NCBI GenBank assembly: GCA_026392465.1
Contig: JAPLCA010000026.1
Coordinates: 124,001 to 188,000, forward strand
Direction: 5' to 3'
Source: Propionibacteriales bacterium
GTDB lineage: Bacteria > Actinomycetota > Actinomycetes > Propionibacteriales > Nocardioidaceae
Length of the DNA stretch: 64,000 nucleotides
In this document: piece after piece, positions 1 to 64,000 of the stretch
How positions within the stretch are numbered: the stretch's first letter is position 1
Layout: the number at the start of each line of letters is the position of its first letter
The notes under the pieces: generated by a model
The model's input: the letters and a program-made list of their open reading frames with translations, nothing else
Database searches by the model: none
What the model was told of the DNA's origin: nothing
Program-made: the position numbers and the translations under genes

Positions 1-906
1 CAGGTCGTGCTCAACACGGTGGGCCCGTTCAGCGAGCTGGGTCCGGCCGTGGTCGAGGCCTGCCTCGCCGCCGGGACGCACTACACCGACACGACGGGCG
101 AGCAGGACTGGCTCATCACGTGCGACGAGACCTACGGCGCCGACTTCGCCGCCGCCGGGCTGCTGCTCTCCCCCGGCCTCGCCCAGATGTACACGACCGG
201 CGAGATCGCGGCCCAGCTGTGCCTCGAGACCCCCGGTCTGGACACGCTCGACATCGCCGTGTTCTGGGGCGGCAGCCCGACGATCGCCTCGACGCGCACC
301 ATCCTCGTCAACGCCGCCACGTCGGCCGCCCACTACCTGGAGCAGAACGTCTACGTGCCGTTCGACCCCGCCCAGGGGCTCGTCCCGCTGGTCGTCCCCG
401 GGCAGCACGAGCTGGCTCAGTCACTGCCCTGGGGCGGCACGTCGCACCCCGTCTGGTTCAGGCGCGACCCGCGCGTGGCCAGCTGCAAGGCGCAGGGCGG
501 GGTGTTCAACGCCGCCCTGATGCACGGTGTGCCGCAGATCGTGGCGGGCGCGCTCGAGGCGACGAAGGACATGGCCCCCGAGGAGCGCGACGCCGCCCTG
601 ACGGCGACGGCGCGGCAGGTCATGGACACGATGCCGCCCCGCGAGAACCCGCGGGTGAACAAGTCGTTGGACTCCGTCCACGCCTCGGGGCCGCTCGGCC
701 GCGCCCACTGCGTGATCCACGGCAACAGCAACTACAAGCAGACCGGCCTGCTGCAGGCCTACGCGGCCTACTCGCTGCTCCAGACGCCTCCCCGGCGGGC
801 TGGTTTCGCCAGCGGCTGCCAGGCGTTCGGACATCGAGAGCTCCTCGGCGTCCTGCGCTCGTTCGGGCTCGTCGCCGCGCCCCGGCTCACGGTGCAGGAG
901 GCGTGA
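1..906 (+). CDS. Saccharopine dehydrogenase family NAD(P)-binding protein (5' partial)
   Basis: The reading frame is open from the first base of the window, so the start and most of the N-terminal Rossmann fold lie outside. The visible part begins with the family hallmark LNTVGPF followed by GPAVVEACLAAGTHYTDTTG, which resembles the saccharopine dehydrogenase/trans-acting enoyl reductase superfamily. The C-terminus ends in a substrate-domain tail (GHRELLGVLRSFGLV). The stop codon is one base before the GTG of the acyl-CoA ligase, so the two are probably co-transcribed. An NAD(P)H-dependent reduction of an acyl or lipid substrate is plausible from this pairing. True lysine-pathway saccharopine dehydrogenase is unlikely. 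The substrate is unknown. Confidence 0.8.
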   Translation, partial: QVVLNTVGPFSELGPAVVEACLAAGTHYTDTTGEQDWLITCDETYGADFAAAGLLLSPGLAQMYTTGEIAAQLCLETPGLDTLDIAVFWGGSPTIASTRTILVNAATSAAHYLEQNVYVPFDPAQGLVPLVVPGQHELAQSLPWGGTSHPVWFRRDPRVASCKAQGGVFNAALMHGVPQIVAGALEATKDMAPEERDAALTATARQVMDTMPPRENPRVNKSLDSVHASGPLGRAHCVIHGNSNYKQTGLLQAYAAYSLLQTPPRRAGFASGCQAFGHRELLGVLRSFGLVAAPRLTVQEA

Positions 907-907
907 C

Positions 908-2452
908 GTGCGCCTGGTCGACTACCTCGACAAGGGGATCTCGGTGGCAGCCGACCAGGCGTGCCTGACGACCGGGGAGGAGTCGCTGACCTACCGCGAG
1001 GTCGGCGACCTCTCCGGTCGGATCGCGTCGGCGCTCGTGGCACGGGGCGTCGAGCCCGGTGCCAGCGTCGCGATCCTCTCGGCGAACGATCCCGTCGCCT
1101 TCGCGACCGTCTTCGGCATCAGCAGGGCGGGAGCCGTCTGGTGCCCCGTCAACCCCCGCAACGAGGCGGCGGAGAACCGCGAGCTGCTCGAACGCTTCGA
1201 CTGCGAGGTGCTGGTCCACCAGGCCGCCTTCACCGGCCTGGTCGACGCCATCGCCCCCGACCTGCCCGGCCTGCACACGATCGTGTGCCTCGACGGCGAG
1301 CGGGACGGTTCCCACCCGTGGGCGGACTTCCTCGCCGGCGGCCAGGAACCCGTCGACCGGCACGAGCCCGACGACATCGCGATGATCGTCGGCACGGGTG
1401 GGACCACGGGACGTCCCAAGGGCGTGGTGCTCACGCACCAGAACCTCGAGACGATGACCGCGCTGACCCTCATGGGCTACCCGATCGGCGAGCGGCCCGT
1501 CTACCTCGCCGTCGCCCCCCTCACCCACGCGGCCGGCGTCCTCTGCTTCCCGATGCTCGTCAGCGGCGGGGAGATCGTCATCGCGCGCACCCCGGACGTG
1601 GACGCGATCCTCGACCTCGTCCCGCGGCACGGGGTCACGCACCTGTTCCTCCCACCGACGCTGGTCTACATGCTGCTGGACGCCCCGGCGCTCGACACGA
1701 CGGACCTCTCGTCGCTGCGCTGCTTCTGGTACGGAGCCGCCCCCATGTCGGTGGCGCGGCTGACCGAGGCGATCGATCGGGTCGGACCGGTGATGGCCCA
1801 GCTGTTCGGACAGACCGAGGCACCCATGATGCTGACGATGCTGCCCCCGGACGAGCACGTGGACGAGGACGGCGCGCCGATCCCGTCACGGCTCTCGTCC
1901 GCCGGCCGCGCGGCGCCGCTCGTCACGCTCGCGATCGTCGACGAGCACGGCGTGCACCAGCCGACCGGCGAGCGAGGCGAGATCGTCGTGCGCTCGTCGC
2001 TCGTCATGCGGGGCTACTACCGCGACCCCGAGGCGACGGCGGCCGCGACGATCGACGGCTGGCACCGCACCGGCGACATCGGCTACCTCGACGAGGAGCG
2101 GTACCTGCACATCGTCGACCGGGCGAAGGACATGATCATCACCGGCGGCTTCAACGTGTACTCGGCGGAGGTGGAGCAGGCCCTGATGCGGCATCCCGCC
2201 GTGCAGGACTGCGCCGTGGTCGGACGTCCCGACGAGCGGTGGGGCGAGCGCGTCGTCGCCGTCGTGCAGCTGCGTCCGGGGCGCGTCGTCGACCCGTCGG
2301 AGCTGCGGTCCTTCGTCCGGGCGGAGATCGGCGGCGTGAAGGCCCCGAAGGAGCTGCACCTGTGGGACGACCTGCCGCGCTCCAAGGTCGGCAAGGTGGT
2401 CAAGCCCGACGTGCGGGCACGCCTCGACGCGGACCCGGCCACGCCGGGCTGA
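908..2452 (+). CDS. AMP-dependent acyl-CoA synthetase/ligase
   Basis: A 514-residue ANL-superfamily enzyme that activates a carboxylic acid, probably a fatty acid, to acyl-AMP and then acyl-CoA. The AMP/P-loop motif GTGGTTGRPKG lies near residue 162, GQTEAPM near 300, the HRTGD hinge near 386 and the GGFNVYSAEVE segment after it. The catalytic C-terminal lysine is in PRSKVGKVVKP near residue 494. All core motifs are intact. The GTG start at 908 follows the upstream stop by one base, indicating coupling with the saccharopine-dehydrogenase-like gene. The exact acid cannot be read from the sequence. Confidence 0.9.
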   Translation: MRLVDYLDKGISVAADQACLTTGEESLTYREVGDLSGRIASALVARGVEPGASVAILSANDPVAFATVFGISRAGAVWCPVNPRNEAAENRELLERFDCEVLVHQAAFTGLVDAIAPDLPGLHTIVCLDGERDGSHPWADFLAGGQEPVDRHEPDDIAMIVGTGGTTGRPKGVVLTHQNLETMTALTLMGYPIGERPVYLAVAPLTHAAGVLCFPMLVSGGEIVIARTPDVDAILDLVPRHGVTHLFLPPTLVYMLLDAPALDTTDLSSLRCFWYGAAPMSVARLTEAIDRVGPVMAQLFGQTEAPMMLTMLPPDEHVDEDGAPIPSRLSSAGRAAPLVTLAIVDEHGVHQPTGERGEIVVRSSLVMRGYYRDPEATAAATIDGWHRTGDIGYLDEERYLHIVDRAKDMIITGGFNVYSAEVEQALMRHPAVQDCAVVGRPDERWGERVVAVVQLRPGRVVDPSELRSFVRAEIGGVKAPKELHLWDDLPRSKVGKVVKPDVRARLDADPATPG

Positions 2453-2458
2453 CGACGC

Positions 2459-2494
2459 ACGAGCGCCCCCACCGGTGCCGGTGGGGGCGCTCGT
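2459..2494. terminator. Bidirectional hairpin terminator
   Basis: A 17-bp perfect stem (ACGAGCGCCCCCACCGG and its complement) with a 2-nt centre sits between the convergent ends of the acyl-CoA ligase and icd. There is no T-run, as is common in G+C-rich actinomycetes. Confidence 0.75.
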
Positions 2495-2509
2495 CGTGGT
2501 GGTGCGGGG

Positions 2510-4726
<2,217 letters not shown>

Positions 4727-4758
4727 CGCGGGCCACTCCTCAGGGTCGACCGAAAGTC

Positions 4759-4772
4759 TCTCGACCTCAAGA
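4759..4772. promoter_or_regulatory. Imperfect palindrome in the icd promoter region
   Basis: TCTCGA-CC-TCAAGA, an inverted repeat with one mismatch, lies 33 to 46 nt upstream of the icd start codon. It is followed by the A+T-rich GATATC, which is rare in this sequence. The size and symmetry fit a homodimeric regulator site, but no regulator is identified. Confidence 0.35.
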
Positions 4773-4802
4773 TATCCCGTGCGAGCCGCGTCACCACATC
4801 GG

Positions 4803-4928
4803 CCCGGCGGGGGTGCCGGGCCGGGGGCGGCGGACAGCCCGGCGGGGGTGCCGGGCCCCACCCCTGACGCAGCACGGCGGAGCGCCCGACGGGGGGCGCC
4901 GGGCCTCACCCTTGACGCAGCACGGCGC
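4803..4928. repeat. Cluster of G+C-rich short repeats upstream of the catalase gene
   Basis: Three copies of a module built on CCCGGCGGGGGTGCCGGGCC start at 4803, 4838 and 4886 (the last diverged). The second and third continue into a shared tail ending TGACGCAGCACGGCG (4865-4879 and 4913-4927), giving a 48-bp repeat. The 36-bp form at 4803-4838 recurs inside purB (52333-52368) and inside the FAD/Fe-S dehydrogenase gene (60797-60832). The cluster fills most of the icd/catalase intergenic space. Confidence 0.8.
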
Positions 4929-4991
4929 TCCGGTCGCGGAGTCGGCGTTCTCGGGGGACGGTGGAGGGACACCGACGCCCGAGGAGTGACC

Positions 4992-6590
4992 ATGACGCAC
5001 GAGATCCCCCAGCCCGACGACGGCACCGCCATCGCGACCGCGCCGACGCCCGAGGCGCAGCAGGGCTCGACGACGGAGACCGGCGCGCCCGCCGTCTCGG
5101 ACCGCAACAGCCTGACGCTCGGCGCGGACGGCCCGATCCTGCTGCACGACCGGCACCTGCTGGAGCAGATGGCGCACTTCAACCGGGAGCGGGTGCCGGA
5201 GCGCAACGTGCACGCGAAGGGTTCCGGCGCGTTCGGCACGTTCGTGACGACCGAGGACGTGTCGGCCTACACGAAGGCGGCGCTGTTCCAGCCGGGCGTC
5301 GAGACGGAGATGCTCGCGCGGTTCTCGACCGTGGCGGGTGAGCACGGCTCGCCGGACACGTGGCGCGACCCGCGCGGGTTCGCGCTGAAGTTCTACACGA
5401 CGGAGGGCAACTACAACCTCGTCGGCAACAACACGCCGGTCTTCTTCGTGCGCGACACGATGAAGTTCCAGCACTTCATCCGCAGCCAGAAGCGGCGTGG
5501 CGCGAACGGCCTGCGCGACAACCACATGCAGTGGGACTTCTGGTCGCTGAACCCGGAGTCGGCGCACCAGGTGACCTACCTGATGGGCGACCGGGGCATC
5601 CCGCGCTCGTACCGGCACATGAACGGCTACGGCTCGCACACGTTCCTGTGGATCAACGCTGCCGGCGACAAGCACTGGGTGAAGTACCACTTCCACAGCC
5701 AGCAGGGCGTGCAGGGACTGACCGGTGAGGACGCCGACCGCATCGCGGGCCACGACGCCGACTTCCACCGACGCGACCTGTTCGAGTCGATCGAGCGCGG
5801 CGACTTCCCGTCGTGGCGGCTGTCGGTCCAGCTGATGCCGTACGAGGACGCGAGGACCTACCGGCTCAACCCGTTCGACCTCACGAAGGTGTGGCCGCAC
5901 GAGGACTACCCCCTCGTCGAGGTGGGCACGATGACGCTGGACCGGAACCCGGAGAACTTCTTCGCCGAGATCGAGCAGGCGGCGTTCGAGCCGTCGGCCG
6001 TCGTACCCGGCATCGGCTTCAGCCCGGACAAGATGCTGCTGGGCCGCGTCTTCTCCTACTCCGACACCCAGCGCTACCGCATCGGCCCGAACTACCACCA
6101 GCTGCCGGTGAACCGGCCGAAGAACGTGCAGCACCACAACACGTACACGTTCGACGGACCGATGGCGTACGACCACAGCGGCGACCAGCCGGTGTACGCC
6201 CCGAACAGCGAGGGTCGCGGCTACAGCGACGAGGTGGGAGTGGTCGAGGACGGGTGGGAGGCCGACGGGCCGATGATCCGTCAGGCATACACGCTGCGCC
6301 CGGACGACGACGACTTCAGCCAGGCCGGTGCGCTCGTGCGCGAGGTCTGGGACGACGCCCAGCGCGAGCGCTTCGTCGAGACGGTCGCCGGCCACCTGCT
6401 CGGCGGCGTGACCGGCGAGGTGCTGGAGCGCGCGCTCGACTACTGGCGTCACGTCGACGAGGCGACCGCGAAGCAGATCGAGGAGCTCGTGCGCGCGGGC
6501 CTGGGAGGCGACAACCCGGGCGGTGAGGACGACCAGGCCAAGGAGCTCGTGGCGAACGCGCTCGTGGAGACGCGGACGCACGCCGGCTGA
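4992..6590 (+). CDS. katA: Haem catalase
   Basis: Dismutates hydrogen peroxide. The 532-residue protein is a typical monofunctional haem catalase. The distal haem histidine is His74 in [11 protein letters not shown], the distal Asn lies in [14 protein letters not shown], and the proximal haem-ligand tyrosine is Tyr356 in [12 protein letters not shown]. The ATG at 4992 was chosen because GAGGAG lies 5 nt upstream; a GTG at 4986 overlaps that ribosome site. The ORF can be extended upstream only through the repeat cluster. Its N-terminus (residues 1-38) is a low-complexity polar stretch. It is transcribed alone, divergent from icd, and followed by a strong hairpin. The katA symbol is by family only. 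Confidence 0.95.
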
Positions 6591-6607
6591 CCGGGGACCG
6601 TCGGCCG

Positions 6608-6645
6608 GCAGCGGCCCGCCCGCGTGCGCGCGGGTGGGCCGCTGC
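6608..6645. terminator. Hairpin terminator after the catalase gene
   Basis: GCAGCGGCCC pairs with GGGCCGCTGC around an inner CCCGCG/CGCGGG stem, starting 18 nt after the catalase stop codon and before the mdh leader. No T-run follows. Confidence 0.6.
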
Positions 6646-6700
6646 GTTACGTTCGTCACAGACCCCGCCCGACCCTTCCTCCCACAAGGAGCACCCCGAC

Positions 6701-7687
6701 GTGACCAGCCCCGTCAAGGTCGCCGTCACCGGCGCCGCCGGCCAGATCGGCTACAGCCTGCTCTTCCGCCTCGCCTCCGGCGACCTCCTCGGACCCGACA
6801 CCCCGGTGCAGCTGCGGCTGCTCGAGATCACGCCCGCCCTGAAGGCCCTGGAGGGCGTCGTGATGGAGCTGGACGACTGCGCGTTCCCCACGCTGCACTC
6901 GGTCGAGATCGGCGACGACCCGCGCGAGGTCTTCGACGGGGTGAACCTGGCCCTGCTGGTCGGCGCCCGCCCCCGGACGAAGGGGATGGAGCGCGGCGAC
7001 CTCCTGGAGGCGAACGGCGCGATCTTCACGGCACAGGGCCGGGCCCTCAACGACGTCGCGGCCGACGACGTGCGGGTCGGGGTCACCGGCAACCCGGCGA
7101 ACACGAACGCGCTGATCGCGCTGAGCAACGCGCCCGACATCCCGGCGGAGCGGTTCAGCGCGCTCACCCGGCTCGACCACAACCGGGCCATCAGCCAGCT
7201 GGCCGCCAGGACCGGCAGCGCGGTGGCCGACATCCGGCGCATGACCATCTGGGGCAACCACTCGGCCACCCAGTACCCCGACCTCTTCCACGCCGAGATC
7301 GGTGGCCGCAACGCGGCCGAGGTCGTGGACGACCAGGCGTGGATCGAAGACGTCTTCATCCCGACGGTCGCCAAGCGCGGCGCGGCGATCATCGAGGCGC
7401 GCGGCGCGTCATCGGCGGCGAGTGCGGCGTCGGCGACGATCGACGCGGCCCGCGACTGGCTGCAGGGCTCCCCCGACGGCGACTGGGTGTCGATGGCGGT
7501 GCGCTCGGACGGCTCCTACGGCATCCCCGAGGGTCTCGTGTACTCGTACCCCGTCACGACGCGCGACGGCGACTGGTCGATCGTGCAGGACCTCGAGATC
7601 GACGAGTTCAGCCGGTCCCGGATGGACGCGACGGCGGCCGAGCTCGTCGAGGAGCGCGACGCGGTGACGGCGCTCGGTCTCGTCTGA
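6701..7687 (+). CDS. mdh: Malate dehydrogenase
   Basis: NAD-dependent interconversion of malate and oxaloacetate in the TCA cycle. The 328-residue length fits the cytosolic-type MDH common in actinomycetes. The Rossmann glycine motif GAAGQIGY is near residue 11, the substrate/catalytic LTRLDHNRA segment near 160, and the catalytic histidine is in [11 protein letters not shown]. The GTG start at 6701 gives the conserved [18 protein letters not shown]-terminus, with an AGGAG site upstream. It is convergent with the M14 peptidase gene and stands alone. Confidence 0.96.
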
Positions 7688-7729
7688 GCCCGCGACACCG
7701 CCCCCTCCCCCTCGGCGGCGAGGAACTGC

Positions 7730-8731
7730 TCAGCCCAGCCGCGCCCGGACCCGGGCGGCGCCGGTGATGGCCAGACCGGCCCGGCGTCCGGCGTAGGCGC
7801 TGGTGACCGACGCCCGGTACTCCAGCGTCGTCGCCGTGCCGTGGCGACCGTAGTAGCGGTTGTACCAGCCGGTGAGCGTGGGGCTGGTGAGGCCGGACGG
7901 CGTCCCGACGCCGACCTCGCGAATGGGCAGGCCGAGCGCGTCGGCGAGTCGTCGCTCCCACCCTCGGTCCTTGCCGGTGCGCACCACGACGCCGAACGGC
8001 TGGTGGACCGACGCGATGTAGTCGGGACGCTTGCGACGCAGGAACGCCGCGACGGCCTTCGTCTCGCGCTCGCTCGCCGCACGCGGACCACCCCAGGTGC
8101 GGGAGCCCTTGCCGCTCGACCGGTAGCCGCTCGTGCCCCAGTTGCGGTTGAGGTCGACACCGCGGGCGTTGGTGCGGGTGCCGCGGGCGTTGCCGTCGGG
8201 GTTCATCGTCGGGATGACCCAGATCTCGCTGCCCTTCGTGGGCTTGACGTTGCGGCGGACCCAGTCGGCGGTCTGCAGGCCGGCCTTCTCGTCGCCGTGC
8301 ATCTGTCCGAGCACGACGAGCGTGCGCCGCTGCGTCGTGTGCGACCAGCCGCGGTAGTACCCCATGATCGTGCGCCCCTGCACGGTCGTGCCGAGGACGG
8401 CGCTGCGCGTGATGAGCTTCGGTGTCGGCTGGGGCTTCGGCGTCGGCTTGGGGGTGGCGGTCGGCTTCGGCGTGGGCGACGCGGTGGGTGTCGGCGACGC
8501 CGTCGGGCTGGGGCTCGGACTGGGGCTCGCGCTCGGCGTCGGCGAGACGGTCGGGCCGGGACTGGGCGTGGGGCTCGTCGTCGACGTCGCCTCGACCGCG
8601 GGCTCGGACGGGTCCGGGACGTCACGTCCGAGGGCGGACGCCGCCGACGTCGCGAGCGCGGTGCCGCCGAGGGACAGGACCGTCACGAGGACCAGGGACC
8701 GGACCGGGCCGCGCCCGACGACGTGCTTCAT
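7730..8731 (-). CDS. Secreted M14-family zinc carboxypeptidase
   Basis: A 333-residue exported peptidase. After the ATG at 8731 there is a basic stretch and a hydrophobic signal sequence ([22 protein letters not shown]). Residues about 45-105 are a Pro/Thr/Ser linker of PTPSPSP-like repeats, typical of a cell-wall-spanning or glycosylated stalk. The catalytic domain follows. Zinc ligands are His and Glu of MHGDEKAG and His of SVHQPF, with the general base Glu in TTLEYRA. The substrate may be peptidoglycan stem peptide or extracellular peptide; it is undetermined. A TACCGT box lies exactly 6 nt before the ATG, suggesting a leaderless mRNA and supporting this start over the longer ORF. Confidence 0.88.
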
Positions 8732-8737
8732 CGCCCC

Positions 8738-8743
8738 ACGGTA
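8738..8743 (-). promoter_or_regulatory. -10 box for leaderless M14 peptidase mRNA
   Basis: TACCGT on the minus strand, followed by exactly 6 nt and then the ATG at 8731. No ribosome-binding site lies between them. Confidence 0.5.
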
Positions 8744-8804
8744 GGCCCCCGCGGACCGCCGCGCGCGGCGACGCACGCACTCGCGTCACGGCGACCGACA
8801 CAGG

Positions 8805-9089
8805 TCAGGCCGGCGGGCCCGGAGGCACGACGAGCGCCAGGACCGCCAGGCTGACGCCGAGCAGCGTCAGCCAGACGATGTCGAAGGTGCGCCCCCGCAC
8901 CCGCAGCATGCCGACGTGGTCCTGCGGCACCACCGCGCGGGCGAGACCGCCGAGCGCGAAGGTGACACCGACGACGAGCAGACCGACGCGCCAGTGCCCC
9001 AGGCCCACCAGGCCCAGCCCGACGGCGACGCCGACGAGCAGGCAGAGGTAGATCTGCGACCCGCGGCTCCGCGGGACGACCGGGCTCAC
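8805..9089 (-). CDS. DUF3017 small membrane protein
   Basis: A 94-residue protein with three hydrophobic segments (about residues 13-27, 33-51 and 70-88). DUF3017 proteins typically follow folD in actinomycetes, as here. The GTG start overlaps the folD stop codon as GTGA, so translation is coupled. The function is unknown. No catalytic motif is visible. Confidence 0.85.
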
Positions 9090-9949
9090 GGGGCGTCCGC
9101 GACGCGCTTCTCGGCCTCGTCCACCACGTTGCTCAGGAGCATCGCGCGCGTCATCGGACCGACCCCGCCCGGGTTCGGGGCGACCCAGCCGGCGACGTCG
9201 TGGACGCCCGGGTGCAGGTCGCCGACGATCTTGCCGGCGTCGTCACGGCTCACGCCGACGTCGAGCAGGGCTGCGCCGGGCTTGACCATGTCGGGCGTGA
9301 TGATGCCCGGGACGCCCGCCGCGGCGATGACGATGTCGGCCCGTCTCACCTCGGCCGCCAGGTCGCGCGTGCCGGTGTGGCAGAGCGTGACGGTCGCGTT
9401 CTCGCTCCGGCGGGTCAGCAGGAGCCCCATGGGCCGGCCGACGGTGATGCCTCGACCGACGACCACGACGTGCGCACCGGCGATCTGCACGTCGTGGCGG
9501 CGCAGCAGCTCGACGATGCCGCGCGGCGTGCACGGCAGCGGCGCCGGCTCGCCGAGCACGAGCCAGCCGAGGTTCGTCGGGTGCAGGCCGTCGGCGTCCT
9601 TGGCCGGGTCGATGCGCCCGATCACGGCGTTCTCGTCGATGCCACGGGGCAGCGGCAGCTGGACGATGTAGAGGGTGCAGGCAGGATCGGCGTTGAGCCG
9701 GTCGACGGCCGCCTCGACCTCGGCCTGCGTGGCCGTCGCCGGCAGGTCGACCCGGATCGACTCGATGCCGATCTCCGCGCAGTCGCGGTGCTTCGCGTCG
9801 ACGTACCACCGGCTGCCCGGGTCATCGCCGACGAGGATCGTGCCGAGGCCCGGGACCAGCCCGCGCTCGCGCAGGGCCGCGACGCGACCGGTGAGCTCCG
9901 TCTTGATGGCCGCGGCCACCGCCTTGCCGTCCAGGATCTGCGCCGTCAC
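9086..9949 (-). CDS. folD: Methylenetetrahydrofolate dehydrogenase/cyclohydrolase
   Basis: Bifunctional enzyme converting 5,10-methylene-THF to 10-formyl-THF, the one-carbon donor used by PurN and PurH in this window. The 287-residue length is standard. The catalytic lysine is in YVDAKHRDC, the Q-L-P-L-P loop is in VQLPLPRGI, the NADP loop is GRGITVGRP and the C-terminal signature is NPGGVGPMT. The GTG at 9949 was chosen because [15 protein letters not shown] is the conserved N-terminus. The open frame upstream is only G+C-rich read-through. A CAGACT hexamer lies 7 nt before it, a weak leaderless -10 candidate. Confidence 0.95.
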
Positions 9950-10098
9950 GACGTCGAGTCTGTCACGCGACAGGCCCGCGGCGACAGGAGGCCCGGCGCC
10001 CGCAGGCCCCCTACACTCGGCCACGGGGAGGCCCCGACGACGGACGACGTCGCGGTGATTCGGACTCGCGTCACGGGACGCGACGTGGAGAGGTGGAC

Positions 10099-10743
10099 AT
10101 GACGACGCGTGCGCAGCTGTCGCAGGAGCGCAGTCGACTGCGGAGGGACGAGCTGCTGACGGCAGCCATCTCGCTCTTCGCCGAGGGTGGCGCCCGGGCG
10201 GTGACGCACCGCGCCGTGGCTCGCCGCGCCGGACTTCCGCCGGCCACCACCACCTACTACTTCGCCTCCATCGAGGACCTCCTCCGCGAGGCGCTCCGCG
10301 AGCACATCGCACGCTGGCGCAGCACGCTGGCCTCGCTCGCCGGGCTCGAGACGCCGCCCGAGAACGTCGACCTCGACTCGGTCGCCCCGACCTTCGAGGC
10401 CGTGTTCGCGGTGCGCGGTCCGGAGGCTGCGGCGGTCGAGCTGTCGATCTACCTGGCCTCCACCCACGATCCCGCCCTGCGCGAGGAGGCCGGCGACGCG
10501 CTCCGCGACCTCGAGGGCCTCATCGCGCTCTGGCTCTCGATCCTCGGTGTCACCGACACGTCCAGGCTGGCACCGACGGTGCTCACCCTCATCGTCGGCA
10601 CGGCCATGCGGCGTCAGGCACGTCTGTACTCCGAGCAGGAGGAGGCGGCCCAGCTGGACTGGGCGATCCGCGGCCTCGTGGCGGCCGAGCTGGCCGGCCC
10701 CGACGGTGTTGCCCAGATCGTCAGCGAGAAGTTGAAGTCTTGA
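10099..10743 (+). CDS. TetR-family regulator 1
   Basis: A 214-residue repressor-type protein. The N-terminal helix-turn-helix spans about residues 11-60, with [14 protein letters not shown] then [19 protein letters not shown] and the YYFASIEDL core. The C-terminal ligand domain is not recognisable to a specific ligand class. ATG at 10099 has GGAGAGG 5 nt upstream; a GTG at 10093 is the alternative. It is divergent from folD and immediately followed by a paralogue, TetR 2, with near-identical HTH architecture. A TACACT hexamer near 10012 could be its -10 box. Confidence 0.9.
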
Positions 10744-10793
10744 CTACGCTGAGCAAGTTCACCAGGGGGCCCGCACGTGAGAGACAGAGGACC

Positions 10794-11411
10794 ATGCCTG
10801 AGGCACTATCCGGAGGCCGCGCACGTCTGAGCCAGGAGCGGAGCCGAGTGCGACGCGAGCAACTCGTCGCCGCCGCCGCGAAGCTCTTCGAGGAGGGCGG
10901 CACGAAGGCCGTCACCCACCGATCCGTCAGCGAGGCCGCGCAGGTCCCGCTCGCGACGGTCTCGTACTACTTCGCCTCGATCGACCAGCTGGTCGACGTC
11001 ATGTTCGGTGAGGCGCTGACCCACTGGACCGACGAGTGGGCCGCGCTCGTGCCCGAGGCCGGGACGAGCCTCTCGGCCGAGGAGGCCGCGGACCGGTTCA
11101 TCGCCCCGATGCGCACCCTCTCCCCCGACCGACCGTCGCACTACCTCAACGTCTACCTCGCGGCGCTCGCCCGACCGCACCTGCTGGAGGCCGTCCACGC
11201 CATGCGCGACGCCTGCTTCGGCAACCAGGTCGCGATCCTCGCCGCCACCGGCGTGCCCGACCCGGTGGAGGTCACCCGGGGCGCCAGCCTGCTCTACTCC
11301 GGGGCGCTCGTGGCCGCCGCCGATCGCGAGATCGGCCTCGACGGAGTGCTCTTGCTCCTGCAGTCCCACGTGGTCGAGCTCGTGCGACGCGCGCTGCCGC
11401 AGCAGGCCTGA
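10794..11411 (+). CDS. TetR-family regulator 2 (paralogue of regulator 1)
   Basis: A 205-residue TetR protein. Its HTH (LSQERSRVRREQLV, AVTHRSVSEAAQ, SYYFASIDQLV) aligns almost residue for residue with the neighbouring regulator, so the pair arose by tandem duplication; the ligand domains have diverged. I prefer the ATG at 10794, which places the HTH at the same distance from the N-terminus. The ORF also opens at a TTG at 10740 overlapping the upstream stop. The gene ends before a hairpin that matches hairpin A of the large composite repeats. Confidence 0.87.
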   Translation: MPEALSGGRARLSQERSRVRREQLVAAAAKLFEEGGTKAVTHRSVSEAAQVPLATVSYYFASIDQLVDVMFGEALTHWTDEWAALVPEAGTSLSAEEAADRFIAPMRTLSPDRPSHYLNVYLAALARPHLLEAVHAMRDACFGNQVAILAATGVPDPVEVTRGASLLYSGALVAAADREIGLDGVLLLLQSHVVELVRRALPQQA

Positions 11412-11438
11412 CGACGGTCCTGCGTCCGCAGGTGCCGA

Positions 11439-11488
11439 GCGGTGGATCTGCCACGTCCTGGGCGCTGTCCAGGTGGCTGATCCACCGC
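11439..11488. repeat. Solo copy of hairpin A, probable bidirectional terminator
   Basis: GCGGTGGATCTGCCAC at 11439-11454 pairs with GTGGCTGATCCACCGC at 11473-11488, with one mismatch in the stem. The arms match hairpin A of the four large composite elements, but no arrays or hairpins B/C are present here. It lies between the convergent ends of TetR 2 and a GNAT gene, where a terminator is expected. Confidence 0.7.
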
Positions 11489-11525
11489 TGCGCCGCGTAA
11501 CGGTGCACGAGTCGCGGCAGGCGGG

Positions 11526-11951
11526 TCAGCGAGCCTGCTTGACCCACCTGCTCCAGTCGTCCTGCGGCGCGTAGCCGCACGCGCGCCACAGGCCACGGCC
11601 CTCCTCGTTGTCGTCGAGGACCATGGCGCAGAAGCGCTCGGCCCCGAGCCGTCGGAGACGCTCCTCGGCGAGGGCCAGCATGCGACGACCGAGGCCGCGA
11701 CCGCGCCACCCGGGGTCGACGGCGAGGCGGTACAGGTTGGCGCGCCAGCCGTCCCACCCGCCGATGACCGTGGCGACGACCCGGCCGTCCGCCTCGGCGA
11801 CCAGGACCGCCTCAGGGTCGTGCCGGATCAGGGCGTGCACGAGGTCAGGACGGTCGTCCGGCCGGGACCCGTTCTCGCCCGCTCGGCACCAGAACTCCAG
11901 GAGGTCGGTCACGTCGTCCGTGGTGGCGTTCCGCACGCTCACGTCGTCCAT
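11526..11951 (-). CDS. GNAT-family N-acetyltransferase
   Basis: A 141-residue single-domain acetyl-CoA-dependent acetyltransferase. The acetyl-CoA pyrophosphate loop is VDPGWRGRGLGRRML (about residues 77-91), preceded by the usual beta strand ANLYRLAV. The substrate is unknown. The upstream AAGGGT hexamer is 6 nt before the ATG, a variant of the leaderless pattern seen in other genes here. It is convergent with TetR 2. Confidence 0.88.
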   Translation of the reverse strand: MDDVSVRNATTDDVTDLLEFWCRAGENGSRPDDRPDLVHALIRHDPEAVLVAEADGRVVATVIGGWDGWRANLYRLAVDPGWRGRGLGRRMLALAEERLRRLGAERFCAMVLDDNEEGRGLWRACGYAPQDDWSRWVKQAR

Positions 11952-12018
11952 GGGCCGACCCTTTCACGACCCCGTCGAGGATCCTCCAGCACGTTCCCGT
12001 GAGCCGTCGCGCGTGGAC

Positions 12019-13571
<1,553 letters not shown>

Positions 13572-13575
<4 letters not shown>

Positions 13576-14219
13576 GCGGGGTCTCCGAGCGTGAGGGTGC
13601 GGTCGGTCAGGGTGAAGCCGCGCCGGGCCAGCTCGCCGACGGAGTCGACGAGCATGCGGCGCTCGCTGGTCTTGATGCGTTCGTGGAGGGAGGCGACGTC
13701 GTCGTCGGGCAGCACCGGCACCGCCACCTGGGCGACGATCGGGCCGGTGTCGACGCCGGCGTCGACGACGAACAGGGTCGCGCCGGTGATCTTCACGCCG
13801 TACTCCAGCGCGTCGCGGGGCCCGTGCATGCCCGGGAAGGACGGCGACAGGGCGGGGTGGGTGTTCAGCGTCCGCCCCCCGAAGCGCCCGAGGAAGTGCG
13901 GGCCGGCCAGCTTCATGAAGCCGGCGAGGACGACCAGGTCGGGCTCGTGCGCCGCCACCTGCTCGGTGAGGGCGACGTCCCAGGCCTCCCGGTCCGGGTG
14001 GTCCGCGAGCCTCACGACGAACGTCGGGATCGCGGCCCGCTCGGCCCGCGCCAGCCCCTCGATGCCGTCGCGGTCGGCACCGACGGCGACGACCTCGGCC
14101 CCGTAGGCCGGGTCAGCCGTCGCGTCGATCAGCGCCTGGAGGTTGGTGCCGGAGCCGGAGACGAGGACGACGAGACGGGCGCGCGTCGGCGTCGGGCTCG
14201 GGCTCGGGGCGGAGGGCAC
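13572..14219 (-). CDS. purN: Phosphoribosylglycinamide formyltransferase
   Basis: Transfers the formyl group of 10-formyl-THF to GAR in purine synthesis. The 215-residue form starting at GTG 14219 contains the phosphate loop [12 protein letters not shown] and the catalytic Asn-His in [15 protein letters not shown], with the catalytic Asp in [12 protein letters not shown] codons at 14228 and 14258 are alternatives. All three overlap the preceding DUF6350 gene, whose stop is at 14113, by at least 107 nt out of frame. The N-terminal [13 protein letters not shown] segment before the beta strand is low complexity and may not be conserved. Downstream it is coupled to purH. Confidence 0.93.
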
Positions 14220-15351
14220 GGGCGTCACGATAGTGCGCCGCGAGGGCGCCGAGCGCACCGCCCACGGCCATCGCGGGGACGGCGACCAGCAGGGGCGTCA
14301 GGGCGGGCGGCCCGGCGTCGGCCAGCCGCCCAGGGCCGACCGCGCCGCCGGACGCACCGACCAGCACGCCGACGACCACGCCACCGGCCGCGCCCGCGGC
14401 GAGGCCGAGCAGGCTGCGCCCCAGCACCGGTCGGTCGGACAGCCCGAAGGGCGCCTCGGCACCGGCGCGCACGGTCCAGCCGGCGACGAGACCGGCGAGC
14501 ACCGGGACGAGTCCCAGCACGACTACCCAGTCGTCGAAGGTCCCGGGCGACGGCAGCGCGGCCAGCACCGGCAGCCCCGGGACGGGGCCGAGCTGCGCGC
14601 CGGCGAGGTCGACGGACGTCTGCGTCCCCAGCACGAAGCCGGGGCCGAGGAGCACCGACGCGGTCCAGGCGACCATGGTCGGCACCGCGAGCAGGCAGAT
14701 CGCGGCCAGCGCGGGCGTGCCGGCAGCGCCCGGGTCGAGCAGCGCCCACAGCTGTCCGGCGCGCTCGACGTGGCGCACCAGCAGCGTCACCACCACGACG
14801 CCCGCGGCGGCCAGCAGCACGGCGGCGCCGCGTGCACCGGCGACGACCGCTCCGCGCACCTCCGGACGACGCCACGGCGCGGGCCAGAGGTCACCGGCTC
14901 GTCCGTGGTGCATCGTCGCACCCAGCGCCGCCGACACCCCGCTCACGACGAAGACCGCCGCCGCCGCGCGGGCCGGGTTGACGACGATGTCGGGCGTGCT
15001 CGAGACGCTGGCGAGGACGGCGGCCAGCACGCCGCTGGTGCCGGCCACGGTGGCCGCGAACGCCCCCGGGGAGTCGACCGGGGCCGGGGTCATCGCTCGC
15101 GCGACCCGCGCCGTCAGAGCACCGCAGAGCAGCACGCCGCCGAGCGGCACGAGGCCCAGCGTCGTGCCCTGCAGCTCGATCCCCGCACCCTGCAGCACGA
15201 GCCAGGACCGGGCGCCGGTGCGCAGCGCCGACACCACCCCGACCCCGGCGAGGAGGGCCACGCCGGACCCGACGACGAGCGCGACGAGCGCCGAGACCCC
15301 GGCAGTGAGCACACCTGGGCGCAGGGGCGGGGTCGTGACGGTCGAGTTCAC
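14113..15351 (-). CDS. DUF6350 multi-pass membrane protein
   Basis: A 412-residue, very hydrophobic protein with roughly ten predicted membrane helices separated by short Ala/Gly/Pro-rich loops. DUF6350 proteins commonly precede purN in actinomycetes; function unknown. The last 35 residues (from [14 protein letters not shown]) are polar and are encoded by the same DNA as the purN N-terminus in another frame. The GTG at 15351 has GGGAGGA about 7 nt upstream. It is divergent from the sigma-fusion gene. Confidence 0.8.
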   Translation of the reverse strand: MNSTVTTPPLRPGVLTAGVSALVALVVGSGVALLAGVGVVSALRTGARSWLVLQGAGIELQGTTLGLVPLGGVLLCGALTARVARAMTPAPVDSPGAFAATVAGTSGVLAAVLASVSSTPDIVVNPARAAAAVFVVSGVSAALGATMHHGRAGDLWPAPWRRPEVRGAVVAGARGAAVLLAAAGVVVVTLLVRHVERAGQLWALLDPGAAGTPALAAICLLAVPTMVAWTASVLLGPGFVLGTQTSVDLAGAQLGPVPGLPVLAALPSPGTFDDWVVVLGLVPVLAGLVAGWTVRAGAEAPFGLSDRPVLGRSLLGLAAGAAGGVVVGVLVGASGGAVGPGRLADAGPPALTPLLVAVPAMAVGGALGALAAHYRDARALRPEPEPDADARPSRRPRLRLRHQPPGADRRDG

Positions 15352-15420
15352 CCGACCATCCTCCCGGTAAGGTCATGACGTTCCGACCAGCCACGCCGAC
15401 ATCCCCGAGGAGGCAGCTCG

Positions 15421-17241
15421 ATGACCCGCGCCGACGAGTTCACGAGCTTCTACGAGGCCACCTCCGCCACCTGCCTGCGTGCCGTGTACGCCATGTCCGG
15501 CGACCGTCAGGTGGCCCAGGAGGCGACGGTCGACGCGTACCGCCGGGCCTGGCGCAACTGGACGAAGATCCGTCAGCGCGACCCGCTCGCCTACGTGCGG
15601 ACGGAGGCGTGGAAGCTCACGGCGGTCAGCCGCGGCACCCACCCGCTGCGTCGTCGCCACGAGGAGGACGCCGACACCGCGCTGCTCGACGCGCTGCACG
15701 ACCTCCCCGTCGACGACCGCCGGCTGATCGTGCTCCTGACGCTCGGCGACACCGACCTCGACCAGGCCTCGCGCGAGGTGGGGGTCGGGGCCGAGGAGGG
15801 CATCGAGGTCGTCACGACCGCGCTCGACGGCCTCGAACGACGGCTGGGGCTCTCCCTCGAGGAGCTCGAGACCCGGCTGAAGGCGCTCGGGTCGGTCACC
15901 GGTCAGCTGAGCATGCCCGCTGCCGACGAGGTGCGTGCGACCGCGCGCCGCGGCGGCCAGCGCAACACGGTGCTGCTGGTGGCCGCGGCCGTGCTGGCGG
16001 TCCTCGCCGGCGGCCTGGTGGCGACCGACGGCGACGCGCTCGCGACGCAGACCGAGCTGCCGTACCGCGAGAAACTGGGCGCCGAGCGACCCGACCTCGT
16101 CCTCGAGGCCCGCGAGATCACCGCCGACAACCTCCTGACCACCCGCCAGGTGGCCGGCATCGACGTCACCCGCCGCTGGGCCTCCGAGGGCACCGACGAG
16201 GACCCGACCAACACCACCCCCTACGCGACCTGCCCGCCGCAGCGCTACGCCGACCCCGACCCGCTGCGCGTCTTCGTCCGCACGTTCACGGCGAGCGGTG
16301 GCGACGACGACCGCGTGGCGGAGTCCATCGAGGTCTCGCGCAACGACGCCGCCGCGGCGAAGGCGTACGAGACGACGCTCGGCTGGTACGCCGGCTGCAG
16401 CCACCCGAGGGTCCAGCTCGTCGGGTCGTTCGTGGTCAAGCGCCCGTTCGGCGACTTCCAGATCCTGCGACTGCGCTCGCACCGGTCGCCGCAGAAGGTC
16501 TTCACCGTCGGGCTCGCCCATTCCGGCCGGGTCACGAGCACGCTCGTGCACGAGCGGACCGGCGACGCCGGTCCGGACATCGACGCCTTCGCCACCACCC
16601 TCAACGCCTCGATCCAGCGGGTCTGCCGCGACAGCGGCGGTCGCTGCAGCGACGACATCGAGGTCGTCGACGCCCTGCCGCCCAAGACGTCGGGCGCACC
16701 CGGGTTCCTCGACACGGTCGACCTGCCGCCGGTGGCCGACATCGACAAGGTCTGGTCGGGCACCAAGCCGCTGCAGACCCGGAACAACCCGGCAGCCACG
16801 CAGTGCGGCGACGCCAGCTTCCGTCGCAAGGGCCTGGACAGCACCGCGTCGCGCGTGTTCGTCATCCCCGACGCCGTGGGCGTCCCCGCCGAGTTCGGCG
16901 TGACCGAGACGGTCGGCACCTACGACGAGGACGGCCAGGCTCGCAGCCTCGCCGACGACATCGCGCAGGACATCGACGACTGCCCCGACGAGAACCTCTC
17001 GGCCAAGGTCGGCCAGCGCAGCACGATCAAGGGCGACGGGTTCTCGGGCCGCTCCTGGCGGATCAGCGCGGAGGTCTCCGACGGCAAGCGTCAGGTGATC
17101 CGCACGGGGGTCGTGCGCCGCGGCAAGGCCGTCGCCCAGGTCACCATGACGCCGGTCGGCGACTACGACGTCGACCAGCGGGCCTGGGAGTCGCTCGTGC
17201 GCCGCGCCGGCGAGCGCCTCGCCTACGCCGAGGACCGCTGA
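15421..17241 (+). CDS. Sigma-70-like domain fused to a membrane anchor and extracytoplasmic domain
   Basis: A 606-residue protein with three parts. Residues 1-165 resemble an ECF sigma factor: a region-2-like helical block (FYEATSATCLRAVYAMSG to YVRTEAWKLTAVSRG) and a region-4-like block (DDRRLIVLLTLGDTDLDQAS). Residues about 183-202 form a single transmembrane helix (TVLLVAAAVLAVLAGGLVA). The remaining 400 residues should be outside the cell; they contain two similar halves with paired cysteines (CPPQRYADPD, AGCSHP, CRDSGGRC, TQCGDASF, DDCPDE). AGGAGG lies 7 nt before the ATG. Known relatives are annotated only as hypothetical or sigma-like. A membrane-held, signal-responsive transcription factor is my inference. 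The sigma regions look degenerate, so a non-sigma DNA-binding role is possible. Confidence 0.75.
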   Translation: MTRADEFTSFYEATSATCLRAVYAMSGDRQVAQEATVDAYRRAWRNWTKIRQRDPLAYVRTEAWKLTAVSRGTHPLRRRHEEDADTALLDALHDLPVDDRRLIVLLTLGDTDLDQASREVGVGAEEGIEVVTTALDGLERRLGLSLEELETRLKALGSVTGQLSMPAADEVRATARRGGQRNTVLLVAAAVLAVLAGGLVATDGDALATQTELPYREKLGAERPDLVLEAREITADNLLTTRQVAGIDVTRRWASEGTDEDPTNTTPYATCPPQRYADPDPLRVFVRTFTASGGDDDRVAESIEVSRNDAAAAKAYETTLGWYAGCSHPRVQLVGSFVVKRPFGDFQILRLRSHRSPQKVFTVGLAHSGRVTSTLVHERTGDAGPDIDAFATTLNASIQRVCRDSGGRCSDDIEVVDALPPKTSGAPGFLDTVDLPPVADIDKVWSGTKPLQTRNNPAATQCGDASFRRKGLDSTASRVFVIPDAVGVPAEFGVTETVGTYDEDGQARSLADDIAQDIDDCPDENLSAKVGQRSTIKGDGFSGRSWRISAEVSDGKRQVIRTGVVRRGKAVAQVTMTPVGDYDVDQRAWESLVRRAGERLAYAEDR

Positions 17242-17299
17242 GCCGCTCCGTCCCGAGCGGGATGCCGGCGCACCCGTGCCTCCTCGACGCCCCGCAACG

Positions 17300-17340
17300 T
17301 GCCCGGGCCCCGACCTCACGAGGAGGTCGGGGCCCGGGCA
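17300..17340. terminator. Strong bidirectional hairpin terminator
   Basis: An 18-bp perfect stem (17300-17317 with 17323-17340, arms beginning TGCCCGGGCCCCGACCTC) and a 5-nt loop lie between the convergent sigma-fusion gene and sucD. Confidence 0.8.
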
Positions 17341-17355
17341 TGGCGGACGCGAGCG

Positions 17356-18249
17356 TCAGCCGTTGAGGATCTCGCGCATCAGGGCGGCGGTCTCGGACGG
17401 CGTCTTGCCGACCTTGACGCCGGCGGCCTCGAGGGCCTCCTTCTTGCCCTGCGCCGTGCCCGCGCCGTCGGAGACGATGGCGCCGGCGTGGCCCATCGTC
17501 TTGCCCTCGGGCGCGGTGAAGCCGGCCACGTAGCCGACGACCGGCTTGGTGACGTTCGCCTGGATGTAGGCGGCCGCCTTCTCCTCCGCGTCGCCACCGA
17601 TCTCGCCGATCATGACGATCGCCTTCGTCTCGGGGTCGTTCTCGAAGGCCTCGAGCGCGTCGATGTGCGTGGTGCCGATGATCGGGTCGCCACCGATGCC
17701 GATGGCGGTCGAGAAGCCGAAGTCGCGCAGCTCGAACATCATCTGGTAGGTCAGCGTGCCCGACTTCGACACCAGGCCGATCGGGCCCTTGCCGGCGATG
17801 TTGGCGGGCGTGATGCCGGCCAGCGCCTCACCCGGCGTGATGATGCCGGGGCAGTTCGGGCCGATGATGCGCGTCTTCTTACCCTGGGCGTAGGCCCAGA
17901 ACTCGGCGGAGTCCTGGACCGGCACGCCCTCGGTGATGATGACGAGCAGACCGATCTCGGCGTCGATGGCCTCGATCACGGCGTCCTTGGTGAACGCCGG
18001 CGGGACGAACGCGACGGACACGTCGGCGCCCGTCTTCTCGATGGCCTCGGAGACCGAGCCGAAGACGGGCAGCTCCACCTCGGCGCCGGAGGCGTCGGTG
18101 TGGGTGACGGTCGTGCCGGCCTTGCGGGCGTTGACGCCGCCCACGACGTTGGTGCCGGCCGCCAGCATGCGGGCGGTGTGCTTGGAGCCCTCGCCGCCGG
18201 TGATGCCCTGGACGATGACCTTGGAGTCCTTGGTCAGGAAGATCGACAT
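17356..18249 (-). CDS. sucD: Succinyl-CoA synthetase alpha subunit
   Basis: CoA-binding subunit of the TCA-cycle enzyme that converts succinyl-CoA to succinate with ATP or GTP formation. 297 residues, normal length. The phospho-histidine is in the conserved [17 protein letters not shown] segment context ([10 protein letters not shown]), the CoA/Rossmann segment is [15 protein letters not shown], and [14 protein letters not shown] is intact. The ATG at 18249 is 10 nt after the sucC stop, so the pair form one operon, sucCD. Confidence 0.97.
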
Positions 18250-18259
18250 GTCAGCCCCT

Positions 18260-19426
18260 TCAGCCGTTCGCCAGCTCGGCGGCCTTGTCGGCCGCTCCGT
18301 CCATCGTGTCCACCTGGGTGACGAGCGGGTGGTCCAGCTCGTCCAGGATGGCGCGACCCTCGTCGACGTTGTTGCCGTCGAGACGGACCACGAGCGGCTT
18401 GGTGGCGTTGTCGCCGAGCAGCTCGAGCGCGCCCTTGATGCCGTTCGCGACCGCGTCGCACGACGTGATGCCGCCGAAGACGTTGACGAACACGCTCTTG
18501 ACCTGCGGGTCGCCGAGGATGACGTCGAGACCGTCGGCCATGACCTGCGCCGAGGCGCCGCCACCGATGTCGAGGAAGTTGGCCGGCTTGACCGAGCCGT
18601 GCTTCTCGCCGGCGTACGCGACGACGTCGAGGGTGCTCATGACCAGGCCCGCGCCGTTGCCGATGATGCCGACCTCGCCGTCGAGCTTGACGTAGTTGAG
18701 GCCCTTCTCCTTGGCCTTGGCCTCGAGCGGGTCCGCCTCCTCGTGGATGACGAACTCCTCGTGCTCGGCGTGGCGCACCTCGGAGGCGTTGTCGTCCAGC
18801 GACACCTTGCCGTCGAGGGCCTCGAGCTTGTCGCCCTCGAGACGGGCGAGCGGGTTGACCTCGACGAGGGTGGCGTCCTCCTCGACGAAGACCTTCCAGA
18901 GCGACTGCACCATGGCGACGGCCTGGTCGGCGAGCTCGGCCGGGAACTTGGCCTCCTCGACGATCGCGCGGGCCTTGGCCTCGTCGACGCCGGCACCGGC
19001 GTCGATCGGGATCTGGCGGACGGCCTCGGGGTTGGTCTTGGCGACCTCCTCGATCTCCACACCACCCTCGACGCTCGCGATGCACAGGTAGCTGCGGTTC
19101 GACCGGTCCAGCAGGAAGGAGAAGTAGTACTCCTCGACCGGGGGCGTGGCCGGCGTGACGAGCACGCGGTTGACCGTCAGGCCCTTGATCTCCATGCCGA
19201 GGATGTTCGACGCGTGCTCGTAGGCCTCGTCGGCGGTCTTGGCGATCTTCACGCCGCCCGCCTTGCCGCGGCCGCCGGCCTTGACCTGCGCCTTGATCAC
19301 GGTGACGCCGCCGAGCTCCTCGGCGGCGGCCTTGGCCTCGTCGGCGGTCGTGACGACCTTGCCGAGCGTCGTCGCGACGCCGTGCTTGGCGAAGAGCTCC
19401 TTCGCCTGGTATTCCATCAGATCCAC
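18260..19426 (-). CDS. sucC: Succinyl-CoA synthetase beta subunit
   Basis: ATP-grasp nucleotide-binding subunit of succinyl-CoA synthetase, 388 residues. Visible motifs are the N-terminal [31 protein letters not shown], the metal/nucleotide region [13 protein letters not shown] and the subunit-contact [14 protein letters not shown]. The GTG at 19426 gives the standard [12 protein letters not shown] start; an ATG three codons later is the alternative. It is first in the sucCD operon, with a 6-bp-arm palindrome 32-49 nt upstream. Confidence 0.96.
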
Positions 19427-19457
19427 GGTGATGACCGTCCTTGGTTCGTCCAGGGTC

Positions 19458-19475
19458 CTCTGAGGTAGGTCAGAG
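19458..19475. promoter_or_regulatory. Inverted repeat upstream of sucCD
   Basis: CTCTGA-N6-TCAGAG (arms 19458-19463 and 19470-19475) lies 32 nt upstream of the sucC start codon. It could be an operator or part of the promoter. No regulator is assigned. Confidence 0.3.
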
Positions 19476-19568
19476 CCTCTCGGGACTCTAGCCGCTGTGG
19501 GAGGGAAACGGGCGGCGGGGTGCGTCACACCGGGGAGCGTGACGGCGGCCACGCCACCGCCTCGCGTC

Positions 19569-19940
19569 TCAGTCCGGCGGCAGCACCTCGAGCGCGACGT
19601 CGTCGATCCCGAGCTCGGCGAGCGCGACCCGCAACGCCTGCTCCGCCGCGTCGTCGGCGACCACGAGCACGCGTCCGGCGTCCTCCGCGCGCACCACCCA
19701 GGCGGTCGCCACCGGCTGGCTGGCACCGAGGTAGACGACCTCCTCGCCGTCCGCGCTCACCTCACGGGCGCGGCGCAGCGCACGCTCCTCGGCGGCACCG
19801 GACAGGTCGGCCACCACGACACGGGGGATCGGCACCCCGAGATCGTCCCGCACGGCGGTGTTCCTGCTCACAACCGCCCCCGCGACACGCCCGGAACGAC
19901 GGGGACGACCGTGCGGGTGTCCCGGTTCCTCCTTGACCAT
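19569..19940 (-). CDS. Small protein, possible degenerate B12-binding-type fold
   Basis: A 123-residue protein of uncertain function. From about residue 40 it alternates strands and helices in a Rossmann-like order ([49 protein letters not shown]). This resembles the cobalamin-binding domain of methylmalonyl-CoA mutase-type proteins, but the cobalamin-ligating DxHxxG motif is absent. The ATG at 19940 gives a basic, probably unstructured N-terminus; a GTG at [10 protein letters not shown] is a plausible shorter start. It lies downstream of the sucC promoter and divergent from the M23 peptidase gene. Assignment to B12 binding is tentative. Confidence 0.55.
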
Positions 19941-19997
19941 GACCTTCTGTCCTCTAGACTCGACAGGTCCCGCCCGTGCATCGCTGGAGGTTTCTGC

Positions 19998-20777
19998 GTG
20001 TCATCACCTGCGCCCAAACGTCGACTCGACGTCAGGCAGCAGACGCCGCGCGACTCCGTCGGCGGCCGTCGGGCGGCTGTCCGGCCCCGCCGTCGCAAGA
20101 CCAGCCTGCGCTTCACGCCGGCTGCCGCGGGAGCCGTCGCCCTGGTGATGGCCGGCATCGGCGCAGCAGCGTTGTCGCCGCGCGCCGACCAGGGGTCGCT
20201 CGACTCCGGCTACCAGACGATCTCGGCGAGCTACACCGGCGCGCAGGGCGTCGACGTGACGCCCGAGATCGACGAGGCCACCCTCGCGCGCCAGACCGAG
20301 CAGCAGGCGTCTCAGAAGCTCAAGGTCGACGGCGAGCTGCGCGACAAGGCGCAGAACGTCGCCGACGAGTACAAGTCGAACCAGTGGGTGCTGCCGGTCA
20401 CCGGCTACGCGCTCACCGCCCGGTTCGGCCAGTCCAGCTCGCTGTGGGCGCGCGTGCACACCGGCCTCGACTTCGCGGGCCCGTCGGGCTCGACGATCGT
20501 CTCGGTCGCCGCCGGCACCGTCACCGACACGAGCTACGCGGGCGCCTACGGCAACCGCACCGTCGTCACCCTCGACGACGGCACCGAGATCTGGTACTGC
20601 CACCAGAGCCGCATCGTCGCCACGCCCGGCGAGCGTGTGCGCGCCGGCCAGACGATCGGCTACACGGGTTCGACCGGCAACGTGACCGGCCCCCACCTGC
20701 ACCTCGAGGTGCGACCCGGCGGCGGCGAGCCGATCGACCCGGAGATCGCGCTGCGCGAGCACGGCGTCACGCCGTAG
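19998..20777 (+). CDS. Membrane-anchored M23-family peptidase
   Basis: A 259-residue cell-envelope peptidase, presumably cutting peptidoglycan cross-bridges. Residues about 40-62 are a hydrophobic signal/anchor (TPAAAGAVALVMAGIGAAAL). A short coiled-coil-like stretch (EATLARQTEQQASQKLKVDG) is followed by the LytM domain with zinc motifs HTGLD (HxxxD) and HLHLE (HxH). The GTG at 19998 was chosen because CTGGAGG is 7 nt upstream; the upstream open frame lacks coding character. It is followed by a strong hairpin shared with convergent pcrA. Confidence 0.9.
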   Translation: MSSPAPKRRLDVRQQTPRDSVGGRRAAVRPRRRKTSLRFTPAAAGAVALVMAGIGAAALSPRADQGSLDSGYQTISASYTGAQGVDVTPEIDEATLARQTEQQASQKLKVDGELRDKAQNVADEYKSNQWVLPVTGYALTARFGQSSSLWARVHTGLDFAGPSGSTIVSVAAGTVTDTSYAGAYGNRTVVTLDDGTEIWYCHQSRIVATPGERVRAGQTIGYTGSTGNVTGPHLHLEVRPGGGEPIDPEIALREHGVTP

Positions 20778-20794
20778 CCCCACCCCGACCCGAC

Positions 20795-20823
20795 GACGCC
20801 CCCGGCCACCGGCCGGGGGCGTC
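20795..20823. terminator. Bidirectional hairpin terminator
   Basis: GACGCCCCCGGCC and GGCCGGGGGCGTC form a 13-bp perfect stem with a 3-nt loop between the convergent M23 peptidase and pcrA genes. Confidence 0.8.
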
Positions 20824-20838
20824 CGTGCGTCGCGGCGG

Positions 20839-23226
20839 CTACAGCTTCTCGACGGGTGCGTAGCGCAGCAGCAGCCGCTTGACCCCCTGCGACCCGAAGT
20901 CGACGCTGGCGACCGCGTTGTCGCCCTGCCCGTCGAGCGCGACGACGGTGCCGAGGCCGAAGCTGTCGTGCGTGACCCGGTCGCCCGGGGTCAGCGACGG
21001 CACCGCACGCTTGCGCTGCGACCGTGCCGCGGCCGCCTTGGCCGTGAACGCCTGACCGCGGCCGCCTCCGCCGGAGGCACCACCGGAGCCGATGGACGGC
21101 GCCCGGGTCCAGGCCGTCGGCGACTGGCCCTCGCGGCGCCAGTCGAGCAGGTGCGCGGGGATCTCGTCGAGGAACCGCGATGCGGGGTTGTAGGACGGGG
21201 CGCCCCACGCGGCACGGCTCATGGCGCGCGTGACGTAGAGCCGCTCCCGGGCGCGTGTGATGCCGACGTAGGCGAGGCGGCGCTCCTCCTGCAGCTCGCT
21301 CGCGTCGCCCAGCGCCCGCAGGTGGGGGAAGACGCCGTCCTCGAGACCGGTCAGGAAGACGACAGGGAACTCCAGGCCCTTGGCGGTGTGCAGGGTCATG
21401 AGCGTGACCATGCCGTCGCCCTCGTCGGGGATCGAGTCGGCGTCGGCGACGAGCGCGACCTGCTCGAGGAACGCCTCCAGCGATCCGCTCGTCAGGTCGG
21501 CCTCCTCGCGACCGCTCTCCTCGTCGGAGACGGTGGACGCGTTCACGACGTACTCGCGGGCGACGGCGACGAGCTCGGCGAGGTTCTCGACCCGGGTCTC
21601 GTCCTGCGGGTCCTTGCTGTCCTCGAGCGCGGAGAGGTACCCGCTGCGCGTGAGGGCCGCCTCGAGCACGACGTCGGCGGGCTCCCCGGAGAGCGCGAGC
21701 TCGCGCAGCTCGGCCATCGTGGCGGCGAACGTCTGCACGGCCTTCAGGGAGCGGGGGGCGAGGTCGCCGGCCTCCTCCGCGCGCTGCAGGGCGTCCCAGA
21801 AGGAGATCTGCTCGCGTGCGGCGAACCGCTCGACGGCAGCCTGTGCACCGTCGCCGATGCCCCGCTTCGGCTCGTTGACGATGCGTCGCAGCGACACGGC
21901 GTCGCGCGGGTTGACCAGCGCGCGCACGTAGGCGAGGGCGTCCTTGATCTCCTTGCGCTCGTAGAAGCGCACGCCCCCGACCACGCGGTACGGCAGCCCG
22001 ACGCGGATGAAGACCTCCTCGAACACGCGGGACTGCGCGTTGGTGCGGTAGAAGACGGCGACGTCGGACGGCTTGGCGTCGCCGGCGTCGGTGAGCCGGT
22101 CGACCTCGTCGGCGATGAACTGCGCCTCGTCGCGCTCGTCGTCGCCGACGTAGCCGACGATCCGCTCGCCGTCACCTGCGGCGGACCACAGCTTCTTGTC
22201 CTTGCGGCCCTCGTTGCGGCTGATGACCGCGTTGGCCGCGTTGAGGATCGTCTGCGTCGAGCGGTAGTTCTGCTCCAGCAGGACGGTGGACGCTGCCGGG
22301 TAGTCCTGCTCGAACTCGAGGATGTTGCGGATGTTCGCGCCACGGAAGGCGTAGATCGACTGGTCGGAGTCGCCGACGACCATGAGGTCGAGGTCGGGGT
22401 CCGTCTCGGGGTCGCACAGCTCCCGCACGAGCGCGTACTGGGCGTGGTTGGTGTCCTGGTACTCGTCGACGAGCACGTGACGGAAGCGTCGCCGGTAGGT
22501 CTCGCGGACGTCGGGGAAGGCCTGGAACAGGTGGACGGTCTGCATGATGAGGTCGTCGAAGTCCATGGCGTTGGCCGCCCGGAGCCGCTGCTGGTACAGG
22601 CGGTAGGCCTCGGCGTAGAGCTCCTCGGTGCCGTTGGTGGCACGGCCACCGGCCGACTCGTGGTCGACCAGCTCGTTCTTGAGGTTGGACACCCAGTGGA
22701 GCACGGCGCGGGGGTTGACCTGCTTCGGGTCCAGACCCATGTCCTTGCACACCAGCGTCATCAGCCGCCGGGAGTCGGCGGCGTCGTAGATGCTGAACGT
22801 GGACGTGTAGCCGAACCGGTTGGCCTCGCGCCGCAGGATGCGCACGCACGAGGAGTGGAAGGTGCTCACCCACATGGCGCGCGACGGGCCGCCGACGAGC
22901 TCGGCGACCCGCTCGCGCATCTCGGCCGCCGCCTTGTTGGTGAACGTGATCGCCAGGATCGAGCCCGGGTGGGCACCGCGGGCGGAGATCAGCCAGGCGA
23001 TCCGGCGCGTGAGCACCCGCGTCTTGCCCGACCCGGCTCCCGCGACCACCAGGACCGGTCCCGGCTCGTGCGAGACCGCGGCCCGCTGGGCGTCGTTGAG
23101 CCCCTCGAGGAGCGTGTCGGACCGTGCCGCGCGGCGCGGGCGGGCCCCCGACGTCGGGCTCGGGTCGGAGTCGTCCGAGGACGACGAGGGGCGGGCACCT
23201 GCGGGCACGGGAAAGGGCGACGTCAT
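20839..23226 (-). CDS. pcrA: ATP-dependent DNA helicase PcrA/UvrD
   Basis: Superfamily 1A 3'-5' helicase for repair and replication restart. 795 residues. Walker A is AGAGSGKTR (Lys68), Walker B is VDEYQDTNHAQ, motif III lies around GDSDQSIYAFRGAN, motif IV is NYRSTQTIL, and motif V is TLHTAKGLEFPVVF. The C-terminus carries the PcrA-type Tudor-like tail (PGDRVTHDSFGLGTVV) used to contact RNA polymerase. The N-terminal 35 residues are a Ser/Asp-rich extension. A TAGGCT box lies 9 nt before the ATG on the minus strand. It is divergent from the GntR gene. Confidence 0.96.
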   Translation of the reverse strand: MTSPFPVPAGARPSSSSDDSDPSPTSGARPRRAARSDTLLEGLNDAQRAAVSHEPGPVLVVAGAGSGKTRVLTRRIAWLISARGAHPGSILAITFTNKAAAEMRERVAELVGGPSRAMWVSTFHSSCVRILRREANRFGYTSTFSIYDAADSRRLMTLVCKDMGLDPKQVNPRAVLHWVSNLKNELVDHESAGGRATNGTEELYAEAYRLYQQRLRAANAMDFDDLIMQTVHLFQAFPDVRETYRRRFRHVLVDEYQDTNHAQYALVRELCDPETDPDLDLMVVGDSDQSIYAFRGANIRNILEFEQDYPAASTVLLEQNYRSTQTILNAANAVISRNEGRKDKKLWSAAGDGERIVGYVGDDERDEAQFIADEVDRLTDAGDAKPSDVAVFYRTNAQSRVFEEVFIRVGLPYRVVGGVRFYERKEIKDALAYVRALVNPRDAVSLRRIVNEPKRGIGDGAQAAVERFAAREQISFWDALQRAEEAGDLAPRSLKAVQTFAATMAELRELALSGEPADVVLEAALTRSGYLSALEDSKDPQDETRVENLAELVAVAREYVVNASTVSDEESGREEADLTSGSLEAFLEQVALVADADSIPDEGDGMVTLMTLHTAKGLEFPVVFLTGLEDGVFPHLRALGDASELQEERRLAYVGITRARERLYVTRAMSRAAWGAPSYNPASRFLDEIPAHLLDWRREGQSPTAWTRAPSIGSGGASGGGGRGQAFTAKAAAARSQRKRAVPSLTPGDRVTHDSFGLGTVVALDGQGDNAVASVDFGSQGVKRLLLRYAPVEKL

Positions 23227-23357
23227 GACCGGTCCAGCCTAGTCGGCGGGCCCGACAGCGCCGCGATGACGGACCGGAGCGACGACGAGACGGGCGGACG
23301 GCGCACGATCCGACAGGGGGGCTCGCGCCCGGCGGCGACGGCTGGCAGGGTGGCGGG

Positions 23358-23714
23358 GTGATCGACGTCGTGGTGGACCAGGCCTCGCAGGAGCCGCCGT
23401 TCGAGCAGGTGCGGCGCCAGGTGGCTGCGGCGGCCGCCGACGGCTCGCTGCCCGCGGGGCACCGGCTGCCGACCGTGCGTGCGCTGGCCGCCGACCTCGG
23501 GCTGGCCGTCAACACCGTCGCCCGGGCCTACCGCGAGCTGGAGGCCGACGGCGTCGTCGAGACCCAGGGTCGGCGCGGCACCTTCGTGACGGCCCCGGTC
23601 GCCCCCGACGGCGCCACCCGCGCGGCGGTCGAGCGCGTGGTCGCGGACGCGCGCCGCGCCGGTCTCTCCCGCGACCAGGTCGTCCGGCTGGTCGAGGAGG
23701 TGTGGGGCGCGTGA
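23358..23714 (+). CDS. GntR-family (YtrA subfamily) regulator
   Basis: A 118-residue short GntR protein. The winged HTH spans residues 10-75 (PPFEQVRRQVAAAA, LPTVRALAADLGLAVNTVARAY, VVETQGRRGTFV). The C-terminus is only a short helical dimerisation tail, typical of YtrA-type regulators, which usually control ABC transporters; no transporter is adjacent here. The stop codon overlaps the GTG of the downstream GNAT gene (GTGA), so the two are co-translated. Confidence 0.88.
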   Translation: MIDVVVDQASQEPPFEQVRRQVAAAAADGSLPAGHRLPTVRALAADLGLAVNTVARAYRELEADGVVETQGRRGTFVTAPVAPDGATRAAVERVVADARRAGLSRDQVVRLVEEVWGA

Positions 23715-24154
23715 GCGACCTGGACGGCGTGACCATCAGGCTGGCCCGCGAGCGCGACCTCGACGAGCTGACCGACCTCTGGGAGCGGGCGGCGCGCACC
23801 AGCCACGGCTTCATGGCCGACCACGACTTCACCGACGCCCACCCCTACCTGCGCGACGCGCTGCTGCCGTCGATGGACGTCTGGGTGGCCGAGCGCGCCG
23901 GCCGCCCCCTCGGCCTCGCCGGATGCCGGGGCACGCACCTGGAGCTGCTCTACGTCGAGCCCGAGGTGCACGGCACGGGCATCGGCACCCTCCTGCTCGA
24001 CCACGTCGGCCCCACGAGCGTCGAGGTCTACGCCGGCAACGCGCACGGCCTCGGCTTCTACACGTCGCACGGCTTCCGCACCCTGCGCACCCACACCACC
24101 GACGCCTTCGGCCGCCCCTTCCCCGTCGTCCACCTGGTCCGCGAGCTGAGCTGA
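23711..24154 (+). CDS. GNAT-family N-acetyltransferase
   Basis: A 147-residue acetyltransferase. Strand-loop motif A is ELLYVEPEVHGTGIGTLLLDHV and motif B is EVYAGNAHGLGFYTSHGFR. The substrate is unknown. The GTG at 23711 overlaps the upstream GntR stop, so the regulator may control this gene. An in-frame GTG at 23702 is less likely. The first composite repeat begins about 27 nt after its stop codon. Confidence 0.88.
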   Translation: MSDLDGVTIRLARERDLDELTDLWERAARTSHGFMADHDFTDAHPYLRDALLPSMDVWVAERAGRPLGLAGCRGTHLELLYVEPEVHGTGIGTLLLDHVGPTSVEVYAGNAHGLGFYTSHGFRTLRTHTTDAFGRPFPVVHLVRELS

Positions 24155-24192
24155 GTCGGCGTCGGGCCCTCGTTCGTCGGCTGCGGGGTCGT

Positions 24193-24448
24193 GACCTTGC
24201 TGGTGCGCAGCCTGCAATCGTCGTGACCTTGCTGGTGCGTTGCCTGCGGTGGTCGTGACCTTGCTGGTGCGTCGCCTGCGGTCGTCGTGACCTTGCTGGT
24301 GCGCAGCCTGTGGTCGTCGTGACCTTGCTGGTGCGTCGCCTGCGGTCGTCGTGACCTTGCTGGTGCGCTGCCTGTGGTGGTCGTGACCTTGCTGGTGCGC
24401 TGCCTGCGGTGGTCGTGACCTTGCTGGTGCGCTGCCTCGGCTTTCGCT
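24193..24448. repeat. Tandem array of eight 32-bp units (copy 1, left)
   Basis: Units start at 24193, 24225, 24257, 24289, 24321, 24353, 24385 and 24417, an exact 32-bp period. Every unit begins with the invariant 15-mer GACCTTGCTGGTGCG; the other 17 positions vary, and units 3 and 5 are identical. There are no spacers, so it is not a CRISPR array. Confidence 0.92.
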
Positions 24449-24929
24449 GTGTCTGGTCTCCGAAAGGGCCTCGACCGGGCGGCTGGCGGGCGCGCTGGGC
24501 TGGGTTCTCGGGCTGTGGCTCGCGTGTGACGCAAAGATTCTGCATTTGTGCGTGACTGGCCCAAGATTCTGCTTTTGCGCGTGCCGGCGGTGGATCTGCC
24601 ACCTTCTGAGCGCTCTTCAGGTGGCAGATCCACCGACGAGGGGGCCAGACGTGTGAAGGATTCTTCCTTCTCGTGGACCGTTCCACGAAAAGGAAGAATC
24701 CTTCGTCCCCCCAACCCAAAGGGCACGCAAGATTCTGCATACGCGCGTTCGAGACTGAAGGCTTCTGCGTTCGCGACGGGATCCCGTAGCAAACGCAGCA
24801 TCCTTGACCCTCCCGCACACGAACGCAGATTCTTGCGTCCACCGCGGACCACAGCCCGAGACCCGAACCCGACCCCCGCCCAACCGCCCGGTCGAGGCCC
24901 TTTCGGAGGCCAGGCCCAGCGCCAGCCGA

Positions 24930-25019
24930 GGCAGCGCACCAGCACGACGAGACCACCTACGGCAGCGCACCAGCGAGACAAGACCTCCTACGGCAGCGCA
25001 CCAGCAGGACCAGACCCCC
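24930..25019. repeat. Tandem array of three 31-bp units (copy 1, right)
   Basis: GGCAGCGCACCAGC recurs at 24930, 24961 and 24992. Its reverse complement GCTGGTGCGCTGCC is the core of the left array, so the two arrays face each other. Confidence 0.88.
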
Positions 25020-26453
25020 CTACTGCCCCGACTCGTTCGGGTCGCGCCAGGTGCGTTCGAAGGGCAGGCGCCAGGCGCGGGGGGCGATGAGCTGGTGGAC
25101 AGCGTTGGGGCCCCAGGTGCCGACGGGGTAGGGGCGGACGGGAGGCGGGTCGTCGAGGAGGGGCTGGGAGACCTCCCAGAGCCGTTCGATGCCCTCAGCG
25201 GTCGTGAAGAGCGTCCGCTCCCCCTTCATCGCGTCGAGGATGAGCCGCTCGTAGGCCTCCAGCACCTCTCCGGCGCGTGCCGTGTCCTGCATCGCGAACT
25301 GCATCGAGAGCTTGTCGAGCCGCAGGCCGGGGCCGGGGCGCTTGCCGTAGAACGACAGCGACAGGCGGGAGGAGTCGGCGAGGTCGAAGGTGAGGTGGTC
25401 CGGTCCCGACAGCCCCACGCCCGACCCGGCCGGGAACATCGACTTCGGCGGCTCCCGGAAGGCGATGGAGATGATCCGCGCCCCCTGGGCCATCTGCTTC
25501 CCGGTGCGCAGGTAGAACGGCACGCCCGCCCAGCGCCAGTTGTCGATCTGCGCACGCAGCGCCACGAACGTCTCCGTCTCGGAGTCGTGCGAGACGCCCG
25601 GCTCCTCGCGGTAGCCCTGGTACTGGCCGCGCACGACGTCGGAGGGCCGCAACGGCAGCATCGAGCGGAAGACCTTGTTCTTCTCCTCGCTGATCGAGCT
25701 GGAGTCCAGCGACGTGGGCGGCTCCATCGCCATGAACGCGAGGATCTGGAACAGGTGGGTCACCACCATGTCCTTGAACGCGCCCGTGCCCTCGTAGAAG
25801 CCAGCCCGCCCCGACACCGACAGCGTCTCCGGCACGTCGATCTGCACGTGGTCGATGAACGTGCGGTTCCAGATCGGCTCGAACAGCCCGTTCGCGAACC
25901 GGAACGCCAGGATGTTGAGCGCGGCCTCCTTGCCGAGGAAGTGGTCGATGCGGAAGATCTGGTCCTCGTCGAACACCTCGTGGATGCGGGCGTTCAGCGC
26001 GCGGGCGCTCTCGAGGTCGGTGCCGAACGGCTTCTCCATGATGATGCGCGACCGCTCGACCAGTCCCGCCTCGTCGAGGGTGCGGACGACGTCGACCGCG
26101 GCCTTGGGCGGCACGCTCAGGTAGTGCAGCCGGCGCGGCGCACCGCCCAGCTCCTCCTCCAGTCGACCCGCCACCTCCGCGAGCCGCGCGGGCCCGTCGG
26201 CGACGTTCACGTAGTGCAGCTTGGGCGCGAAGTCGTCCCACTCCTCCTGCGGCACCGGCCGCCCGAACTCGCGGCACGCCTCCTGCGCGAAACGCCGGAA
26301 CCCGTCGTCGTCGAGGTCGTCCATCGAGACGGCCACGATGCGCGAGTCCGCCACCAGCCTCGAGCGCAGCAGGTGCAGGATGCCGGGCAGCAGCTTGCGG
26401 CGGGCCAGGTCCCCCGTCGCGCCGAAGAGCACGATCAGGTGCGGGTCGCTCAT
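25020..26453 (-). CDS. zwf: Glucose-6-phosphate dehydrogenase
   Basis: NADP-dependent first step of the oxidative pentose phosphate pathway. 477 residues. The nucleotide loop LFGATGDLARRKLLP is at residues 9-23, the substrate/active-site motif RIDHFLGKE near residue 170, and EKPFGTDLESA before it. It departs from the commonest actinomycete form (GKEAALNILAFRFANG) and is not next to opcA, tal or gnd, so it may be a paralogue of the main zwf. TAGTCT lies exactly 6 nt before the ATG, indicating a leaderless mRNA. The stop codon abuts composite repeat copy 1. Confidence 0.93.
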   Translation of the reverse strand: MSDPHLIVLFGATGDLARRKLLPGILHLLRSRLVADSRIVAVSMDDLDDDGFRRFAQEACREFGRPVPQEEWDDFAPKLHYVNVADGPARLAEVAGRLEEELGGAPRRLHYLSVPPKAAVDVVRTLDEAGLVERSRIIMEKPFGTDLESARALNARIHEVFDEDQIFRIDHFLGKEAALNILAFRFANGLFEPIWNRTFIDHVQIDVPETLSVSGRAGFYEGTGAFKDMVVTHLFQILAFMAMEPPTSLDSSSISEEKNKVFRSMLPLRPSDVVRGQYQGYREEPGVSHDSETETFVALRAQIDNWRWAGVPFYLRTGKQMAQGARIISIAFREPPKSMFPAGSGVGLSGPDHLTFDLADSSRLSLSFYGKRPGPGLRLDKLSMQFAMQDTARAGEVLEAYERLILDAMKGERTLFTTAEGIERLWEVSQPLLDDPPPVRPYPVGTWGPNAVHQLIAPRAWRLPFERTWRDPNESGQ

Positions 26454-26459
26454 GGCCCG

Positions 26460-26465
26460 AGACTA
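26460..26465 (-). promoter_or_regulatory. -10 box for leaderless zwf mRNA
   Basis: TAGTCT on the minus strand followed by 6 nt and the zwf ATG at 26453. Confidence 0.5.
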
Positions 26466-26508
26466 GACCTGTCGCGTTGCGCCCAGGTGAACGTCGGCAC
26501 CGCGCAGG

Positions 26509-28227
26509 TCAGGTCGGCGGGCGACGACCGGCCGCGGTCTCGGCGACGTCGAGCCGGCCGAGGACCGTGTCGAGCACGCGCGAGTCGTAGCGTCCCTCGG
26601 ACCGCAGCTCGAGGAGGGCCTCGCGCTGGTCCTCGATCACGGCGCGACGCAGCAGGCCGAAGTCGCGCAGGCGTCGGTCGCGCTCCGGTCCGTCCTCCCC
26701 CGCCCACTCCCACTCCGCGGCGGGCGTGCGGCGTCGGCGCACCTGCTCGACCGCCGTCGGGTCCAGGCGACGGCCGTCGAGCCCGTCCTGCGCCACCTCG
26801 GTGCAGCGCGCGTCGGCCACCTCCCCGAGCGCGTCGAGCAGGGCCCGTACCTGGGCGCGACGCTGCTCGGTCCGGTCCGACTCGGCGCCCAGCCGGCGCA
26901 CCACCCACGAGAGCGTGCCGCCCTGCACGAGCAGGGAGAGTCCCGCGACGCAGAAGGCGGCGAGCACGAGCAGGCTGCGCTGGGCCGTCTCCGGCGGCAG
27001 GGTCTGCGCGGCGGCCAGGGTGATGACGCCGCGCATGCCGGCCCACACGAGCACGATCCCGTCGCGTCTGCCGAGCCGCTGCTCCTCGTAGAAGACCAGG
27101 TCGGCCTCGCGGCGGGCGACCGCCTGCAGCGCCCGTTCGCGCCGACGCTGCGACAGCTGCTGCGCCTGGTCCGAGGTGAGGTACTCGCGGAACGTCGCCA
27201 GGCGCGGCCGGTGTCGTCCGGCGGCCTGGCGACCGCGGCGCAGCTCGAGGAGCAGCAGGGCCACCCACACGGCCCGTCCCACGAGGAGGACGCCGAGCGC
27301 GATGGCCGTGACGACAGCGAGCTGCGACCACGGCTGGCCCGACGCGTCGAAGTCGGCCAGGAGGGGGCGCAGCTCCAGACCCATGACGAGGAAGACGGCG
27401 CCCTCGAGCAGGAAGGCGATGGTGCGCCAGTTGACCTCCTCGGCGATGCGGTCCTCCGCCCGCAGCTCGACGAGTCCGCGGGTGCCGGTGACCAGGCCGG
27501 CCACGACGACGGCGACGAGCCCCGACCCGCCGAGGTGCTCGGCGGGGGCGTAGGCGAGGAACGGCACGACGAACGAGATCGACGTCGCGACCGTGGCGTC
27601 CTCCACGAGGGACCGGACGAAGAGGCTGACCGCGGCCACGAGCAGACCGACGACGACGGCCACCAGCACCGCCTGCACGAAGTCGAGGCCGACGTGCCAG
27701 AGCGACGCTGACGCGCCCGAGGTGGCGACGGCGGTGCGCAGCAGGACCAGCGCGGTGGCGTCGTTGAGCATGCTCTCGCCGTCGAGGACAGTGACGAGCC
27801 GCGGAGCGACGCCGGTACGCCGGACGATGGACGTGGCGACGGCGTCGGTGGGGCTGACGATCGCGCCGAGCGCGAACGCCTCCGCGAACCCGATGCCCGG
27901 CACGACGAGCGGCAGCAGCCAGCCGAGGGTCAGCGCCGAGACGAGGACCAGCACGACCGACAGGCCGCTGATCGCCTTGAAGTCGCGGCGGAAGTCGAGC
28001 GCGGGCATGTTGACCGACGCCGCGTACAGCAGCGGCGGGAGCACCCCGGCGAGGATCGCCTCGGGCGGCACCTCGAACGCCGGCACCCCGGGCAGGAAGG
28101 AGATGCCGACACCGGCGACGACGAGCAGCAACGGTGCCGCGACCCCGATCCGTCCCGCGACCGACGTGACCGTGACGATGACGAGGACACCGGCGACGGC
28201 GAGGAGCAGGAGGTCCATGCGGACCAT
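26509..28227 (-). CDS. CPA1-family cation/proton antiporter (NhaP-like)
   Basis: A 572-residue membrane protein with about 12 helices in residues 1-420 and a cytosolic C-terminal tail of 150 residues, as in Na+/H+ exchangers. Transport-site motifs are GAIVSPTDAVATS and GESMLNDATALVL, with GMRGVITLAAAQTLP in a later helix. The tail carries charged helices that could sense pH or bind a ligand. The ATG at 28227 (MVRMDLLLL) or the ATG at 28218 could be the start. It probably moves Na+ or K+ against protons; the ion cannot be decided. It is divergent from a lipoprotein gene. Confidence 0.9.
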   Translation of the reverse strand: MVRMDLLLLAVAGVLVIVTVTSVAGRIGVAAPLLLVVAGVGISFLPGVPAFEVPPEAILAGVLPPLLYAASVNMPALDFRRDFKAISGLSVVLVLVSALTLGWLLPLVVPGIGFAEAFALGAIVSPTDAVATSIVRRTGVAPRLVTVLDGESMLNDATALVLLRTAVATSGASASLWHVGLDFVQAVLVAVVVGLLVAAVSLFVRSLVEDATVATSISFVVPFLAYAPAEHLGGSGLVAVVVAGLVTGTRGLVELRAEDRIAEEVNWRTIAFLLEGAVFLVMGLELRPLLADFDASGQPWSQLAVVTAIALGVLLVGRAVWVALLLLELRRGRQAAGRHRPRLATFREYLTSDQAQQLSQRRRERALQAVARREADLVFYEEQRLGRRDGIVLVWAGMRGVITLAAAQTLPPETAQRSLLVLAAFCVAGLSLLVQGGTLSWVVRRLGAESDRTEQRRAQVRALLDALGEVADARCTEVAQDGLDGRRLDPTAVEQVRRRRTPAAEWEWAGEDGPERDRRLRDFGLLRRAVIEDQREALLELRSEGRYDSRVLDTVLGRLDVAETAAGRRPPT

Positions 28228-28284
28228 CGTGACACCGGCGACCCATGGTGCTCGGTCCCCGGGACCCGGCCCACCGCGAGGCCC

Positions 28285-28290
28285 TACGAT
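28285..28290 (+). promoter_or_regulatory. -10 box for leaderless lipoprotein mRNA
   Basis: TACGAT followed by exactly 6 nt and the ATG at 28297. Confidence 0.5.
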
Positions 28291-28296
28291 CCGACC

Positions 28297-28713
28297 ATGC
28301 GCCGCCTTCCCGTCCTGCTCGTCCTCGGCCTCCTGCTCGGAGCCTGCGCGCAGGACCCCGAGCCGCCGCGCTCGTTCCCCATCATCGGCGAGCGCGTGTG
28401 GGCGCGGTTCGACGACAGCGGCTCGGTCAGCGAGACCGCCACGGCCAACGAGCCGGTCCGCGTCGTGAGCGTGCAGCTCTCCTGCACGGGCGACAGCGGC
28501 GACCAGGAGCTGACGGTCACGACGCCGCTCGGCACCGCTGGACAACCGTGCCCCAACACCTCGCGCGAAGGATCGATCAGCCAGAGCCTGGCCGACGGGA
28601 CGGAGCCCTATCCCGCAGGCGACCTCCCCGTTCGGGTGGACGCCCCCGACGGAGTTCGCTGGTCCGTCGCCGTGACCGTGAACGCGTCGGACGCCGCGGG
28701 CATCGTCCAGTGA
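28297..28713 (+). CDS. Small lipoprotein of unknown function
   Basis: A 138-residue protein with a signal peptide (MRRLPVLLVLGLLLGAC) ending in the lipobox LLGAC, so Cys17 should be lipid-modified and the protein anchored outside the membrane. The mature part is polar, with two further cysteines (SCTGDSG, PCPNTS) that may form a disulfide. No known domain is recognised. It is convergent with the response regulator gene, with only 9 nt between the stop codons. Confidence 0.8.
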   Translation: MRRLPVLLVLGLLLGACAQDPEPPRSFPIIGERVWARFDDSGSVSETATANEPVRVVSVQLSCTGDSGDQELTVTTPLGTAGQPCPNTSREGSISQSLADGTEPYPAGDLPVRVDAPDGVRWSVAVTVNASDAAGIVQ

Positions 28714-28722
28714 CCTCGCTCC

Positions 28723-29370
28723 TCAGATCAGCCGACGGTCGCTCGCCCACTTCGTGAGCTCGTGCCGGCTCGAGAGCTGCAGCTTGCGCAGCACGCTCGA
28801 CACATGGGTCTCGACGGTCTTGACGGAGATGAACAGCTCCTTCGCGACCTCCTTGTAGGCGTAGCCGCGGGCGATCAGGCGCATCACCTCGCGCTCCCGC
28901 TCGGTGAGGCGGTCGAGGTCCTCGTCGACCTGCGCGACCTCGATGGTCCCGGCGAACGCGTCGAGCACGAAGCCGGCGAGCCGCGGGCTGAACACGGCGT
29001 CGCCGGAGGCCACCCGGTGCAGCGCGTCGACGAGCTCGGCACCAGAGATCGTCTTCGTCACGTACCCCCGGGCGCCGGCCCGGATGACGCCGATGACGTC
29101 CTCCGCGGCATCGCTGACCGACAGGGCCAGGAACCGCACCTCGGGTGCCTGCGGCAGCACGCGGCGGATCACCTCGGCCCCGCCGCCGCCCGGCATGTGC
29201 ACGTCGAGCAGGACGACGTCGGGACGCGTGGCCAGGACGGCCGGCACGGCCGTGTCGACGTCCTCGGCCTCGCCCACCACGACGACGCCCGGGTCCTTCT
29301 GGAGCTCGGCGCGCACCCCGGTGCGGAACATGGCGTGGTCGTCGACCACCAGGACGTGCAGGGGGTTCAT
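28723..29370 (-). CDS. LuxR/NarL-family response regulator
   Basis: A 215-residue two-component regulator. The receiver domain has acidic residues in VVDDHAMF and the phospho-acceptor Asp in VVLLDVHMPGGG. The C-terminal LuxR HTH is LTEREREVMRLIARGYAYKE to KTVETHVSSVLRKL. The ATG overlaps the kinase stop codon (ATGA), so kinase and regulator are translated together. Likely targets are the divergent pspC/LiaF-type genes 1.4 kb away, by analogy with LiaSR-type systems. Confidence 0.95.
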   Translation of the reverse strand: MNPLHVLVVDDHAMFRTGVRAELQKDPGVVVVGEAEDVDTAVPAVLATRPDVVLLDVHMPGGGGAEVIRRVLPQAPEVRFLALSVSDAAEDVIGVIRAGARGYVTKTISGAELVDALHRVASGDAVFSPRLAGFVLDAFAGTIEVAQVDEDLDRLTEREREVMRLIARGYAYKEVAKELFISVKTVETHVSSVLRKLQLSSRHELTKWASDRRLI

Positions 29371-30614
29371 CGGGGCTCCTCGGGACTCGCGGCGGGCTGG
29401 GACAGGGGCATGGTGAGCGCGACCTCGGTGCCGTCCGGGCCGCTGCGGACGCGGGCGGTCCCGCCGTGGTTCTCGACCCGGCCGACGATCGAGCCGCGCA
29501 CGCCCATCCGGTCGTCGGCGATCGCGTCGGGGTCGAAGCCCGTACCGCGGTCGCGGACGAAGACCTCGACGACGCCCTGGCCGACCTCGGCGTAGACGTC
29601 GACGCGGTCGACCCCGGCGTGCTTGGCCGCGTTGACGACCGCCTCGCGCGCGGCACGGACGACCGCGACCAGGTCGGCGTCGAGCGGCGTGTCCCCGACG
29701 ACGACCAGCTCGACGGCGATCCGGTGCGTCTCCTCCACGTCGGCGCGCACGTCGCGCAGCGCGGCCGCCCACGAGTCGCCGGGCAGCTCCTCCTCGCCGT
29801 ACAGCCACGAGCGCAGCTCGCGCTCCTGACGCCGCGCGAGGGTGGCGACCGCGGCCGGGTCGGACGCGTTCTTCTGCAGGAGCGCCAGCGTCTGCAGCAC
29901 GGAGTCGTGCAGGTGGGCGGCGACGTCGGCACGCTCCTGCGAGCGGATCCTCTCGCGCCGCTCGCTGCCCAGGTCGGTGACGAGCGAGACGACCCACGGT
30001 CCGAGCAGCAGGAGCAGCCCGACGACGGCGACGAGCAGCGCCAGGCCGAGGTCGCGCACGGCGGAGAGGCCGCGCTCCTGCGTCAGGAGGTAGAGGACGC
30101 CGAACGCGACGAGGCCGAGACCCGCGGCCACCCGCAGCACGAACCCGCCTCCGGACGTCCGGGTGAACCAGGACTGCCACGCGGCGTCGTCGAGCTGACG
30201 CCACACGACGGCGATCCCGCCCACGACCACCAGCAGCGGAAGGAGCATCGACCCGCCCGGGCGGGCCCCGCCCTGCACGAGGAGCAGCACGCCGACGCCG
30301 ACCGCCAGCACCGCGAGGGTCTGGACGACCTCGACCCCGCCGGGGCGGCCGGGGACACGCAGACCACGACGCGTGGCGGCCTCGAGGCCCGGGGACAGGT
30401 CCGGCCCGCGCAGCGGCAGGAACCGCCAGAGGAGCAGGTAGGCCAGCACGCCTGCGCCGTTGAACCACGTGGCCACGACGAAGCCGACCCGCACCCACAG
30501 CACCGGCACGCCGAGGTGCTCGGCGACGCCTGCCGCGACGCCACCGCCCAGCCGGTGCTCGGCGGGCCGGTAGGCGCGCCGCACGGGACGGGTCGGCGCG
30601 TCGGTGGGAGTCAC
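29367..30614 (-). CDS. PspC-domain sensor histidine kinase
   Basis: A 415-residue kinase. Residues about 12-65 form an N-terminal PspC domain (RAYRPAEHRLGGGVAAGVAE then a hydrophobic helix); five further hydrophobic segments follow to residue 220. The HisKA_3 phosphorylation box is VAAHLHDSVLQTLALLQ and the ATPase has REAVVNAAKHAG and RDRGTGFD. The GTG at 30614 starts right before the PspC domain; longer upstream reading lacks support. It pairs with the downstream LuxR regulator and lies divergent to another PspC gene, a common actinomycete envelope-stress arrangement. Confidence 0.93.
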   Translation of the reverse strand: MTPTDAPTRPVRRAYRPAEHRLGGGVAAGVAEHLGVPVLWVRVGFVVATWFNGAGVLAYLLLWRFLPLRGPDLSPGLEAATRRGLRVPGRPGGVEVVQTLAVLAVGVGVLLLVQGGARPGGSMLLPLLVVVGGIAVVWRQLDDAAWQSWFTRTSGGGFVLRVAAGLGLVAFGVLYLLTQERGLSAVRDLGLALLVAVVGLLLLLGPWVVSLVTDLGSERRERIRSQERADVAAHLHDSVLQTLALLQKNASDPAAVATLARRQERELRSWLYGEEELPGDSWAAALRDVRADVEETHRIAVELVVVGDTPLDADLVAVVRAAREAVVNAAKHAGVDRVDVYAEVGQGVVEVFVRDRGTGFDPDAIADDRMGVRGSIVGRVENHGGTARVRSGPDGTEVALTMPLSQPAASPEEPR

Positions 30615-30757
30615 CTCGGCATCGTCACACGCGCGCGCGAGCCGCCGCCACCAGGTGGACCACCCGGGCGACCCCGAGCCGTCGTCGCCACGCACCAGGG
30701 TCGGACCAGGGTCGCGCCGGATGGTCCCGCCCCCTCACCCGCGCCGAGGATGGAGCC

Positions 30758-32026
30758 ATGAGCACCACACCACCTCCCGGCTCCCCCACCGACCAGACCG
30801 GGTCCGACGAGACCCGCACCGCTGCCACCCCGCGGGCGGGCGCCCGCGCCTTCGACGACCTCCGCCGCAGCGACGACGACCGACTCGTGGCGGGCGTGTG
30901 CGGCGGCGTGGCGCGTCGCCTCGACGTCGACCCGGTCCTCGTCCGCGTGCTCACCGTCGTCCTGTGCTTCGTCGGCCTGGCCGGGGTGATCCTCTACGTC
31001 GCCGGCTGGCTGCTGCTGCCGGAGGACGACGAGCCCAGCAGCCTCGTCGCCCGCTGGTTCGACCTCGGCGCGTCGCAGACGCAGGTACGCGACATCGGCC
31101 TCGTCGGGGCCGGTGTGCTCGCCGTGGTCGCGATCGTCGGCGACGGCGGCTGGGGGTGGGGCGGTGGCGCGGTCTGGCTGGTCGCCGTGGTCGGGCTGCC
31201 GGTGGCGTTCGTGATCTGGCTCGCCCGCCGCAGCGGCAGGCCGTCGACAGCCGCGGACGCGGCGGCTGCCGACCCCGCGTCGGGACCGAGCGGGACGAGC
31301 ACGCCCTCCGCCGGGCCGGGCTGGCCAGGCGGACCCGAGGACACCGCGGTGCTCGAGCGACCCGCTCCCACCCGCGTCGACGACGTCCCGCCTCCTCCCC
31401 CGGCGTCGAGACGCCCCGCGCAGCCGAAGCCGCCGCGCCGCCCGCGCGAGCCCTACAGCTGGGTGCCCACCCTGCTCGGCCTCTCGCTCACCGCCATCGC
31501 CCTGGCCGTCCTGCGGCTCACCGCGGACCCGGCCTGGCCCGTGTACGTGGCCCTCGCCCTCGCCGTGCTCGGCGCGGTGCTCGTGCTGAGCACCTTCACC
31601 CGTGGCGGCGGGCCGCTGGTCGTCGTCGGCCTCGCGCTCCTGCCACTGCTCGCGGTCGCGTCGGTGCTGCCGACGCTGCGCACCGGTGAGCAGGTGGTGC
31701 GCCCGACGACGACGGCGGAGGTCCGGTCCACCTACACGCACGGTGTCGGCAGCTTCGAGCTCGACCTGGGCGCCGTCACCGACCCCGAGGACCTCGTCGG
31801 TCGCACGATCCGCGTGGACACGGGGATCGGCGAGACCCGCGTCTGGGTGCCCGAGGGCCTCCCGGTCGTGGCCAAGGCGTCGGTCGACGCCGGCGACCTC
31901 GAGGTGCTCGACACGCGCCGCAGCGGCGTGGGCCAGGAGGTCGGGCCGACCGGTGGGTCGTTCCCCGACGCCCTGACCATCGTGGTCGACCAGGGCCTCG
32001 GCCGCGTGGTGGTGGACGCCCGGTGA
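30758..32026 (+). CDS. PspC-domain protein with LiaF-like C-terminus
   Basis: A 422-residue membrane protein. A polar N-terminus is followed by a PspC domain (DRLVAGVCGGVARRLDVDP then a hydrophobic helix) at about residues 45-95. A Pro-rich cytosolic linker (residues 160-230) precedes a second group of helices. The C-terminal 100 residues (TYTHGVGSFELDLGAVTD onward) look like the beta-rich LiaF/cell-wall-active antibiotic response domain. It is probably an envelope-stress sensor or negative regulator acting with the divergent kinase. The next gene overlaps its stop (GTGA). Confidence 0.88.
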   Translation: MSTTPPPGSPTDQTGSDETRTAATPRAGARAFDDLRRSDDDRLVAGVCGGVARRLDVDPVLVRVLTVVLCFVGLAGVILYVAGWLLLPEDDEPSSLVARWFDLGASQTQVRDIGLVGAGVLAVVAIVGDGGWGWGGGAVWLVAVVGLPVAFVIWLARRSGRPSTAADAAAADPASGPSGTSTPSAGPGWPGGPEDTAVLERPAPTRVDDVPPPPPASRRPAQPKPPRRPREPYSWVPTLLGLSLTAIALAVLRLTADPAWPVYVALALAVLGAVLVLSTFTRGGGPLVVVGLALLPLLAVASVLPTLRTGEQVVRPTTTAEVRSTYTHGVGSFELDLGAVTDPEDLVGRTIRVDTGIGETRVWVPEGLPVVAKASVDAGDLEVLDTRRSGVGQEVGPTGGSFPDALTIVVDQGLGRVVVDAR

Positions 32027-32418
32027 GCACCGCCGACCACGACGAGCCGACCTCCCCCGCGACCTCCGACAGGAGCACCATGAGCACCCCCGAGACAGCC
32101 CCCACTCCCAGCCCGCCCCCCGGCCCGACACCGATGGGCGACGCCCCGAGGCTCACGCCGCGCCGAGTGCACCCGTTCAACACGTTCTTCGGCCTGGTGT
32201 TCCTGGCCGCGGCAGGCTCCTGGTTCGCCCACGACCAGGGCCTGCTGGACGGCGTCGACGTCGGCCGGCTCGTGGCGGTCGCCCTGATCGCGCTGGGCGG
32301 GTTGGGGCTGGTGGCGACGATCCTGGTCGGTCGCCGCGGCCGGCGTGGACGCGTCGGCACCGTCCCGGCGACGCCCCCGGCCGAGACTCCGTCGTCGTCA
32401 GGCTCCGACGACGCCTGA
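32023..32418 (+). CDS. Small membrane protein of the PspC cluster
   Basis: A 131-residue protein with a Pro/Thr-rich cytosolic N-terminus and two hydrophobic helices (FNTFFGLVFLAAAGSWFA and LVAVALIALGGLGLVATIL), then a basic and Ser-rich tail. The GTG at 32023 overlaps the upstream PspC stop; an ATG at 32080 would give a shorter product. The last 21 nt overlap the 3' end of convergent glpQ. The function is unknown, presumably linked to the PspC/LiaF cluster. Confidence 0.75.
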   Translation: MSTADHDEPTSPATSDRSTMSTPETAPTPSPPPGPTPMGDAPRLTPRRVHPFNTFFGLVFLAAAGSWFAHDQGLLDGVDVGRLVAVALIALGGLGLVATILVGRRGRRGRVGTVPATPPAETPSSSGSDDA

Positions 32419-33447
32419 CGTCGAGCGGCCCGCGACCCACGCCTCGCGGGCCGCCACCGCGGTGGCGGCGTAGTCAGAGAAGACCCCGTCGACACCGGCG
32501 TCGAAGAACGCCCGGTACTCCGCCGCGGCGTCGCCGGCAGCGGCGCGGTCGGCGCTGGTGCGGAAGTCGGCGGGCAGGAAGTTGTTCTCGTCGCGCATCG
32601 TCCACACGTGCACGAGCAGCCCGGCCGCGTGGGCCCGACCCACGAGCCCGGTCTCGCCGTCGAGCCAGTGCCCCGTCCGCCGGGCGATGACCAGGGTCTT
32701 GTTCGGGCCGATCCCGTCGACGTGGTGGGCCAGGTCGGCCAGCGCCGCGCTGGTCGTCAGGTCGGCGTACGTGCGCGGGTCGCCGGTGGACTCGAGGTCC
32801 CAGGGTGCGCCCTTGCGGTCCATCAGCTGCACGAGCGTCAGGGGCGTCCGTGGCCTGAGCCCGCGCAGGTTCCCGGTCTCCATCGACTGGACGACGACCG
32901 GCACGTCGGCGTCGGTGCGGTTGAGGTCGGCCCGGTCGAGGACGTCGAGCAGCAGGTCGTCGAGGTCGAGCCCCCGCTCGCGGAAGTAGCTCGGGTGCTT
33001 GGTCTCCACGTACACCCCGACCCGGCGAGGCGCCTGCCGCGCGATGTCGACCACCTCCTCGAGGGTGAGCACCTCCTCTGTGCCGGCGAGGGCGAGGTTC
33101 TGTGGCCGTAGCTGAGGGAGACGCTCGCGGACCCGCAGCGTCTTGACCTCAGCGAGCGTGAGGTCCTCGGTGAACCACCCGCTCGTCCACACGCCGTCGA
33201 CCCGCTTGGTGGTGCGCCGGTCGGCGAGCTCCGGGTGGTCGGCGACGTCGGTGGTGTGACCGATCTCGTTCTCGTGCCGCACCACCAGGTGTCCGTCGCG
33301 GGTGGCCACGACGTCGGGCTCGAGGTAGTCGGCGCCCTGCTCGATCGCGAGCAGGTACGACCCGCGCGTGTGCTCGAGCCGGTGACCGGGCACCCCGCGG
33401 TGCCCGATGACCGTGGGGACGGGGGGCCAGGCGGCCGGACCGGTCAT
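32398..33447 (-). CDS. glpQ: Glycerophosphodiester phosphodiesterase
   Basis: Hydrolyses glycerophosphodiesters to glycerol-3-phosphate and an alcohol. 349 residues. The GDPD motif is VIGHRGVPGHRLEHTRGSY with catalytic His and Arg, and EPDVVATRDGHLVVRHE carries the metal ligands and second His. No signal peptide is visible, so a cytosolic enzyme is likely, although related proteins are often secreted. Its 3' end overlaps the convergent membrane-protein gene by 21 nt. Confidence 0.9.
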   Translation of the reverse strand: MTGPAAWPPVPTVIGHRGVPGHRLEHTRGSYLLAIEQGADYLEPDVVATRDGHLVVRHENEIGHTTDVADHPELADRRTTKRVDGVWTSGWFTEDLTLAEVKTLRVRERLPQLRPQNLALAGTEEVLTLEEVVDIARQAPRRVGVYVETKHPSYFRERGLDLDDLLLDVLDRADLNRTDADVPVVVQSMETGNLRGLRPRTPLTLVQLMDRKGAPWDLESTGDPRTYADLTTSAALADLAHHVDGIGPNKTLVIARRTGHWLDGETGLVGRAHAAGLLVHVWTMRDENNFLPADFRTSADRAAAGDAAAEYRAFFDAGVDGVFSDYAATAVAAREAWVAGRSTSGVVGA

Positions 33448-33474
33448 CGCCTCAGGGTTCCAGCAGCGCGGGGC

Positions 33475-34116
33475 TCAGAGCGACCCGGCGATGGCGGCGA
33501 CCGCGGTGAAGAACGCGAGCAGCGCCGAGATCGGCACGGACCACAGCGTCGCGATCGTGATCGAGACCGTCGTGCCGATCTTCGGCGGCACGAACCAGCG
33601 AGCCCGCGGCAGGTCGTCGACGCCCTCGATCCAGCGACCGGTCATGCCGACGCCCGACCAGACGCCCTTGAGCCGGGACACGAAGCGGAGCCCGCCTCCA
33701 CCGGCGATGCTGGTGAGCGCACCCCGGGCCTCCTCGACCTTGTCGGACAGGCTGACCGCGATGCCGAGCTCAGTGGCCAGCTGCTCCGGCTCCTCCACCG
33801 CACGCAGCAGACGCAGGCGCCGCACCGCGAACGCGGCCGGCGCCAGCGCCACGACCAGCGCGACGACGGCGAGCACCGTGCCCGTGGTGCCGCCGGCGGC
33901 CAGCCCGAGCACGACCGTGGCGACGAGGAACGGCAGGGGCGCGAGGACGAGCACGAGCGACGGGACGCGCAGCAGCCGCACGGTCGGGACGATGACGGTC
34001 ACGGCACGGCGCGCCGCGTCCTCCGTCTGGCCGTCGACCCGCGCCGTCGCCCCGTGCACGGCGCGGTTCGTGCGGTCGCGCCAGCTGCGTCGTCGGGGTC
34101 CCTCCTGCGTCGCCAT
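33475..34116 (-). CDS. Membrane protein of unknown function
   Basis: A 213-residue protein with two adjacent hydrophobic helices (about residues 52-95) and another near the C-terminus (SVPISALLAFFTAVAAIAG). The middle carries a charged helix (VEEPEQLATELGIAVSLSDK) and a Gly-rich segment. No family is recognised. TAGGCT lies exactly 6 nt before the ATG, a leaderless signal that supports this start. It is divergent from the ethanolamine permease gene. Confidence 0.75.
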   Translation of the reverse strand: MATQEGPRRRSWRDRTNRAVHGATARVDGQTEDAARRAVTVIVPTVRLLRVPSLVLVLAPLPFLVATVVLGLAAGGTTGTVLAVVALVVALAPAAFAVRRLRLLRAVEEPEQLATELGIAVSLSDKVEEARGALTSIAGGGGLRFVSRLKGVWSGVGMTGRWIEGVDDLPRARWFVPPKIGTTVSITIATLWSVPISALLAFFTAVAAIAGSL

Positions 34117-34122
34117 GACCCC

Positions 34123-34128
34123 AGCCTA
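34123..34128 (-). promoter_or_regulatory. -10 box for leaderless mRNA of the 33475-34116 gene
   Basis: TAGGCT on the minus strand followed by 6 nt and the ATG at 34116. Confidence 0.5.
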
Positions 34129-34165
34129 GAGGTCGGTCCCACCTCGGCCTCGCCCGTAAGCGCGC

Positions 34166-34183
34166 GGCAACATCCGGGCAACA
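34166..34183. promoter_or_regulatory. Direct GGCAACA repeats upstream of the ethanolamine operon
   Basis: GGCAACA at 34166-34172 and 34177-34183, 11 bp apart, about one helical turn, lies 58-75 nt before the eat start. It could bind a regulator such as one responsive to ethanolamine. No regulator gene is adjacent. Confidence 0.3.
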
Positions 34184-34240
34184 CGGCCTCACTAGCGTCG
34201 TGCTCCGGTCGCACGGCGCGGCGCGGGGCGAGGGAGCACC

Positions 34241-35671
34241 ATGACACAGCAGCACGAGACACCCGTGACCTCGGGCTCCGGCGCGAGCGCCCAGGAGTAC
34301 CTCGAGAAGCGTCAGCTCCAGCGAGGCACGGCGGGCTGGGTCCTGCTGGCCGGGCTGGGCGTCAGCTACGTCGTGTCGGGCGACTACTCCGGCTGGAACT
34401 TCGGCCTCGCCGAGGGCGGCTTCGGCGGGCTCGCCGTCGCGACCGTGGTCGTCGCGGCCATGTACCTGGCCCTCGTGCTGGGGATGGCGGAGCTGTCGTC
34501 GTCGCTGCCCGCAGCCGGCGGCGGCTACACGTTCGCCCGGCGTGCCCTCGGACCGTGGGGCGGGTTCGCCACCGGGACCGCCATCCTCATCGAGTACGCC
34601 ATCGCCCCGGCGGCGATCGCGACCTTCATCGGCGCGTACGTGGAGTCGCTCGGGCTGTTCGGCATCACCGACGGCTGGTGGGTCTACCTGGCCGTCTACG
34701 CGCTGTTCATCGGCATCCACCTCGCGGGCGTGGGCGAGGCGCTCAAGGTCATGTTCGTCATCACCTCGGTCGCGCTCGTGGGCCTCGTCGTCTTCGCGGT
34801 GGCGGCGTTGGGCGACTTCGACGTCTCGCGCCTGACGGACATCGCGCCGACCGGCGCCGCCGGGGCGTCCGAGCTGCTCCCCTTCGGCTACCTGGGCATC
34901 TGGTCGGCGATCCCGTTCGCGATCTGGTTCTTCCTCGCCGTCGAGGGCGTGCCGCTGGCCGCCGAGGAGACGGCCGACGCGGAGCGGAACGTGCCGCGCG
35001 GGATCATCGCGGAGATGGCGGTGCTGCTGTTCACGTGCGTGCTGGTGCTCGTGCTCGTCCCGGGCGCCGGGGGCGCGGAGGCGATGGCGTCGTCGGGCAA
35101 CCCGCTGGTGGAGGCCCTCGGCGGGGGCGCTGCCGCCACGGTCGTGAACTACATCGGGCTGGCGGGTCTCGTGGCCAGCTTCTTCTCCATCATCTACGCG
35201 TACTCGCGCCAGCTCTTCGCGCTGTCCCGTGCGGGCTACCTGCCCACGTCGCTCTCGGTGACCAACCGACGCAAGACGCCGACGCTCGCGCTCGTGGTGC
35301 CGGGCGTCATCGGCTTCGGGCTGTCGCTGACCGGGGAGGGCGCGCTGCTGCTCAACATGGCGGTGTTCGGGGCGGCGCTCAGCTACGTGCTGATGATGGT
35401 CAGCCACGTCGTGCTCCGTGTGCGCGAGCCCGACATGCCACGCCCCTACCGGACCCCGGGCGGCGTGCTCACGACCGGCTTCGCGCTCGTCGTCGCGGCG
35501 CTCTCCGTGGTGGCCACCTTCCTGGTCGACAGCACGGCGGCCCTGTGGTGCGTCGGCGTCTTCCTCGCCTTCATGGCCTGGTTCGGGCTCTACAGCCGCC
35601 ACCACCTGGTCGCCGCGTCCCCCGACGAGGAGTTCGCCGCGCTGGCGCGCGCGGAGGAGGACCTCGGGTGA
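34241..35671 (+). CDS. eat: Ethanolamine permease (APC superfamily)
   Basis: A 476-residue amino-acid/polyamine/organocation transporter with about 12 membrane helices. The N-terminal half contains the APC-type segment SYVVSGDYSGWNFGLAEGG and the first helices; PRGIIAEMAVLL and SVTNRRKTPTLALVVPG are conserved loops. The assignment to ethanolamine rests on the eutB-eutC genes that follow with overlapping GTGA junctions, and on family resemblance (SGDYSGWNFG is typical). The ATG at 34241 has GAGGGAG 6 nt upstream. It imports the operon substrate. Confidence 0.92.
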   Translation: MTQQHETPVTSGSGASAQEYLEKRQLQRGTAGWVLLAGLGVSYVVSGDYSGWNFGLAEGGFGGLAVATVVVAAMYLALVLGMAELSSSLPAAGGGYTFARRALGPWGGFATGTAILIEYAIAPAAIATFIGAYVESLGLFGITDGWWVYLAVYALFIGIHLAGVGEALKVMFVITSVALVGLVVFAVAALGDFDVSRLTDIAPTGAAGASELLPFGYLGIWSAIPFAIWFFLAVEGVPLAAEETADAERNVPRGIIAEMAVLLFTCVLVLVLVPGAGGAEAMASSGNPLVEALGGGAAATVVNYIGLAGLVASFFSIIYAYSRQLFALSRAGYLPTSLSVTNRRKTPTLALVVPGVIGFGLSLTGEGALLLNMAVFGAALSYVLMMVSHVVLRVREPDMPRPYRTPGGVLTTGFALVVAALSVVATFLVDSTAALWCVGVFLAFMAWFGLYSRHHLVAASPDEEFAALARAEEDLG

Positions 35672-37077
35672 TCCGGCGGCACACGCTCGGCGGTCGGACC
35701 TACACGTTCGACGGCCTCGTCGACCTGATGGCCAAGGCCACGCCGGTCCGGTCGGGCGACCAGCTGGCCGGCTGCGCGGCCGAGTCCGACGCGGAGCGTG
35801 CCGCGGCCGCCTGGGCGCTGGCGGACGAGCCGCTCGCCACGTTCCTGCAGGAGCAGGTGGTGCCGTACGAGAGCGACGAGGTGACCCGGCTCATCGTCGA
35901 CGCGCACGACGCCGAGGCGTTCGCCCCCGTCGCGCACCTGACCGTGGGCGGGTTCCGCGACTGGCTGCTGGCGACGTCGACGCGTCCCGACGCGGCGGCC
36001 ACGCTCACGACGGTCGCCCCCGGGCTCACGCCCGAGATGGTGGCGGCCGTCTCCAAGCTGATGCGCAACCAGGACCTCGTGCTCGTGGCGCAGGCCGCGC
36101 GGGTCACGTCGGCCTTCCGGACGACGATCGGCCTGCCGGGTCGCATCGCGACCCGCCTCCAGCCCAACCACCCGACCGACGACCCGGCGGGCATCGCGGC
36201 CGCGACGCTCGACGGTCTGCTCATGGGCTCGGGCGACGCGGTGATCGGGATCAACCCGGCCACGGACTCGCCCCAGGCGACGGCCCGGCTGCTGCACCTG
36301 CTCGACGACCTGCGGCAGCGCTTCGACATCCCGATGCAGTCGTGCGTGCTGTCGCACGTGACGACAACGGTCGACCTGATCGAGCAGGGTGCGCCCGTCG
36401 ACCTGGTGTTCCAGTCGGTGGCGGGCACCGAGGGCGCCAACGCCTCGTTCGGGGTCGACGTGCGCATGCTCCTGGAGGCCAACGAGGCGGGCCGCTCCCT
36501 CGGCCGCGGCACGGTCGGGGACCAGGTGATGTACCTGGAGACGGGCCAGGGGTCGGCGCTCTCGGCGGGCGCCCACCTCGGCACCGGGGGCCGACCGGTC
36601 GACCAGCAGACGCTCGAGACCAGGGCGTACGGACTCGCGCGGGCCCTCGACCCGCTGCTCGTCAACACCGTGGTCGGCTTCATCGGACCGGAGTACCTCT
36701 ACGACGGCAAGCAGATCGTGCGGGCCGGTCTCGAGGACCACTTCTGCGGCAAGCTGCTGGGTCTGCCGATGGGCGTCGACGTCTGCTACACGAACCACGC
36801 CGAGGCGGACTCCGACGACATGGACACGCTGCTCACGCTGCTCGGCGTGGCCGGTGCGGCGTTCGTCATCGCCGTGCCCGGCGCCGACGACGTGATGCTC
36901 GGGTACCAGAGCCTGTCGTTCCACGACGCGCTCTACGTGCGGCAGGTGCTGGGGCTCAGGCCGGCGCCGGAGTTCGAGGCCTGGCTCGCCGGTCTCGGCA
37001 TGGCCGACGGGCAGGGTCGCGTGCTGCCCGTCGACCTCGACGCCTCTCCCCTGCTGTCGATCGCGAGCGGGTCGTGA
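35668..37077 (+). CDS. eutB: Ethanolamine ammonia-lyase large subunit
   Basis: Adenosylcobalamin-dependent lyase subunit splitting ethanolamine into acetaldehyde and ammonia. 469 residues, normal length. The TIM-barrel core shows KLMRNQDLVLVA, the substrate-binding LQPNHPTDD, DAVIGINPATDSP, VFQSVAGTEGANASFG and the CYTNHAEADSDDMDTLL segment, all intact. The GTG start overlaps the permease stop (GTGA), and its own stop overlaps eutC. No microcompartment shell genes and no eutA reactivase are nearby, so the pathway works as a free cytosolic form here. Confidence 0.96.
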   Translation: MIRRHTLGGRTYTFDGLVDLMAKATPVRSGDQLAGCAAESDAERAAAAWALADEPLATFLQEQVVPYESDEVTRLIVDAHDAEAFAPVAHLTVGGFRDWLLATSTRPDAAATLTTVAPGLTPEMVAAVSKLMRNQDLVLVAQAARVTSAFRTTIGLPGRIATRLQPNHPTDDPAGIAAATLDGLLMGSGDAVIGINPATDSPQATARLLHLLDDLRQRFDIPMQSCVLSHVTTTVDLIEQGAPVDLVFQSVAGTEGANASFGVDVRMLLEANEAGRSLGRGTVGDQVMYLETGQGSALSAGAHLGTGGRPVDQQTLETRAYGLARALDPLLVNTVVGFIGPEYLYDGKQIVRAGLEDHFCGKLLGLPMGVDVCYTNHAEADSDDMDTLLTLLGVAGAAFVIAVPGADDVMLGYQSLSFHDALYVRQVLGLRPAPEFEAWLAGLGMADGQGRVLPVDLDASPLLSIASGS

Positions 37078-37865
37078 GCATCGGCGACGCCGGCTCGCCC
37101 GACGTCACGGCGAGCGACCCGTGGTCGGGGCTGCGCCGCACCACGCAGGCCCGGATCGGGCTCGGGCGGGCGGGCAGCTCGCTGCCGACGCGGCGCGAGC
37201 TGGAGTTCCGGGCCGCGCATGCCGCCGCACGCGACGCGGTGCACGAGCCGCTCGACGTCGACGCGCTGGTGCCGGGCCTCGACGCGCTCGGCCTCGGACC
37301 CACGCGACGGGTGCGCAGCCTGGCCGAGGGGCGCGGCGAGTACCTCCGCCGCCCCGACCTCGGTCGACGTCCCGCGTCGCTCGACGGGCTCGACGCGGGC
37401 GGCGACGCCGACGTCGCGGTCGTGCTGGCCGACGGCCTGTCGCCGCGGGCGGTCGCCGAGCACGGCGTCGCACTCGTGACCGCCCTCGTCGACGCGCTCG
37501 GCACGGGTCTGCGCGTCGCCGCGCCGGTGGTCGCCACCCAGGCCCGGGTGGCGCTGGGCGACCACGTCGGCGCCGCACTGGGCGTGCAGACGCTGCTCGT
37601 CGTCATCGGCGAGCGGCCCGGCTTGTCGGTGGCCGACAGCCTCGGGATCTACCTCACGCACGACCCTCGACCTGGGCGCACCGACGCGGAGCGGAACTGC
37701 ATCTCCAACATCCACCCACCGGACGGCCTCGGCTACGCGGCGGCGGCCCGGGTGGCCGCCGCCCTCGTCGACGGATCCCGACGGCTGGGGCGATCGGGCG
37801 TGGCGCTCAAGGACTCCTCGGCCCTCGACGACGCCACGGCAGAGGCGCTGGACACCGGACCGTGA
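37074..37865 (+). CDS. eutC: Ethanolamine ammonia-lyase small subunit
   Basis: Partner of EutB carrying most of the cobalamin-binding site. 263 residues. Visible are the N-terminal TQARIGLGRAGSSLPTRRELEF, the DGLSPRAVAEHG segment, LVVIGERPGLSVADSLGIYL and the C-terminal NCISNIHPPDGLGYAAA signature. The GTG overlaps the eutB stop. The operon ends here; a separate promoter drives the next gene. Confidence 0.95.
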   Translation: MSIGDAGSPDVTASDPWSGLRRTTQARIGLGRAGSSLPTRRELEFRAAHAAARDAVHEPLDVDALVPGLDALGLGPTRRVRSLAEGRGEYLRRPDLGRRPASLDGLDAGGDADVAVVLADGLSPRAVAEHGVALVTALVDALGTGLRVAAPVVATQARVALGDHVGAALGVQTLLVVIGERPGLSVADSLGIYLTHDPRPGRTDAERNCISNIHPPDGLGYAAAARVAAALVDGSRRLGRSGVALKDSSALDDATAEALDTGP

Positions 37866-37882
37866 GGTCCGGCACGTCCCAC

Positions 37883-37888
37883 TAGGGT
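37883..37888 (+). promoter_or_regulatory. -10 box for leaderless DMT transporter mRNA
   Basis: TAGGGT followed by exactly 6 nt and the GTG at 37895. Confidence 0.5.
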
Positions 37889-37894
37889 GCACGC

Positions 37895-38734
37895 GTGGCC
37901 GTCCTCCTCTCCCTGCTCTCCGCCCTCTCCTACGGGGTCTCCGACTTCCTCGGCGGGCTGTTCGCCAAGCGCTCCGGACCGTGGCAGACGGCCGTGGTCG
38001 GACAGACGTCGTCGACGGCGTGCACGGTCGCCGTCGCCGTCTTCATCGCCGGCGACCCGGTCGGCGCCGACTGGACGTGGGGCGTGATCGGCGGCGCCGG
38101 GTCGGGCGTCGGGGCGGCCTTCCTCTACCGCGGCCTCGCGGGCGGCCGGATGAGCGTCGTGGCCCCGCTGTCAGCGGTGGTGTGCGCGCTGCTGCCCGTG
38201 GCGGTCGGGCTGGTCACCGGGGACCGGCCGAGCGTGCTGGCCCTCGCGGGGATCGTCGTCGCGTTCCCGGCCATCGCCCTCGTGTCGCGGGTGGTCGAGG
38301 AGGACGCCGCGGCACAGGCGGCGCACCGCGGCGGCGTGGTCGACGGCGTGCTCGCGGGACTCGGGTTCGGCGTGCTCTTCGTCGCCCTCGGCCAGGTGCG
38401 CGACGAGGCGGGCCTGTGGCCGCTGGCCGTGGCGCAGGGTGCCGCTGCCGTCGTCGTCGTGCTGCTGGCCGTGGCGCTGCGCGAGGCGTGGGTGCCGCGC
38501 GACCGGCTCGCCTGGCGTGCGGTGCTCATGGGACCGCTGGGCGCGACCGCGACGACCGCGTTCCTGCTGGCCACGCGCGAGGGGCTGCTCTCGGTGGTGT
38601 CGGTGATCTCCTCGCTGTACCCGGCCACCACCGTCCTGCTCGCGACCCTGGTGCTCAAGGAGCGGATCCAGGCCTGGCAGGGAGTCGGGCTCGCGCTGGC
38701 CGCGTCGGCCGTGACGCTCGTCGCCCTGGGCTGA
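37895..38734 (+). CDS. EamA/DMT-family transporter
   Basis: A 279-residue membrane protein with about ten helices in two EamA repeats, the usual drug/metabolite transporter layout. The repeats carry SALSYGVSDFLGGLFAKR in the first half and LLSVVSVISSLYPATTVLLA then LKERIQAWQGVGLALAASAV in the second. It is probably an exporter of a small metabolite; the substrate is unknown. A leaderless promoter precedes it, so it is independent of the ethanolamine operon. Confidence 0.9.
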   Translation: MAVLLSLLSALSYGVSDFLGGLFAKRSGPWQTAVVGQTSSTACTVAVAVFIAGDPVGADWTWGVIGGAGSGVGAAFLYRGLAGGRMSVVAPLSAVVCALLPVAVGLVTGDRPSVLALAGIVVAFPAIALVSRVVEEDAAAQAAHRGGVVDGVLAGLGFGVLFVALGQVRDEAGLWPLAVAQGAAAVVVVLLAVALREAWVPRDRLAWRAVLMGPLGATATTAFLLATREGLLSVVSVISSLYPATTVLLATLVLKERIQAWQGVGLALAASAVTLVALG

Positions 38735-38753
38735 GCGGGCCCCGCACGGCGGA

Positions 38754-39617
38754 CTACTTCAGGAACTTGCTCGTGGAGCGGTCCTTGAGCGGCTTGCCGC
38801 CGGTCTGGCAGGTGGGGCAGTACTGCAGGGAGGAGTCGGCGAAGACGACCTCGGCGACCGTGTCGCCGCAGACGGGGCACGCCTCGCCCGCGCGTCCGTG
38901 CACCCGCATGCGGGAGCGCTTGCCGTCCTTCAGCTCCGACGCGGGCTTGCCGTGCGCCTCGGCCATCGCCTCGCCCAGCACGGCACGGATCGCCACGTCG
39001 AGCCGCTCCACCTGCTCGGCGTCGAGCTCGGACGCGAGCGCGAACGGCGACAGCCTGGCCGCGTGCAGGATCTCGTCGCTGTAGGCGTTGCCGATGCCGG
39101 CCACGATCTTCTGGTCGCGCAGGAACCGCTTGACCTGCATGCGCCGCCCCTCGAGCAGCGGCGCCACCGTGAAGCCCTCGACCATCGGGTCCGGCCCGAG
39201 GGCCGCGATCCCCGCGACGTCCTGCGGGTCGCGCACGACGTAGACCGCCAACCCCTTGCGGGTGCCGGCCTCCGTGAGGTCGAACCCGACGTGCGGGCCG
39301 TCGCCGTGGTCGAGGCGGACCCGGGCGGCGAGCGGACCGTTGCCCATCTTCAGCCGCTTCTCGGTGAGCTGGTCCGACCAGCGCAGCCACCCGGCCTTCG
39401 CGAGGTGCACGACGAGGTGCAGGCCGTCGACGTCGAGGTCGAGGAACTTGCCGTGCCGCCGCACGTCGGTGACCTGCAGACCCGCCAGCGACGACACGGG
39501 CGGGTCGTAGGTCTTGAGCACGGCGAACGACGCGAGCTCGACCTCGGCGACGACGGCGCCCACGGCGCGCTCGCGCAGGAACGCGGCCAGCGCGTCGACC
39601 TCCGGCATCTCGGGCAC
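38754..39617 (-). CDS. fpg: Fpg/Nei-family DNA glycosylase
   Basis: Excises oxidised bases such as 8-oxoguanine and cuts the abasic site. 287 residues. The catalytic N-terminal proline follows the initiator (MPEMPEVDAL; Pro2, Glu3), VGIGNAYSDEILHAA is the helix-two-turn-helix, and the C-terminal zinc finger has CPVCG and CPTCQ with the terminal SKFLK. The GTG at 39617 is favoured over the ATG at 39608 because it places Pro2-Glu3 correctly; a TAGGCT box lies 6 nt before it. It sits next to a DMT transporter with no operon partner. Confidence 0.93.
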   Translation of the reverse strand: MPEMPEVDALAAFLRERAVGAVVAEVELASFAVLKTYDPPVSSLAGLQVTDVRRHGKFLDLDVDGLHLVVHLAKAGWLRWSDQLTEKRLKMGNGPLAARVRLDHGDGPHVGFDLTEAGTRKGLAVYVVRDPQDVAGIAALGPDPMVEGFTVAPLLEGRRMQVKRFLRDQKIVAGIGNAYSDEILHAARLSPFALASELDAEQVERLDVAIRAVLGEAMAEAHGKPASELKDGKRSRMRVHGRAGEACPVCGDTVAEVVFADSSLQYCPTCQTGGKPLKDRSTSKFLK

Positions 39618-39623
39618 GTCACG

Positions 39624-39629
39624 AGCCTA
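39624..39629 (-). promoter_or_regulatory. -10 box for leaderless fpg mRNA
   Basis: TAGGCT on the minus strand followed by 6 nt and the GTG at 39617. It also decides the start codon of fpg. Confidence 0.55.
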
Positions 39630-39649
39630 GTCCGAGACGCCTCCTGACG

Positions 39650-40729
39650 TCAGGGCGTGTCGTGGCGGGCGTAGAAACCCTCCATCGCGGGCCAGGAGGT
39701 GCGGCGGGCGGCGCGGCCGGTGAGCACGCCGAGGTGCCCGCCGGGCGCCTGCACGAGCTGGACGTCCGGCGCACCCGTCAGCAGGTCGACGAGGTGGCTG
39801 ACGGCGCCGACCGGCGCAAGGGTGTCGTCGAGCCCGGCCACCACGAGCACCGGAACGTCGATGTCGGCCAGCCGCAGCTCACGTCCGCCGAGCTCCACCA
39901 CCCCCGTCGCGAGCGCGTTGCTCCGCACGACCACGTGGTACAGCTGCCCGAACGTGCGACCCGGGTAGGCGTACATGTTGTCCGTGAAGCGGTCGACAGC
40001 CTCCAGCTGCGCGAGGAAGTCGCGGTCGTCGGCGTGCGTGAGGATGGCCAGCGGCTTGGTGAGGTACTTGTCGAGCGCGGAGATCTGGAACCCGAGCCTC
40101 GTGAGCGGGGCGGGGACGCCGCCGAGGGTGCGGTAGGCGGCGCTCACCAGCCCGCTCGCCACGGCGTTGACCGGACGGGTGATCGCGATCAGCGGCACCT
40201 GCGTCAGGTCGAACGGCGACGCGACGGCCGTCGCCGACGCGAGCGGCAGCGTCGGGTCGGACGCTGCGGTGAAGATCGTGAAGATGCCGCCCAGCGACCA
40301 GCCGGCGAGGTGCACGGGCCGCTCCCCCGCGTCGTCGTGCACGTGCCGGACGGCCTGCGGGACGACCCGACCGGTCCAGTGCTCGATGCCGAGGTCGCGG
40401 TGCTCGAAGCTCACCGGGCCGTAGTCGACGAGGTACACCGGGCGCCCCTGCTGCACGAAGTACTCGACCACGCTGCACCCACGGCGCAGGTCGAACGCGA
40501 GCGCCGGCGCCGCGAGCGGGGGCACGAGCAGCAGCGGGTCGCCGTGCTGCTCCGTGCCCGGGTACGGGTCGTACCGGAACAGGCTCGCGTGCTCGGTGAC
40601 CTTGACCAGCGTGCGCGGCGTCGTCCGCAGGTCCGCGATCCGTCGCCCCTGCACCACGTCGCGCAGGTTCCCGACCGCCGCACCCAGGTCGTGCGGGACG
40701 TGCGGTCGCGGGACGAGCGGGAGGGGCAT
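39650..40729 (-). CDS. PhaC-like alpha/beta hydrolase
   Basis: A 359-residue protein related to class I/III polyhydroxyalkanoate synthase catalytic domains (DPYPGTEQHGDPLLLVPPL, RRGCSVVEYFVQQGRPVYLV). The lipase box is GWSLGG, with Ser145 in place of the cysteine that polymerising PhaC enzymes need. Asp and His of the triad probably lie in VAGLDDTLAPVG and GGHLGV. I therefore read it as an esterase or acyltransferase and not a polymerase. The ATG at 40729 starts the recognisable fold; upstream reading enters composite repeat copy 2. Confidence 0.83.
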   Translation of the reverse strand: MPLPLVPRPHVPHDLGAAVGNLRDVVQGRRIADLRTTPRTLVKVTEHASLFRYDPYPGTEQHGDPLLLVPPLAAPALAFDLRRGCSVVEYFVQQGRPVYLVDYGPVSFEHRDLGIEHWTGRVVPQAVRHVHDDAGERPVHLAGWSLGGIFTIFTAASDPTLPLASATAVASPFDLTQVPLIAITRPVNAVASGLVSAAYRTLGGVPAPLTRLGFQISALDKYLTKPLAILTHADDRDFLAQLEAVDRFTDNMYAYPGRTFGQLYHVVVRSNALATGVVELGGRELRLADIDVPVLVVAGLDDTLAPVGAVSHLVDLLTGAPDVQLVQAPGGHLGVLTGRAARRTSWPAMEGFYARHDTP

Positions 40730-40780
40730 GGTTCCGGATGATGCCAGACGCCTCCCTCTGCCGCCGGGTGGGCGGGGCTT

Positions 40781-40925
40781 GCTGGTGCGCTGGCGGCGCT
40801 CGTCGTGGCCCTGCTGGTGCGCTGCCGTCGGGGGTCTGGGGTTGCTGGCGCGCTGCCGCAGGGGATCTGGGGTTGCTGGTGCGCTGCCTGCGGTTGCTCT
40901 GGCCTTGCTGGTGCGCTGCCTCGGC
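40781..40925. repeat. Tandem array, five units (copy 2, left)
   Basis: GCTGGTGCGCTG-type cores start at 40781, 40813, 40844, 40875 and 40907, a 31/32-bp period. The units are more diverged than in copy 1 (one reads GCTGGCGCGCTGCC). Confidence 0.85.
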
Positions 40926-41414
40926 TGGCGCTGGGTGTGGTCTCCGAAAGGGCCTCGACCGGGCGGCTGGCAACGGTGCTGAGCTGGGTTCTCGGGCTGC
41001 GGCTCACGTGGGACCCAAGATTCTGCATTTGTGCGTGGCTGGCCCAAGATTCTGCGATTGCGCGTGGCGGCGGTGGATCCGCCACCTTCTGGACGCTCTT
41101 CAGGTGGCGGATCCACCGCTGCCCGGGGGCGGGCGCGGAAAGATTCTTCCTTCTCGTGGAACGGTCCACGAGAAGGAAGAATCCTTCGTCACCCCAACGC
41201 AAACGGCACCCACGATTCTGCATTCACGTGATTGAGGCCGAACGATTCTGCGTTCACCACGGGATCCCGTAGCCAACGCAGAAGCCTTCGAGTCCCAACG
41301 CACGAACGCAGAATCCTGCGTCCCACGCGAGCCACAGCCCGAGACCCGAAGCCGACCCCCGCCCAGCCGCCCGGTCGAGGCCCTTTCGGAGACCACCCCC
41401 AGCGTGAGCCGAGA

Positions 41415-41575
41415 CAGCGCACCAGCAACCACAGACCCCCTGAGGCAGCGCACCAGCAAGACGAGACCCCCTGAGGCAGCGCACCAGCAAGACGAGACCC
41501 CCTGAGGCAGCGCACCAGCAGGACGAGACCCCCTGAGGCAGCGCACCAGCAGGACGAGACCCCCGACGGCAGCAC
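41415..41575. repeat. Tandem array of 31-bp units (copy 2, right)
   Basis: CAGCGCACCAGCA recurs at 41415, 41446, 41477, 41508 and 41539, exactly 31 bp apart, with a degenerate sixth unit at 41570. The units are separated by near-identical GAGACCCCCTGAGG, so this side has been homogenised more recently than the left. Confidence 0.9.
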
Positions 41576-41641
41576 CCCACCGAGCCCAGACCCGCGAGCA
41601 GCGCGCCCGCAGGACAGAAGCCCGCAGCCCCACGCCCACCC

Positions 41642-42859
41642 TCACCCGAACGTCAGCGCCAGCAGCGACAGGTTCAGGACGATGACCACGCCGGCGACGG
41701 CGCAGGCGGCGACGGTGGTGGCGGGGCGGTTGACGTGCTCGCCCATCACCGCGCGGCTGGCGGTGAGGCGGACGAGCGGGACGAGGGCGAAGGGGATGCC
41801 GAGGGACAGCACCACCTGCGAGACGACGAGCGCGCGGCTCGGCTCGACCCCGAGCGCGAGGACGACGAGCGCCGGCACGACCGTGACGACGCGGCGCAGC
41901 AGCAACGGCACCCTGACGCCGAGCAGGCCATGCATCACCTCGGCGCCGGCAGCGGCGCCCACGGCCGTCGACGCCAGCCCCGAGCCGAGCAGCGCCACCG
42001 CGAAGAGCAGGGCCACGCCGGCGCCGAGCTCGGACGTCACGAGGGCATGCACACCCGTCAACGTGTCGGTGCCCGGGAGGCCCTGCAGCCCGGCGGCGGC
42101 CACGAGCAGGAGCGAGAGGTTGAGCAGTCCGGCCAGCGCCAGGGCGAGCACGACGTCGGTCCGGGTGGCGCCGAGCAGGTCACGCACCGACGTGCCGCGA
42201 CCCCGGTCGCCGAGCCGCGCCGACGTCAGGCCCGAGTGCAGGTAGATGACGTGGGGCATCACGGTCGCCCCGACGATGCCCGACGCGAGCAGCACGCTCT
42301 CCGTCCCGGCGAACGTCGGCACCAGGCCGCCCGCCACGTCCGCCGGAGCCGGCGGGTTCACCACCAGACCGGCCACGAAGCCGACGGCGATCAGCCCCAG
42401 GAAGCCCAGGATGGTGCGCTCGAGGGCGCTCTGGCCGCGCAGGTCGCCGATGCGCAGCACGAGCAGCGACACCGCCGCCGTCACGACCGCCCCGAGGACG
42501 AGAGGCAGGTCGAACAGCAGGGACAGCGCGATCGCCCCGCCGACGACCTCCGCCAGGTCGGTGGCCACCGCGACGGCCTCCGCCTGGAGCCAGAACGCGA
42601 CCCTGGGCCCACGTCGCAGCCGTCGGCCCAGGTGCGACGCGAGCGACGTGCGGGTGACGAGACCGAGCTTGGCGGAGAGGTACTGGACGAGCACCGCCAT
42701 GACGTTGGCCAGCACGACCACCCATACGAGGGCGTAGCCGAACCGGGCGCCCGCGGTCACGTTGGTGGCCACGTTGCCCGGGTCCACATAGGCGACGGCG
42801 GCGACGAAGGCCGGGCCGAGGAGGACGGCGCGGCGGCGCCACGACGTCGGCCCGAGCAT
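41642..42859 (-). CDS. mntH: NRAMP-family divalent metal transporter
   Basis: Proton-coupled Mn2+/Fe2+ importer. 405 residues with about 11 helices. Metal-site motifs are DPGN in helix 1 (VAYVDPGNVATN) and VMPH in helix 6 (IVGATVMPHVIYLHSGL). The ATG at 42859 is preceded exactly 6 nt upstream by TACGCT, indicating a leaderless mRNA and excluding the long upstream open frame. No MntR-type site was found by eye. Its 3' end faces composite repeat copy 2. Confidence 0.94.
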   Translation of the reverse strand: MLGPTSWRRRAVLLGPAFVAAVAYVDPGNVATNVTAGARFGYALVWVVVLANVMAVLVQYLSAKLGLVTRTSLASHLGRRLRRGPRVAFWLQAEAVAVATDLAEVVGGAIALSLLFDLPLVLGAVVTAAVSLLVLRIGDLRGQSALERTILGFLGLIAVGFVAGLVVNPPAPADVAGGLVPTFAGTESVLLASGIVGATVMPHVIYLHSGLTSARLGDRGRGTSVRDLLGATRTDVVLALALAGLLNLSLLLVAAAGLQGLPGTDTLTGVHALVTSELGAGVALLFAVALLGSGLASTAVGAAAGAEVMHGLLGVRVPLLLRRVVTVVPALVVLALGVEPSRALVVSQVVLSLGIPFALVPLVRLTASRAVMGEHVNRPATTVAACAVAGVVIVLNLSLLALTFG

Positions 42860-42865
42860 CCCCGC

Positions 42866-42871
42866 AGCGTA
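42866..42871 (-). promoter_or_regulatory. -10 box for leaderless mntH mRNA
   Basis: TACGCT on the minus strand followed by 6 nt and the ATG at 42859. Confidence 0.5.
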
Positions 42872-42920
42872 GCCGCGGTGGTGCTCGGGCCGATCGGGAC
42901 GCGTGGTCCGGCCGTTCGGG

Positions 42921-44465
42921 TCAGGCGACGGGGCGCGCCTGGCCTCCGCCGCTACGACGACGGTTGCGGTTGCGGTTGCCGCCCTGGCCGGCGGGGCGAC
43001 CCTGGCCACCGCCGGTACCGGCGCCGCGACCCTGGCCACCGGCGGAGCGCTGTCCGCCGGGACGCTGTCCGCCGGGACGCTGTCCGCCGGAGCGCTGACC
43101 GCCGCCGGTGCGCTGGCCACCCGACCGCTGGCCCCCGCCGGAGCGCTGGGCGCCCGACCGCTGGCCGCCGCGTCCACCGGCCGACCCCGGCTCGGGGAGC
43201 GTGCCGCTGGCCGCCAGGGCCTCCGGCGTCAGGGGCGACGGCGCCGTCGCGGCGTCGTGCTGCCGCGCGGTCACGCCGGCCTTGGCCTGCAGCGCCATGA
43301 CGTCGCGCAGGTCCTCACGCGTCGTCATCGTCACGACGGTGCCCGCCTCGCCCGCGCGGGCGGTGCGTCCCGAGCGGTGCGTGTAGGCCTTGTGCTCGGC
43401 CGGTGCGTCGTAGTGCACGACGAGCTTGACGTCGTCGACGTGGATGCCGCGCGCGGCGATGTCGGTGGCGACGATGACGTCGGCCGCACCCTTGCTGAAC
43501 GCCGCCAGGTTCCGCTCACGCTTGGCCTGGTTCAGGTCGCCGTGCAGGTCGACCGCCTCGATGCCGGCGGTCGTGAGCTGGCGCGCCAGGCGCGTGGCGC
43601 CACGTCGTGTGCGCGCGAACACGATGGTGCGGGGGTTGTCGGCCAGCAGGCGCGAGGCCGTGGCCAGCTTCTCGGTGCGCGGGGTCACGAGCACGTGGTG
43701 CTCCATGCGCGACTCCGGCTCCTGCGCCGACTCGATCTCGTGGAGGTCGTGCTGCGGCAGGTGACGTCGCACGAGGCGGTCGACGTCGCCGTCGAGCGTC
43801 GCCGACAGCAGCAGACGCTGGCTGGTGGAGGGCGTCATCGCCACGAGCGCGTCGACCGGCTTGAAGAAGCCGAGGTCGCACAGGTGGTCGGCCTCGTCGA
43901 GGACGGTGATCTCGACGTGCTCGAGCGTGCACGCCCGGCGGTCGACGAGGTCGGCGAGACGGCCCGGCGTGGCGACGACGAGGTCGACGCCGTCACGCAG
44001 CTGGTGCATCTGCTTGTTGATCGGCGTGCCGCCGAGCACCGTCATGATCCGCAGGTGCAGGGGCGCCGCGAGCGGTGCGAGCGCGCGCTGGACCTGCGTG
44101 GCGAGCTCACGCGTGGGCACGAGGATGAGTCCGCGCGGCGCCTTGGGACGACGGGTGCCGCCGGCGAGCTGGTCGAGCACGGGCAGGCCGAACGACAGCG
44201 TCTTGCCCGAGCCGGTGCGGGCGCGGCCGAGCACGTTGCGGCCAGCGAGCGCCGACGGCAGCACGGCCTGCTGGATCGGGGTCGGCTCGACGATGCCCTC
44301 GCGGGCGAGGGCCTTGACGAGCGTCTTCGGCAGACCCAGGTCGGCGAAGCCGGACGAGCGCGGACCGGCCGACGCGGCGTCCGCGGAGGAGGGGGTGGAG
44401 GTGGACGGGGAAGGGGTGGGCAGCACACGGCCGCCGGCAGGCTGGTTCACAGAACTCTCAGACAT
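42921..44465 (-). CDS. DEAD-box RNA helicase with Gly/Gln/Arg-rich tail
   Basis: A 514-residue RhlE/DeaD-like ATP-dependent RNA helicase. The Q motif is EPTPIQQAVLP, motif I is ARTGSGKT, motif II is LDEADH, motif III is LSATLD and motif VI is HRSGRTARAG. The final 80 residues are an unstructured basic tail of repeats such as GGQRSGGQRPGGQRP, ending in NRNRNRRRSGGG, encoded by a 15-bp-type tandem DNA repeat at about 43010-43180. Such tails bind RNA and can promote condensate formation. A leader of 183 nt separates it from the upstream NYN gene. Confidence 0.94.
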   Translation of the reverse strand: MSESSVNQPAGGRVLPTPSPSTSTPSSADAASAGPRSSGFADLGLPKTLVKALAREGIVEPTPIQQAVLPSALAGRNVLGRARTGSGKTLSFGLPVLDQLAGGTRRPKAPRGLILVPTRELATQVQRALAPLAAPLHLRIMTVLGGTPINKQMHQLRDGVDLVVATPGRLADLVDRRACTLEHVEITVLDEADHLCDLGFFKPVDALVAMTPSTSQRLLLSATLDGDVDRLVRRHLPQHDLHEIESAQEPESRMEHHVLVTPRTEKLATASRLLADNPRTIVFARTRRGATRLARQLTTAGIEAVDLHGDLNQAKRERNLAAFSKGAADVIVATDIAARGIHVDDVKLVVHYDAPAEHKAYTHRSGRTARAGEAGTVVTMTTREDLRDVMALQAKAGVTARQHDAATAPSPLTPEALAASGTLPEPGSAGGRGGQRSGAQRSGGGQRSGGQRTGGGQRSGGQRPGGQRPGGQRSAGGQGRGAGTGGGQGRPAGQGGNRNRNRRRSGGGQARPVA

Positions 44466-44648
44466 CGTGGGCCCGGGCCGCTCTGCGGCGCACTCGTGAC
44501 GAGGCGACGCGGCCTGCTCGGGCGGAAGGGGGAGGCCCTACCGAAGATGATCCGGGGCTCCCATGGAAAGGCCAGCCTAGCAGCCGACCACCCCGAACCC
44601 CGCATCGTCGCGGCGTGCGTCCCGTCACGACAGCACGCCGGCGTGCGG
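44466..44648. other. Leader region of the DEAD-box helicase gene
   Basis: Contains a 14-bp perfect palindrome, GCACGCCGGCGTGC (44633-44646), directly after the NYN stop codon, which may act as a weak terminator. The rest should hold the helicase promoter and 5' leader. No clear -10 box or riboswitch is visible. Confidence 0.4.
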
Positions 44649-45200
44649 CTACAGGAACTGCAGCGGGTCGAACTCCTCGATCGGCACGACGCGGATCCGC
44701 GGCAGCTCCTCGTTGAACGCGCGCACGTCGTACTCGAGGTCGTAGAACTCCAGGCCCCGCTCCACGAGCGGGACGAAGGCGCTGCTGCGCATCTCGCGGA
44801 ACGCCAGGAGCGCGGTGCGTCGGGTCCCGACCAACGCGCCCAGCTGGGGCACGAAGTCGCCGTCGTTGCTGGCCAGGACGACGTCGTCCTCGCGCTCGGC
44901 GAGCGCCTCCAGCGTGCGCTGGATGGCGATGTCGACGACCTTCTGGTCCGGCGTGCCGGACAGCAGCACCGGCCGGAAGTCCATGGCGGTCAGCGCCTGG
45001 ACGAACGACATCGGCACCTCGCCGTTGGCCGCGATGAAGAACAGGCCCTGCGTGGGCTGCTCCCACTCCGCCGCGACGAAGGACAGCACGCGGTCCCAGC
45101 GGGGTCGCTCGTGCGGGTGCGGGCGCCGGCCGAGGATCGACTGGCCGAGGGTCGCGTCGATGTTCTCGCCGTCGACGAGCACGTAGGTGCGGCGTTCCAT
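44649..45200 (-). CDS. NYN-domain protein (PIN-like nuclease fold)
   Basis: A 183-residue protein with the NYN/LabA-like acidic motifs VDGENID near the N-terminus and LASNDGDFVPQL in the middle. These carry the metal-binding aspartates of PIN-like ribonucleases. It probably cuts or binds RNA; the target is unknown. The ATG at 45200 is preceded 6 nt upstream by TAGGGT (leaderless). It lies just before the DEAD-box helicase gene on the same strand, which fits a role in RNA metabolism. Confidence 0.88.
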   Translation of the reverse strand: MERRTYVLVDGENIDATLGQSILGRRPHPHERPRWDRVLSFVAAEWEQPTQGLFFIAANGEVPMSFVQALTAMDFRPVLLSGTPDQKVVDIAIQRTLEALAEREDDVVLASNDGDFVPQLGALVGTRRTALLAFREMRSSAFVPLVERGLEFYDLEYDVRAFNEELPRIRVVPIEEFDPLQFL

Positions 45201-45206
45201 GCGCCC

Positions 45207-45212
45207 ACCCTA
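45207..45212 (-). promoter_or_regulatory. -10 box for leaderless NYN gene mRNA
   Basis: TAGGGT on the minus strand followed by 6 nt and the ATG at 45200. Confidence 0.5.
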
Positions 45213-45235
45213 GTGCGACCTCGGGCGAGCCCGCG

Positions 45236-45454
45236 TCAGAGCAGGGTCAGCAGGCCCAGCACACCGACCGCGACGCCCAGCGCCAGCGAGACGCCGATCA
45301 GCACGGCGTGCACGCGGTAGAACGTCGTGGTGCGGCCCGCGGCGTCACGCGACCGGTCGTCCTTCGCGATCCGCTGCCAGAAGCGTGGCCAGATCAGCAG
45401 GTTCCAGGCGGCCGTCACCAGCAGCAGGACCGACCAGCCGACGGGGAGCGTCAC
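45236..45454 (-). CDS. SCO4848-type small membrane protein
   Basis: A 72-residue protein with two hydrophobic helices (SVLLLVTAAWNLLIWPRF and LIGVSLALGVAVGVLGLL) joined by a charged loop (QRIAKDDRSRDAAGRT). It matches a small actinomycete family of unknown function. Its GTG start begins 1 nt after the purQ stop, so it is the last gene of the purSQ operon. Confidence 0.78.
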   Translation of the reverse strand: MTLPVGWSVLLLVTAAWNLLIWPRFWQRIAKDDRSRDAAGRTTTFYRVHAVLIGVSLALGVAVGVLGLLTLL

Positions 45455-45455
45455 G

Positions 45456-46127
45456 TCAGACCGACGTGAGCTGGCGGACGGCGGACGTGAAGAACGCGAG
45501 ACCGTCGGTCCCGGGACCGCAGAGGTCCTCGACGGCGTGCTCCGGGTGCGGCATGAGGCCGACGACGTTGCCGCGCTCGTTCGTGATGCCGGCGATGTCG
45601 CGCAGCGACCCGTTCGGGTTCGAGCCGACGTAGCGGAACACGACCTGACCCTCGCCCTCCAGCCGGTCGAGCGTGGGCTCGTCGGCGATGAAGCCGCCCT
45701 CGCCGTTCTTGAGCGGAATGGTGATCCGCTGGCCCTCGGCGTAGTCGCTCGTCCAGGCGGTGTCAGGGTTCTCGACGACGAGCACCTGGTCGCGGCACAC
45801 GAACGTCCGGTGGTCGTTGCGGATGAGCGCGCCGGGCAGCAGGTGCGACTCGCACAGGATCTGGAAGCCGTTGCAGATGCCCAGCACCGGCATACCGCCC
45901 TGCGCGGCCGCGACGACCTCCGTCATGACGGGGGCGAAGCGGGCGATCGCGCCGCAGCGCAGGTAGTCGCCGTAGGAGAACCCGCCGGGCAGGATGACCG
46001 CGTCGACGCCCTTGAGGTCGCGGTCGCCGTGCCACAGCGCGACGGGCTCGCCGCCGGCGAGTCGGACGGCGCGCTGCGCGTCGACGTCGTCGAGCGAGCC
46101 GGGGAAGGTGACGATACCGATCTTCAT
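45456..46127 (-). CDS. purQ: FGAM synthase subunit, glutaminase PurQ
   Basis: Class I glutamine amidotransferase that supplies ammonia for the fourth step of purine synthesis with PurS and PurL. 223 residues. The nucleophilic cysteine is in [10 protein letters not shown] and the His-Glu pair in MPHPEHAVE. The ATG at 46127 is 10 nt after the purS stop. purL, usually next in the cluster, is not here and must lie elsewhere. Confidence 0.96.
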
Positions 46128-46137
46128 GGTCGTGTCC

Positions 46138-46380
46138 TCACGACTCGACGCGGACGGTGAAGTCCTCGATGACGGGGTTCGACAGCAGGGTCTCGGCGAT
46201 CTGGTGCACCTCGGCGAGGGTCGACTCGTCGGCGAGCTCGACCTGCAGCTCGAACCGCTTGCCCTGGCGGACGTCGGAGACGCTCTCGAACCCGAGACGC
46301 GGGAGAGCGCCGTGGACGGCCTTGCCCTGCGGGTCGAGGATCTCGGGCTTGGGCATGACGTCGACGATGATGCGGGCCAT
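46138..46380 (-). CDS. purS: FGAM synthase subunit PurS
   Basis: An 80-residue adaptor that bridges PurQ and PurL. It has the typical [20 protein letters not shown] start and the [12 protein letters not shown] strand. It heads a purS-purQ-SCO4848 operon. TAGGAT lies exactly 6 nt before the ATG, so the operon mRNA is probably leaderless. Confidence 0.95.
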
Positions 46381-46386
46381 GGCGGC

Positions 46387-46392
46387 ATCCTA
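46387..46392 (-). promoter_or_regulatory. -10 box for leaderless purSQ mRNA
   Basis: TAGGAT on the minus strand followed by 6 nt and the purS ATG at 46380. Confidence 0.5.
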
Positions 46393-46468
46393 TCGGCGTG
46401 CCGGCTCGCCCCCTGCACTCCGGCCCCTCCATCGCCCCCTTCGGACGGCACGGCCGCGTCGTCCGACG

Positions 46469-46474
46469 TACGGT
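46469..46474 (+). promoter_or_regulatory. -10 box for leaderless beta-hydroxyacid dehydrogenase mRNA
   Basis: TACGGT followed by exactly 6 nt and the ATG at 46481. Confidence 0.5.
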
Positions 46475-46480
46475 CGGAGC

Positions 46481-47335
46481 ATGCGCGTGAGTGTGATCGG
46501 GCTGGGCGCCATGGGCGCCGGCATGGCCGCGTCGGTCCTTCGGGCCGGCATCGCGACGACCGTCTGGAACCGGAGCCCGGAGAGGTCCGAGCCGCTGCGG
46601 GACCAGGGTGCCGACGTCGCCGCGACCGCCGCCGAGGCGGTCGCCGACGCCGACGTGGTCGTCGTCTCCCTGTTCGACGAGGCGTCCGTGCAGGAGGTGC
46701 TGGGGCAGGCCCTGGCGGCCTCCCCTCCGACGACCGTGTGGCTGCAGACCGCGACCGTCGGCCCGGAGGGCGCACGACGACTGCACGACCTGGCGGAGCG
46801 GCACGACCGGGTGCTCGTGGACGCGCCGGTCCTCGGGACGAAGAAGCCCGCCGCCGACGGCGCGCTGACCGTGCTCGCCTCCGGTCCCGAGGAGTCGCTC
46901 ACCGCGGCACGTCCGGTCCTCGAGGCCATCGGGGCACGCACCCTCGTCGTCGGCGACGCCGCCGGGCAGGCGAGCGCCCTGAAGCTCGCCTGCAACTCGT
47001 GGGTCGCGTCCGTCACCGCCGCTGCCGCGCAGGCGCTCACGCTGGCGCGGGTCCAGGGCGTCGACCCCCACCTCTTCCTGGAGGCGATCAAGGGATCGGC
47101 CGTCGACACCCCCTACGCCCACCTCAAGGGTCGCGCGATCCTCGACGACGACCTGACGCCGTCGTTCGGCGTCGACGGCGTCCTGAAGGACCTCTCCCTG
47201 ATGCTCGACGCCGGCGCGGACGTCATGGACACGTCGCTCCTGGGGTCCGTGCGCGACCGCTTCGCCGCGGCCTCGGCCGCCGGACACGGTGCCGACGACA
47301 TGGCCGCGGTGGTCGTCGGCTTCGAGCCCCGCTGA
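46481..47335 (+). CDS. Beta-hydroxyacid dehydrogenase family NAD(P) oxidoreductase
   Basis: A 284-residue member of the 3-hydroxyisobutyrate dehydrogenase/6-phosphogluconate-dehydrogenase-like family. The Rossmann loop is [11 protein letters not shown] at residues 7-17, the substrate segment is [17 protein letters not shown], and the catalytic lysine is in [10 protein letters not shown]. The substrate could be a beta-hydroxyacid or an imine-type compound (the VLGTKKPA variant differs from classical VSGG). The start is fixed by the leaderless promoter 6 nt upstream. It is followed after 7 nt by a CPBP-protease gene, likely co-transcribed. Confidence 0.88.
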
Positions 47336-47342
47336 GCGCGCC

Positions 47343-48068
47343 GTGACGCGCCGCTACCCGGGCCGACGCTGGCTCGACCGCTCCCTGCGGGACGTCGTGT
47401 CCCGCGACCACCGCATGTCCCCCGCCGCGTTCCGTCGCCGCCAGTGGGTCACCGCCGGCTTCGTGGTGCTGGGCGCCCTCGTGCTCGGCGTCTCGCTGCG
47501 CGTGGAACCCGGCAGTCCCTGGTTCTACCCGCTCACGTTCGGGCTCGCGGCGGTGTGGACCGTCGGTGCCCTCGCGTCCGGGCGGCTCTACCTGGGCCAC
47601 ATCGTCACCGACGACCCCGACGACGAGGACGGCCTCGCGCGGCCCGTCGTGCAGCCCATCGCCATCGGCCTCGCGCTCGCGGGCGTGTTCGTCGTGGGCG
47701 CGCTCGTCGTGCGGGAGGTCCCGCTGCTGTCCGACCAGGTCGAGAAGGTGCTGGGGTTCGCGACCGAGGGGACGCTGCCGCTGCTGGTCGTCGTCACCGC
47801 CGTCAACGGCGTGGCGGAGGAGCTGTTCTTCCGCGGGGCCGCCTACGCCGCGATCCCCCGGCACCCCGTCGTCTGGACGACCGTGGCCTACACGGCCGCG
47901 ACGCTCGCCACGGGCAACGTCATGCTCGCGTTCGCCGCGATCCTGCTGGGCGTGGTCGTGGGGCTGCAGCGCCGCGCGTCCGGCGGCATCCTCGCGCCCG
48001 TCCTGACCCACTGCACGTGGTCGCTGACGATGCTGCTCGCCCTGCCCCCGATCTTCGGGCTGCGCTAG
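47343..48068 (+). CDS. CPBP-family intramembrane protease
   Basis: A 241-residue membrane protein with about six helices and the Abi/CPBP motifs AEELFFRGAAY (catalytic Glu-Glu and Arg) and LAPVLTHCTWSL (His). Members are prenyl-endopeptidase-like or bacteriocin-immunity proteins. The substrate is unknown. GTG at 47343 gives a basic N-terminus and is 7 nt after the upstream stop; the longer ORF overlaps the dehydrogenase gene. Confidence 0.86.
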   Translation: MTRRYPGRRWLDRSLRDVVSRDHRMSPAAFRRRQWVTAGFVVLGALVLGVSLRVEPGSPWFYPLTFGLAAVWTVGALASGRLYLGHIVTDDPDDEDGLARPVVQPIAIGLALAGVFVVGALVVREVPLLSDQVEKVLGFATEGTLPLLVVVTAVNGVAEELFFRGAAYAAIPRHPVVWTTVAYTAATLATGNVMLAFAAILLGVVVGLQRRASGGILAPVLTHCTWSLTMLLALPPIFGLR

Positions 48069-48079
48069 CCGGGGATGAC

Positions 48080-48115
48080 GACGGCCGGGTCCAGGACGTC
48101 CTGGACCCGGCCGTC
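48080..48115. terminator. Bidirectional hairpin terminator
   Basis: A perfect 36-nt palindrome (arms starting GACGGCCGGGTCCAGGAC) lies between the convergent CPBP gene and the acyl-CoA ligase gene. Confidence 0.8.
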
Positions 48116-48125
48116 GGAGCGGTGC

Positions 48126-49694
48126 TCAGATCTCGCGCTTGAGGATCTTGCCCGTGGCCGTCATGGGCAGCTCGTCGCGGAACTCCACGATGCGCGGGTA
48201 CTTGTACGCCGCGAACTGCTCCTTGCCCCAGGCGACGAGGTCGGCCTCGGACACGTCGTCGTGGTCCTTGTTCTTCACGACGACGGCCTTGATCTCCTCG
48301 CCGTGGCTCTCGTGCGGGACGCCGATGACCGCGACCAGCGAGACGGCCGGGTGCGTGATCAGCACCTCCTCGAGCTCGCGCGGGTACACGTTGTAGCCGC
48401 CGCGGATGATCATGTCCTTGCTGCGGTCGACGATGTAGTAGAAGCCGTCGGCGTCCTTGCGGCCGAGGTCGCCGGAGCGGAACCAGCCGTCGCGGATGGC
48501 TTCCGCCGTCGCCTCGGGGCGGTCGTAGTAGCCCTTCATGACGTTGTGGCCCTTGATGGCGATCTCGCCGACGGCGGTCTTGCCGTCGTCCTCGAGGTCG
48601 TCGGGCACGTCGTTCCACTCGGAATCGATCAGCTTCATCTCCACGCCGGGGATCGGCACGCCGATCGAGCCGACGCGGGGCTCCTGCCCGAACACGGAGA
48701 AGGACGCCACGGGCGACGTCTCCGAAAGGCCGTAGCCCTCCAGGATGGTCACGCCGAAGCGGTCCTTGAACTGGCGGTGGATGTCGACCGGCAGGGCCGA
48801 GCCGCCGGCCGCGGCCACGCGCAGGTTCTGCGCGATCGTGGCGACGTCGACCGTCTCGTCGAGCGCGCCGAGCAGGCCCCAATACATGGTGGGCACGCCT
48901 GCGAAGTAGGTGACCTGCTCCTTGAGCATCAGGCCCAGCGCCGCCTGCGCCTCGAAGCGCGGGAGCATGACGACGGTGCCGCCGAAGGCCATGGAGCCGT
49001 TCTGGATGCACGTCTGGCCGAAGGAGTGGAACAGCGGCAGCACGCAGAGGTAGGTGTCGGGGTTGGTCTCGTCGGCCCCGAACAGGTCGGCCCCGGCGAG
49101 CGCGTTGTCGCGCATGTTGCGGTGGCGCAGCTCCGCACCCTTGGGCTGGCCGGTCGTGCCGGACGTGTAGAGGATGACGGCGGTGTCGTCGTCGTCCGTC
49201 TCGACCGTCTCGAAGGTGGGCGGCTGCTGCGCGACCAGCGGGGCGTAGTACTCCGGCGGCTCCATGGGCTCCGGGGCGGCGGAGTCGAGCTTGATGAGGA
49301 AGAAGTCCTTGCAGCCCTCGACCGCCTGGAAGCCCTCCCACGCCGCCTCGCCGATCGGCAGGTCGGGGGTGCCCTCGAACGCGAAGTAGGCGACGGCGTC
49401 GGAGTCGTCGAGGTGGTAGGCGACCTCACGGCCCTTCAGCAGGACGTTGAGCGGGACGACCGTCGCGCCGGCCTTGAGGATGCCGTAGTAGATGATCGTG
49501 AAGTACGGCAGGTTCGGGCACGACAGCGCGACCTTGTCGCCCGGCTGCACCCCGCGCGAGACGAGCAGGTTGGCCACCTGGCTCGCGGCGCCGTCGACCT
49601 GCGCGTACGAGAGTCGGGTGTCACCGAAGACGATGGCGGTGCGGTCGGCGTACGTCGAGGCGGACTTCTCCAGCAGGGCGGCGAGGTTGGCCAT
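48126..49694 (-). CDS. Long-chain fatty-acid--CoA ligase
   Basis: A 522-residue ANL enzyme that activates fatty acids. The P-loop is ILYTSGTTGQPKGAELRH, GYGLSETSPVAS follows, RSGDLGRKDADGFYYIVDR carries the hinge, GGYNVYPRELEEV the next motif and the catalytic lysine is in MTATGKILKREI at the very C-terminus. All are intact. It stands apart from the first ligase in the window (different N-terminus) and lies 86 nt downstream of purC on the same strand. Confidence 0.92.
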   Translation of the reverse strand: MANLAALLEKSASTYADRTAIVFGDTRLSYAQVDGAASQVANLLVSRGVQPGDKVALSCPNLPYFTIIYYGILKAGATVVPLNVLLKGREVAYHLDDSDAVAYFAFEGTPDLPIGEAAWEGFQAVEGCKDFFLIKLDSAAPEPMEPPEYYAPLVAQQPPTFETVETDDDDTAVILYTSGTTGQPKGAELRHRNMRDNALAGADLFGADETNPDTYLCVLPLFHSFGQTCIQNGSMAFGGTVVMLPRFEAQAALGLMLKEQVTYFAGVPTMYWGLLGALDETVDVATIAQNLRVAAAGGSALPVDIHRQFKDRFGVTILEGYGLSETSPVASFSVFGQEPRVGSIGVPIPGVEMKLIDSEWNDVPDDLEDDGKTAVGEIAIKGHNVMKGYYDRPEATAEAIRDGWFRSGDLGRKDADGFYYIVDRSKDMIIRGGYNVYPRELEEVLITHPAVSLVAVIGVPHESHGEEIKAVVVKNKDHDDVSEADLVAWGKEQFAAYKYPRIVEFRDELPMTATGKILKREI

Positions 49695-49780
49695 CGCGGG
49701 CTCCTTCAGACGAGGGTGTGGGCGGCGTCACCACCCTACCCACGTCTCGGATACCGCCGGTACGCGAGTCCGGCGCAGTC

Positions 49781-50644
49781 TCAGAAGGTGGAGCCCGTGA
49801 GCTGCTCGTAGGCCCGGACGTACCGCTCCCGGGTGGCCTCGACGACGTCCGCGGGCAGGCTCGGCGGAGGCGTGTCGGAGGCCTTGTCCCAGCCCGACGC
49901 TTCCGACGTGAGCCAGTCGCGCACCGGCTGCTTGTCGAACGACGGCTGGGGACGTCCGGGCTGGTACGTCTCGGCCGGCCAGAAGCGGGACGAGTCCGGG
50001 GTGAGCACCTCGTCGGCCAGCACGATCGTGCCGTCCGGGCGGGCACCGAACTCCAGCTTCGTGTCGGCCAGGATGATGCCGCGCGTGCGGGCGATCCGCT
50101 CGGCGCGCGCGTACACGTCGAGCGTGAGCGAGCGCAGCCGCTCCGCGACCTCGGCGCCGACCAGCTCGACGACCGCGTCGAAGTCGATGTTCTCGTCGTG
50201 GTCGCCGACCGCGGCCTTCGTCGCCGGCGTGAAGATCGGCTCGGGCAGCCGTGAGCCGTCGACGAGCCCGTCGGGCAGCGGCACGCCGCACACCTCGCCG
50301 GTCGCCTGGTAGTCGGCCAGCCCCGACCCCGTCAGGTAGCCCCGCACGACGCACTCGACGGGATACATGTCGAGCTTCTCGACCACGAGCGCCCGACCCC
50401 GCACCCGCTCGGGCACCTGCGTCGACACCACGTGGTTCGGCACGACGTCGGCGAGCTGGTCGAACCACCACAGCGACATCCGCGTCAGCAGCTCCCCCTT
50501 GTCGGGGATCCCGGGACTCAGCACGAAGTCGTACGCCGAGATCCGGTCCGACGCCACCATGAGCAGTCGGCCCGACTCGAGCTCGTAGAGGTCACGGACC
50601 TTGCCGGAGTGCAGGTGCACGGCACCGGGAACGTCGAGAGGCAC
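49781..50644 (-). CDS. purC: SAICAR synthase
   Basis: ATP-dependent joining of aspartate to CAIR in purine synthesis. 287 residues. The nucleotide site is [20 protein letters not shown], followed by [29 protein letters not shown] and the Asp-binding [11 protein letters not shown]. The GTG at 50644 is the start consistent with homologue length, and a TAGGCT box is 7 nt upstream. The longer ORF reads into the repeat region. It is transcribed alone. Confidence 0.93.
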
Positions 50645-50749
50645 GACCGACAGCCTAGGAGGTCCGACCCCCTCCCCCACCCACCGGCGTCCGAACGTCT
50701 CGCCCATCGGGTCGGCGGACGGGGTGGTCGGCCAGGCCCGCCTCGTCCT
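50645..50749. other. Short region between purC and composite repeat copy 3
   Basis: Contains the TAGGCT box (minus strand, 50652-50657) that would start purC transcription close to its GTG. The remaining bases show no gene or clear motif. Confidence 0.4.
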
Positions 50750-50765
50750 GCGGGTGCGGTGGCTG

Positions 50766-50870
50766 GGCTCTCTCCTGGGGGTGGGGGCGCGCTGGGGTGG
50801 CTTCTCTCTCGGCCTGCGGCTGCGCTGGGGTGGCTTCTCGTTCGGGTGGGGCTGCGCTGGCGCGGCGTTG
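50766..50870. repeat. Tandem array, three diverged units (copy 3, left)
   Basis: GGCTTCTC-type blocks (the first reads GGCTCTCTC) start at 50766, 50799 and 50832, about 33 bp apart, mixed with GGGTGGGGCTGCGCTGG. They are diverged but resemble the copy 4 unit. Confidence 0.65.
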
Positions 50871-51317
50871 ACTCGTCCTGCGCTCCGAAAGAGCTTCGAC
50901 CGGGCGGCTGGGCGGGGTCGGCTTCGGGTCTCGGGCTGTGGCCCGCGTGGGACGCAAGAATCTGCGTTCGTGCGCTGGGACTCGAAGTCTTCTGCGTTTG
51001 CTACGGGATCCCGTCGTGAACGCAGAAGCGTTCCGATCTCAACGCGCGAATGCAGAATCTTGGGTGCCCTTTGGGTTGGGGGGACGAAGGATTCTTCTTT
51101 CTCGTGGACCGTTCCACGAGAAAGAAGAATCCTTCACGCCCTCGCCCCCTCAGCGGTGGATCTGCCACCTGAACAGCGCCCAGAAGGTGGCAGATCCACC
51201 GCCGGACCGCACGAACGCAGAATCTTGCGTCCACAGCGCGGGCCACAGCCCGAGAACCCAGCCCACCGGCCCGCCAGCCGCCCGGTCGAGGCCCTTTCGG
51301 AGACCACCTCCACGAGA

Positions 51318-51450
51318 AGCCGCGCCAGCGCACCCCCACCCGAGCAGCAAGCCACACCAACGCACCCCACCCGACCACGAAACCGCGCCAGCGCAGCCCC
51401 ACCCGAGCAGGAAGCCACGCCCGCGCAGCCGCAGGCCGAGGAAAAACCAC
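51318..51450. repeat. Tandem array, five units (copy 3, right)
   Basis: AGCCGCGCCAGCGCA-like units start at 51318, 51350, 51381, 51413 and 51445, a 31/32-bp period. They are reverse complements of the copy 3 and 4 left-array units. Confidence 0.75.
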
Positions 51451-51519
51451 CCCGACGCACCCCACCCGACCCCAAGCCCGCCCAGCCCGCTCCGGACAGG
51501 CCGAGCCGGGCTCAGGGCG

Positions 51520-52977
51520 TCAGAGGATCGCGCCCGGCGTGTAGGTGGCGGCGGCCGGGTCGACGGCGACGAGCTCGTCGACCTGGGCGACGACGGCGGC
51601 GACCTGGGCGGTCGCGGCGCCGGTGAACTCCAGGGGTGCGGCGACGAGGGAGGCGAGGTCGGCCTCGGTGAGGGCGAGTCGCTCGTCGGCCGCGAGGCGT
51701 GCGAACAGGTCGTTGCCGGCCGACCCTTGCTCGCGCATCTCCAGGGCGACGGCCACCGCGTGCTCCTTGATCGCCTCGTGCGCGGCCTCACGGCCCACGC
51801 CGGCGCGCACCGCGGCCATCAGCACCTTGGTCGTCGCCAGGAACGGCAGGTAGCGGTCGAGCTCACGCTGGACGACCGCCGGGAACACGCCGAACTCGTC
51901 GAGGACGGTCAGGAACGTCTCGAACAGGCCGTCCGCGGCGTAGAACGCATCGGGGAGGGCCACACGGCGCACGACCGAGCACGACACGTCGCCCTCGTTC
52001 CACTGGTCGCCGGCCAGCTCGCCCACCATCGACACGTAGCCGCGGACGACGACGGCCAGGCCGTTGACCCGCTCGCACGAGCGCGTGTTCATCTTGTGCG
52101 GCATCGCGCTCGAGCCGACCTGGCCGGGCTTGAAGCCCTCGGTGACCAGCTCGTTGCCGGCCATGAGCCGGATCGTCGTGGCCAGGTTCGACGGGGCGGC
52201 CACCAGCTGCGCGAGCGACGTGACCACGTCGTAGTCGAGCGAGCGCGGGTAGACCTGCCCGACGCTGGTCAGCACCCGCTCGAAGCCGAGGTGCTCGGCG
52301 ACACGCCGCTCCAGGTCGGCGAGCTTGGCGAAGCCGTCTGCCGCCCCCGGCCCGGCACCCCCGCCGGGTGCCCCGCCCAGCAGGTCGAGCTGGTCCTGCG
52401 CGGTGCCGACGGGACCCTTGATGCCGCGCAGCGGGTAGCGGGCGAGGAGGTCGTCGAGCCGGCCGATGCCGGTGAGGAGCTCGTCGGCGACGGTCGCGAA
52501 GCGCTTGCCGAGCGTCGTCGCCTGCGCCGCCACGTTGTGGCTGCGACCCGCCATGACGAGCTCGGCGTGCTCGGCGGCCAGCCGGGCGAGCCTCGCCAGC
52601 GCCGCGACGGCCCTCGAGCGCAGCACCTGAAGCGACGCCCGCACCTGCAGCTGCTCCACGTTCTCCGTCAGGTCGCGCGACGTCATGCCCTTGTGGATGT
52701 GCTCGCTGCCGGCGAGCGCCGCGAACTCCTCGATCCGTGCCTTGACGTCGTGCCGGGTCACGCGCTCGCGGTCGGCGATCGACGCGAGGTCGACCTGGTC
52801 GACGACGGCCTCGTAGGCCTCGATCACGCCGTCGGGCGTCTCGACCCCCAGGTCGCGCTGGGCCTTGAGCACGGCGATCCACAGCTGCCGCTCGAGCACG
52901 ATCTTGTGCTCGGGCGACCAGATGCGCGCGATCTCGGGCGAGGCGTAGCGGTGGGCCAGAACGTTGGGCGTCGTCAC
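51520..52977 (-). CDS. purB: Adenylosuccinate lyase with an in-frame repeat insertion
   Basis: Splits SAICAR and adenylosuccinate, two steps of purine synthesis. 485 residues. The N-terminus TTPNVLAHRYASPEIARIWS, the H-loop HIHKGMTSRDLTEN, SVGQVYPRSLDYDV and the fumarase-family signature SSAMPHKMNTRSCERVNG are all present. Residues about 203-216, reading [11 protein letters not shown], appear to be an extra loop made by a 36-bp repeat (52333-52368) also found intergenically at 4803. From memory, actinomycete PurB proteins have a shorter loop there. The GTG at 52977 gives the family-typical start; ATGs at 52986 and 52989 are alternatives. Confidence 0.95.
   Translation of the reverse strand: MTTPNVLAHRYASPEIARIWSPEHKIVLERQLWIAVLKAQRDLGVETPDGVIEAYEAVVDQVDLASIADRERVTRHDVKARIEEFAALAGSEHIHKGMTSRDLTENVEQLQVRASLQVLRSRAVAALARLARLAAEHAELVMAGRSHNVAAQATTLGKRFATVADELLTGIGRLDDLLARYPLRGIKGPVGTAQDQLDLLGGAPGGGAGPGAADGFAKLADLERRVAEHLGFERVLTSVGQVYPRSLDYDVVTSLAQLVAAPSNLATTIRLMAGNELVTEGFKPGQVGSSAMPHKMNTRSCERVNGLAVVVRGYVSMVGELAGDQWNEGDVSCSVVRRVALPDAFYAADGLFETFLTVLDEFGVFPAVVQRELDRYLPFLATTKVLMAAVRAGVGREAAHEAIKEHAVAVALEMREQGSAGNDLFARLAADERLALTEADLASLVAAPLEFTGAATAQVAAVVAQVDELVAVDPAAATYTPGAIL
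52333..52368. repeat. 36-bp G+C-rich repeat inside purB
   Basis: Reverse complement matches 34 of 36 bases of the repeat at 4803-4838. It sits in frame in purB and encodes a Gly/Ala/Pro-rich loop. Confidence 0.85.
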
Positions 52978-53025
52978 GCCGCACATCATCCCACCCGCCC
53001 CGCGGACGACGGACGGCCGTCCGCG

Positions 53026-53775
53026 TCAGACGGCGACGTAGTGGTCGACGTCCTCGAGGAGGATCCGCGTGCCGGTGTCGCCGTCCCACGACGCCCGGAG
53101 CCCGTGGCGCCGGAGCACCGGGAGCACCTCGTCCGACACCAGCGCGCCGACGAGCCGTGCGTAGGTGGCGTCCTTCTCGGCGTCGTCGAGCGCCTCCCAC
53201 TCCTCGCGCGGCAGGTGCTCGGCCAGGAAGACGCCGTAGCCGAGGTACGTCGTGCGGGTCTCCAGCAGCGTCTCGGTGTCCTGCTGGTGGAAGTAGACGT
53301 ACCCGCGCCAGCGTCGGGAGTCGTCGCGCTCGTCGCCGATCTCGGCCGTCGCGCAGCTGCCGCAGCAGGTGAAGTCGGGACGGGCCAGCACGCCGATCGC
53401 CTCGAGGTCGTCGAAGGCGGCGAGCAGCGGCGGGCGGGCGACGTCGGCCGACCAGGCCGCCTGCTGCTCGCGTCGGGCGCGGACGAGGTGCCGGAAGGCG
53501 TCGACGGCCTGCTGCTCGGTGACGCCGAGCTCGGCGATCTCGTCCTCGCGCAGCTCGAGGAGGTCCTCCACCTCGGTCCGGCCCAGGAGCACGTCCTCCC
53601 ACAGCAGGTCGCGCAGCGCCTCCTCGACGTCGGCAGGCAGGCGCAGCGACGACGGCAGGACCAGTCCGGCCGGCTGGTCGTTCAGCCCTCCCGCGGGCCG
53701 GGTCGAGGCGGCCTGCTGCTGGCGGCGCCCGCGCAGCCGCGACCAGAACCCTCGGCGCTGCTCCGACCCGGACAT
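53026..53775 (-). CDS. DUF6891 protein
   Basis: A 249-residue protein of unknown function. After a basic N-terminus there is an acidic helical part and a conserved core with FTCCGSCATAEIGDE, a likely metal-binding cysteine cluster, and WRGYVYFHQQDTE. It ends with a beta-rich LRASWDGDTGTRILLEDV region. The purD stop overlaps its ATG by one base (TGATG), so the two are translationally linked. No link to purine synthesis is visible from its sequence. A 14-bp palindrome (53010-53023) just after the stop could terminate transcription. Confidence 0.82.
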   Translation of the reverse strand: MSGSEQRRGFWSRLRGRRQQQAASTRPAGGLNDQPAGLVLPSSLRLPADVEEALRDLLWEDVLLGRTEVEDLLELREDEIAELGVTEQQAVDAFRHLVRARREQQAAWSADVARPPLLAAFDDLEAIGVLARPDFTCCGSCATAEIGDERDDSRRWRGYVYFHQQDTETLLETRTTYLGYGVFLAEHLPREEWEALDDAEKDATYARLVGALVSDEVLPVLRRHGLRASWDGDTGTRILLEDVDHYVAV

Positions 53776-55034
53776 CAGACCTCGATCTCCCCGCGCTGGG
53801 CGGCCAGGGCGATGTCCGCGCGGAACTGCGCACCGTCGAAGGAGATCGCGTCGACCCCGGCGTAGGCCCGGTCGCGAGCGTGCTCGAGGTCCTCGCCGAC
53901 CGCGGTGACCGCCAGCACCCGCCCGCCGCTGGTCACGAGTCGGCCGTCGGCGTCCAACCCGGTCCCCGCGTGGATGACGTCGACGCCCTCGATCGTGTTC
54001 GCCGCGCCGACTCCGAGGATCACGTCGCCGGACCGCGACGACGCCGGGTAGCCGGCCGACGACATGACCACCGTGACGGCCGTGCCGTCGTGCCAGGCCG
54101 GCAGCCCGACCGCGTCGAGGGTGCCGGTCGCGGCGCCGTGCAGCAGCGACGCGAGCGGGGTGCGCAGCAGGGCCAGGATCGCCTGGGTCTCGGGGTCGCC
54201 GAAGCGGGCGTTGAACTCGACGACGCGCACCCCCCGCGACGTCAGGGCGAGCCCGGCGTAGAGGAGACCCTGGAACGGCGTGCCGCGACGTGCCATCTCC
54301 TGCACGGTGGGCACGAGCACACGGCGGGTCACGTCGGCGACCAGGTCGTCGGGCGCCCACGTGAGGGGCGTGTAGGCGCCCATGCCTCCGGTGTCGGGTC
54401 CGGCGTCGCCGTCGAGGGCGCGCTTGAAGTCCTGGGCGGGCTGCAGCGGCAGGACGGTCTCGCCGTCGGTGATGGCGAAGAGGGACACCTCGGGGCCGTC
54501 GAGGAACTCCTCGATGACCACGCGGTCGCAGCCGGCCGCGTGGTCGAGGGCCTCCTGACGGTCCTCGGTGACGACGACTCCTTTGCCGGCGGCCAGCGCG
54601 TCGTCCTTGACGACGTACGGCGGACCGAAGGCGTCGAGCGCGGCGGCGACCTCCTCGGCGGTCTCGCACACGTGTGCCATGGCGGTGGGCACCTCGGCGG
54701 CCGCCATGACCTGCTTCGCGAAGGCCTTCGAGCCCTCCAGCTGCGCGGCGGCGCGACTGGGCCCGAAGCAGGCGATCCCGGCGTCGCGGACGGCGTCGGC
54801 GACGCCGGCGACGAGCGGCGCCTCCGGGCCGACGACGACGAGGTCGGCGCCGATCGACGTGGCGAGCGCGGCGACGGCGTCACCGTCGAGCGGGTCGACG
54901 TCGTGCAGGGTCGCGACGTCGGCGATGCCCGGGTTGCCGGGTGCCGCGTGCACCTCGGTGACCTGCGGGTCGCGGGACAGGGCCAGGGCCAGGGCGTGCT
55001 CGCGTCCGCCGGTACCGATCACCAGAGTCTTCAC
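53775..55034 (-). CDS. purD: Phosphoribosylamine--glycine ligase
   Basis: ATP-grasp ligase making GAR, the second step of purine synthesis. 419 residues. The N-terminal VIGTGGREHALALAL, the ATP-grasp segment VVKDDALAAGKGVVV, EEFLDGPEVSLFAI and the metal site VVEFNARFGDPETQAIL are intact. The GTG at 55034 matches the family start; TAGGGT lies 8 nt upstream. It heads a purD-DUF6891 operon divergent from a GNAT gene. Confidence 0.95.
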   Translation of the reverse strand: MKTLVIGTGGREHALALALSRDPQVTEVHAAPGNPGIADVATLHDVDPLDGDAVAALATSIGADLVVVGPEAPLVAGVADAVRDAGIACFGPSRAAAQLEGSKAFAKQVMAAAEVPTAMAHVCETAEEVAAALDAFGPPYVVKDDALAAGKGVVVTEDRQEALDHAAGCDRVVIEEFLDGPEVSLFAITDGETVLPLQPAQDFKRALDGDAGPDTGGMGAYTPLTWAPDDLVADVTRRVLVPTVQEMARRGTPFQGLLYAGLALTSRGVRVVEFNARFGDPETQAILALLRTPLASLLHGAATGTLDAVGLPAWHDGTAVTVVMSSAGYPASSRSGDVILGVGAANTIEGVDVIHAGTGLDADGRLVTSGGRVLAVTAVGEDLEHARDRAYAGVDAISFDGAQFRADIALAAQRGEIEV

Positions 55035-55186
55035 GCTGCCCGACCCTATCGCCCCGGGTCGGCTCCGGATCGGTCGACGAGGAAGCTCGACCGCACTCCG
55101 ACGCGACCAGGCCGCGGCAGCGCCCGACACCATGCCGCCGTCGACGTCGGGACGGGGCCGCAGACGGCGGTGGGAGACTGGGCCAC

Positions 55187-55747
55187 GTGTACTCCGCCGA
55201 TGAGGGCCCGACGCCGTGGCTCGGCGGCGAGGTCCGCGCGGAGGGCCTCGTGCTGCGGTCCTGGGATCTGGGCGACGTGCCCACGATGGTCCGCCTGTTC
55301 GACACACCCGACATCGATCGGTGGACGCCGTTGGCGCACCCCTTCGACGAGGACGCCGCCACCGCCTACGTCCGCGCTGCCTGGGAGGGACGGTCGACCG
55401 GCACGCTCCAGCTGGCGGTCACGTATGACGGCGGAGAACCCCTCGGCGAGGTGCTGCTGTTCGGGACGGAAGAGGACGGGACCTGTGAGCTCGCCTACGC
55501 AGTGGGATGCGAGCACCGCGGCCAGGGCCTGGCGGTGCGCTCCGTCCGGGCCGCGCTCCGCGTAGCCCACGACGCTGGCCACGTCCGCGCGAGGCTCCGC
55601 ATCGCCGTCGGGAACCGGCGGAGCGAGCACGTCGCGCTGTGCGCCGGTTTCGCGCTCACTGGTGAGCCGGTGCAGCACCGGCGGCGCAAGGGGCGGACGC
55701 TGAGCCTGCGCACCTGGCGGCGCGCGGACCTGCAGACCCGAGACTGA
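55187..55747 (+). CDS. GNAT-family acetyltransferase (RimJ/RimL-like)
   Basis: A 186-residue acetyltransferase with the RimJ/RimL type N-terminal region (EGLVLRSWDLGDVPTMVRLF), EPLGEVLLFG, and the acetyl-CoA loop GCEHRGQGLAVRSVRAAL followed by RLRIAVGNRRSEHVALCAGF. The substrate may be a protein N-terminus or a small amine; it is unknown. GTG start at 55187. It is convergent with purA, with a 9-nt gap. Confidence 0.87.
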   Translation: MYSADEGPTPWLGGEVRAEGLVLRSWDLGDVPTMVRLFDTPDIDRWTPLAHPFDEDAATAYVRAAWEGRSTGTLQLAVTYDGGEPLGEVLLFGTEEDGTCELAYAVGCEHRGQGLAVRSVRAALRVAHDAGHVRARLRIAVGNRRSEHVALCAGFALTGEPVQHRRRKGRTLSLRTWRRADLQTRD

Positions 55748-55756
55748 CCGCCCGGC

Positions 55757-57190
<1,434 letters not shown>

Positions 57191-57252
57191 CTAGGCTCGC
57201 AGGGGCACCGTCGTCGACGGTGGTTCTCGGGGCCGCACGCAGAGGGAGCACC

Positions 57253-58167
57253 ATGAGCGACAGCAGGCCCTGGGTGGCCGTGGTGAACGCGCAGGCGGGC
57301 AGCAGCGACGACCCGCGCCTCGAGGAGGCGCTCGACGTGCTGCGCGCGCACACGTCGCTGGAGGTGCGGCACACCGAGGACCGCGACGACCTGCAGGACG
57401 CGGTGGCCGCGGCCCGTGGCGGCGTGGTGGTGGCGGTCGGCGGCGACGGCAGCATCCACGCCGTCGTCACGGCCGTCGACGACCTCGACCTGTTCGACGA
57501 CGTCGAGGTGGCGATCGTGCCGCTCGGCACCGGCAACGACTTCGTACGCACGCTCGGGCTCAGTGACGACCCGGTCGAGGCTGCACGGCAGGCCGTCGAC
57601 TGCGCGCCCCGTCCCGCCGACGTGATCCGCGACGGTCAGGACCGGCTGGTCGTCAACGCCGTCCACGTGGGCCTGGGCGCCGAGGCGAACGTGAAGGCGA
57701 CGCCGTGGAAGAAGGCGTTCGGCCCGGTCGGGTACGCCATCGGCGCGGCGATCACCGGAGTGGTCGGCAAGGGCTTCCACGCGACGGTGCACGTCGACGG
57801 CGAACGCATCGACTCGCCTCGTCGACTCATCCAGGTGGCCGTCGGCAACGGTCGCTACGTCGGCGGCGGCGCCCCGCTGCTCCCCGCGGCGGACCCGTTC
57901 GACGGCAGCCTCGACGTCGCGGTCGTGTGGGCGCACGCCCGGTGGAAGCGTCTCGGGTACGCGTACCGCCTGCGTCGCGGCCGCCACCCGATGCGTGACG
58001 ACGTCGTCTACCTCAAGGGTCGCGAGGTCGTGGTGCAGGGCGAGGCGTTGCAGGCCAACCTCGACGGCGACCTCTGCGATGCGAGCCCCCGGCACCAGTG
58101 GGTGGTCGAGCCGGGACGGCTGCGACTGCGTGCCCCCGCCGACGCGCCCCCGCCGCTGGAGGACTGA
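57253..58167 (+). CDS. Diacylglycerol kinase-family lipid kinase
   Basis: A 304-residue DagK/YegS-like kinase that probably phosphorylates diacylglycerol or a related lipid. The catalytic GGDG motif is VAVGGDGSIHAVV, followed by PLGTGNDFVRTLG and the C-terminal beta-sandwich domain (VAVGNGRYVGGG, the DGSLDVAVVW region). The ATG at 57253 has AGAGGGA about 5 nt upstream. It is divergent from purA and convergent with the DUF3151 gene. Confidence 0.92.
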   Translation: MSDSRPWVAVVNAQAGSSDDPRLEEALDVLRAHTSLEVRHTEDRDDLQDAVAAARGGVVVAVGGDGSIHAVVTAVDDLDLFDDVEVAIVPLGTGNDFVRTLGLSDDPVEAARQAVDCAPRPADVIRDGQDRLVVNAVHVGLGAEANVKATPWKKAFGPVGYAIGAAITGVVGKGFHATVHVDGERIDSPRRLIQVAVGNGRYVGGGAPLLPAADPFDGSLDVAVVWAHARWKRLGYAYRLRRGRHPMRDDVVYLKGREVVVQGEALQANLDGDLCDASPRHQWVVEPGRLRLRAPADAPPPLED

Positions 58168-58195
58168 GCGGTGCCGGTGATCTGAGCGGAGCCGC

Positions 58196-58597
58196 TCAGA
58201 CGAGCTGCGCGTACGCCTCGGGGCTCGACTCGTGCAGGAACTCGCGGCAGCGGTGCGCCTCGGCGTCGTCGCCGAGCCGCTCGGACCCGGTGGCGAGCGC
58301 CGCGAGCGAACGCAGGAAGCCCTGGTTCGGCTCGTGCGACCACGGCACCGGGCCGAAGCCCTTCCAGCCGTTGCGGCGCAACGCGTCGAGCGAGCGGTGG
58401 TAGGCCGTCCGCGCGAACGCGTAGCCCTCCAGGTCGTCACCCGCGTCGAGCGCCTCCTGCGCCAGGAGCGCCCACGCGAGCACCGAGTCGGGGTGCTCCG
58501 AGGCCACGGTCCGCGCCGACGTGCCCGACGCCAGATCCTGCGCGCCCGGGTCCTCGGGAAGGAACGTCTCCGGCGGCTCACCCAGCAAGTTCGTCAT
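58196..58597 (-). CDS. DUF3151 protein
   Basis: A 133-residue actinomycete-specific protein of unknown function, with conserved YAFARTAYHRSLDALRRNGW and VPWSHEPNQGFLRSL segments that suggest an all-helical fold. Its acidic N-terminus contains ETFLPEDP. TAGGGT lies 7 nt before the ATG, so its mRNA may be leaderless. It commonly neighbours purA or fba in related genomes. Composite repeat copy 4 lies just upstream. Confidence 0.85.
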   Translation of the reverse strand: MTNLLGEPPETFLPEDPGAQDLASGTSARTVASEHPDSVLAWALLAQEALDAGDDLEGYAFARTAYHRSLDALRRNGWKGFGPVPWSHEPNQGFLRSLAALATGSERLGDDAEAHRCREFLHESSPEAYAQLV

Positions 58598-58656
58598 GCT
58601 CTGCACCCTACGCACCGGGCCGGCGGAGGGGCTGGCGTGGGCTGGTGCGCTGGCGT

Positions 58657-58830
58657 GGCTTGTCTCTCGGGTGGGGGTGCGCTGGTGTGGCTCCGTGGTC
58701 GGGTGGGGGTGCGCTGGTGCGGCTCCGTGGTCGGGTGGGGCTGCGTGGGTGCGGCTCCGTGGTCGGGTGGGGCTGCGTGGGTGCGGCTCCGTGGTCGGGT
58801 GGGGGTGCGCTGCTGCGGCTTCTCGTGGAG
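58657..58830. repeat. Tandem array of 32-bp units (copy 4, left)
   Basis: Units start at 58657, 58689, 58721, 58753, 58785 and 58817, exactly 32 bp apart. The core of the inner four is GGCTCCGTGGTCGGGTGGG followed by a GCGCTGGTGC-like block. Confidence 0.9.
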
Positions 58831-59305
58831 GTGGTCTCCGAAAGGGCCTCGACCGGGCGGCTGGGCGCGAGGTGGGCTGGGTTCTCGGGCTGTGGCTCCC
58901 GCTGTGGGACGCAAGATTCTTCCTTCGTGCGCGGTTGGCCCAAGATGCTGCGTTTGCGCGGTCCGGCGGTGGATCTGCCACCTTCCGAGCGCTCTACAGG
59001 TGGCAGATCCACCGACGAGGAGGCGAGGGGTGTGAAGGATTCTTCCTTCTCGTGGACCGTTCCACGAGAAGGAAGAATCCTTCGTCTCCCCAACGCCAAG
59101 GGCACCCAAGATGCTGCATTCGCGCGAGTGAGACCGAACGCTTCTGCGTTCACGACGGGATCCCGTAGCAAACGCAGCATCCTTCGAATCCCAGCGCACG
59201 AACGCAGAATCCTGCGTCCCACAGCGCGGGCCGCAGCCCGAGACCCCAAGCCGACCCCCGCCCAGCCGCCCGGTCGAGGCCCTTTCGGAGCGCAGGACGA
59301 GTCGA

Positions 59306-59437
59306 AGCCGCACCGACGCACCCCCACCCGAAAGCAAAGCCACACCAGCGCAGCCCCACCCGACCACGGAGCCGCACCCACGCAGCCCCACCCGAGAGAG
59401 AAGCCACGCCAGCGCAGCCCCACCCAAGAGAGAAGCC
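59306..59437. repeat. Tandem array of 32-bp units (copy 4, right)
   Basis: AGCCRCRCC-type starts at 59306, 59338, 59370, 59402 and 59434, exactly 32 bp apart, carry CGCAGCCCCACCCGA, the reverse complement of the left-array core. Confidence 0.88.
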
Positions 59438-59460
59438 CCGGACGCGGTCCCCGCCCCGCC

Positions 59461-62367
59461 CTACTCCCCCGGCGCGAGGAGCTCGGCGAGGTGGAGGGCT
59501 GGGACGTCGGCGAGGTCGTCGAGCTGGGTGCGGCAGGAGAAGCCGTCGGCGAGGACAACCGCGCCCTCGCCCATGGCGCGGACGGCGGGCATGAGCTGCT
59601 GCTCGGCGACGGCGACGGACACCTCGTAGTGGCCGCGCTCGACGCCGAAGTTGCCGGCGAGGCCGCAGCAGCCGGACAGCCGGGTGACGGTCGCGCCGGT
59701 CCGGCCGAGCACGTCGAGGTCGGCCTCGAAGCCGAGCACCGACGACTGGTGGCAGTGCGGCTGCACGACCACCTCCGTCCCGCTGAGGTCGGGGGGCTCC
59801 CAGCCGTCGGTGCGGGCGAGCAGCTCCGCGAGGGTGAAGACCCCCTGCGCGACCTCGACCGCGCGCGGGTCGTCCGTCAGCTCCACCGCGTCGGAGCGGA
59901 GCACCGCGAGGCACGACGGCTCCAGGCCGACGACCGGCACCCCCTCGGCGACGTACTCGTGCAGCACGGCGACGGTGCGCGCCACGAGCGAGCGGGCGGT
60001 GTCGAGCTGGCCGGTCGTGATCCAGGTGAGTCCGCAGCAGGCCTGCTTCTGGACGACCTCCACCCGGTACCCGGCCGACTCGAGCAGCCGCACGGCGGCG
60101 TGGCCGCCGGACGTGGAGAAGTACTCGGTGAAGGAGTCGGCCCAGATCGCGACGCGGGGCCGGTCGGTGCGCCGCGCCGAGGCCTCGAGCGCCGGCCGGG
60201 CGGCGCGGCTGAACCGACGCGTCGCGAACGAGGGCAGGCTGCGCCGCTGGTCGACGCCTGCGACCCACCGCGCCACGTGGGCGAGCCCCGGCACGCGCAG
60301 GGCCAGGTTGGCGAGCGCCGCGACGGGCGACGTCAGCCGTGCCCAGAACGGCAGCTTCCCGAGGACGTAGTGGCTGCGCGGCCGCACCCGGCCCCGGTAG
60401 GTCTGGTGCAGCACCTCGGACTTGTAGGTCGCCATGTCGATGCCCGTGGGGCAGTCGTTCAGGCAGCCCTTGCACGACAGGCAGAGGTCGAGCGCCTCAT
60501 GCACCTCCGGCGCGCGGTAGCCGCCGGTCACCAGCCGCCCGTCGACCATCTCCTGCAGCACGCGCGCACGCCCGCGGGTGGAGTCCTTCTCGTCGCGGGT
60601 GGCCTGGAAGGAGGGGCACATGACGCCGTGCGACGCCTTGTTGTCGGCGAGGCACTTGCCGACGCCCGTGCACCGGTGCACGGCCGCACCGAGGTCGCCG
60701 TCGTCGTGCAGCAGCCGCAGTCCCCGGCGCGATCCCTGCAGGCCCGGCGCCCATCCGCGACCCTGCGTCCGCAGATCGGCATCCAGCGCACGAACACCCG
60801 GCAGGGGTGCCGGGCCCCGGGCGGCGGACGGCAGAGCGCCGGGATCGACGAGCACGCCAGGGTTGAGCAGGTTGTCGGGGTCGAGCACGTGCTTGACGCC
60901 GCGGAAGAGCGCGATCGCCTGCTCGGAGTACATGAGGGGCAGGAGCTCCGACCGGGCTCGACCGTCGCCGTGCTCGCCGGAGAACGAGCCGCCGTGCGTG
61001 GCGGTGAGCCGGGCGGCGTCCTCGATGAAGGCGCGGTACCCGGCCTGGCCGCCAGGCTCCGACAGCGGGAAGTCGATGCGCACGTGCACGCAGCCGTCGC
61101 CGAGGTGGCCGTACGGCTCGCCGTTCAGGCCGTGCTGCTGCAGGAGGGCGTCGAAGTCGCGCAGGTACTGCCCGACCCGCTCGGGCGGCACGGCCGCGTC
61201 CTCCCAGCCGGAGAGGGCCGGACGGTCCCAGATCCGTGACGCCAGACCCGCACCCTCCTCGCGGATGCGCCAGAACGCGGCCTGCTCGGCCACCGACGTC
61301 ACGTGCCGGTGCGACAGCGAGGCGGAGTCCGCGACGACGCGCTCGGCCTGGGCCGCCAGCTCGGCAGGGTCGTCACCGGCGAGCTCGACGTAGAGGTAGC
61401 CGCCGCCGCGCGGGTACTCGGGCACGCCCGCCGTCCCCTTCGCGGCGCGGTACACCTCCACGATCCGCGCGCCGAGTCCCTCGCAGGCGATCGGACCGTG
61501 CGGCAGCATCGTGGGCACGTCGTCGCCGGCCTCGGCCATCGAGCCGTAGCCGAGCACCACGAGGTGCACGTGCTGCGGGGTCTGCACGAGGTCGACGGTG
61601 GCGCCGAGGAGCACGCCCAGCGTCCCCTCGGTGCCGGCCATGAACGAGGCGACGTCGAAGCCGCGCTCGGGCAGCAGGTGCTCGAGGCTGTAGCCCGACA
61701 CCTGGCGGCCGAAACGGCCGAGCTCGGTGCGCACGGTCGCCAGGTCGGACGCGACGACGTCGCGCAGCCGGTCGAGGGTCGGCGAGCTGGTGGCGACGTC
61801 GCGCCCGAGCGTGAGCCGCTCCCCCGTGCCGGTGACGACGTCGAGCGCGGCGACGTTGTCGGAGCTGCGGCCGTACCCGAGGGCGCGGTTGCCGCAGGCG
61901 TTGTTGCCGATCATCCCGCCGACCGTGCACCGGGTGTGCGTCGACGGGTCGGGGCCGAAGCGCAGCCCCTGCGGCGCGGCGACCTTCTGCAGCGCGGCGT
62001 GCACGATGCCGGGGTCGACCCGCGCGACACGACGTTCGACGTCGATCTCGTGGACGCGGTTCAGGTGCTTGGCGAAGTCGACGACGATGCCGGTGCCCAC
62101 CGCGTTGCCGGCGATGGAGGTGCCAGCGCCGCGGGAGGTGACGGGCACCCCGGTGGCACGCGACGCGTCGAGCACGGCGAGCACCTCCTCGACCGACCGC
62201 GGCCGGACCACGACCTGTGGCACGACGCGGTAGAGCGACGCGTCGGTGCTGTACAGCGCGCGGGTGGTGCTGGAGTCGTCGACGTCGGCGACCTCGCGGC
62301 GGCGGAGCTCGGCGACGACGTCGGCCGGGGAGGCGGCGACGCTGGGGCCGACCGTGTCGACGCTCAC
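59461..62367 (-). CDS. FAD/Fe-S dehydrogenase, YdiJ-like (putative D-2-hydroxyglutarate dehydrogenase)
   Basis: A 968-residue fusion. Residues 1-510 are a GlcD-type FAD-linked oxidase with the FAD loop TSRGAGTSIAGNAVG (near 77) and GNNACGNRALGYGRSSDN. Residues 555-640 hold ferredoxin-type Fe-S ligands (CTGVGKC and LSCKGCLNDCP). The C-terminal part has two CCG-domain motifs (QACCGLTW near 774, GCCGLAGNFG near 898). This is the layout of E. coli YdiJ, an oxidiser of D-2-hydroxyglutarate. The ALPSAARGPAPLPG segment in the linker is encoded by the 36-bp repeat 60797-60832. The GTG overlaps the stop of the upstream transhydrogenase gene (GTGA). D-lactate or glycolate is an alternative substrate. 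Confidence 0.9.
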   Translation of the reverse strand: MSVDTVGPSVAASPADVVAELRRREVADVDDSSTTRALYSTDASLYRVVPQVVVRPRSVEEVLAVLDASRATGVPVTSRGAGTSIAGNAVGTGIVVDFAKHLNRVHEIDVERRVARVDPGIVHAALQKVAAPQGLRFGPDPSTHTRCTVGGMIGNNACGNRALGYGRSSDNVAALDVVTGTGERLTLGRDVATSSPTLDRLRDVVASDLATVRTELGRFGRQVSGYSLEHLLPERGFDVASFMAGTEGTLGVLLGATVDLVQTPQHVHLVVLGYGSMAEAGDDVPTMLPHGPIACEGLGARIVEVYRAAKGTAGVPEYPRGGGYLYVELAGDDPAELAAQAERVVADSASLSHRHVTSVAEQAAFWRIREEGAGLASRIWDRPALSGWEDAAVPPERVGQYLRDFDALLQQHGLNGEPYGHLGDGCVHVRIDFPLSEPGGQAGYRAFIEDAARLTATHGGSFSGEHGDGRARSELLPLMYSEQAIALFRGVKHVLDPDNLLNPGVLVDPGALPSAARGPAPLPGVRALDADLRTQGRGWAPGLQGSRRGLRLLHDDGDLGAAVHRCTGVGKCLADNKASHGVMCPSFQATRDEKDSTRGRARVLQEMVDGRLVTGGYRAPEVHEALDLCLSCKGCLNDCPTGIDMATYKSEVLHQTYRGRVRPRSHYVLGKLPFWARLTSPVAALANLALRVPGLAHVARWVAGVDQRRSLPSFATRRFSRAARPALEASARRTDRPRVAIWADSFTEYFSTSGGHAAVRLLESAGYRVEVVQKQACCGLTWITTGQLDTARSLVARTVAVLHEYVAEGVPVVGLEPSCLAVLRSDAVELTDDPRAVEVAQGVFTLAELLARTDGWEPPDLSGTEVVVQPHCHQSSVLGFEADLDVLGRTGATVTRLSGCCGLAGNFGVERGHYEVSVAVAEQQLMPAVRAMGEGAVVLADGFSCRTQLDDLADVPALHLAELLAPGE
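60797..60832. repeat. 36-bp G+C-rich repeat inside the FAD/Fe-S dehydrogenase gene
   Basis: Matches 32 of 36 bases of the repeat at 4803-4838, here in the plus-strand sense. It falls in frame in the interdomain linker (about residues 512-524). Confidence 0.82.
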
Positions 62368-63671
62368 CAGAGCTCGAGGGACGCGTCGAGGATGCCGGCG
62401 ACGTCGTCCTCGGTGACGTCGCGGGGCGCGGTGGCCAGGAGCCGCTGCTGCTTCATCGCGCCGTCGACGAGGGGGTCGAGGTCGTTGCTCCCGAAGCCGA
62501 CGGCGGACAGCCCGGCGGGGATGCCGACGTCGCGCATGATCGAGGTGAGCACCTGCGGCAGCAGGTCCGCGGGGTCCGAGGGCATGCTCGCGTCGGGGTC
62601 CAGCAGGCGCGCGGCGCGCACGTGGCGCTCGGGCGCGGCCTCGAAGGTGAACCGGAAGGCGGCGGGCGCGGTGAGCGACACGGCCATGCCGTGCGGCACC
62701 AGGCCGGCGTGCCCGGAGGCGCCGTCGTCGCCCGGGTACCCCTCGGGACGGAACTCGCGCACCTGGCCGGCGATCGGGTAGGCGTTCGCGTGCGGGATGT
62801 GCACGCCCGCGTTGCCGAAGCCGAGCCCCGCGAACGTGGCGGCGGTGGCCACCTCGGTGCGCGCATCGAGGTCGTCGCCGTGGCTGACCGCGCGCCGGAA
62901 CGAGCCGGCCATCAGCGCGAGCGCGCGCTCCGACCAGACGTCGGAGATCGGGTTCGAGCCGCAGTAGGGCACCCGCTCACCCGCCTGCTTGGCCTCGTAG
63001 GAGGTGTAGGGGCGTGCGGTGTAGCTCTCGAGCGCGTGGCACAGGATGTCGAGTCCCGAGGCGGCCGTCACCGACGCGGGCTGGGTGAGGGTGAGCTCGG
63101 GGTCGACGACGGCCAGCACCGGACGCAGCCGAGGGTGCGAGATGCCGGTCTTGACGTGCTGGTCGACGACGTCGAGCACGCAGATGGTGGTGCTCTCGCT
63201 GCCGGTGCCGGTGGTCGTGGGCACGGCCACGAGCGGGAGGAGCGGCCGGCTCGGGGCACGGCCCTGACCGACCGGCGCGTTGACGTAGTCCATCAGCTCG
63301 CCGTCGTTGGTGAGCAGGAGCGCGACGGCCTTGGCGGTGTCGATGCTGCTGCCGCCGCCGACCGCCAGGACGGCGTCGACGGGCCCGGCGTCGCGGGCGA
63401 AGGCGACGGCCTCCTCGAGGCTGCCGTCGGTGGGCTCCACCCGAGCGCCGTCGAACACGACGACGTCGAGACCGTCGCCGGCCAGGCGGTCGGCGATCTC
63501 CGCCGGTCGCCCGGTCGCGGCGACTCCGGCGTCGGTGACGAGCAGCACGCGGCGGGCACCGAGCTCGGCGAGGTCGTGCCCGAGCTCGTGCCGGGCGCCG
63601 ACGCCGAGCTTCAGGCGCGGTGCGCCGTACGTGAAGACGGTCTCGGGGTGGTGGGGGGCGAAGCCGGACAT
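62364..63671 (-). CDS. Hydroxyacid-oxoacid transhydrogenase (iron-containing alcohol dehydrogenase family)
   Basis: A 435-residue group III dehydrogenase matching the ADHFE1/HOT type. The NAD loop is GGGSSIDTAKAVALL, PTTTGTGSESTT follows, and metal-binding histidines lie in ASGLDILCHALESYTARPYT and in VPHGMAVSLT; GSNPISDVWS and FGNAGVHIPHANAYPI are HOT signatures. HOT transfers hydride from 4-hydroxybutyrate to 2-oxoglutarate, giving succinate semialdehyde and D-2-hydroxyglutarate. The stop overlaps the GTG of the FAD/Fe-S gene, and its ATG is 10 nt after the regulator stop, with AGGAG upstream. Confidence 0.88.
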   Translation of the reverse strand: MSGFAPHHPETVFTYGAPRLKLGVGARHELGHDLAELGARRVLLVTDAGVAATGRPAEIADRLAGDGLDVVVFDGARVEPTDGSLEEAVAFARDAGPVDAVLAVGGGSSIDTAKAVALLLTNDGELMDYVNAPVGQGRAPSRPLLPLVAVPTTTGTGSESTTICVLDVVDQHVKTGISHPRLRPVLAVVDPELTLTQPASVTAASGLDILCHALESYTARPYTSYEAKQAGERVPYCGSNPISDVWSERALALMAGSFRRAVSHGDDLDARTEVATAATFAGLGFGNAGVHIPHANAYPIAGQVREFRPEGYPGDDGASGHAGLVPHGMAVSLTAPAAFRFTFEAAPERHVRAARLLDPDASMPSDPADLLPQVLTSIMRDVGIPAGLSAVGFGSNDLDPLVDGAMKQQRLLATAPRDVTEDDVAGILDASLELW

Positions 63672-63681
63672 GCCGCTCCTG

Positions 63682-64000
63682 TCAGCTCGTTTCCAGACGT
63701 GTCGAGGACGTCGACGACAGTAGCATGCTACTGGCTGTCAGCGCCTGCGCTCGAGAGCGCCAGGCGCCGACGTCGACGGCGGGGTCGAGCTGGCGCGCGA
63801 GCAGCTCCGCGGTGTGCAGCAGGTGCTCGCTCATGAGCGCGGCCGCCCGACCCGCGTCCTGGTCGAGCACGGCCTGCACGACGGGCTCGTGCTCCTCGAG
63901 GATCTCCTGCGCCCCGCGGGAGCGGTGCAGGGTGACCGCGCCGCGCGCCTGGATCGAGGCCCGCAGGGCGAGCACCTCCTCGCCCAGCCTGCCGTTGCCG
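63682..64000 (-). CDS. FCD-domain GntR-family regulator (5' partial)
   Basis: The C-terminal 105 residues of a FadR-type regulator; the rest, including the DNA-binding domain, lies beyond the window. The FCD ligand domain is recognisable from RASIQARGAVTLHRSRGA, EHEPVVQAVLDQDAGRAAALMSEHL and its helical spacing with conserved His. These regulators sense small acids. It is 10 nt upstream of the transhydrogenase gene in the same direction and probably autoregulates this operon in response to a hydroxyacid. Confidence 0.78.
   Translation of the reverse strand, partial: GNGRLGEEVLALRASIQARGAVTLHRSRGAQEILEEHEPVVQAVLDQDAGRAAALMSEHLLHTAELLARQLDPAVDVGAWRSRAQALTASSMLLSSTSSTRLETS

Follow-up and report, generated by a model that had tools for sequence, protein, structure and literature searches.

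Mirror-symmetric mosaic palindromes between the genes of four Aeromicrobium species

A large non-coding, mirror-symmetric repeat lies between genes in roughly 50 copies in an Aeromicrobium genome (G000). The family occurs in four Aeromicrobium species with about fifty copies each, its sequence having diverged in the three sister species. Variant linkage among dispersed G000 copies reaches background within about 60 bp, and short patches of one copy appear to replace those of others, so that the copies evolve much as a recombining population would, within a single chromosome. The preferred reading, given a probability of roughly 0.6, is that these are clade-specific interspersed mosaic palindromes that would be copied into gene-end gaps, patch-converted afterwards and act as passive barriers for the host.

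Architecture of the element

Four copies lie in the window, the 64,000-nucleotide stretch of DNA that was analysed. The initial annotation had placed four elements here, and inverted repeats, arrays and hairpins were indeed located in each:

24181..25022, + strand, element 1, forward (A-B-C), flanked by convergent genes for a GNAT acetyltransferase and glucose-6-phosphate dehydrogenase
24181..24437, + strand, left array of element 1, 32-bp units
24459..24483, + strand, left arm of the inverted repeat of element 1 (25-nt core)
24588..24635, no strand, hairpin A of element 1
24659..24700, no strand, hairpin B of element 1 (42-mer)
24761..24802, no strand, hairpin C of element 1, delimited by the 42-nt frame used for hairpin B
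24883..24907, - strand, right arm of the inverted repeat of element 1
24930..25016, - strand, right array of element 1, 31-bp units, inverted
40775..41615, + strand, element 2, forward, codirectional genes on either side
40943..41390, + strand, core of element 2, enclosed by the inverted repeats (A 41071-41118, B 41142-41183, C 41244-41285)
50750..51480, - strand, element 3, inverted (C-B-A), between codirectional genes for SAICAR synthetase and adenylosuccinate lyase
50884..51301, - strand, core of element 3 (C 50988-51029, B 51090-51131, A 51154-51201)
58640..59440, + strand, element 4, forward, between codirectional genes for DUF3151 and an FAD-linked oxidase
58837..59289, + strand, core of element 4 (A 58967-59014, B 59038-59079, C 59140-59181)

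In elements 1 to 4, the two arms of the inverted repeat have their 25-nt cores beginning at 24459/24883, 40943/41366, 50884/51277 and 58837/59265 (left/right arm), and arrays with a period of 31-33 bp lie outside the repeat. The centre of hairpin C, ACGGGATCCCGT, starts at 24776, 41259, 51003 and 59155, and the B-to-C distance is identical across the four. The proposal of one common plan stood, with one correction: the copy at 50750-51480 runs inverted, in the order C-B-A. The elements have a G+C content of 65-69%, compared with 72.7% for the window; hairpin B, described at the outset as A+T-rich relative to the genome, was found to have 50% in element 4. Element 4, the one copy folded as RNA, gave -659 kcal/mol against -415 +/- 9.6 for 20 shuffles. 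A tRNA called by ARAGORN at 24846-24937 sits inside the palindrome of element 1 and was taken as false.

The plan was observed to be rigid throughout G000, where at least 40 full-core matches (the best 40 of 128 candidates) and 52 hairpin B sites were found. The inverted-repeat pattern, with up to 3 mismatches, matched the genome 42 + 46 times and its reversed control 0 times. Elements measure roughly 0.75-0.9 kb, hairpin arms are 18-27 bp long in many copies, and the arrays flank the inverted repeat externally in all but a few. Among the 38 full copies, picked by full-length similarity of their cores to element 4 and excluding 6 partial copies as well as those at contig ends, the distance from B to C is 77 nt in 36 and 76 nt in 2; for A to B the figures are 23 nt (29 copies) and 22 nt (9 copies). 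The fixed spacing noted initially was thus confirmed, the 60 and 17-19 nt given then resting on end points other than those giving 76-77 and 22-23.

Around 44 G000 copies, all 182 of 182 array words point inward. This strict orientation, the 31-32 bp period (about three helical turns) and the conserved inverted repeat would suit a hub for nucleoid or recombination proteins, the arrays being phased sites for a clade-specific protein. This explanation is considered distinctly unlikely: presence at orthologous sites varies between G000 and the sister species G019, and, among the matches listed, a bias in distance from the origin was detected in the sister species G005 (KS p=0.003) and not in G019 (p=0.35). 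A general origin-distance bias was rejected, the effect being confined to G005.

Distribution and comparison with known repeats

Of 49 Aeromicrobium genomes, 4 are carriers, each showing 77-100 inverted-repeat matches; 44 have no match, and one has a single match, equal to its control count. Long matches among 391 genomes of the order (best 2 candidates per genome) were found in the same four carriers only. No other part is as constant in the four species as the inverted repeat. The whole window gave no Rfam match at gathering score, and collections of phages, plasmids and viral contigs held nothing that matched the element; a known RNA family and a phage or plasmid origin were rejected on these results. 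A literature search, with little reach into subscription papers, returned no paper on the element. The statement that no named element has this architecture therefore holds for Rfam, the phage, plasmid and viral collections and the literature so covered.

Structured RNA, nucleoid hub and terminator, all suggested initially, stay candidate roles; compensatory change in the stems is clear for hairpin B of G000 alone. In G000, hairpin B contains 26 mismatched pairs against 38.3 +/- 2.2 expected (0 of 5000 shuffles), the signal of hairpin A is weak (75 against 81.6, sd 3.5), and hairpin C has no compensatory signal (288 against 289). In G019, hairpin B is not significant (114 against 125.1; 205 of 3000 shuffles), and hairpin C has none (63 against 57.3); for this form of analysis G005 contributed only 4 copies and G043, the third sister species, only 6. 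Structure kept by compensatory change is thus supported solely for hairpin B of G000.

The element works like a mosaic repeat of the BIME or BOX type, yet was negative in the REP/RAYT test. As an architectural class BIME describes it well, with mosaic palindromic units in inverted arrangement, intergenic and in many copies; with BIMEs, REPs and REPINs it shares the intergenic position, the high copy number and the inverted mosaic of short palindromes. It differs from them in its size, fixed nested plan, inward arrays, lack of a Y1/RAYT gene and restriction to four species. The BIME-like units, inverted pairs, intergenic position and mosaic structure (PMC8266576, in part) would fit a REPIN or BIME spread by a RAYT (Y1) transposase. 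However, PF01797 was found in 0 of 31 Aeromicrobium genomes, the four carriers included, against 5 of 14 control genomes; RAYT/IS200 mobilisation was rejected on this basis, leaving such an origin highly improbable. The BOX element of streptococci, as portrayed in the available text of PMC3049150, is likewise a modular composite with a tandem-array part and a stem-loop, intergenic and proposed to be parasitic, and is set apart by its described order boxA-boxB(n)-boxC, whereas the Aeromicrobium element is mirror-symmetric with arrays outside the inverted repeat. GTAG- and CGTC-tagged REPs share the arrangement of short palindromic repeats in dimers, the CGTC type without a dedicated transposase, but have stems of 5-13 bp (PMC3733652, available part) compared with the 18-27 bp arms here.

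Occupied sites, empty sites and gene ends

Comparison of orthologous sites revealed both inherited and missing copies. Element 1 is present in G005 and G043, and the G019 site is empty (45 nt); element 2 is present in G005, with an empty site of 27 nt in G019. The G005 orthologue of element 3 is without hairpins A and B. Element 4 has a variant core in G005, and in G019 the same inverted repeats enclose different hairpins. At two G019 sites, A and C, the element is present and G000 has 16 and 55 nt, and empty sites run both ways between these two species. Many copies, conserved spacing and empty sites in relatives had been named beforehand as signs of a mobile or functional family; all were found, the empty sites in G019. 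The G019 empty site of element 1 holds a small hairpin. No donor enzyme for new copies was found.

The empty sites, the constancy of the inverted repeat in four species and the different cores within the same inverted repeats at the G019 site of element 4 would be expected of a non-autonomous, MITE-like transposon whose ends would be the conserved inverted repeat and whose movement would depend on a transposase, DDE or other, encoded elsewhere. Correia, NIME and MITE-like elements likewise carry an internal stretch flanked by an inverted repeat of comparable length (26 bp in Correia; PMC3049150, available part). In nearly all copies of the Aeromicrobium element, however, the inverted repeat is itself flanked by the mirrored arrays, so that it is internal rather than terminal, and the sequence is G+C-rich rather than A+T-rich. 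No target duplication was seen by eye at the junctions of empty and filled sites, the G019 flanks being too diverged for a firm call, and the phage, plasmid and viral collections contain no match. This explanation is unlikely.

Copies sit intergenically, and the commonest sites adjoin the 3' end of one or both neighbouring genes. Within the window, the four elements take up the four longest stretches between genes, as delimited by our own codon-based gene caller and not by annotation (a formyltransferase gene at 13572-14258 is among the genes missed). The initial claim that they fill the large gene-free gaps stood to that extent, but members of the family also lie outside convergent gaps. The 44 G000 copies comprise 16 in convergent, 19 in codirectional, 6 in divergent and 3 in unresolved gaps, compared with 19/61/33 (convergent/codirectional/divergent) for 113 other gaps of at least 20 nt (convergent excess p=0.008; divergent depletion p=0.09). 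The 22 copies of G019 divide into 11 convergent, 11 codirectional and 0 divergent. Hairpin A also occurs alone, once in the window:

11440..11487, no strand, solo hairpin A between convergent TetR and GNAT genes, absent at the aligned G005 site

Seven of 8 solo hairpins A lie downstream of a gene, 5 of them within 50 nt of the stop, and one lies between divergent genes. The position at gene ends, which resembles that of a terminator, offers the best clue to function, although function and spread are matters that we infer.

Host-selected bidirectional terminators or 3'-end stabilisers, with selection maintaining a large hairpin beside gene ends, homogenisation being secondary, would account for the convergent excess in G000, the 11/11/0 distribution in G019, the small hairpin in the G019 empty site of element 1, the solo hairpins beside stop codons and the very strong folding. 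Nevertheless, most relatives are without the element at the same gene pairs, 800 bp far exceeds what termination needs, and no intrinsic terminator (G+C-rich stem followed by a T run) was detected at 58300-59800, the element 4 region scanned. The six divergent copies and the one divergent solo hairpin fit poorly with a pure terminator, and this explanation is regarded as doubtful. Under the preferred reading, the host role would most likely be passive, as bidirectional transcription barriers or 3'-end structures, because their solo relative, hairpin A, sits just after stop codons.

Concerted evolution by short patches

In all 15 G000 cores shared with G005, the nearest relative is a paralogue (87.8-91.2%) and not the orthologue (56.3-87.5%), at sites whose flanks are 90-94% identical. 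Because a best-of-37 comparison favours paralogues, the median paralogue is the fair figure, and it is closer than the G005 orthologue in 13 of the 15. Mean r2 among 38 G000 copies falls from 0.286 at 1-5 bp to 0.028 at 60-120 bp (background 0.027), among 16 copies of G019 from 0.333 to about 0.085, and among 12 copies of G005 from 0.577 to 0.113. Such decay was seen in 0 of 500 position permutations in each genome, and it persists for pairs at least 15 columns apart and in a 28-copy subset. Together with the nearness of paralogues, it points to concerted evolution by short-tract conversion: copies at other places in the genome appear to have replaced the sequence of orthologous ones, a result beyond the reach of the initial annotation. 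The two arms of an element were found to resemble each other no more closely than arms taken from different elements, indicating that the large outer palindrome is not kept as a unit; arm-to-arm conversion within one element is accordingly unsupported.

Whether bacterial dispersed palindromic repeats evolve by transposition or gene conversion is an old question, gene conversion having been proposed for REPs in the title of a 1988 review cited in PMC8266576 (available part). Here both processes are separable in a few related genomes through inherited sites, empty sites and overwritten cores, and the decay of linkage signals, directly and quantitatively, an exchange among about forty chromosomal places. 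Exchange between copies would affect the reading of synteny, typing schemes and genome assembly in such species.

Each copy combines two mirrored arrays of 31-32 bp units, the conserved inverted repeat and, at fixed spacing, a cassette made up of hairpins A, B and C (~42-48 nt). In the preferred reading, new copies would arise by copying into gene-end gaps with no Y1/RAYT transposase needed, and settled copies would be inherited long-term, their sequence replaced patch by patch via homologous short-tract gene conversion, for which the constant arrays and inverted repeat may act as pairing anchors. A possible but less probable formulation is RAYT-independent mobile or homing palindromic DNA, with clonally inherited sites and a hairpin cassette continually exchanged by short-tract conversion between constant mirrored anchors, perhaps enabled by loss of SbcCD.

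SbcCD cleaves hairpins. An SbcD match was absent in 4 of 4 carriers and also in 14 of 45 non-carriers, with a Fisher p=0.014 that ignores kinship, the near relatives G011 and G016 also being without SbcD. For SbcC, carriers gave only short matches (E about 3e-5), and the curated cut-off was passed by no genome. If truly without SbcCD, the carriers would provide a natural test of large-palindrome survival.

Architecture and distribution of the elements

The composite elements constitute a real, rigidly built and clade-specific family. The source genome (G000, an Aeromicrobium) is a 3.69 Mb draft, of which the window represents bases 124001-188000 of contig C38; for a protein encoded next to element 2, the closest named relatives come from Aeromicrobium, namely sp. 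CnD17-E (99%) and sp. Root495 (73%). The features considered in the window are:

11440-11487, hairpin A alone (solo hairpin)
24181-25022, element 1
40775-41615, element 2
50750-51480, element 3, inverted
58640-59440, element 4

The outermost part of an element is an array with a 31-32 bp unit. Next inward come an inverted repeat with the core TCCGAAAGGGCCTCGACCGGGCGGC, then another that is weaker, then a single or double 29-bp half-unit and, innermost, the hairpins A, B and C. Hairpins B and C have a common 42-nt frame, plainest in G019, another Aeromicrobium species carrying the family. In the stretches extracted from G000, 38 of 44 copies have full cores (the part between the inverted repeats) of 418-461 bp, and both orientations are represented. 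Three array words were found 97 times in forward sense left of the core and 85 times in reverse sense right of it, and never in the opposite arrangement; within the window, 29 occurrences lie within elements and 4 elsewhere. The left array and inverted repeat are doubled in tandem in two G019 elements (G019:C1:3268770-3269800 and 3287400-3288320; L131, L132). A tRNA of unknown type called by ARAGORN at 24846-24937 falls inside element 1 and was taken as false.

Searching G000 with the element 4 core gave 128 candidates, the best 40 of which were all long matches, and hairpin B occurs 52 times. The inverted-repeat pattern was matched 42 times forward and 46 times reverse (control, 0), with several matches at contig ends, indicating that copies break the assembly and that the true copy number is uncertain. 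A search of 49 Aeromicrobium genomes for the 20-nt core of the inverted repeat gave matches in G000 (49/51) and in the three other carriers, G005 (50/48), G043 (39/48) and G019 (39/38); 44 genomes gave none, and one further genome gave 1 match, as against 1 in the control. An order-wide search of 391 genomes, taking the best two candidates per genome, gave some match in 31, those in non-carriers being short and many of them to hairpin A. Within the 293 genomes of the family Nocardioidaceae, hairpin B is restricted to the four carriers, measuring 42 nt in every match listed although the pattern permitted 30-50, and strict hairpin A is likewise found in four, G000 (25), G005 (6), G011 (5) and G043 (2). 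The inverted repeat was not found in the near relative G011 among the 49 genomes searched, and thus its five hairpin A copies are solo hairpins. BIME and BOX elements are the closest in kind, but by the tests made the family belongs to neither (literature: PMC3733652, PMC3116915, PMC3049150 and PMC8266576).

The entire element 4 folds far better than shuffled sequence, and its core also beats shuffles with DNA parameters. Arm matching within one element was no better than between arms of different elements, and clear stem co-variation is confined to hairpin B of G000, where one C/T swap explains much of it. The large palindrome is therefore better regarded as an outcome of the family's building plan than as a structure for which selection has been proven.

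Turnover at orthologous sites and probable exchange between copies

G005 is collinear with the window (~90-96% identity in longer blocks), and all four sites are occupied there by an element with an altered core; its element 3 has no hairpins A and B, and its element 4 has a different A-type cassette. At least one flank pairs 15 of 20 G005 element loci with one of the extracted G000 element loci; the other five may fall at G000 contig ends beyond the extracted stretches. G019 is also collinear (~78-91% in longer blocks), with just 45 and 27 nt at the sites of elements 1 and 2, the 45-nt stretch including a small hairpin, and >3 kb of other sequence at that of element 3. At the element 4 site (G019:C1:3303180-3305000, L133), the inverted repeats are kept and the enclosed hairpins are wholly different, which suggests cassette exchange. 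The reverse case was also observed: at two places G019 carries an element and G000 only 16 and 55 nt. The G005 alignment runs through these places with no element.

The copies show concerted evolution. In the 15 G000-G005 orthologous pairs found, identity is 90.5-93.9% in the flanks and 56.3-87.5% in the cores. Each of the 15 G000 cores is closer to some other G000 copy (87.8-91.2%) than to its G005 orthologue, and for 13 the median G000 paralogue is closer as well; similarity within G000 is raised by the choice of G000 cores that resemble element 4 over their full length. In just one pair is the orthologue also the closest of the G005 copies. Median copy-to-copy identity is 82.5% in G000, 80.4% in G019 and 65.5% in G005, whose modules are more variable, and G005 taken alone would not appear homogenised.

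The special interest of the family is the exchange of sequence among dispersed copies. Across 78 two-state sites in 38 G000 copies, mean r2 falls from 0.286 at 1-5 bp to 0.133 at 15-30 and 0.028 at 60-120, the background from sample size being 0.027. None of 500 shuffles of site positions matched this decay, which persists when only pairs separated by 15 columns or more are counted, and also after removal of 10 copies with another left arm. Decay is also seen in G019 (16 copies, shorter scale) and G005 (12 copies, longer scale). Recurrent mutation alone would reduce linkage equally at every distance. We read the decay as short-tract conversion, which would act among sites scattered over the chromosome.

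Genomic position and predicted role

By our own gene calls, the 44 G000 copies divide into 16 flanked by convergent genes, 19 by codirectional and 6 by divergent ones (3 unresolved), compared with 19, 61 and 33 of the other gaps of at least 20 nt (convergent excess, p=0.008; divergent depletion, p=0.09). The corresponding counts are 9/8/4 in G005, 11/11/0 in G019 and 2/6/1 in G043. In the G005 chromosome, the quarter nearest dnaA holds few elements (4 of the 52 sites listed), a bias not seen in G019.

The solo hairpin of the window lies between convergent TetR and GNAT genes and is missing from the aligned G005 site. Of eight solo hairpins in other genomes, seven are downstream of a gene and one is between divergent genes; the five within 50 nt of a stop are all five of G011, which has no composite element:

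L033:1517-1562, L042, L047, L149 and L153, solo hairpin A copies in G011, 3-50 nt past stop codons

Judged from the position of copies and solo hairpins relative to genes, a 3'-end role is likely for hairpin A and possible for the composite element, although a scan of element 4 found no T-tract terminator.

Hairpin DNA is cut by the nuclease SbcCD. No SbcD match was obtained in any of the four carriers, and SbcC gave short weak matches only. SbcD is patchy across the 49 Aeromicrobium genomes, being unmatched in 18: all four carriers and 14 of 45 non-carriers, including the near relatives G011 and G016. As a guess, the absence of SbcCD might allow these repeats to persist.
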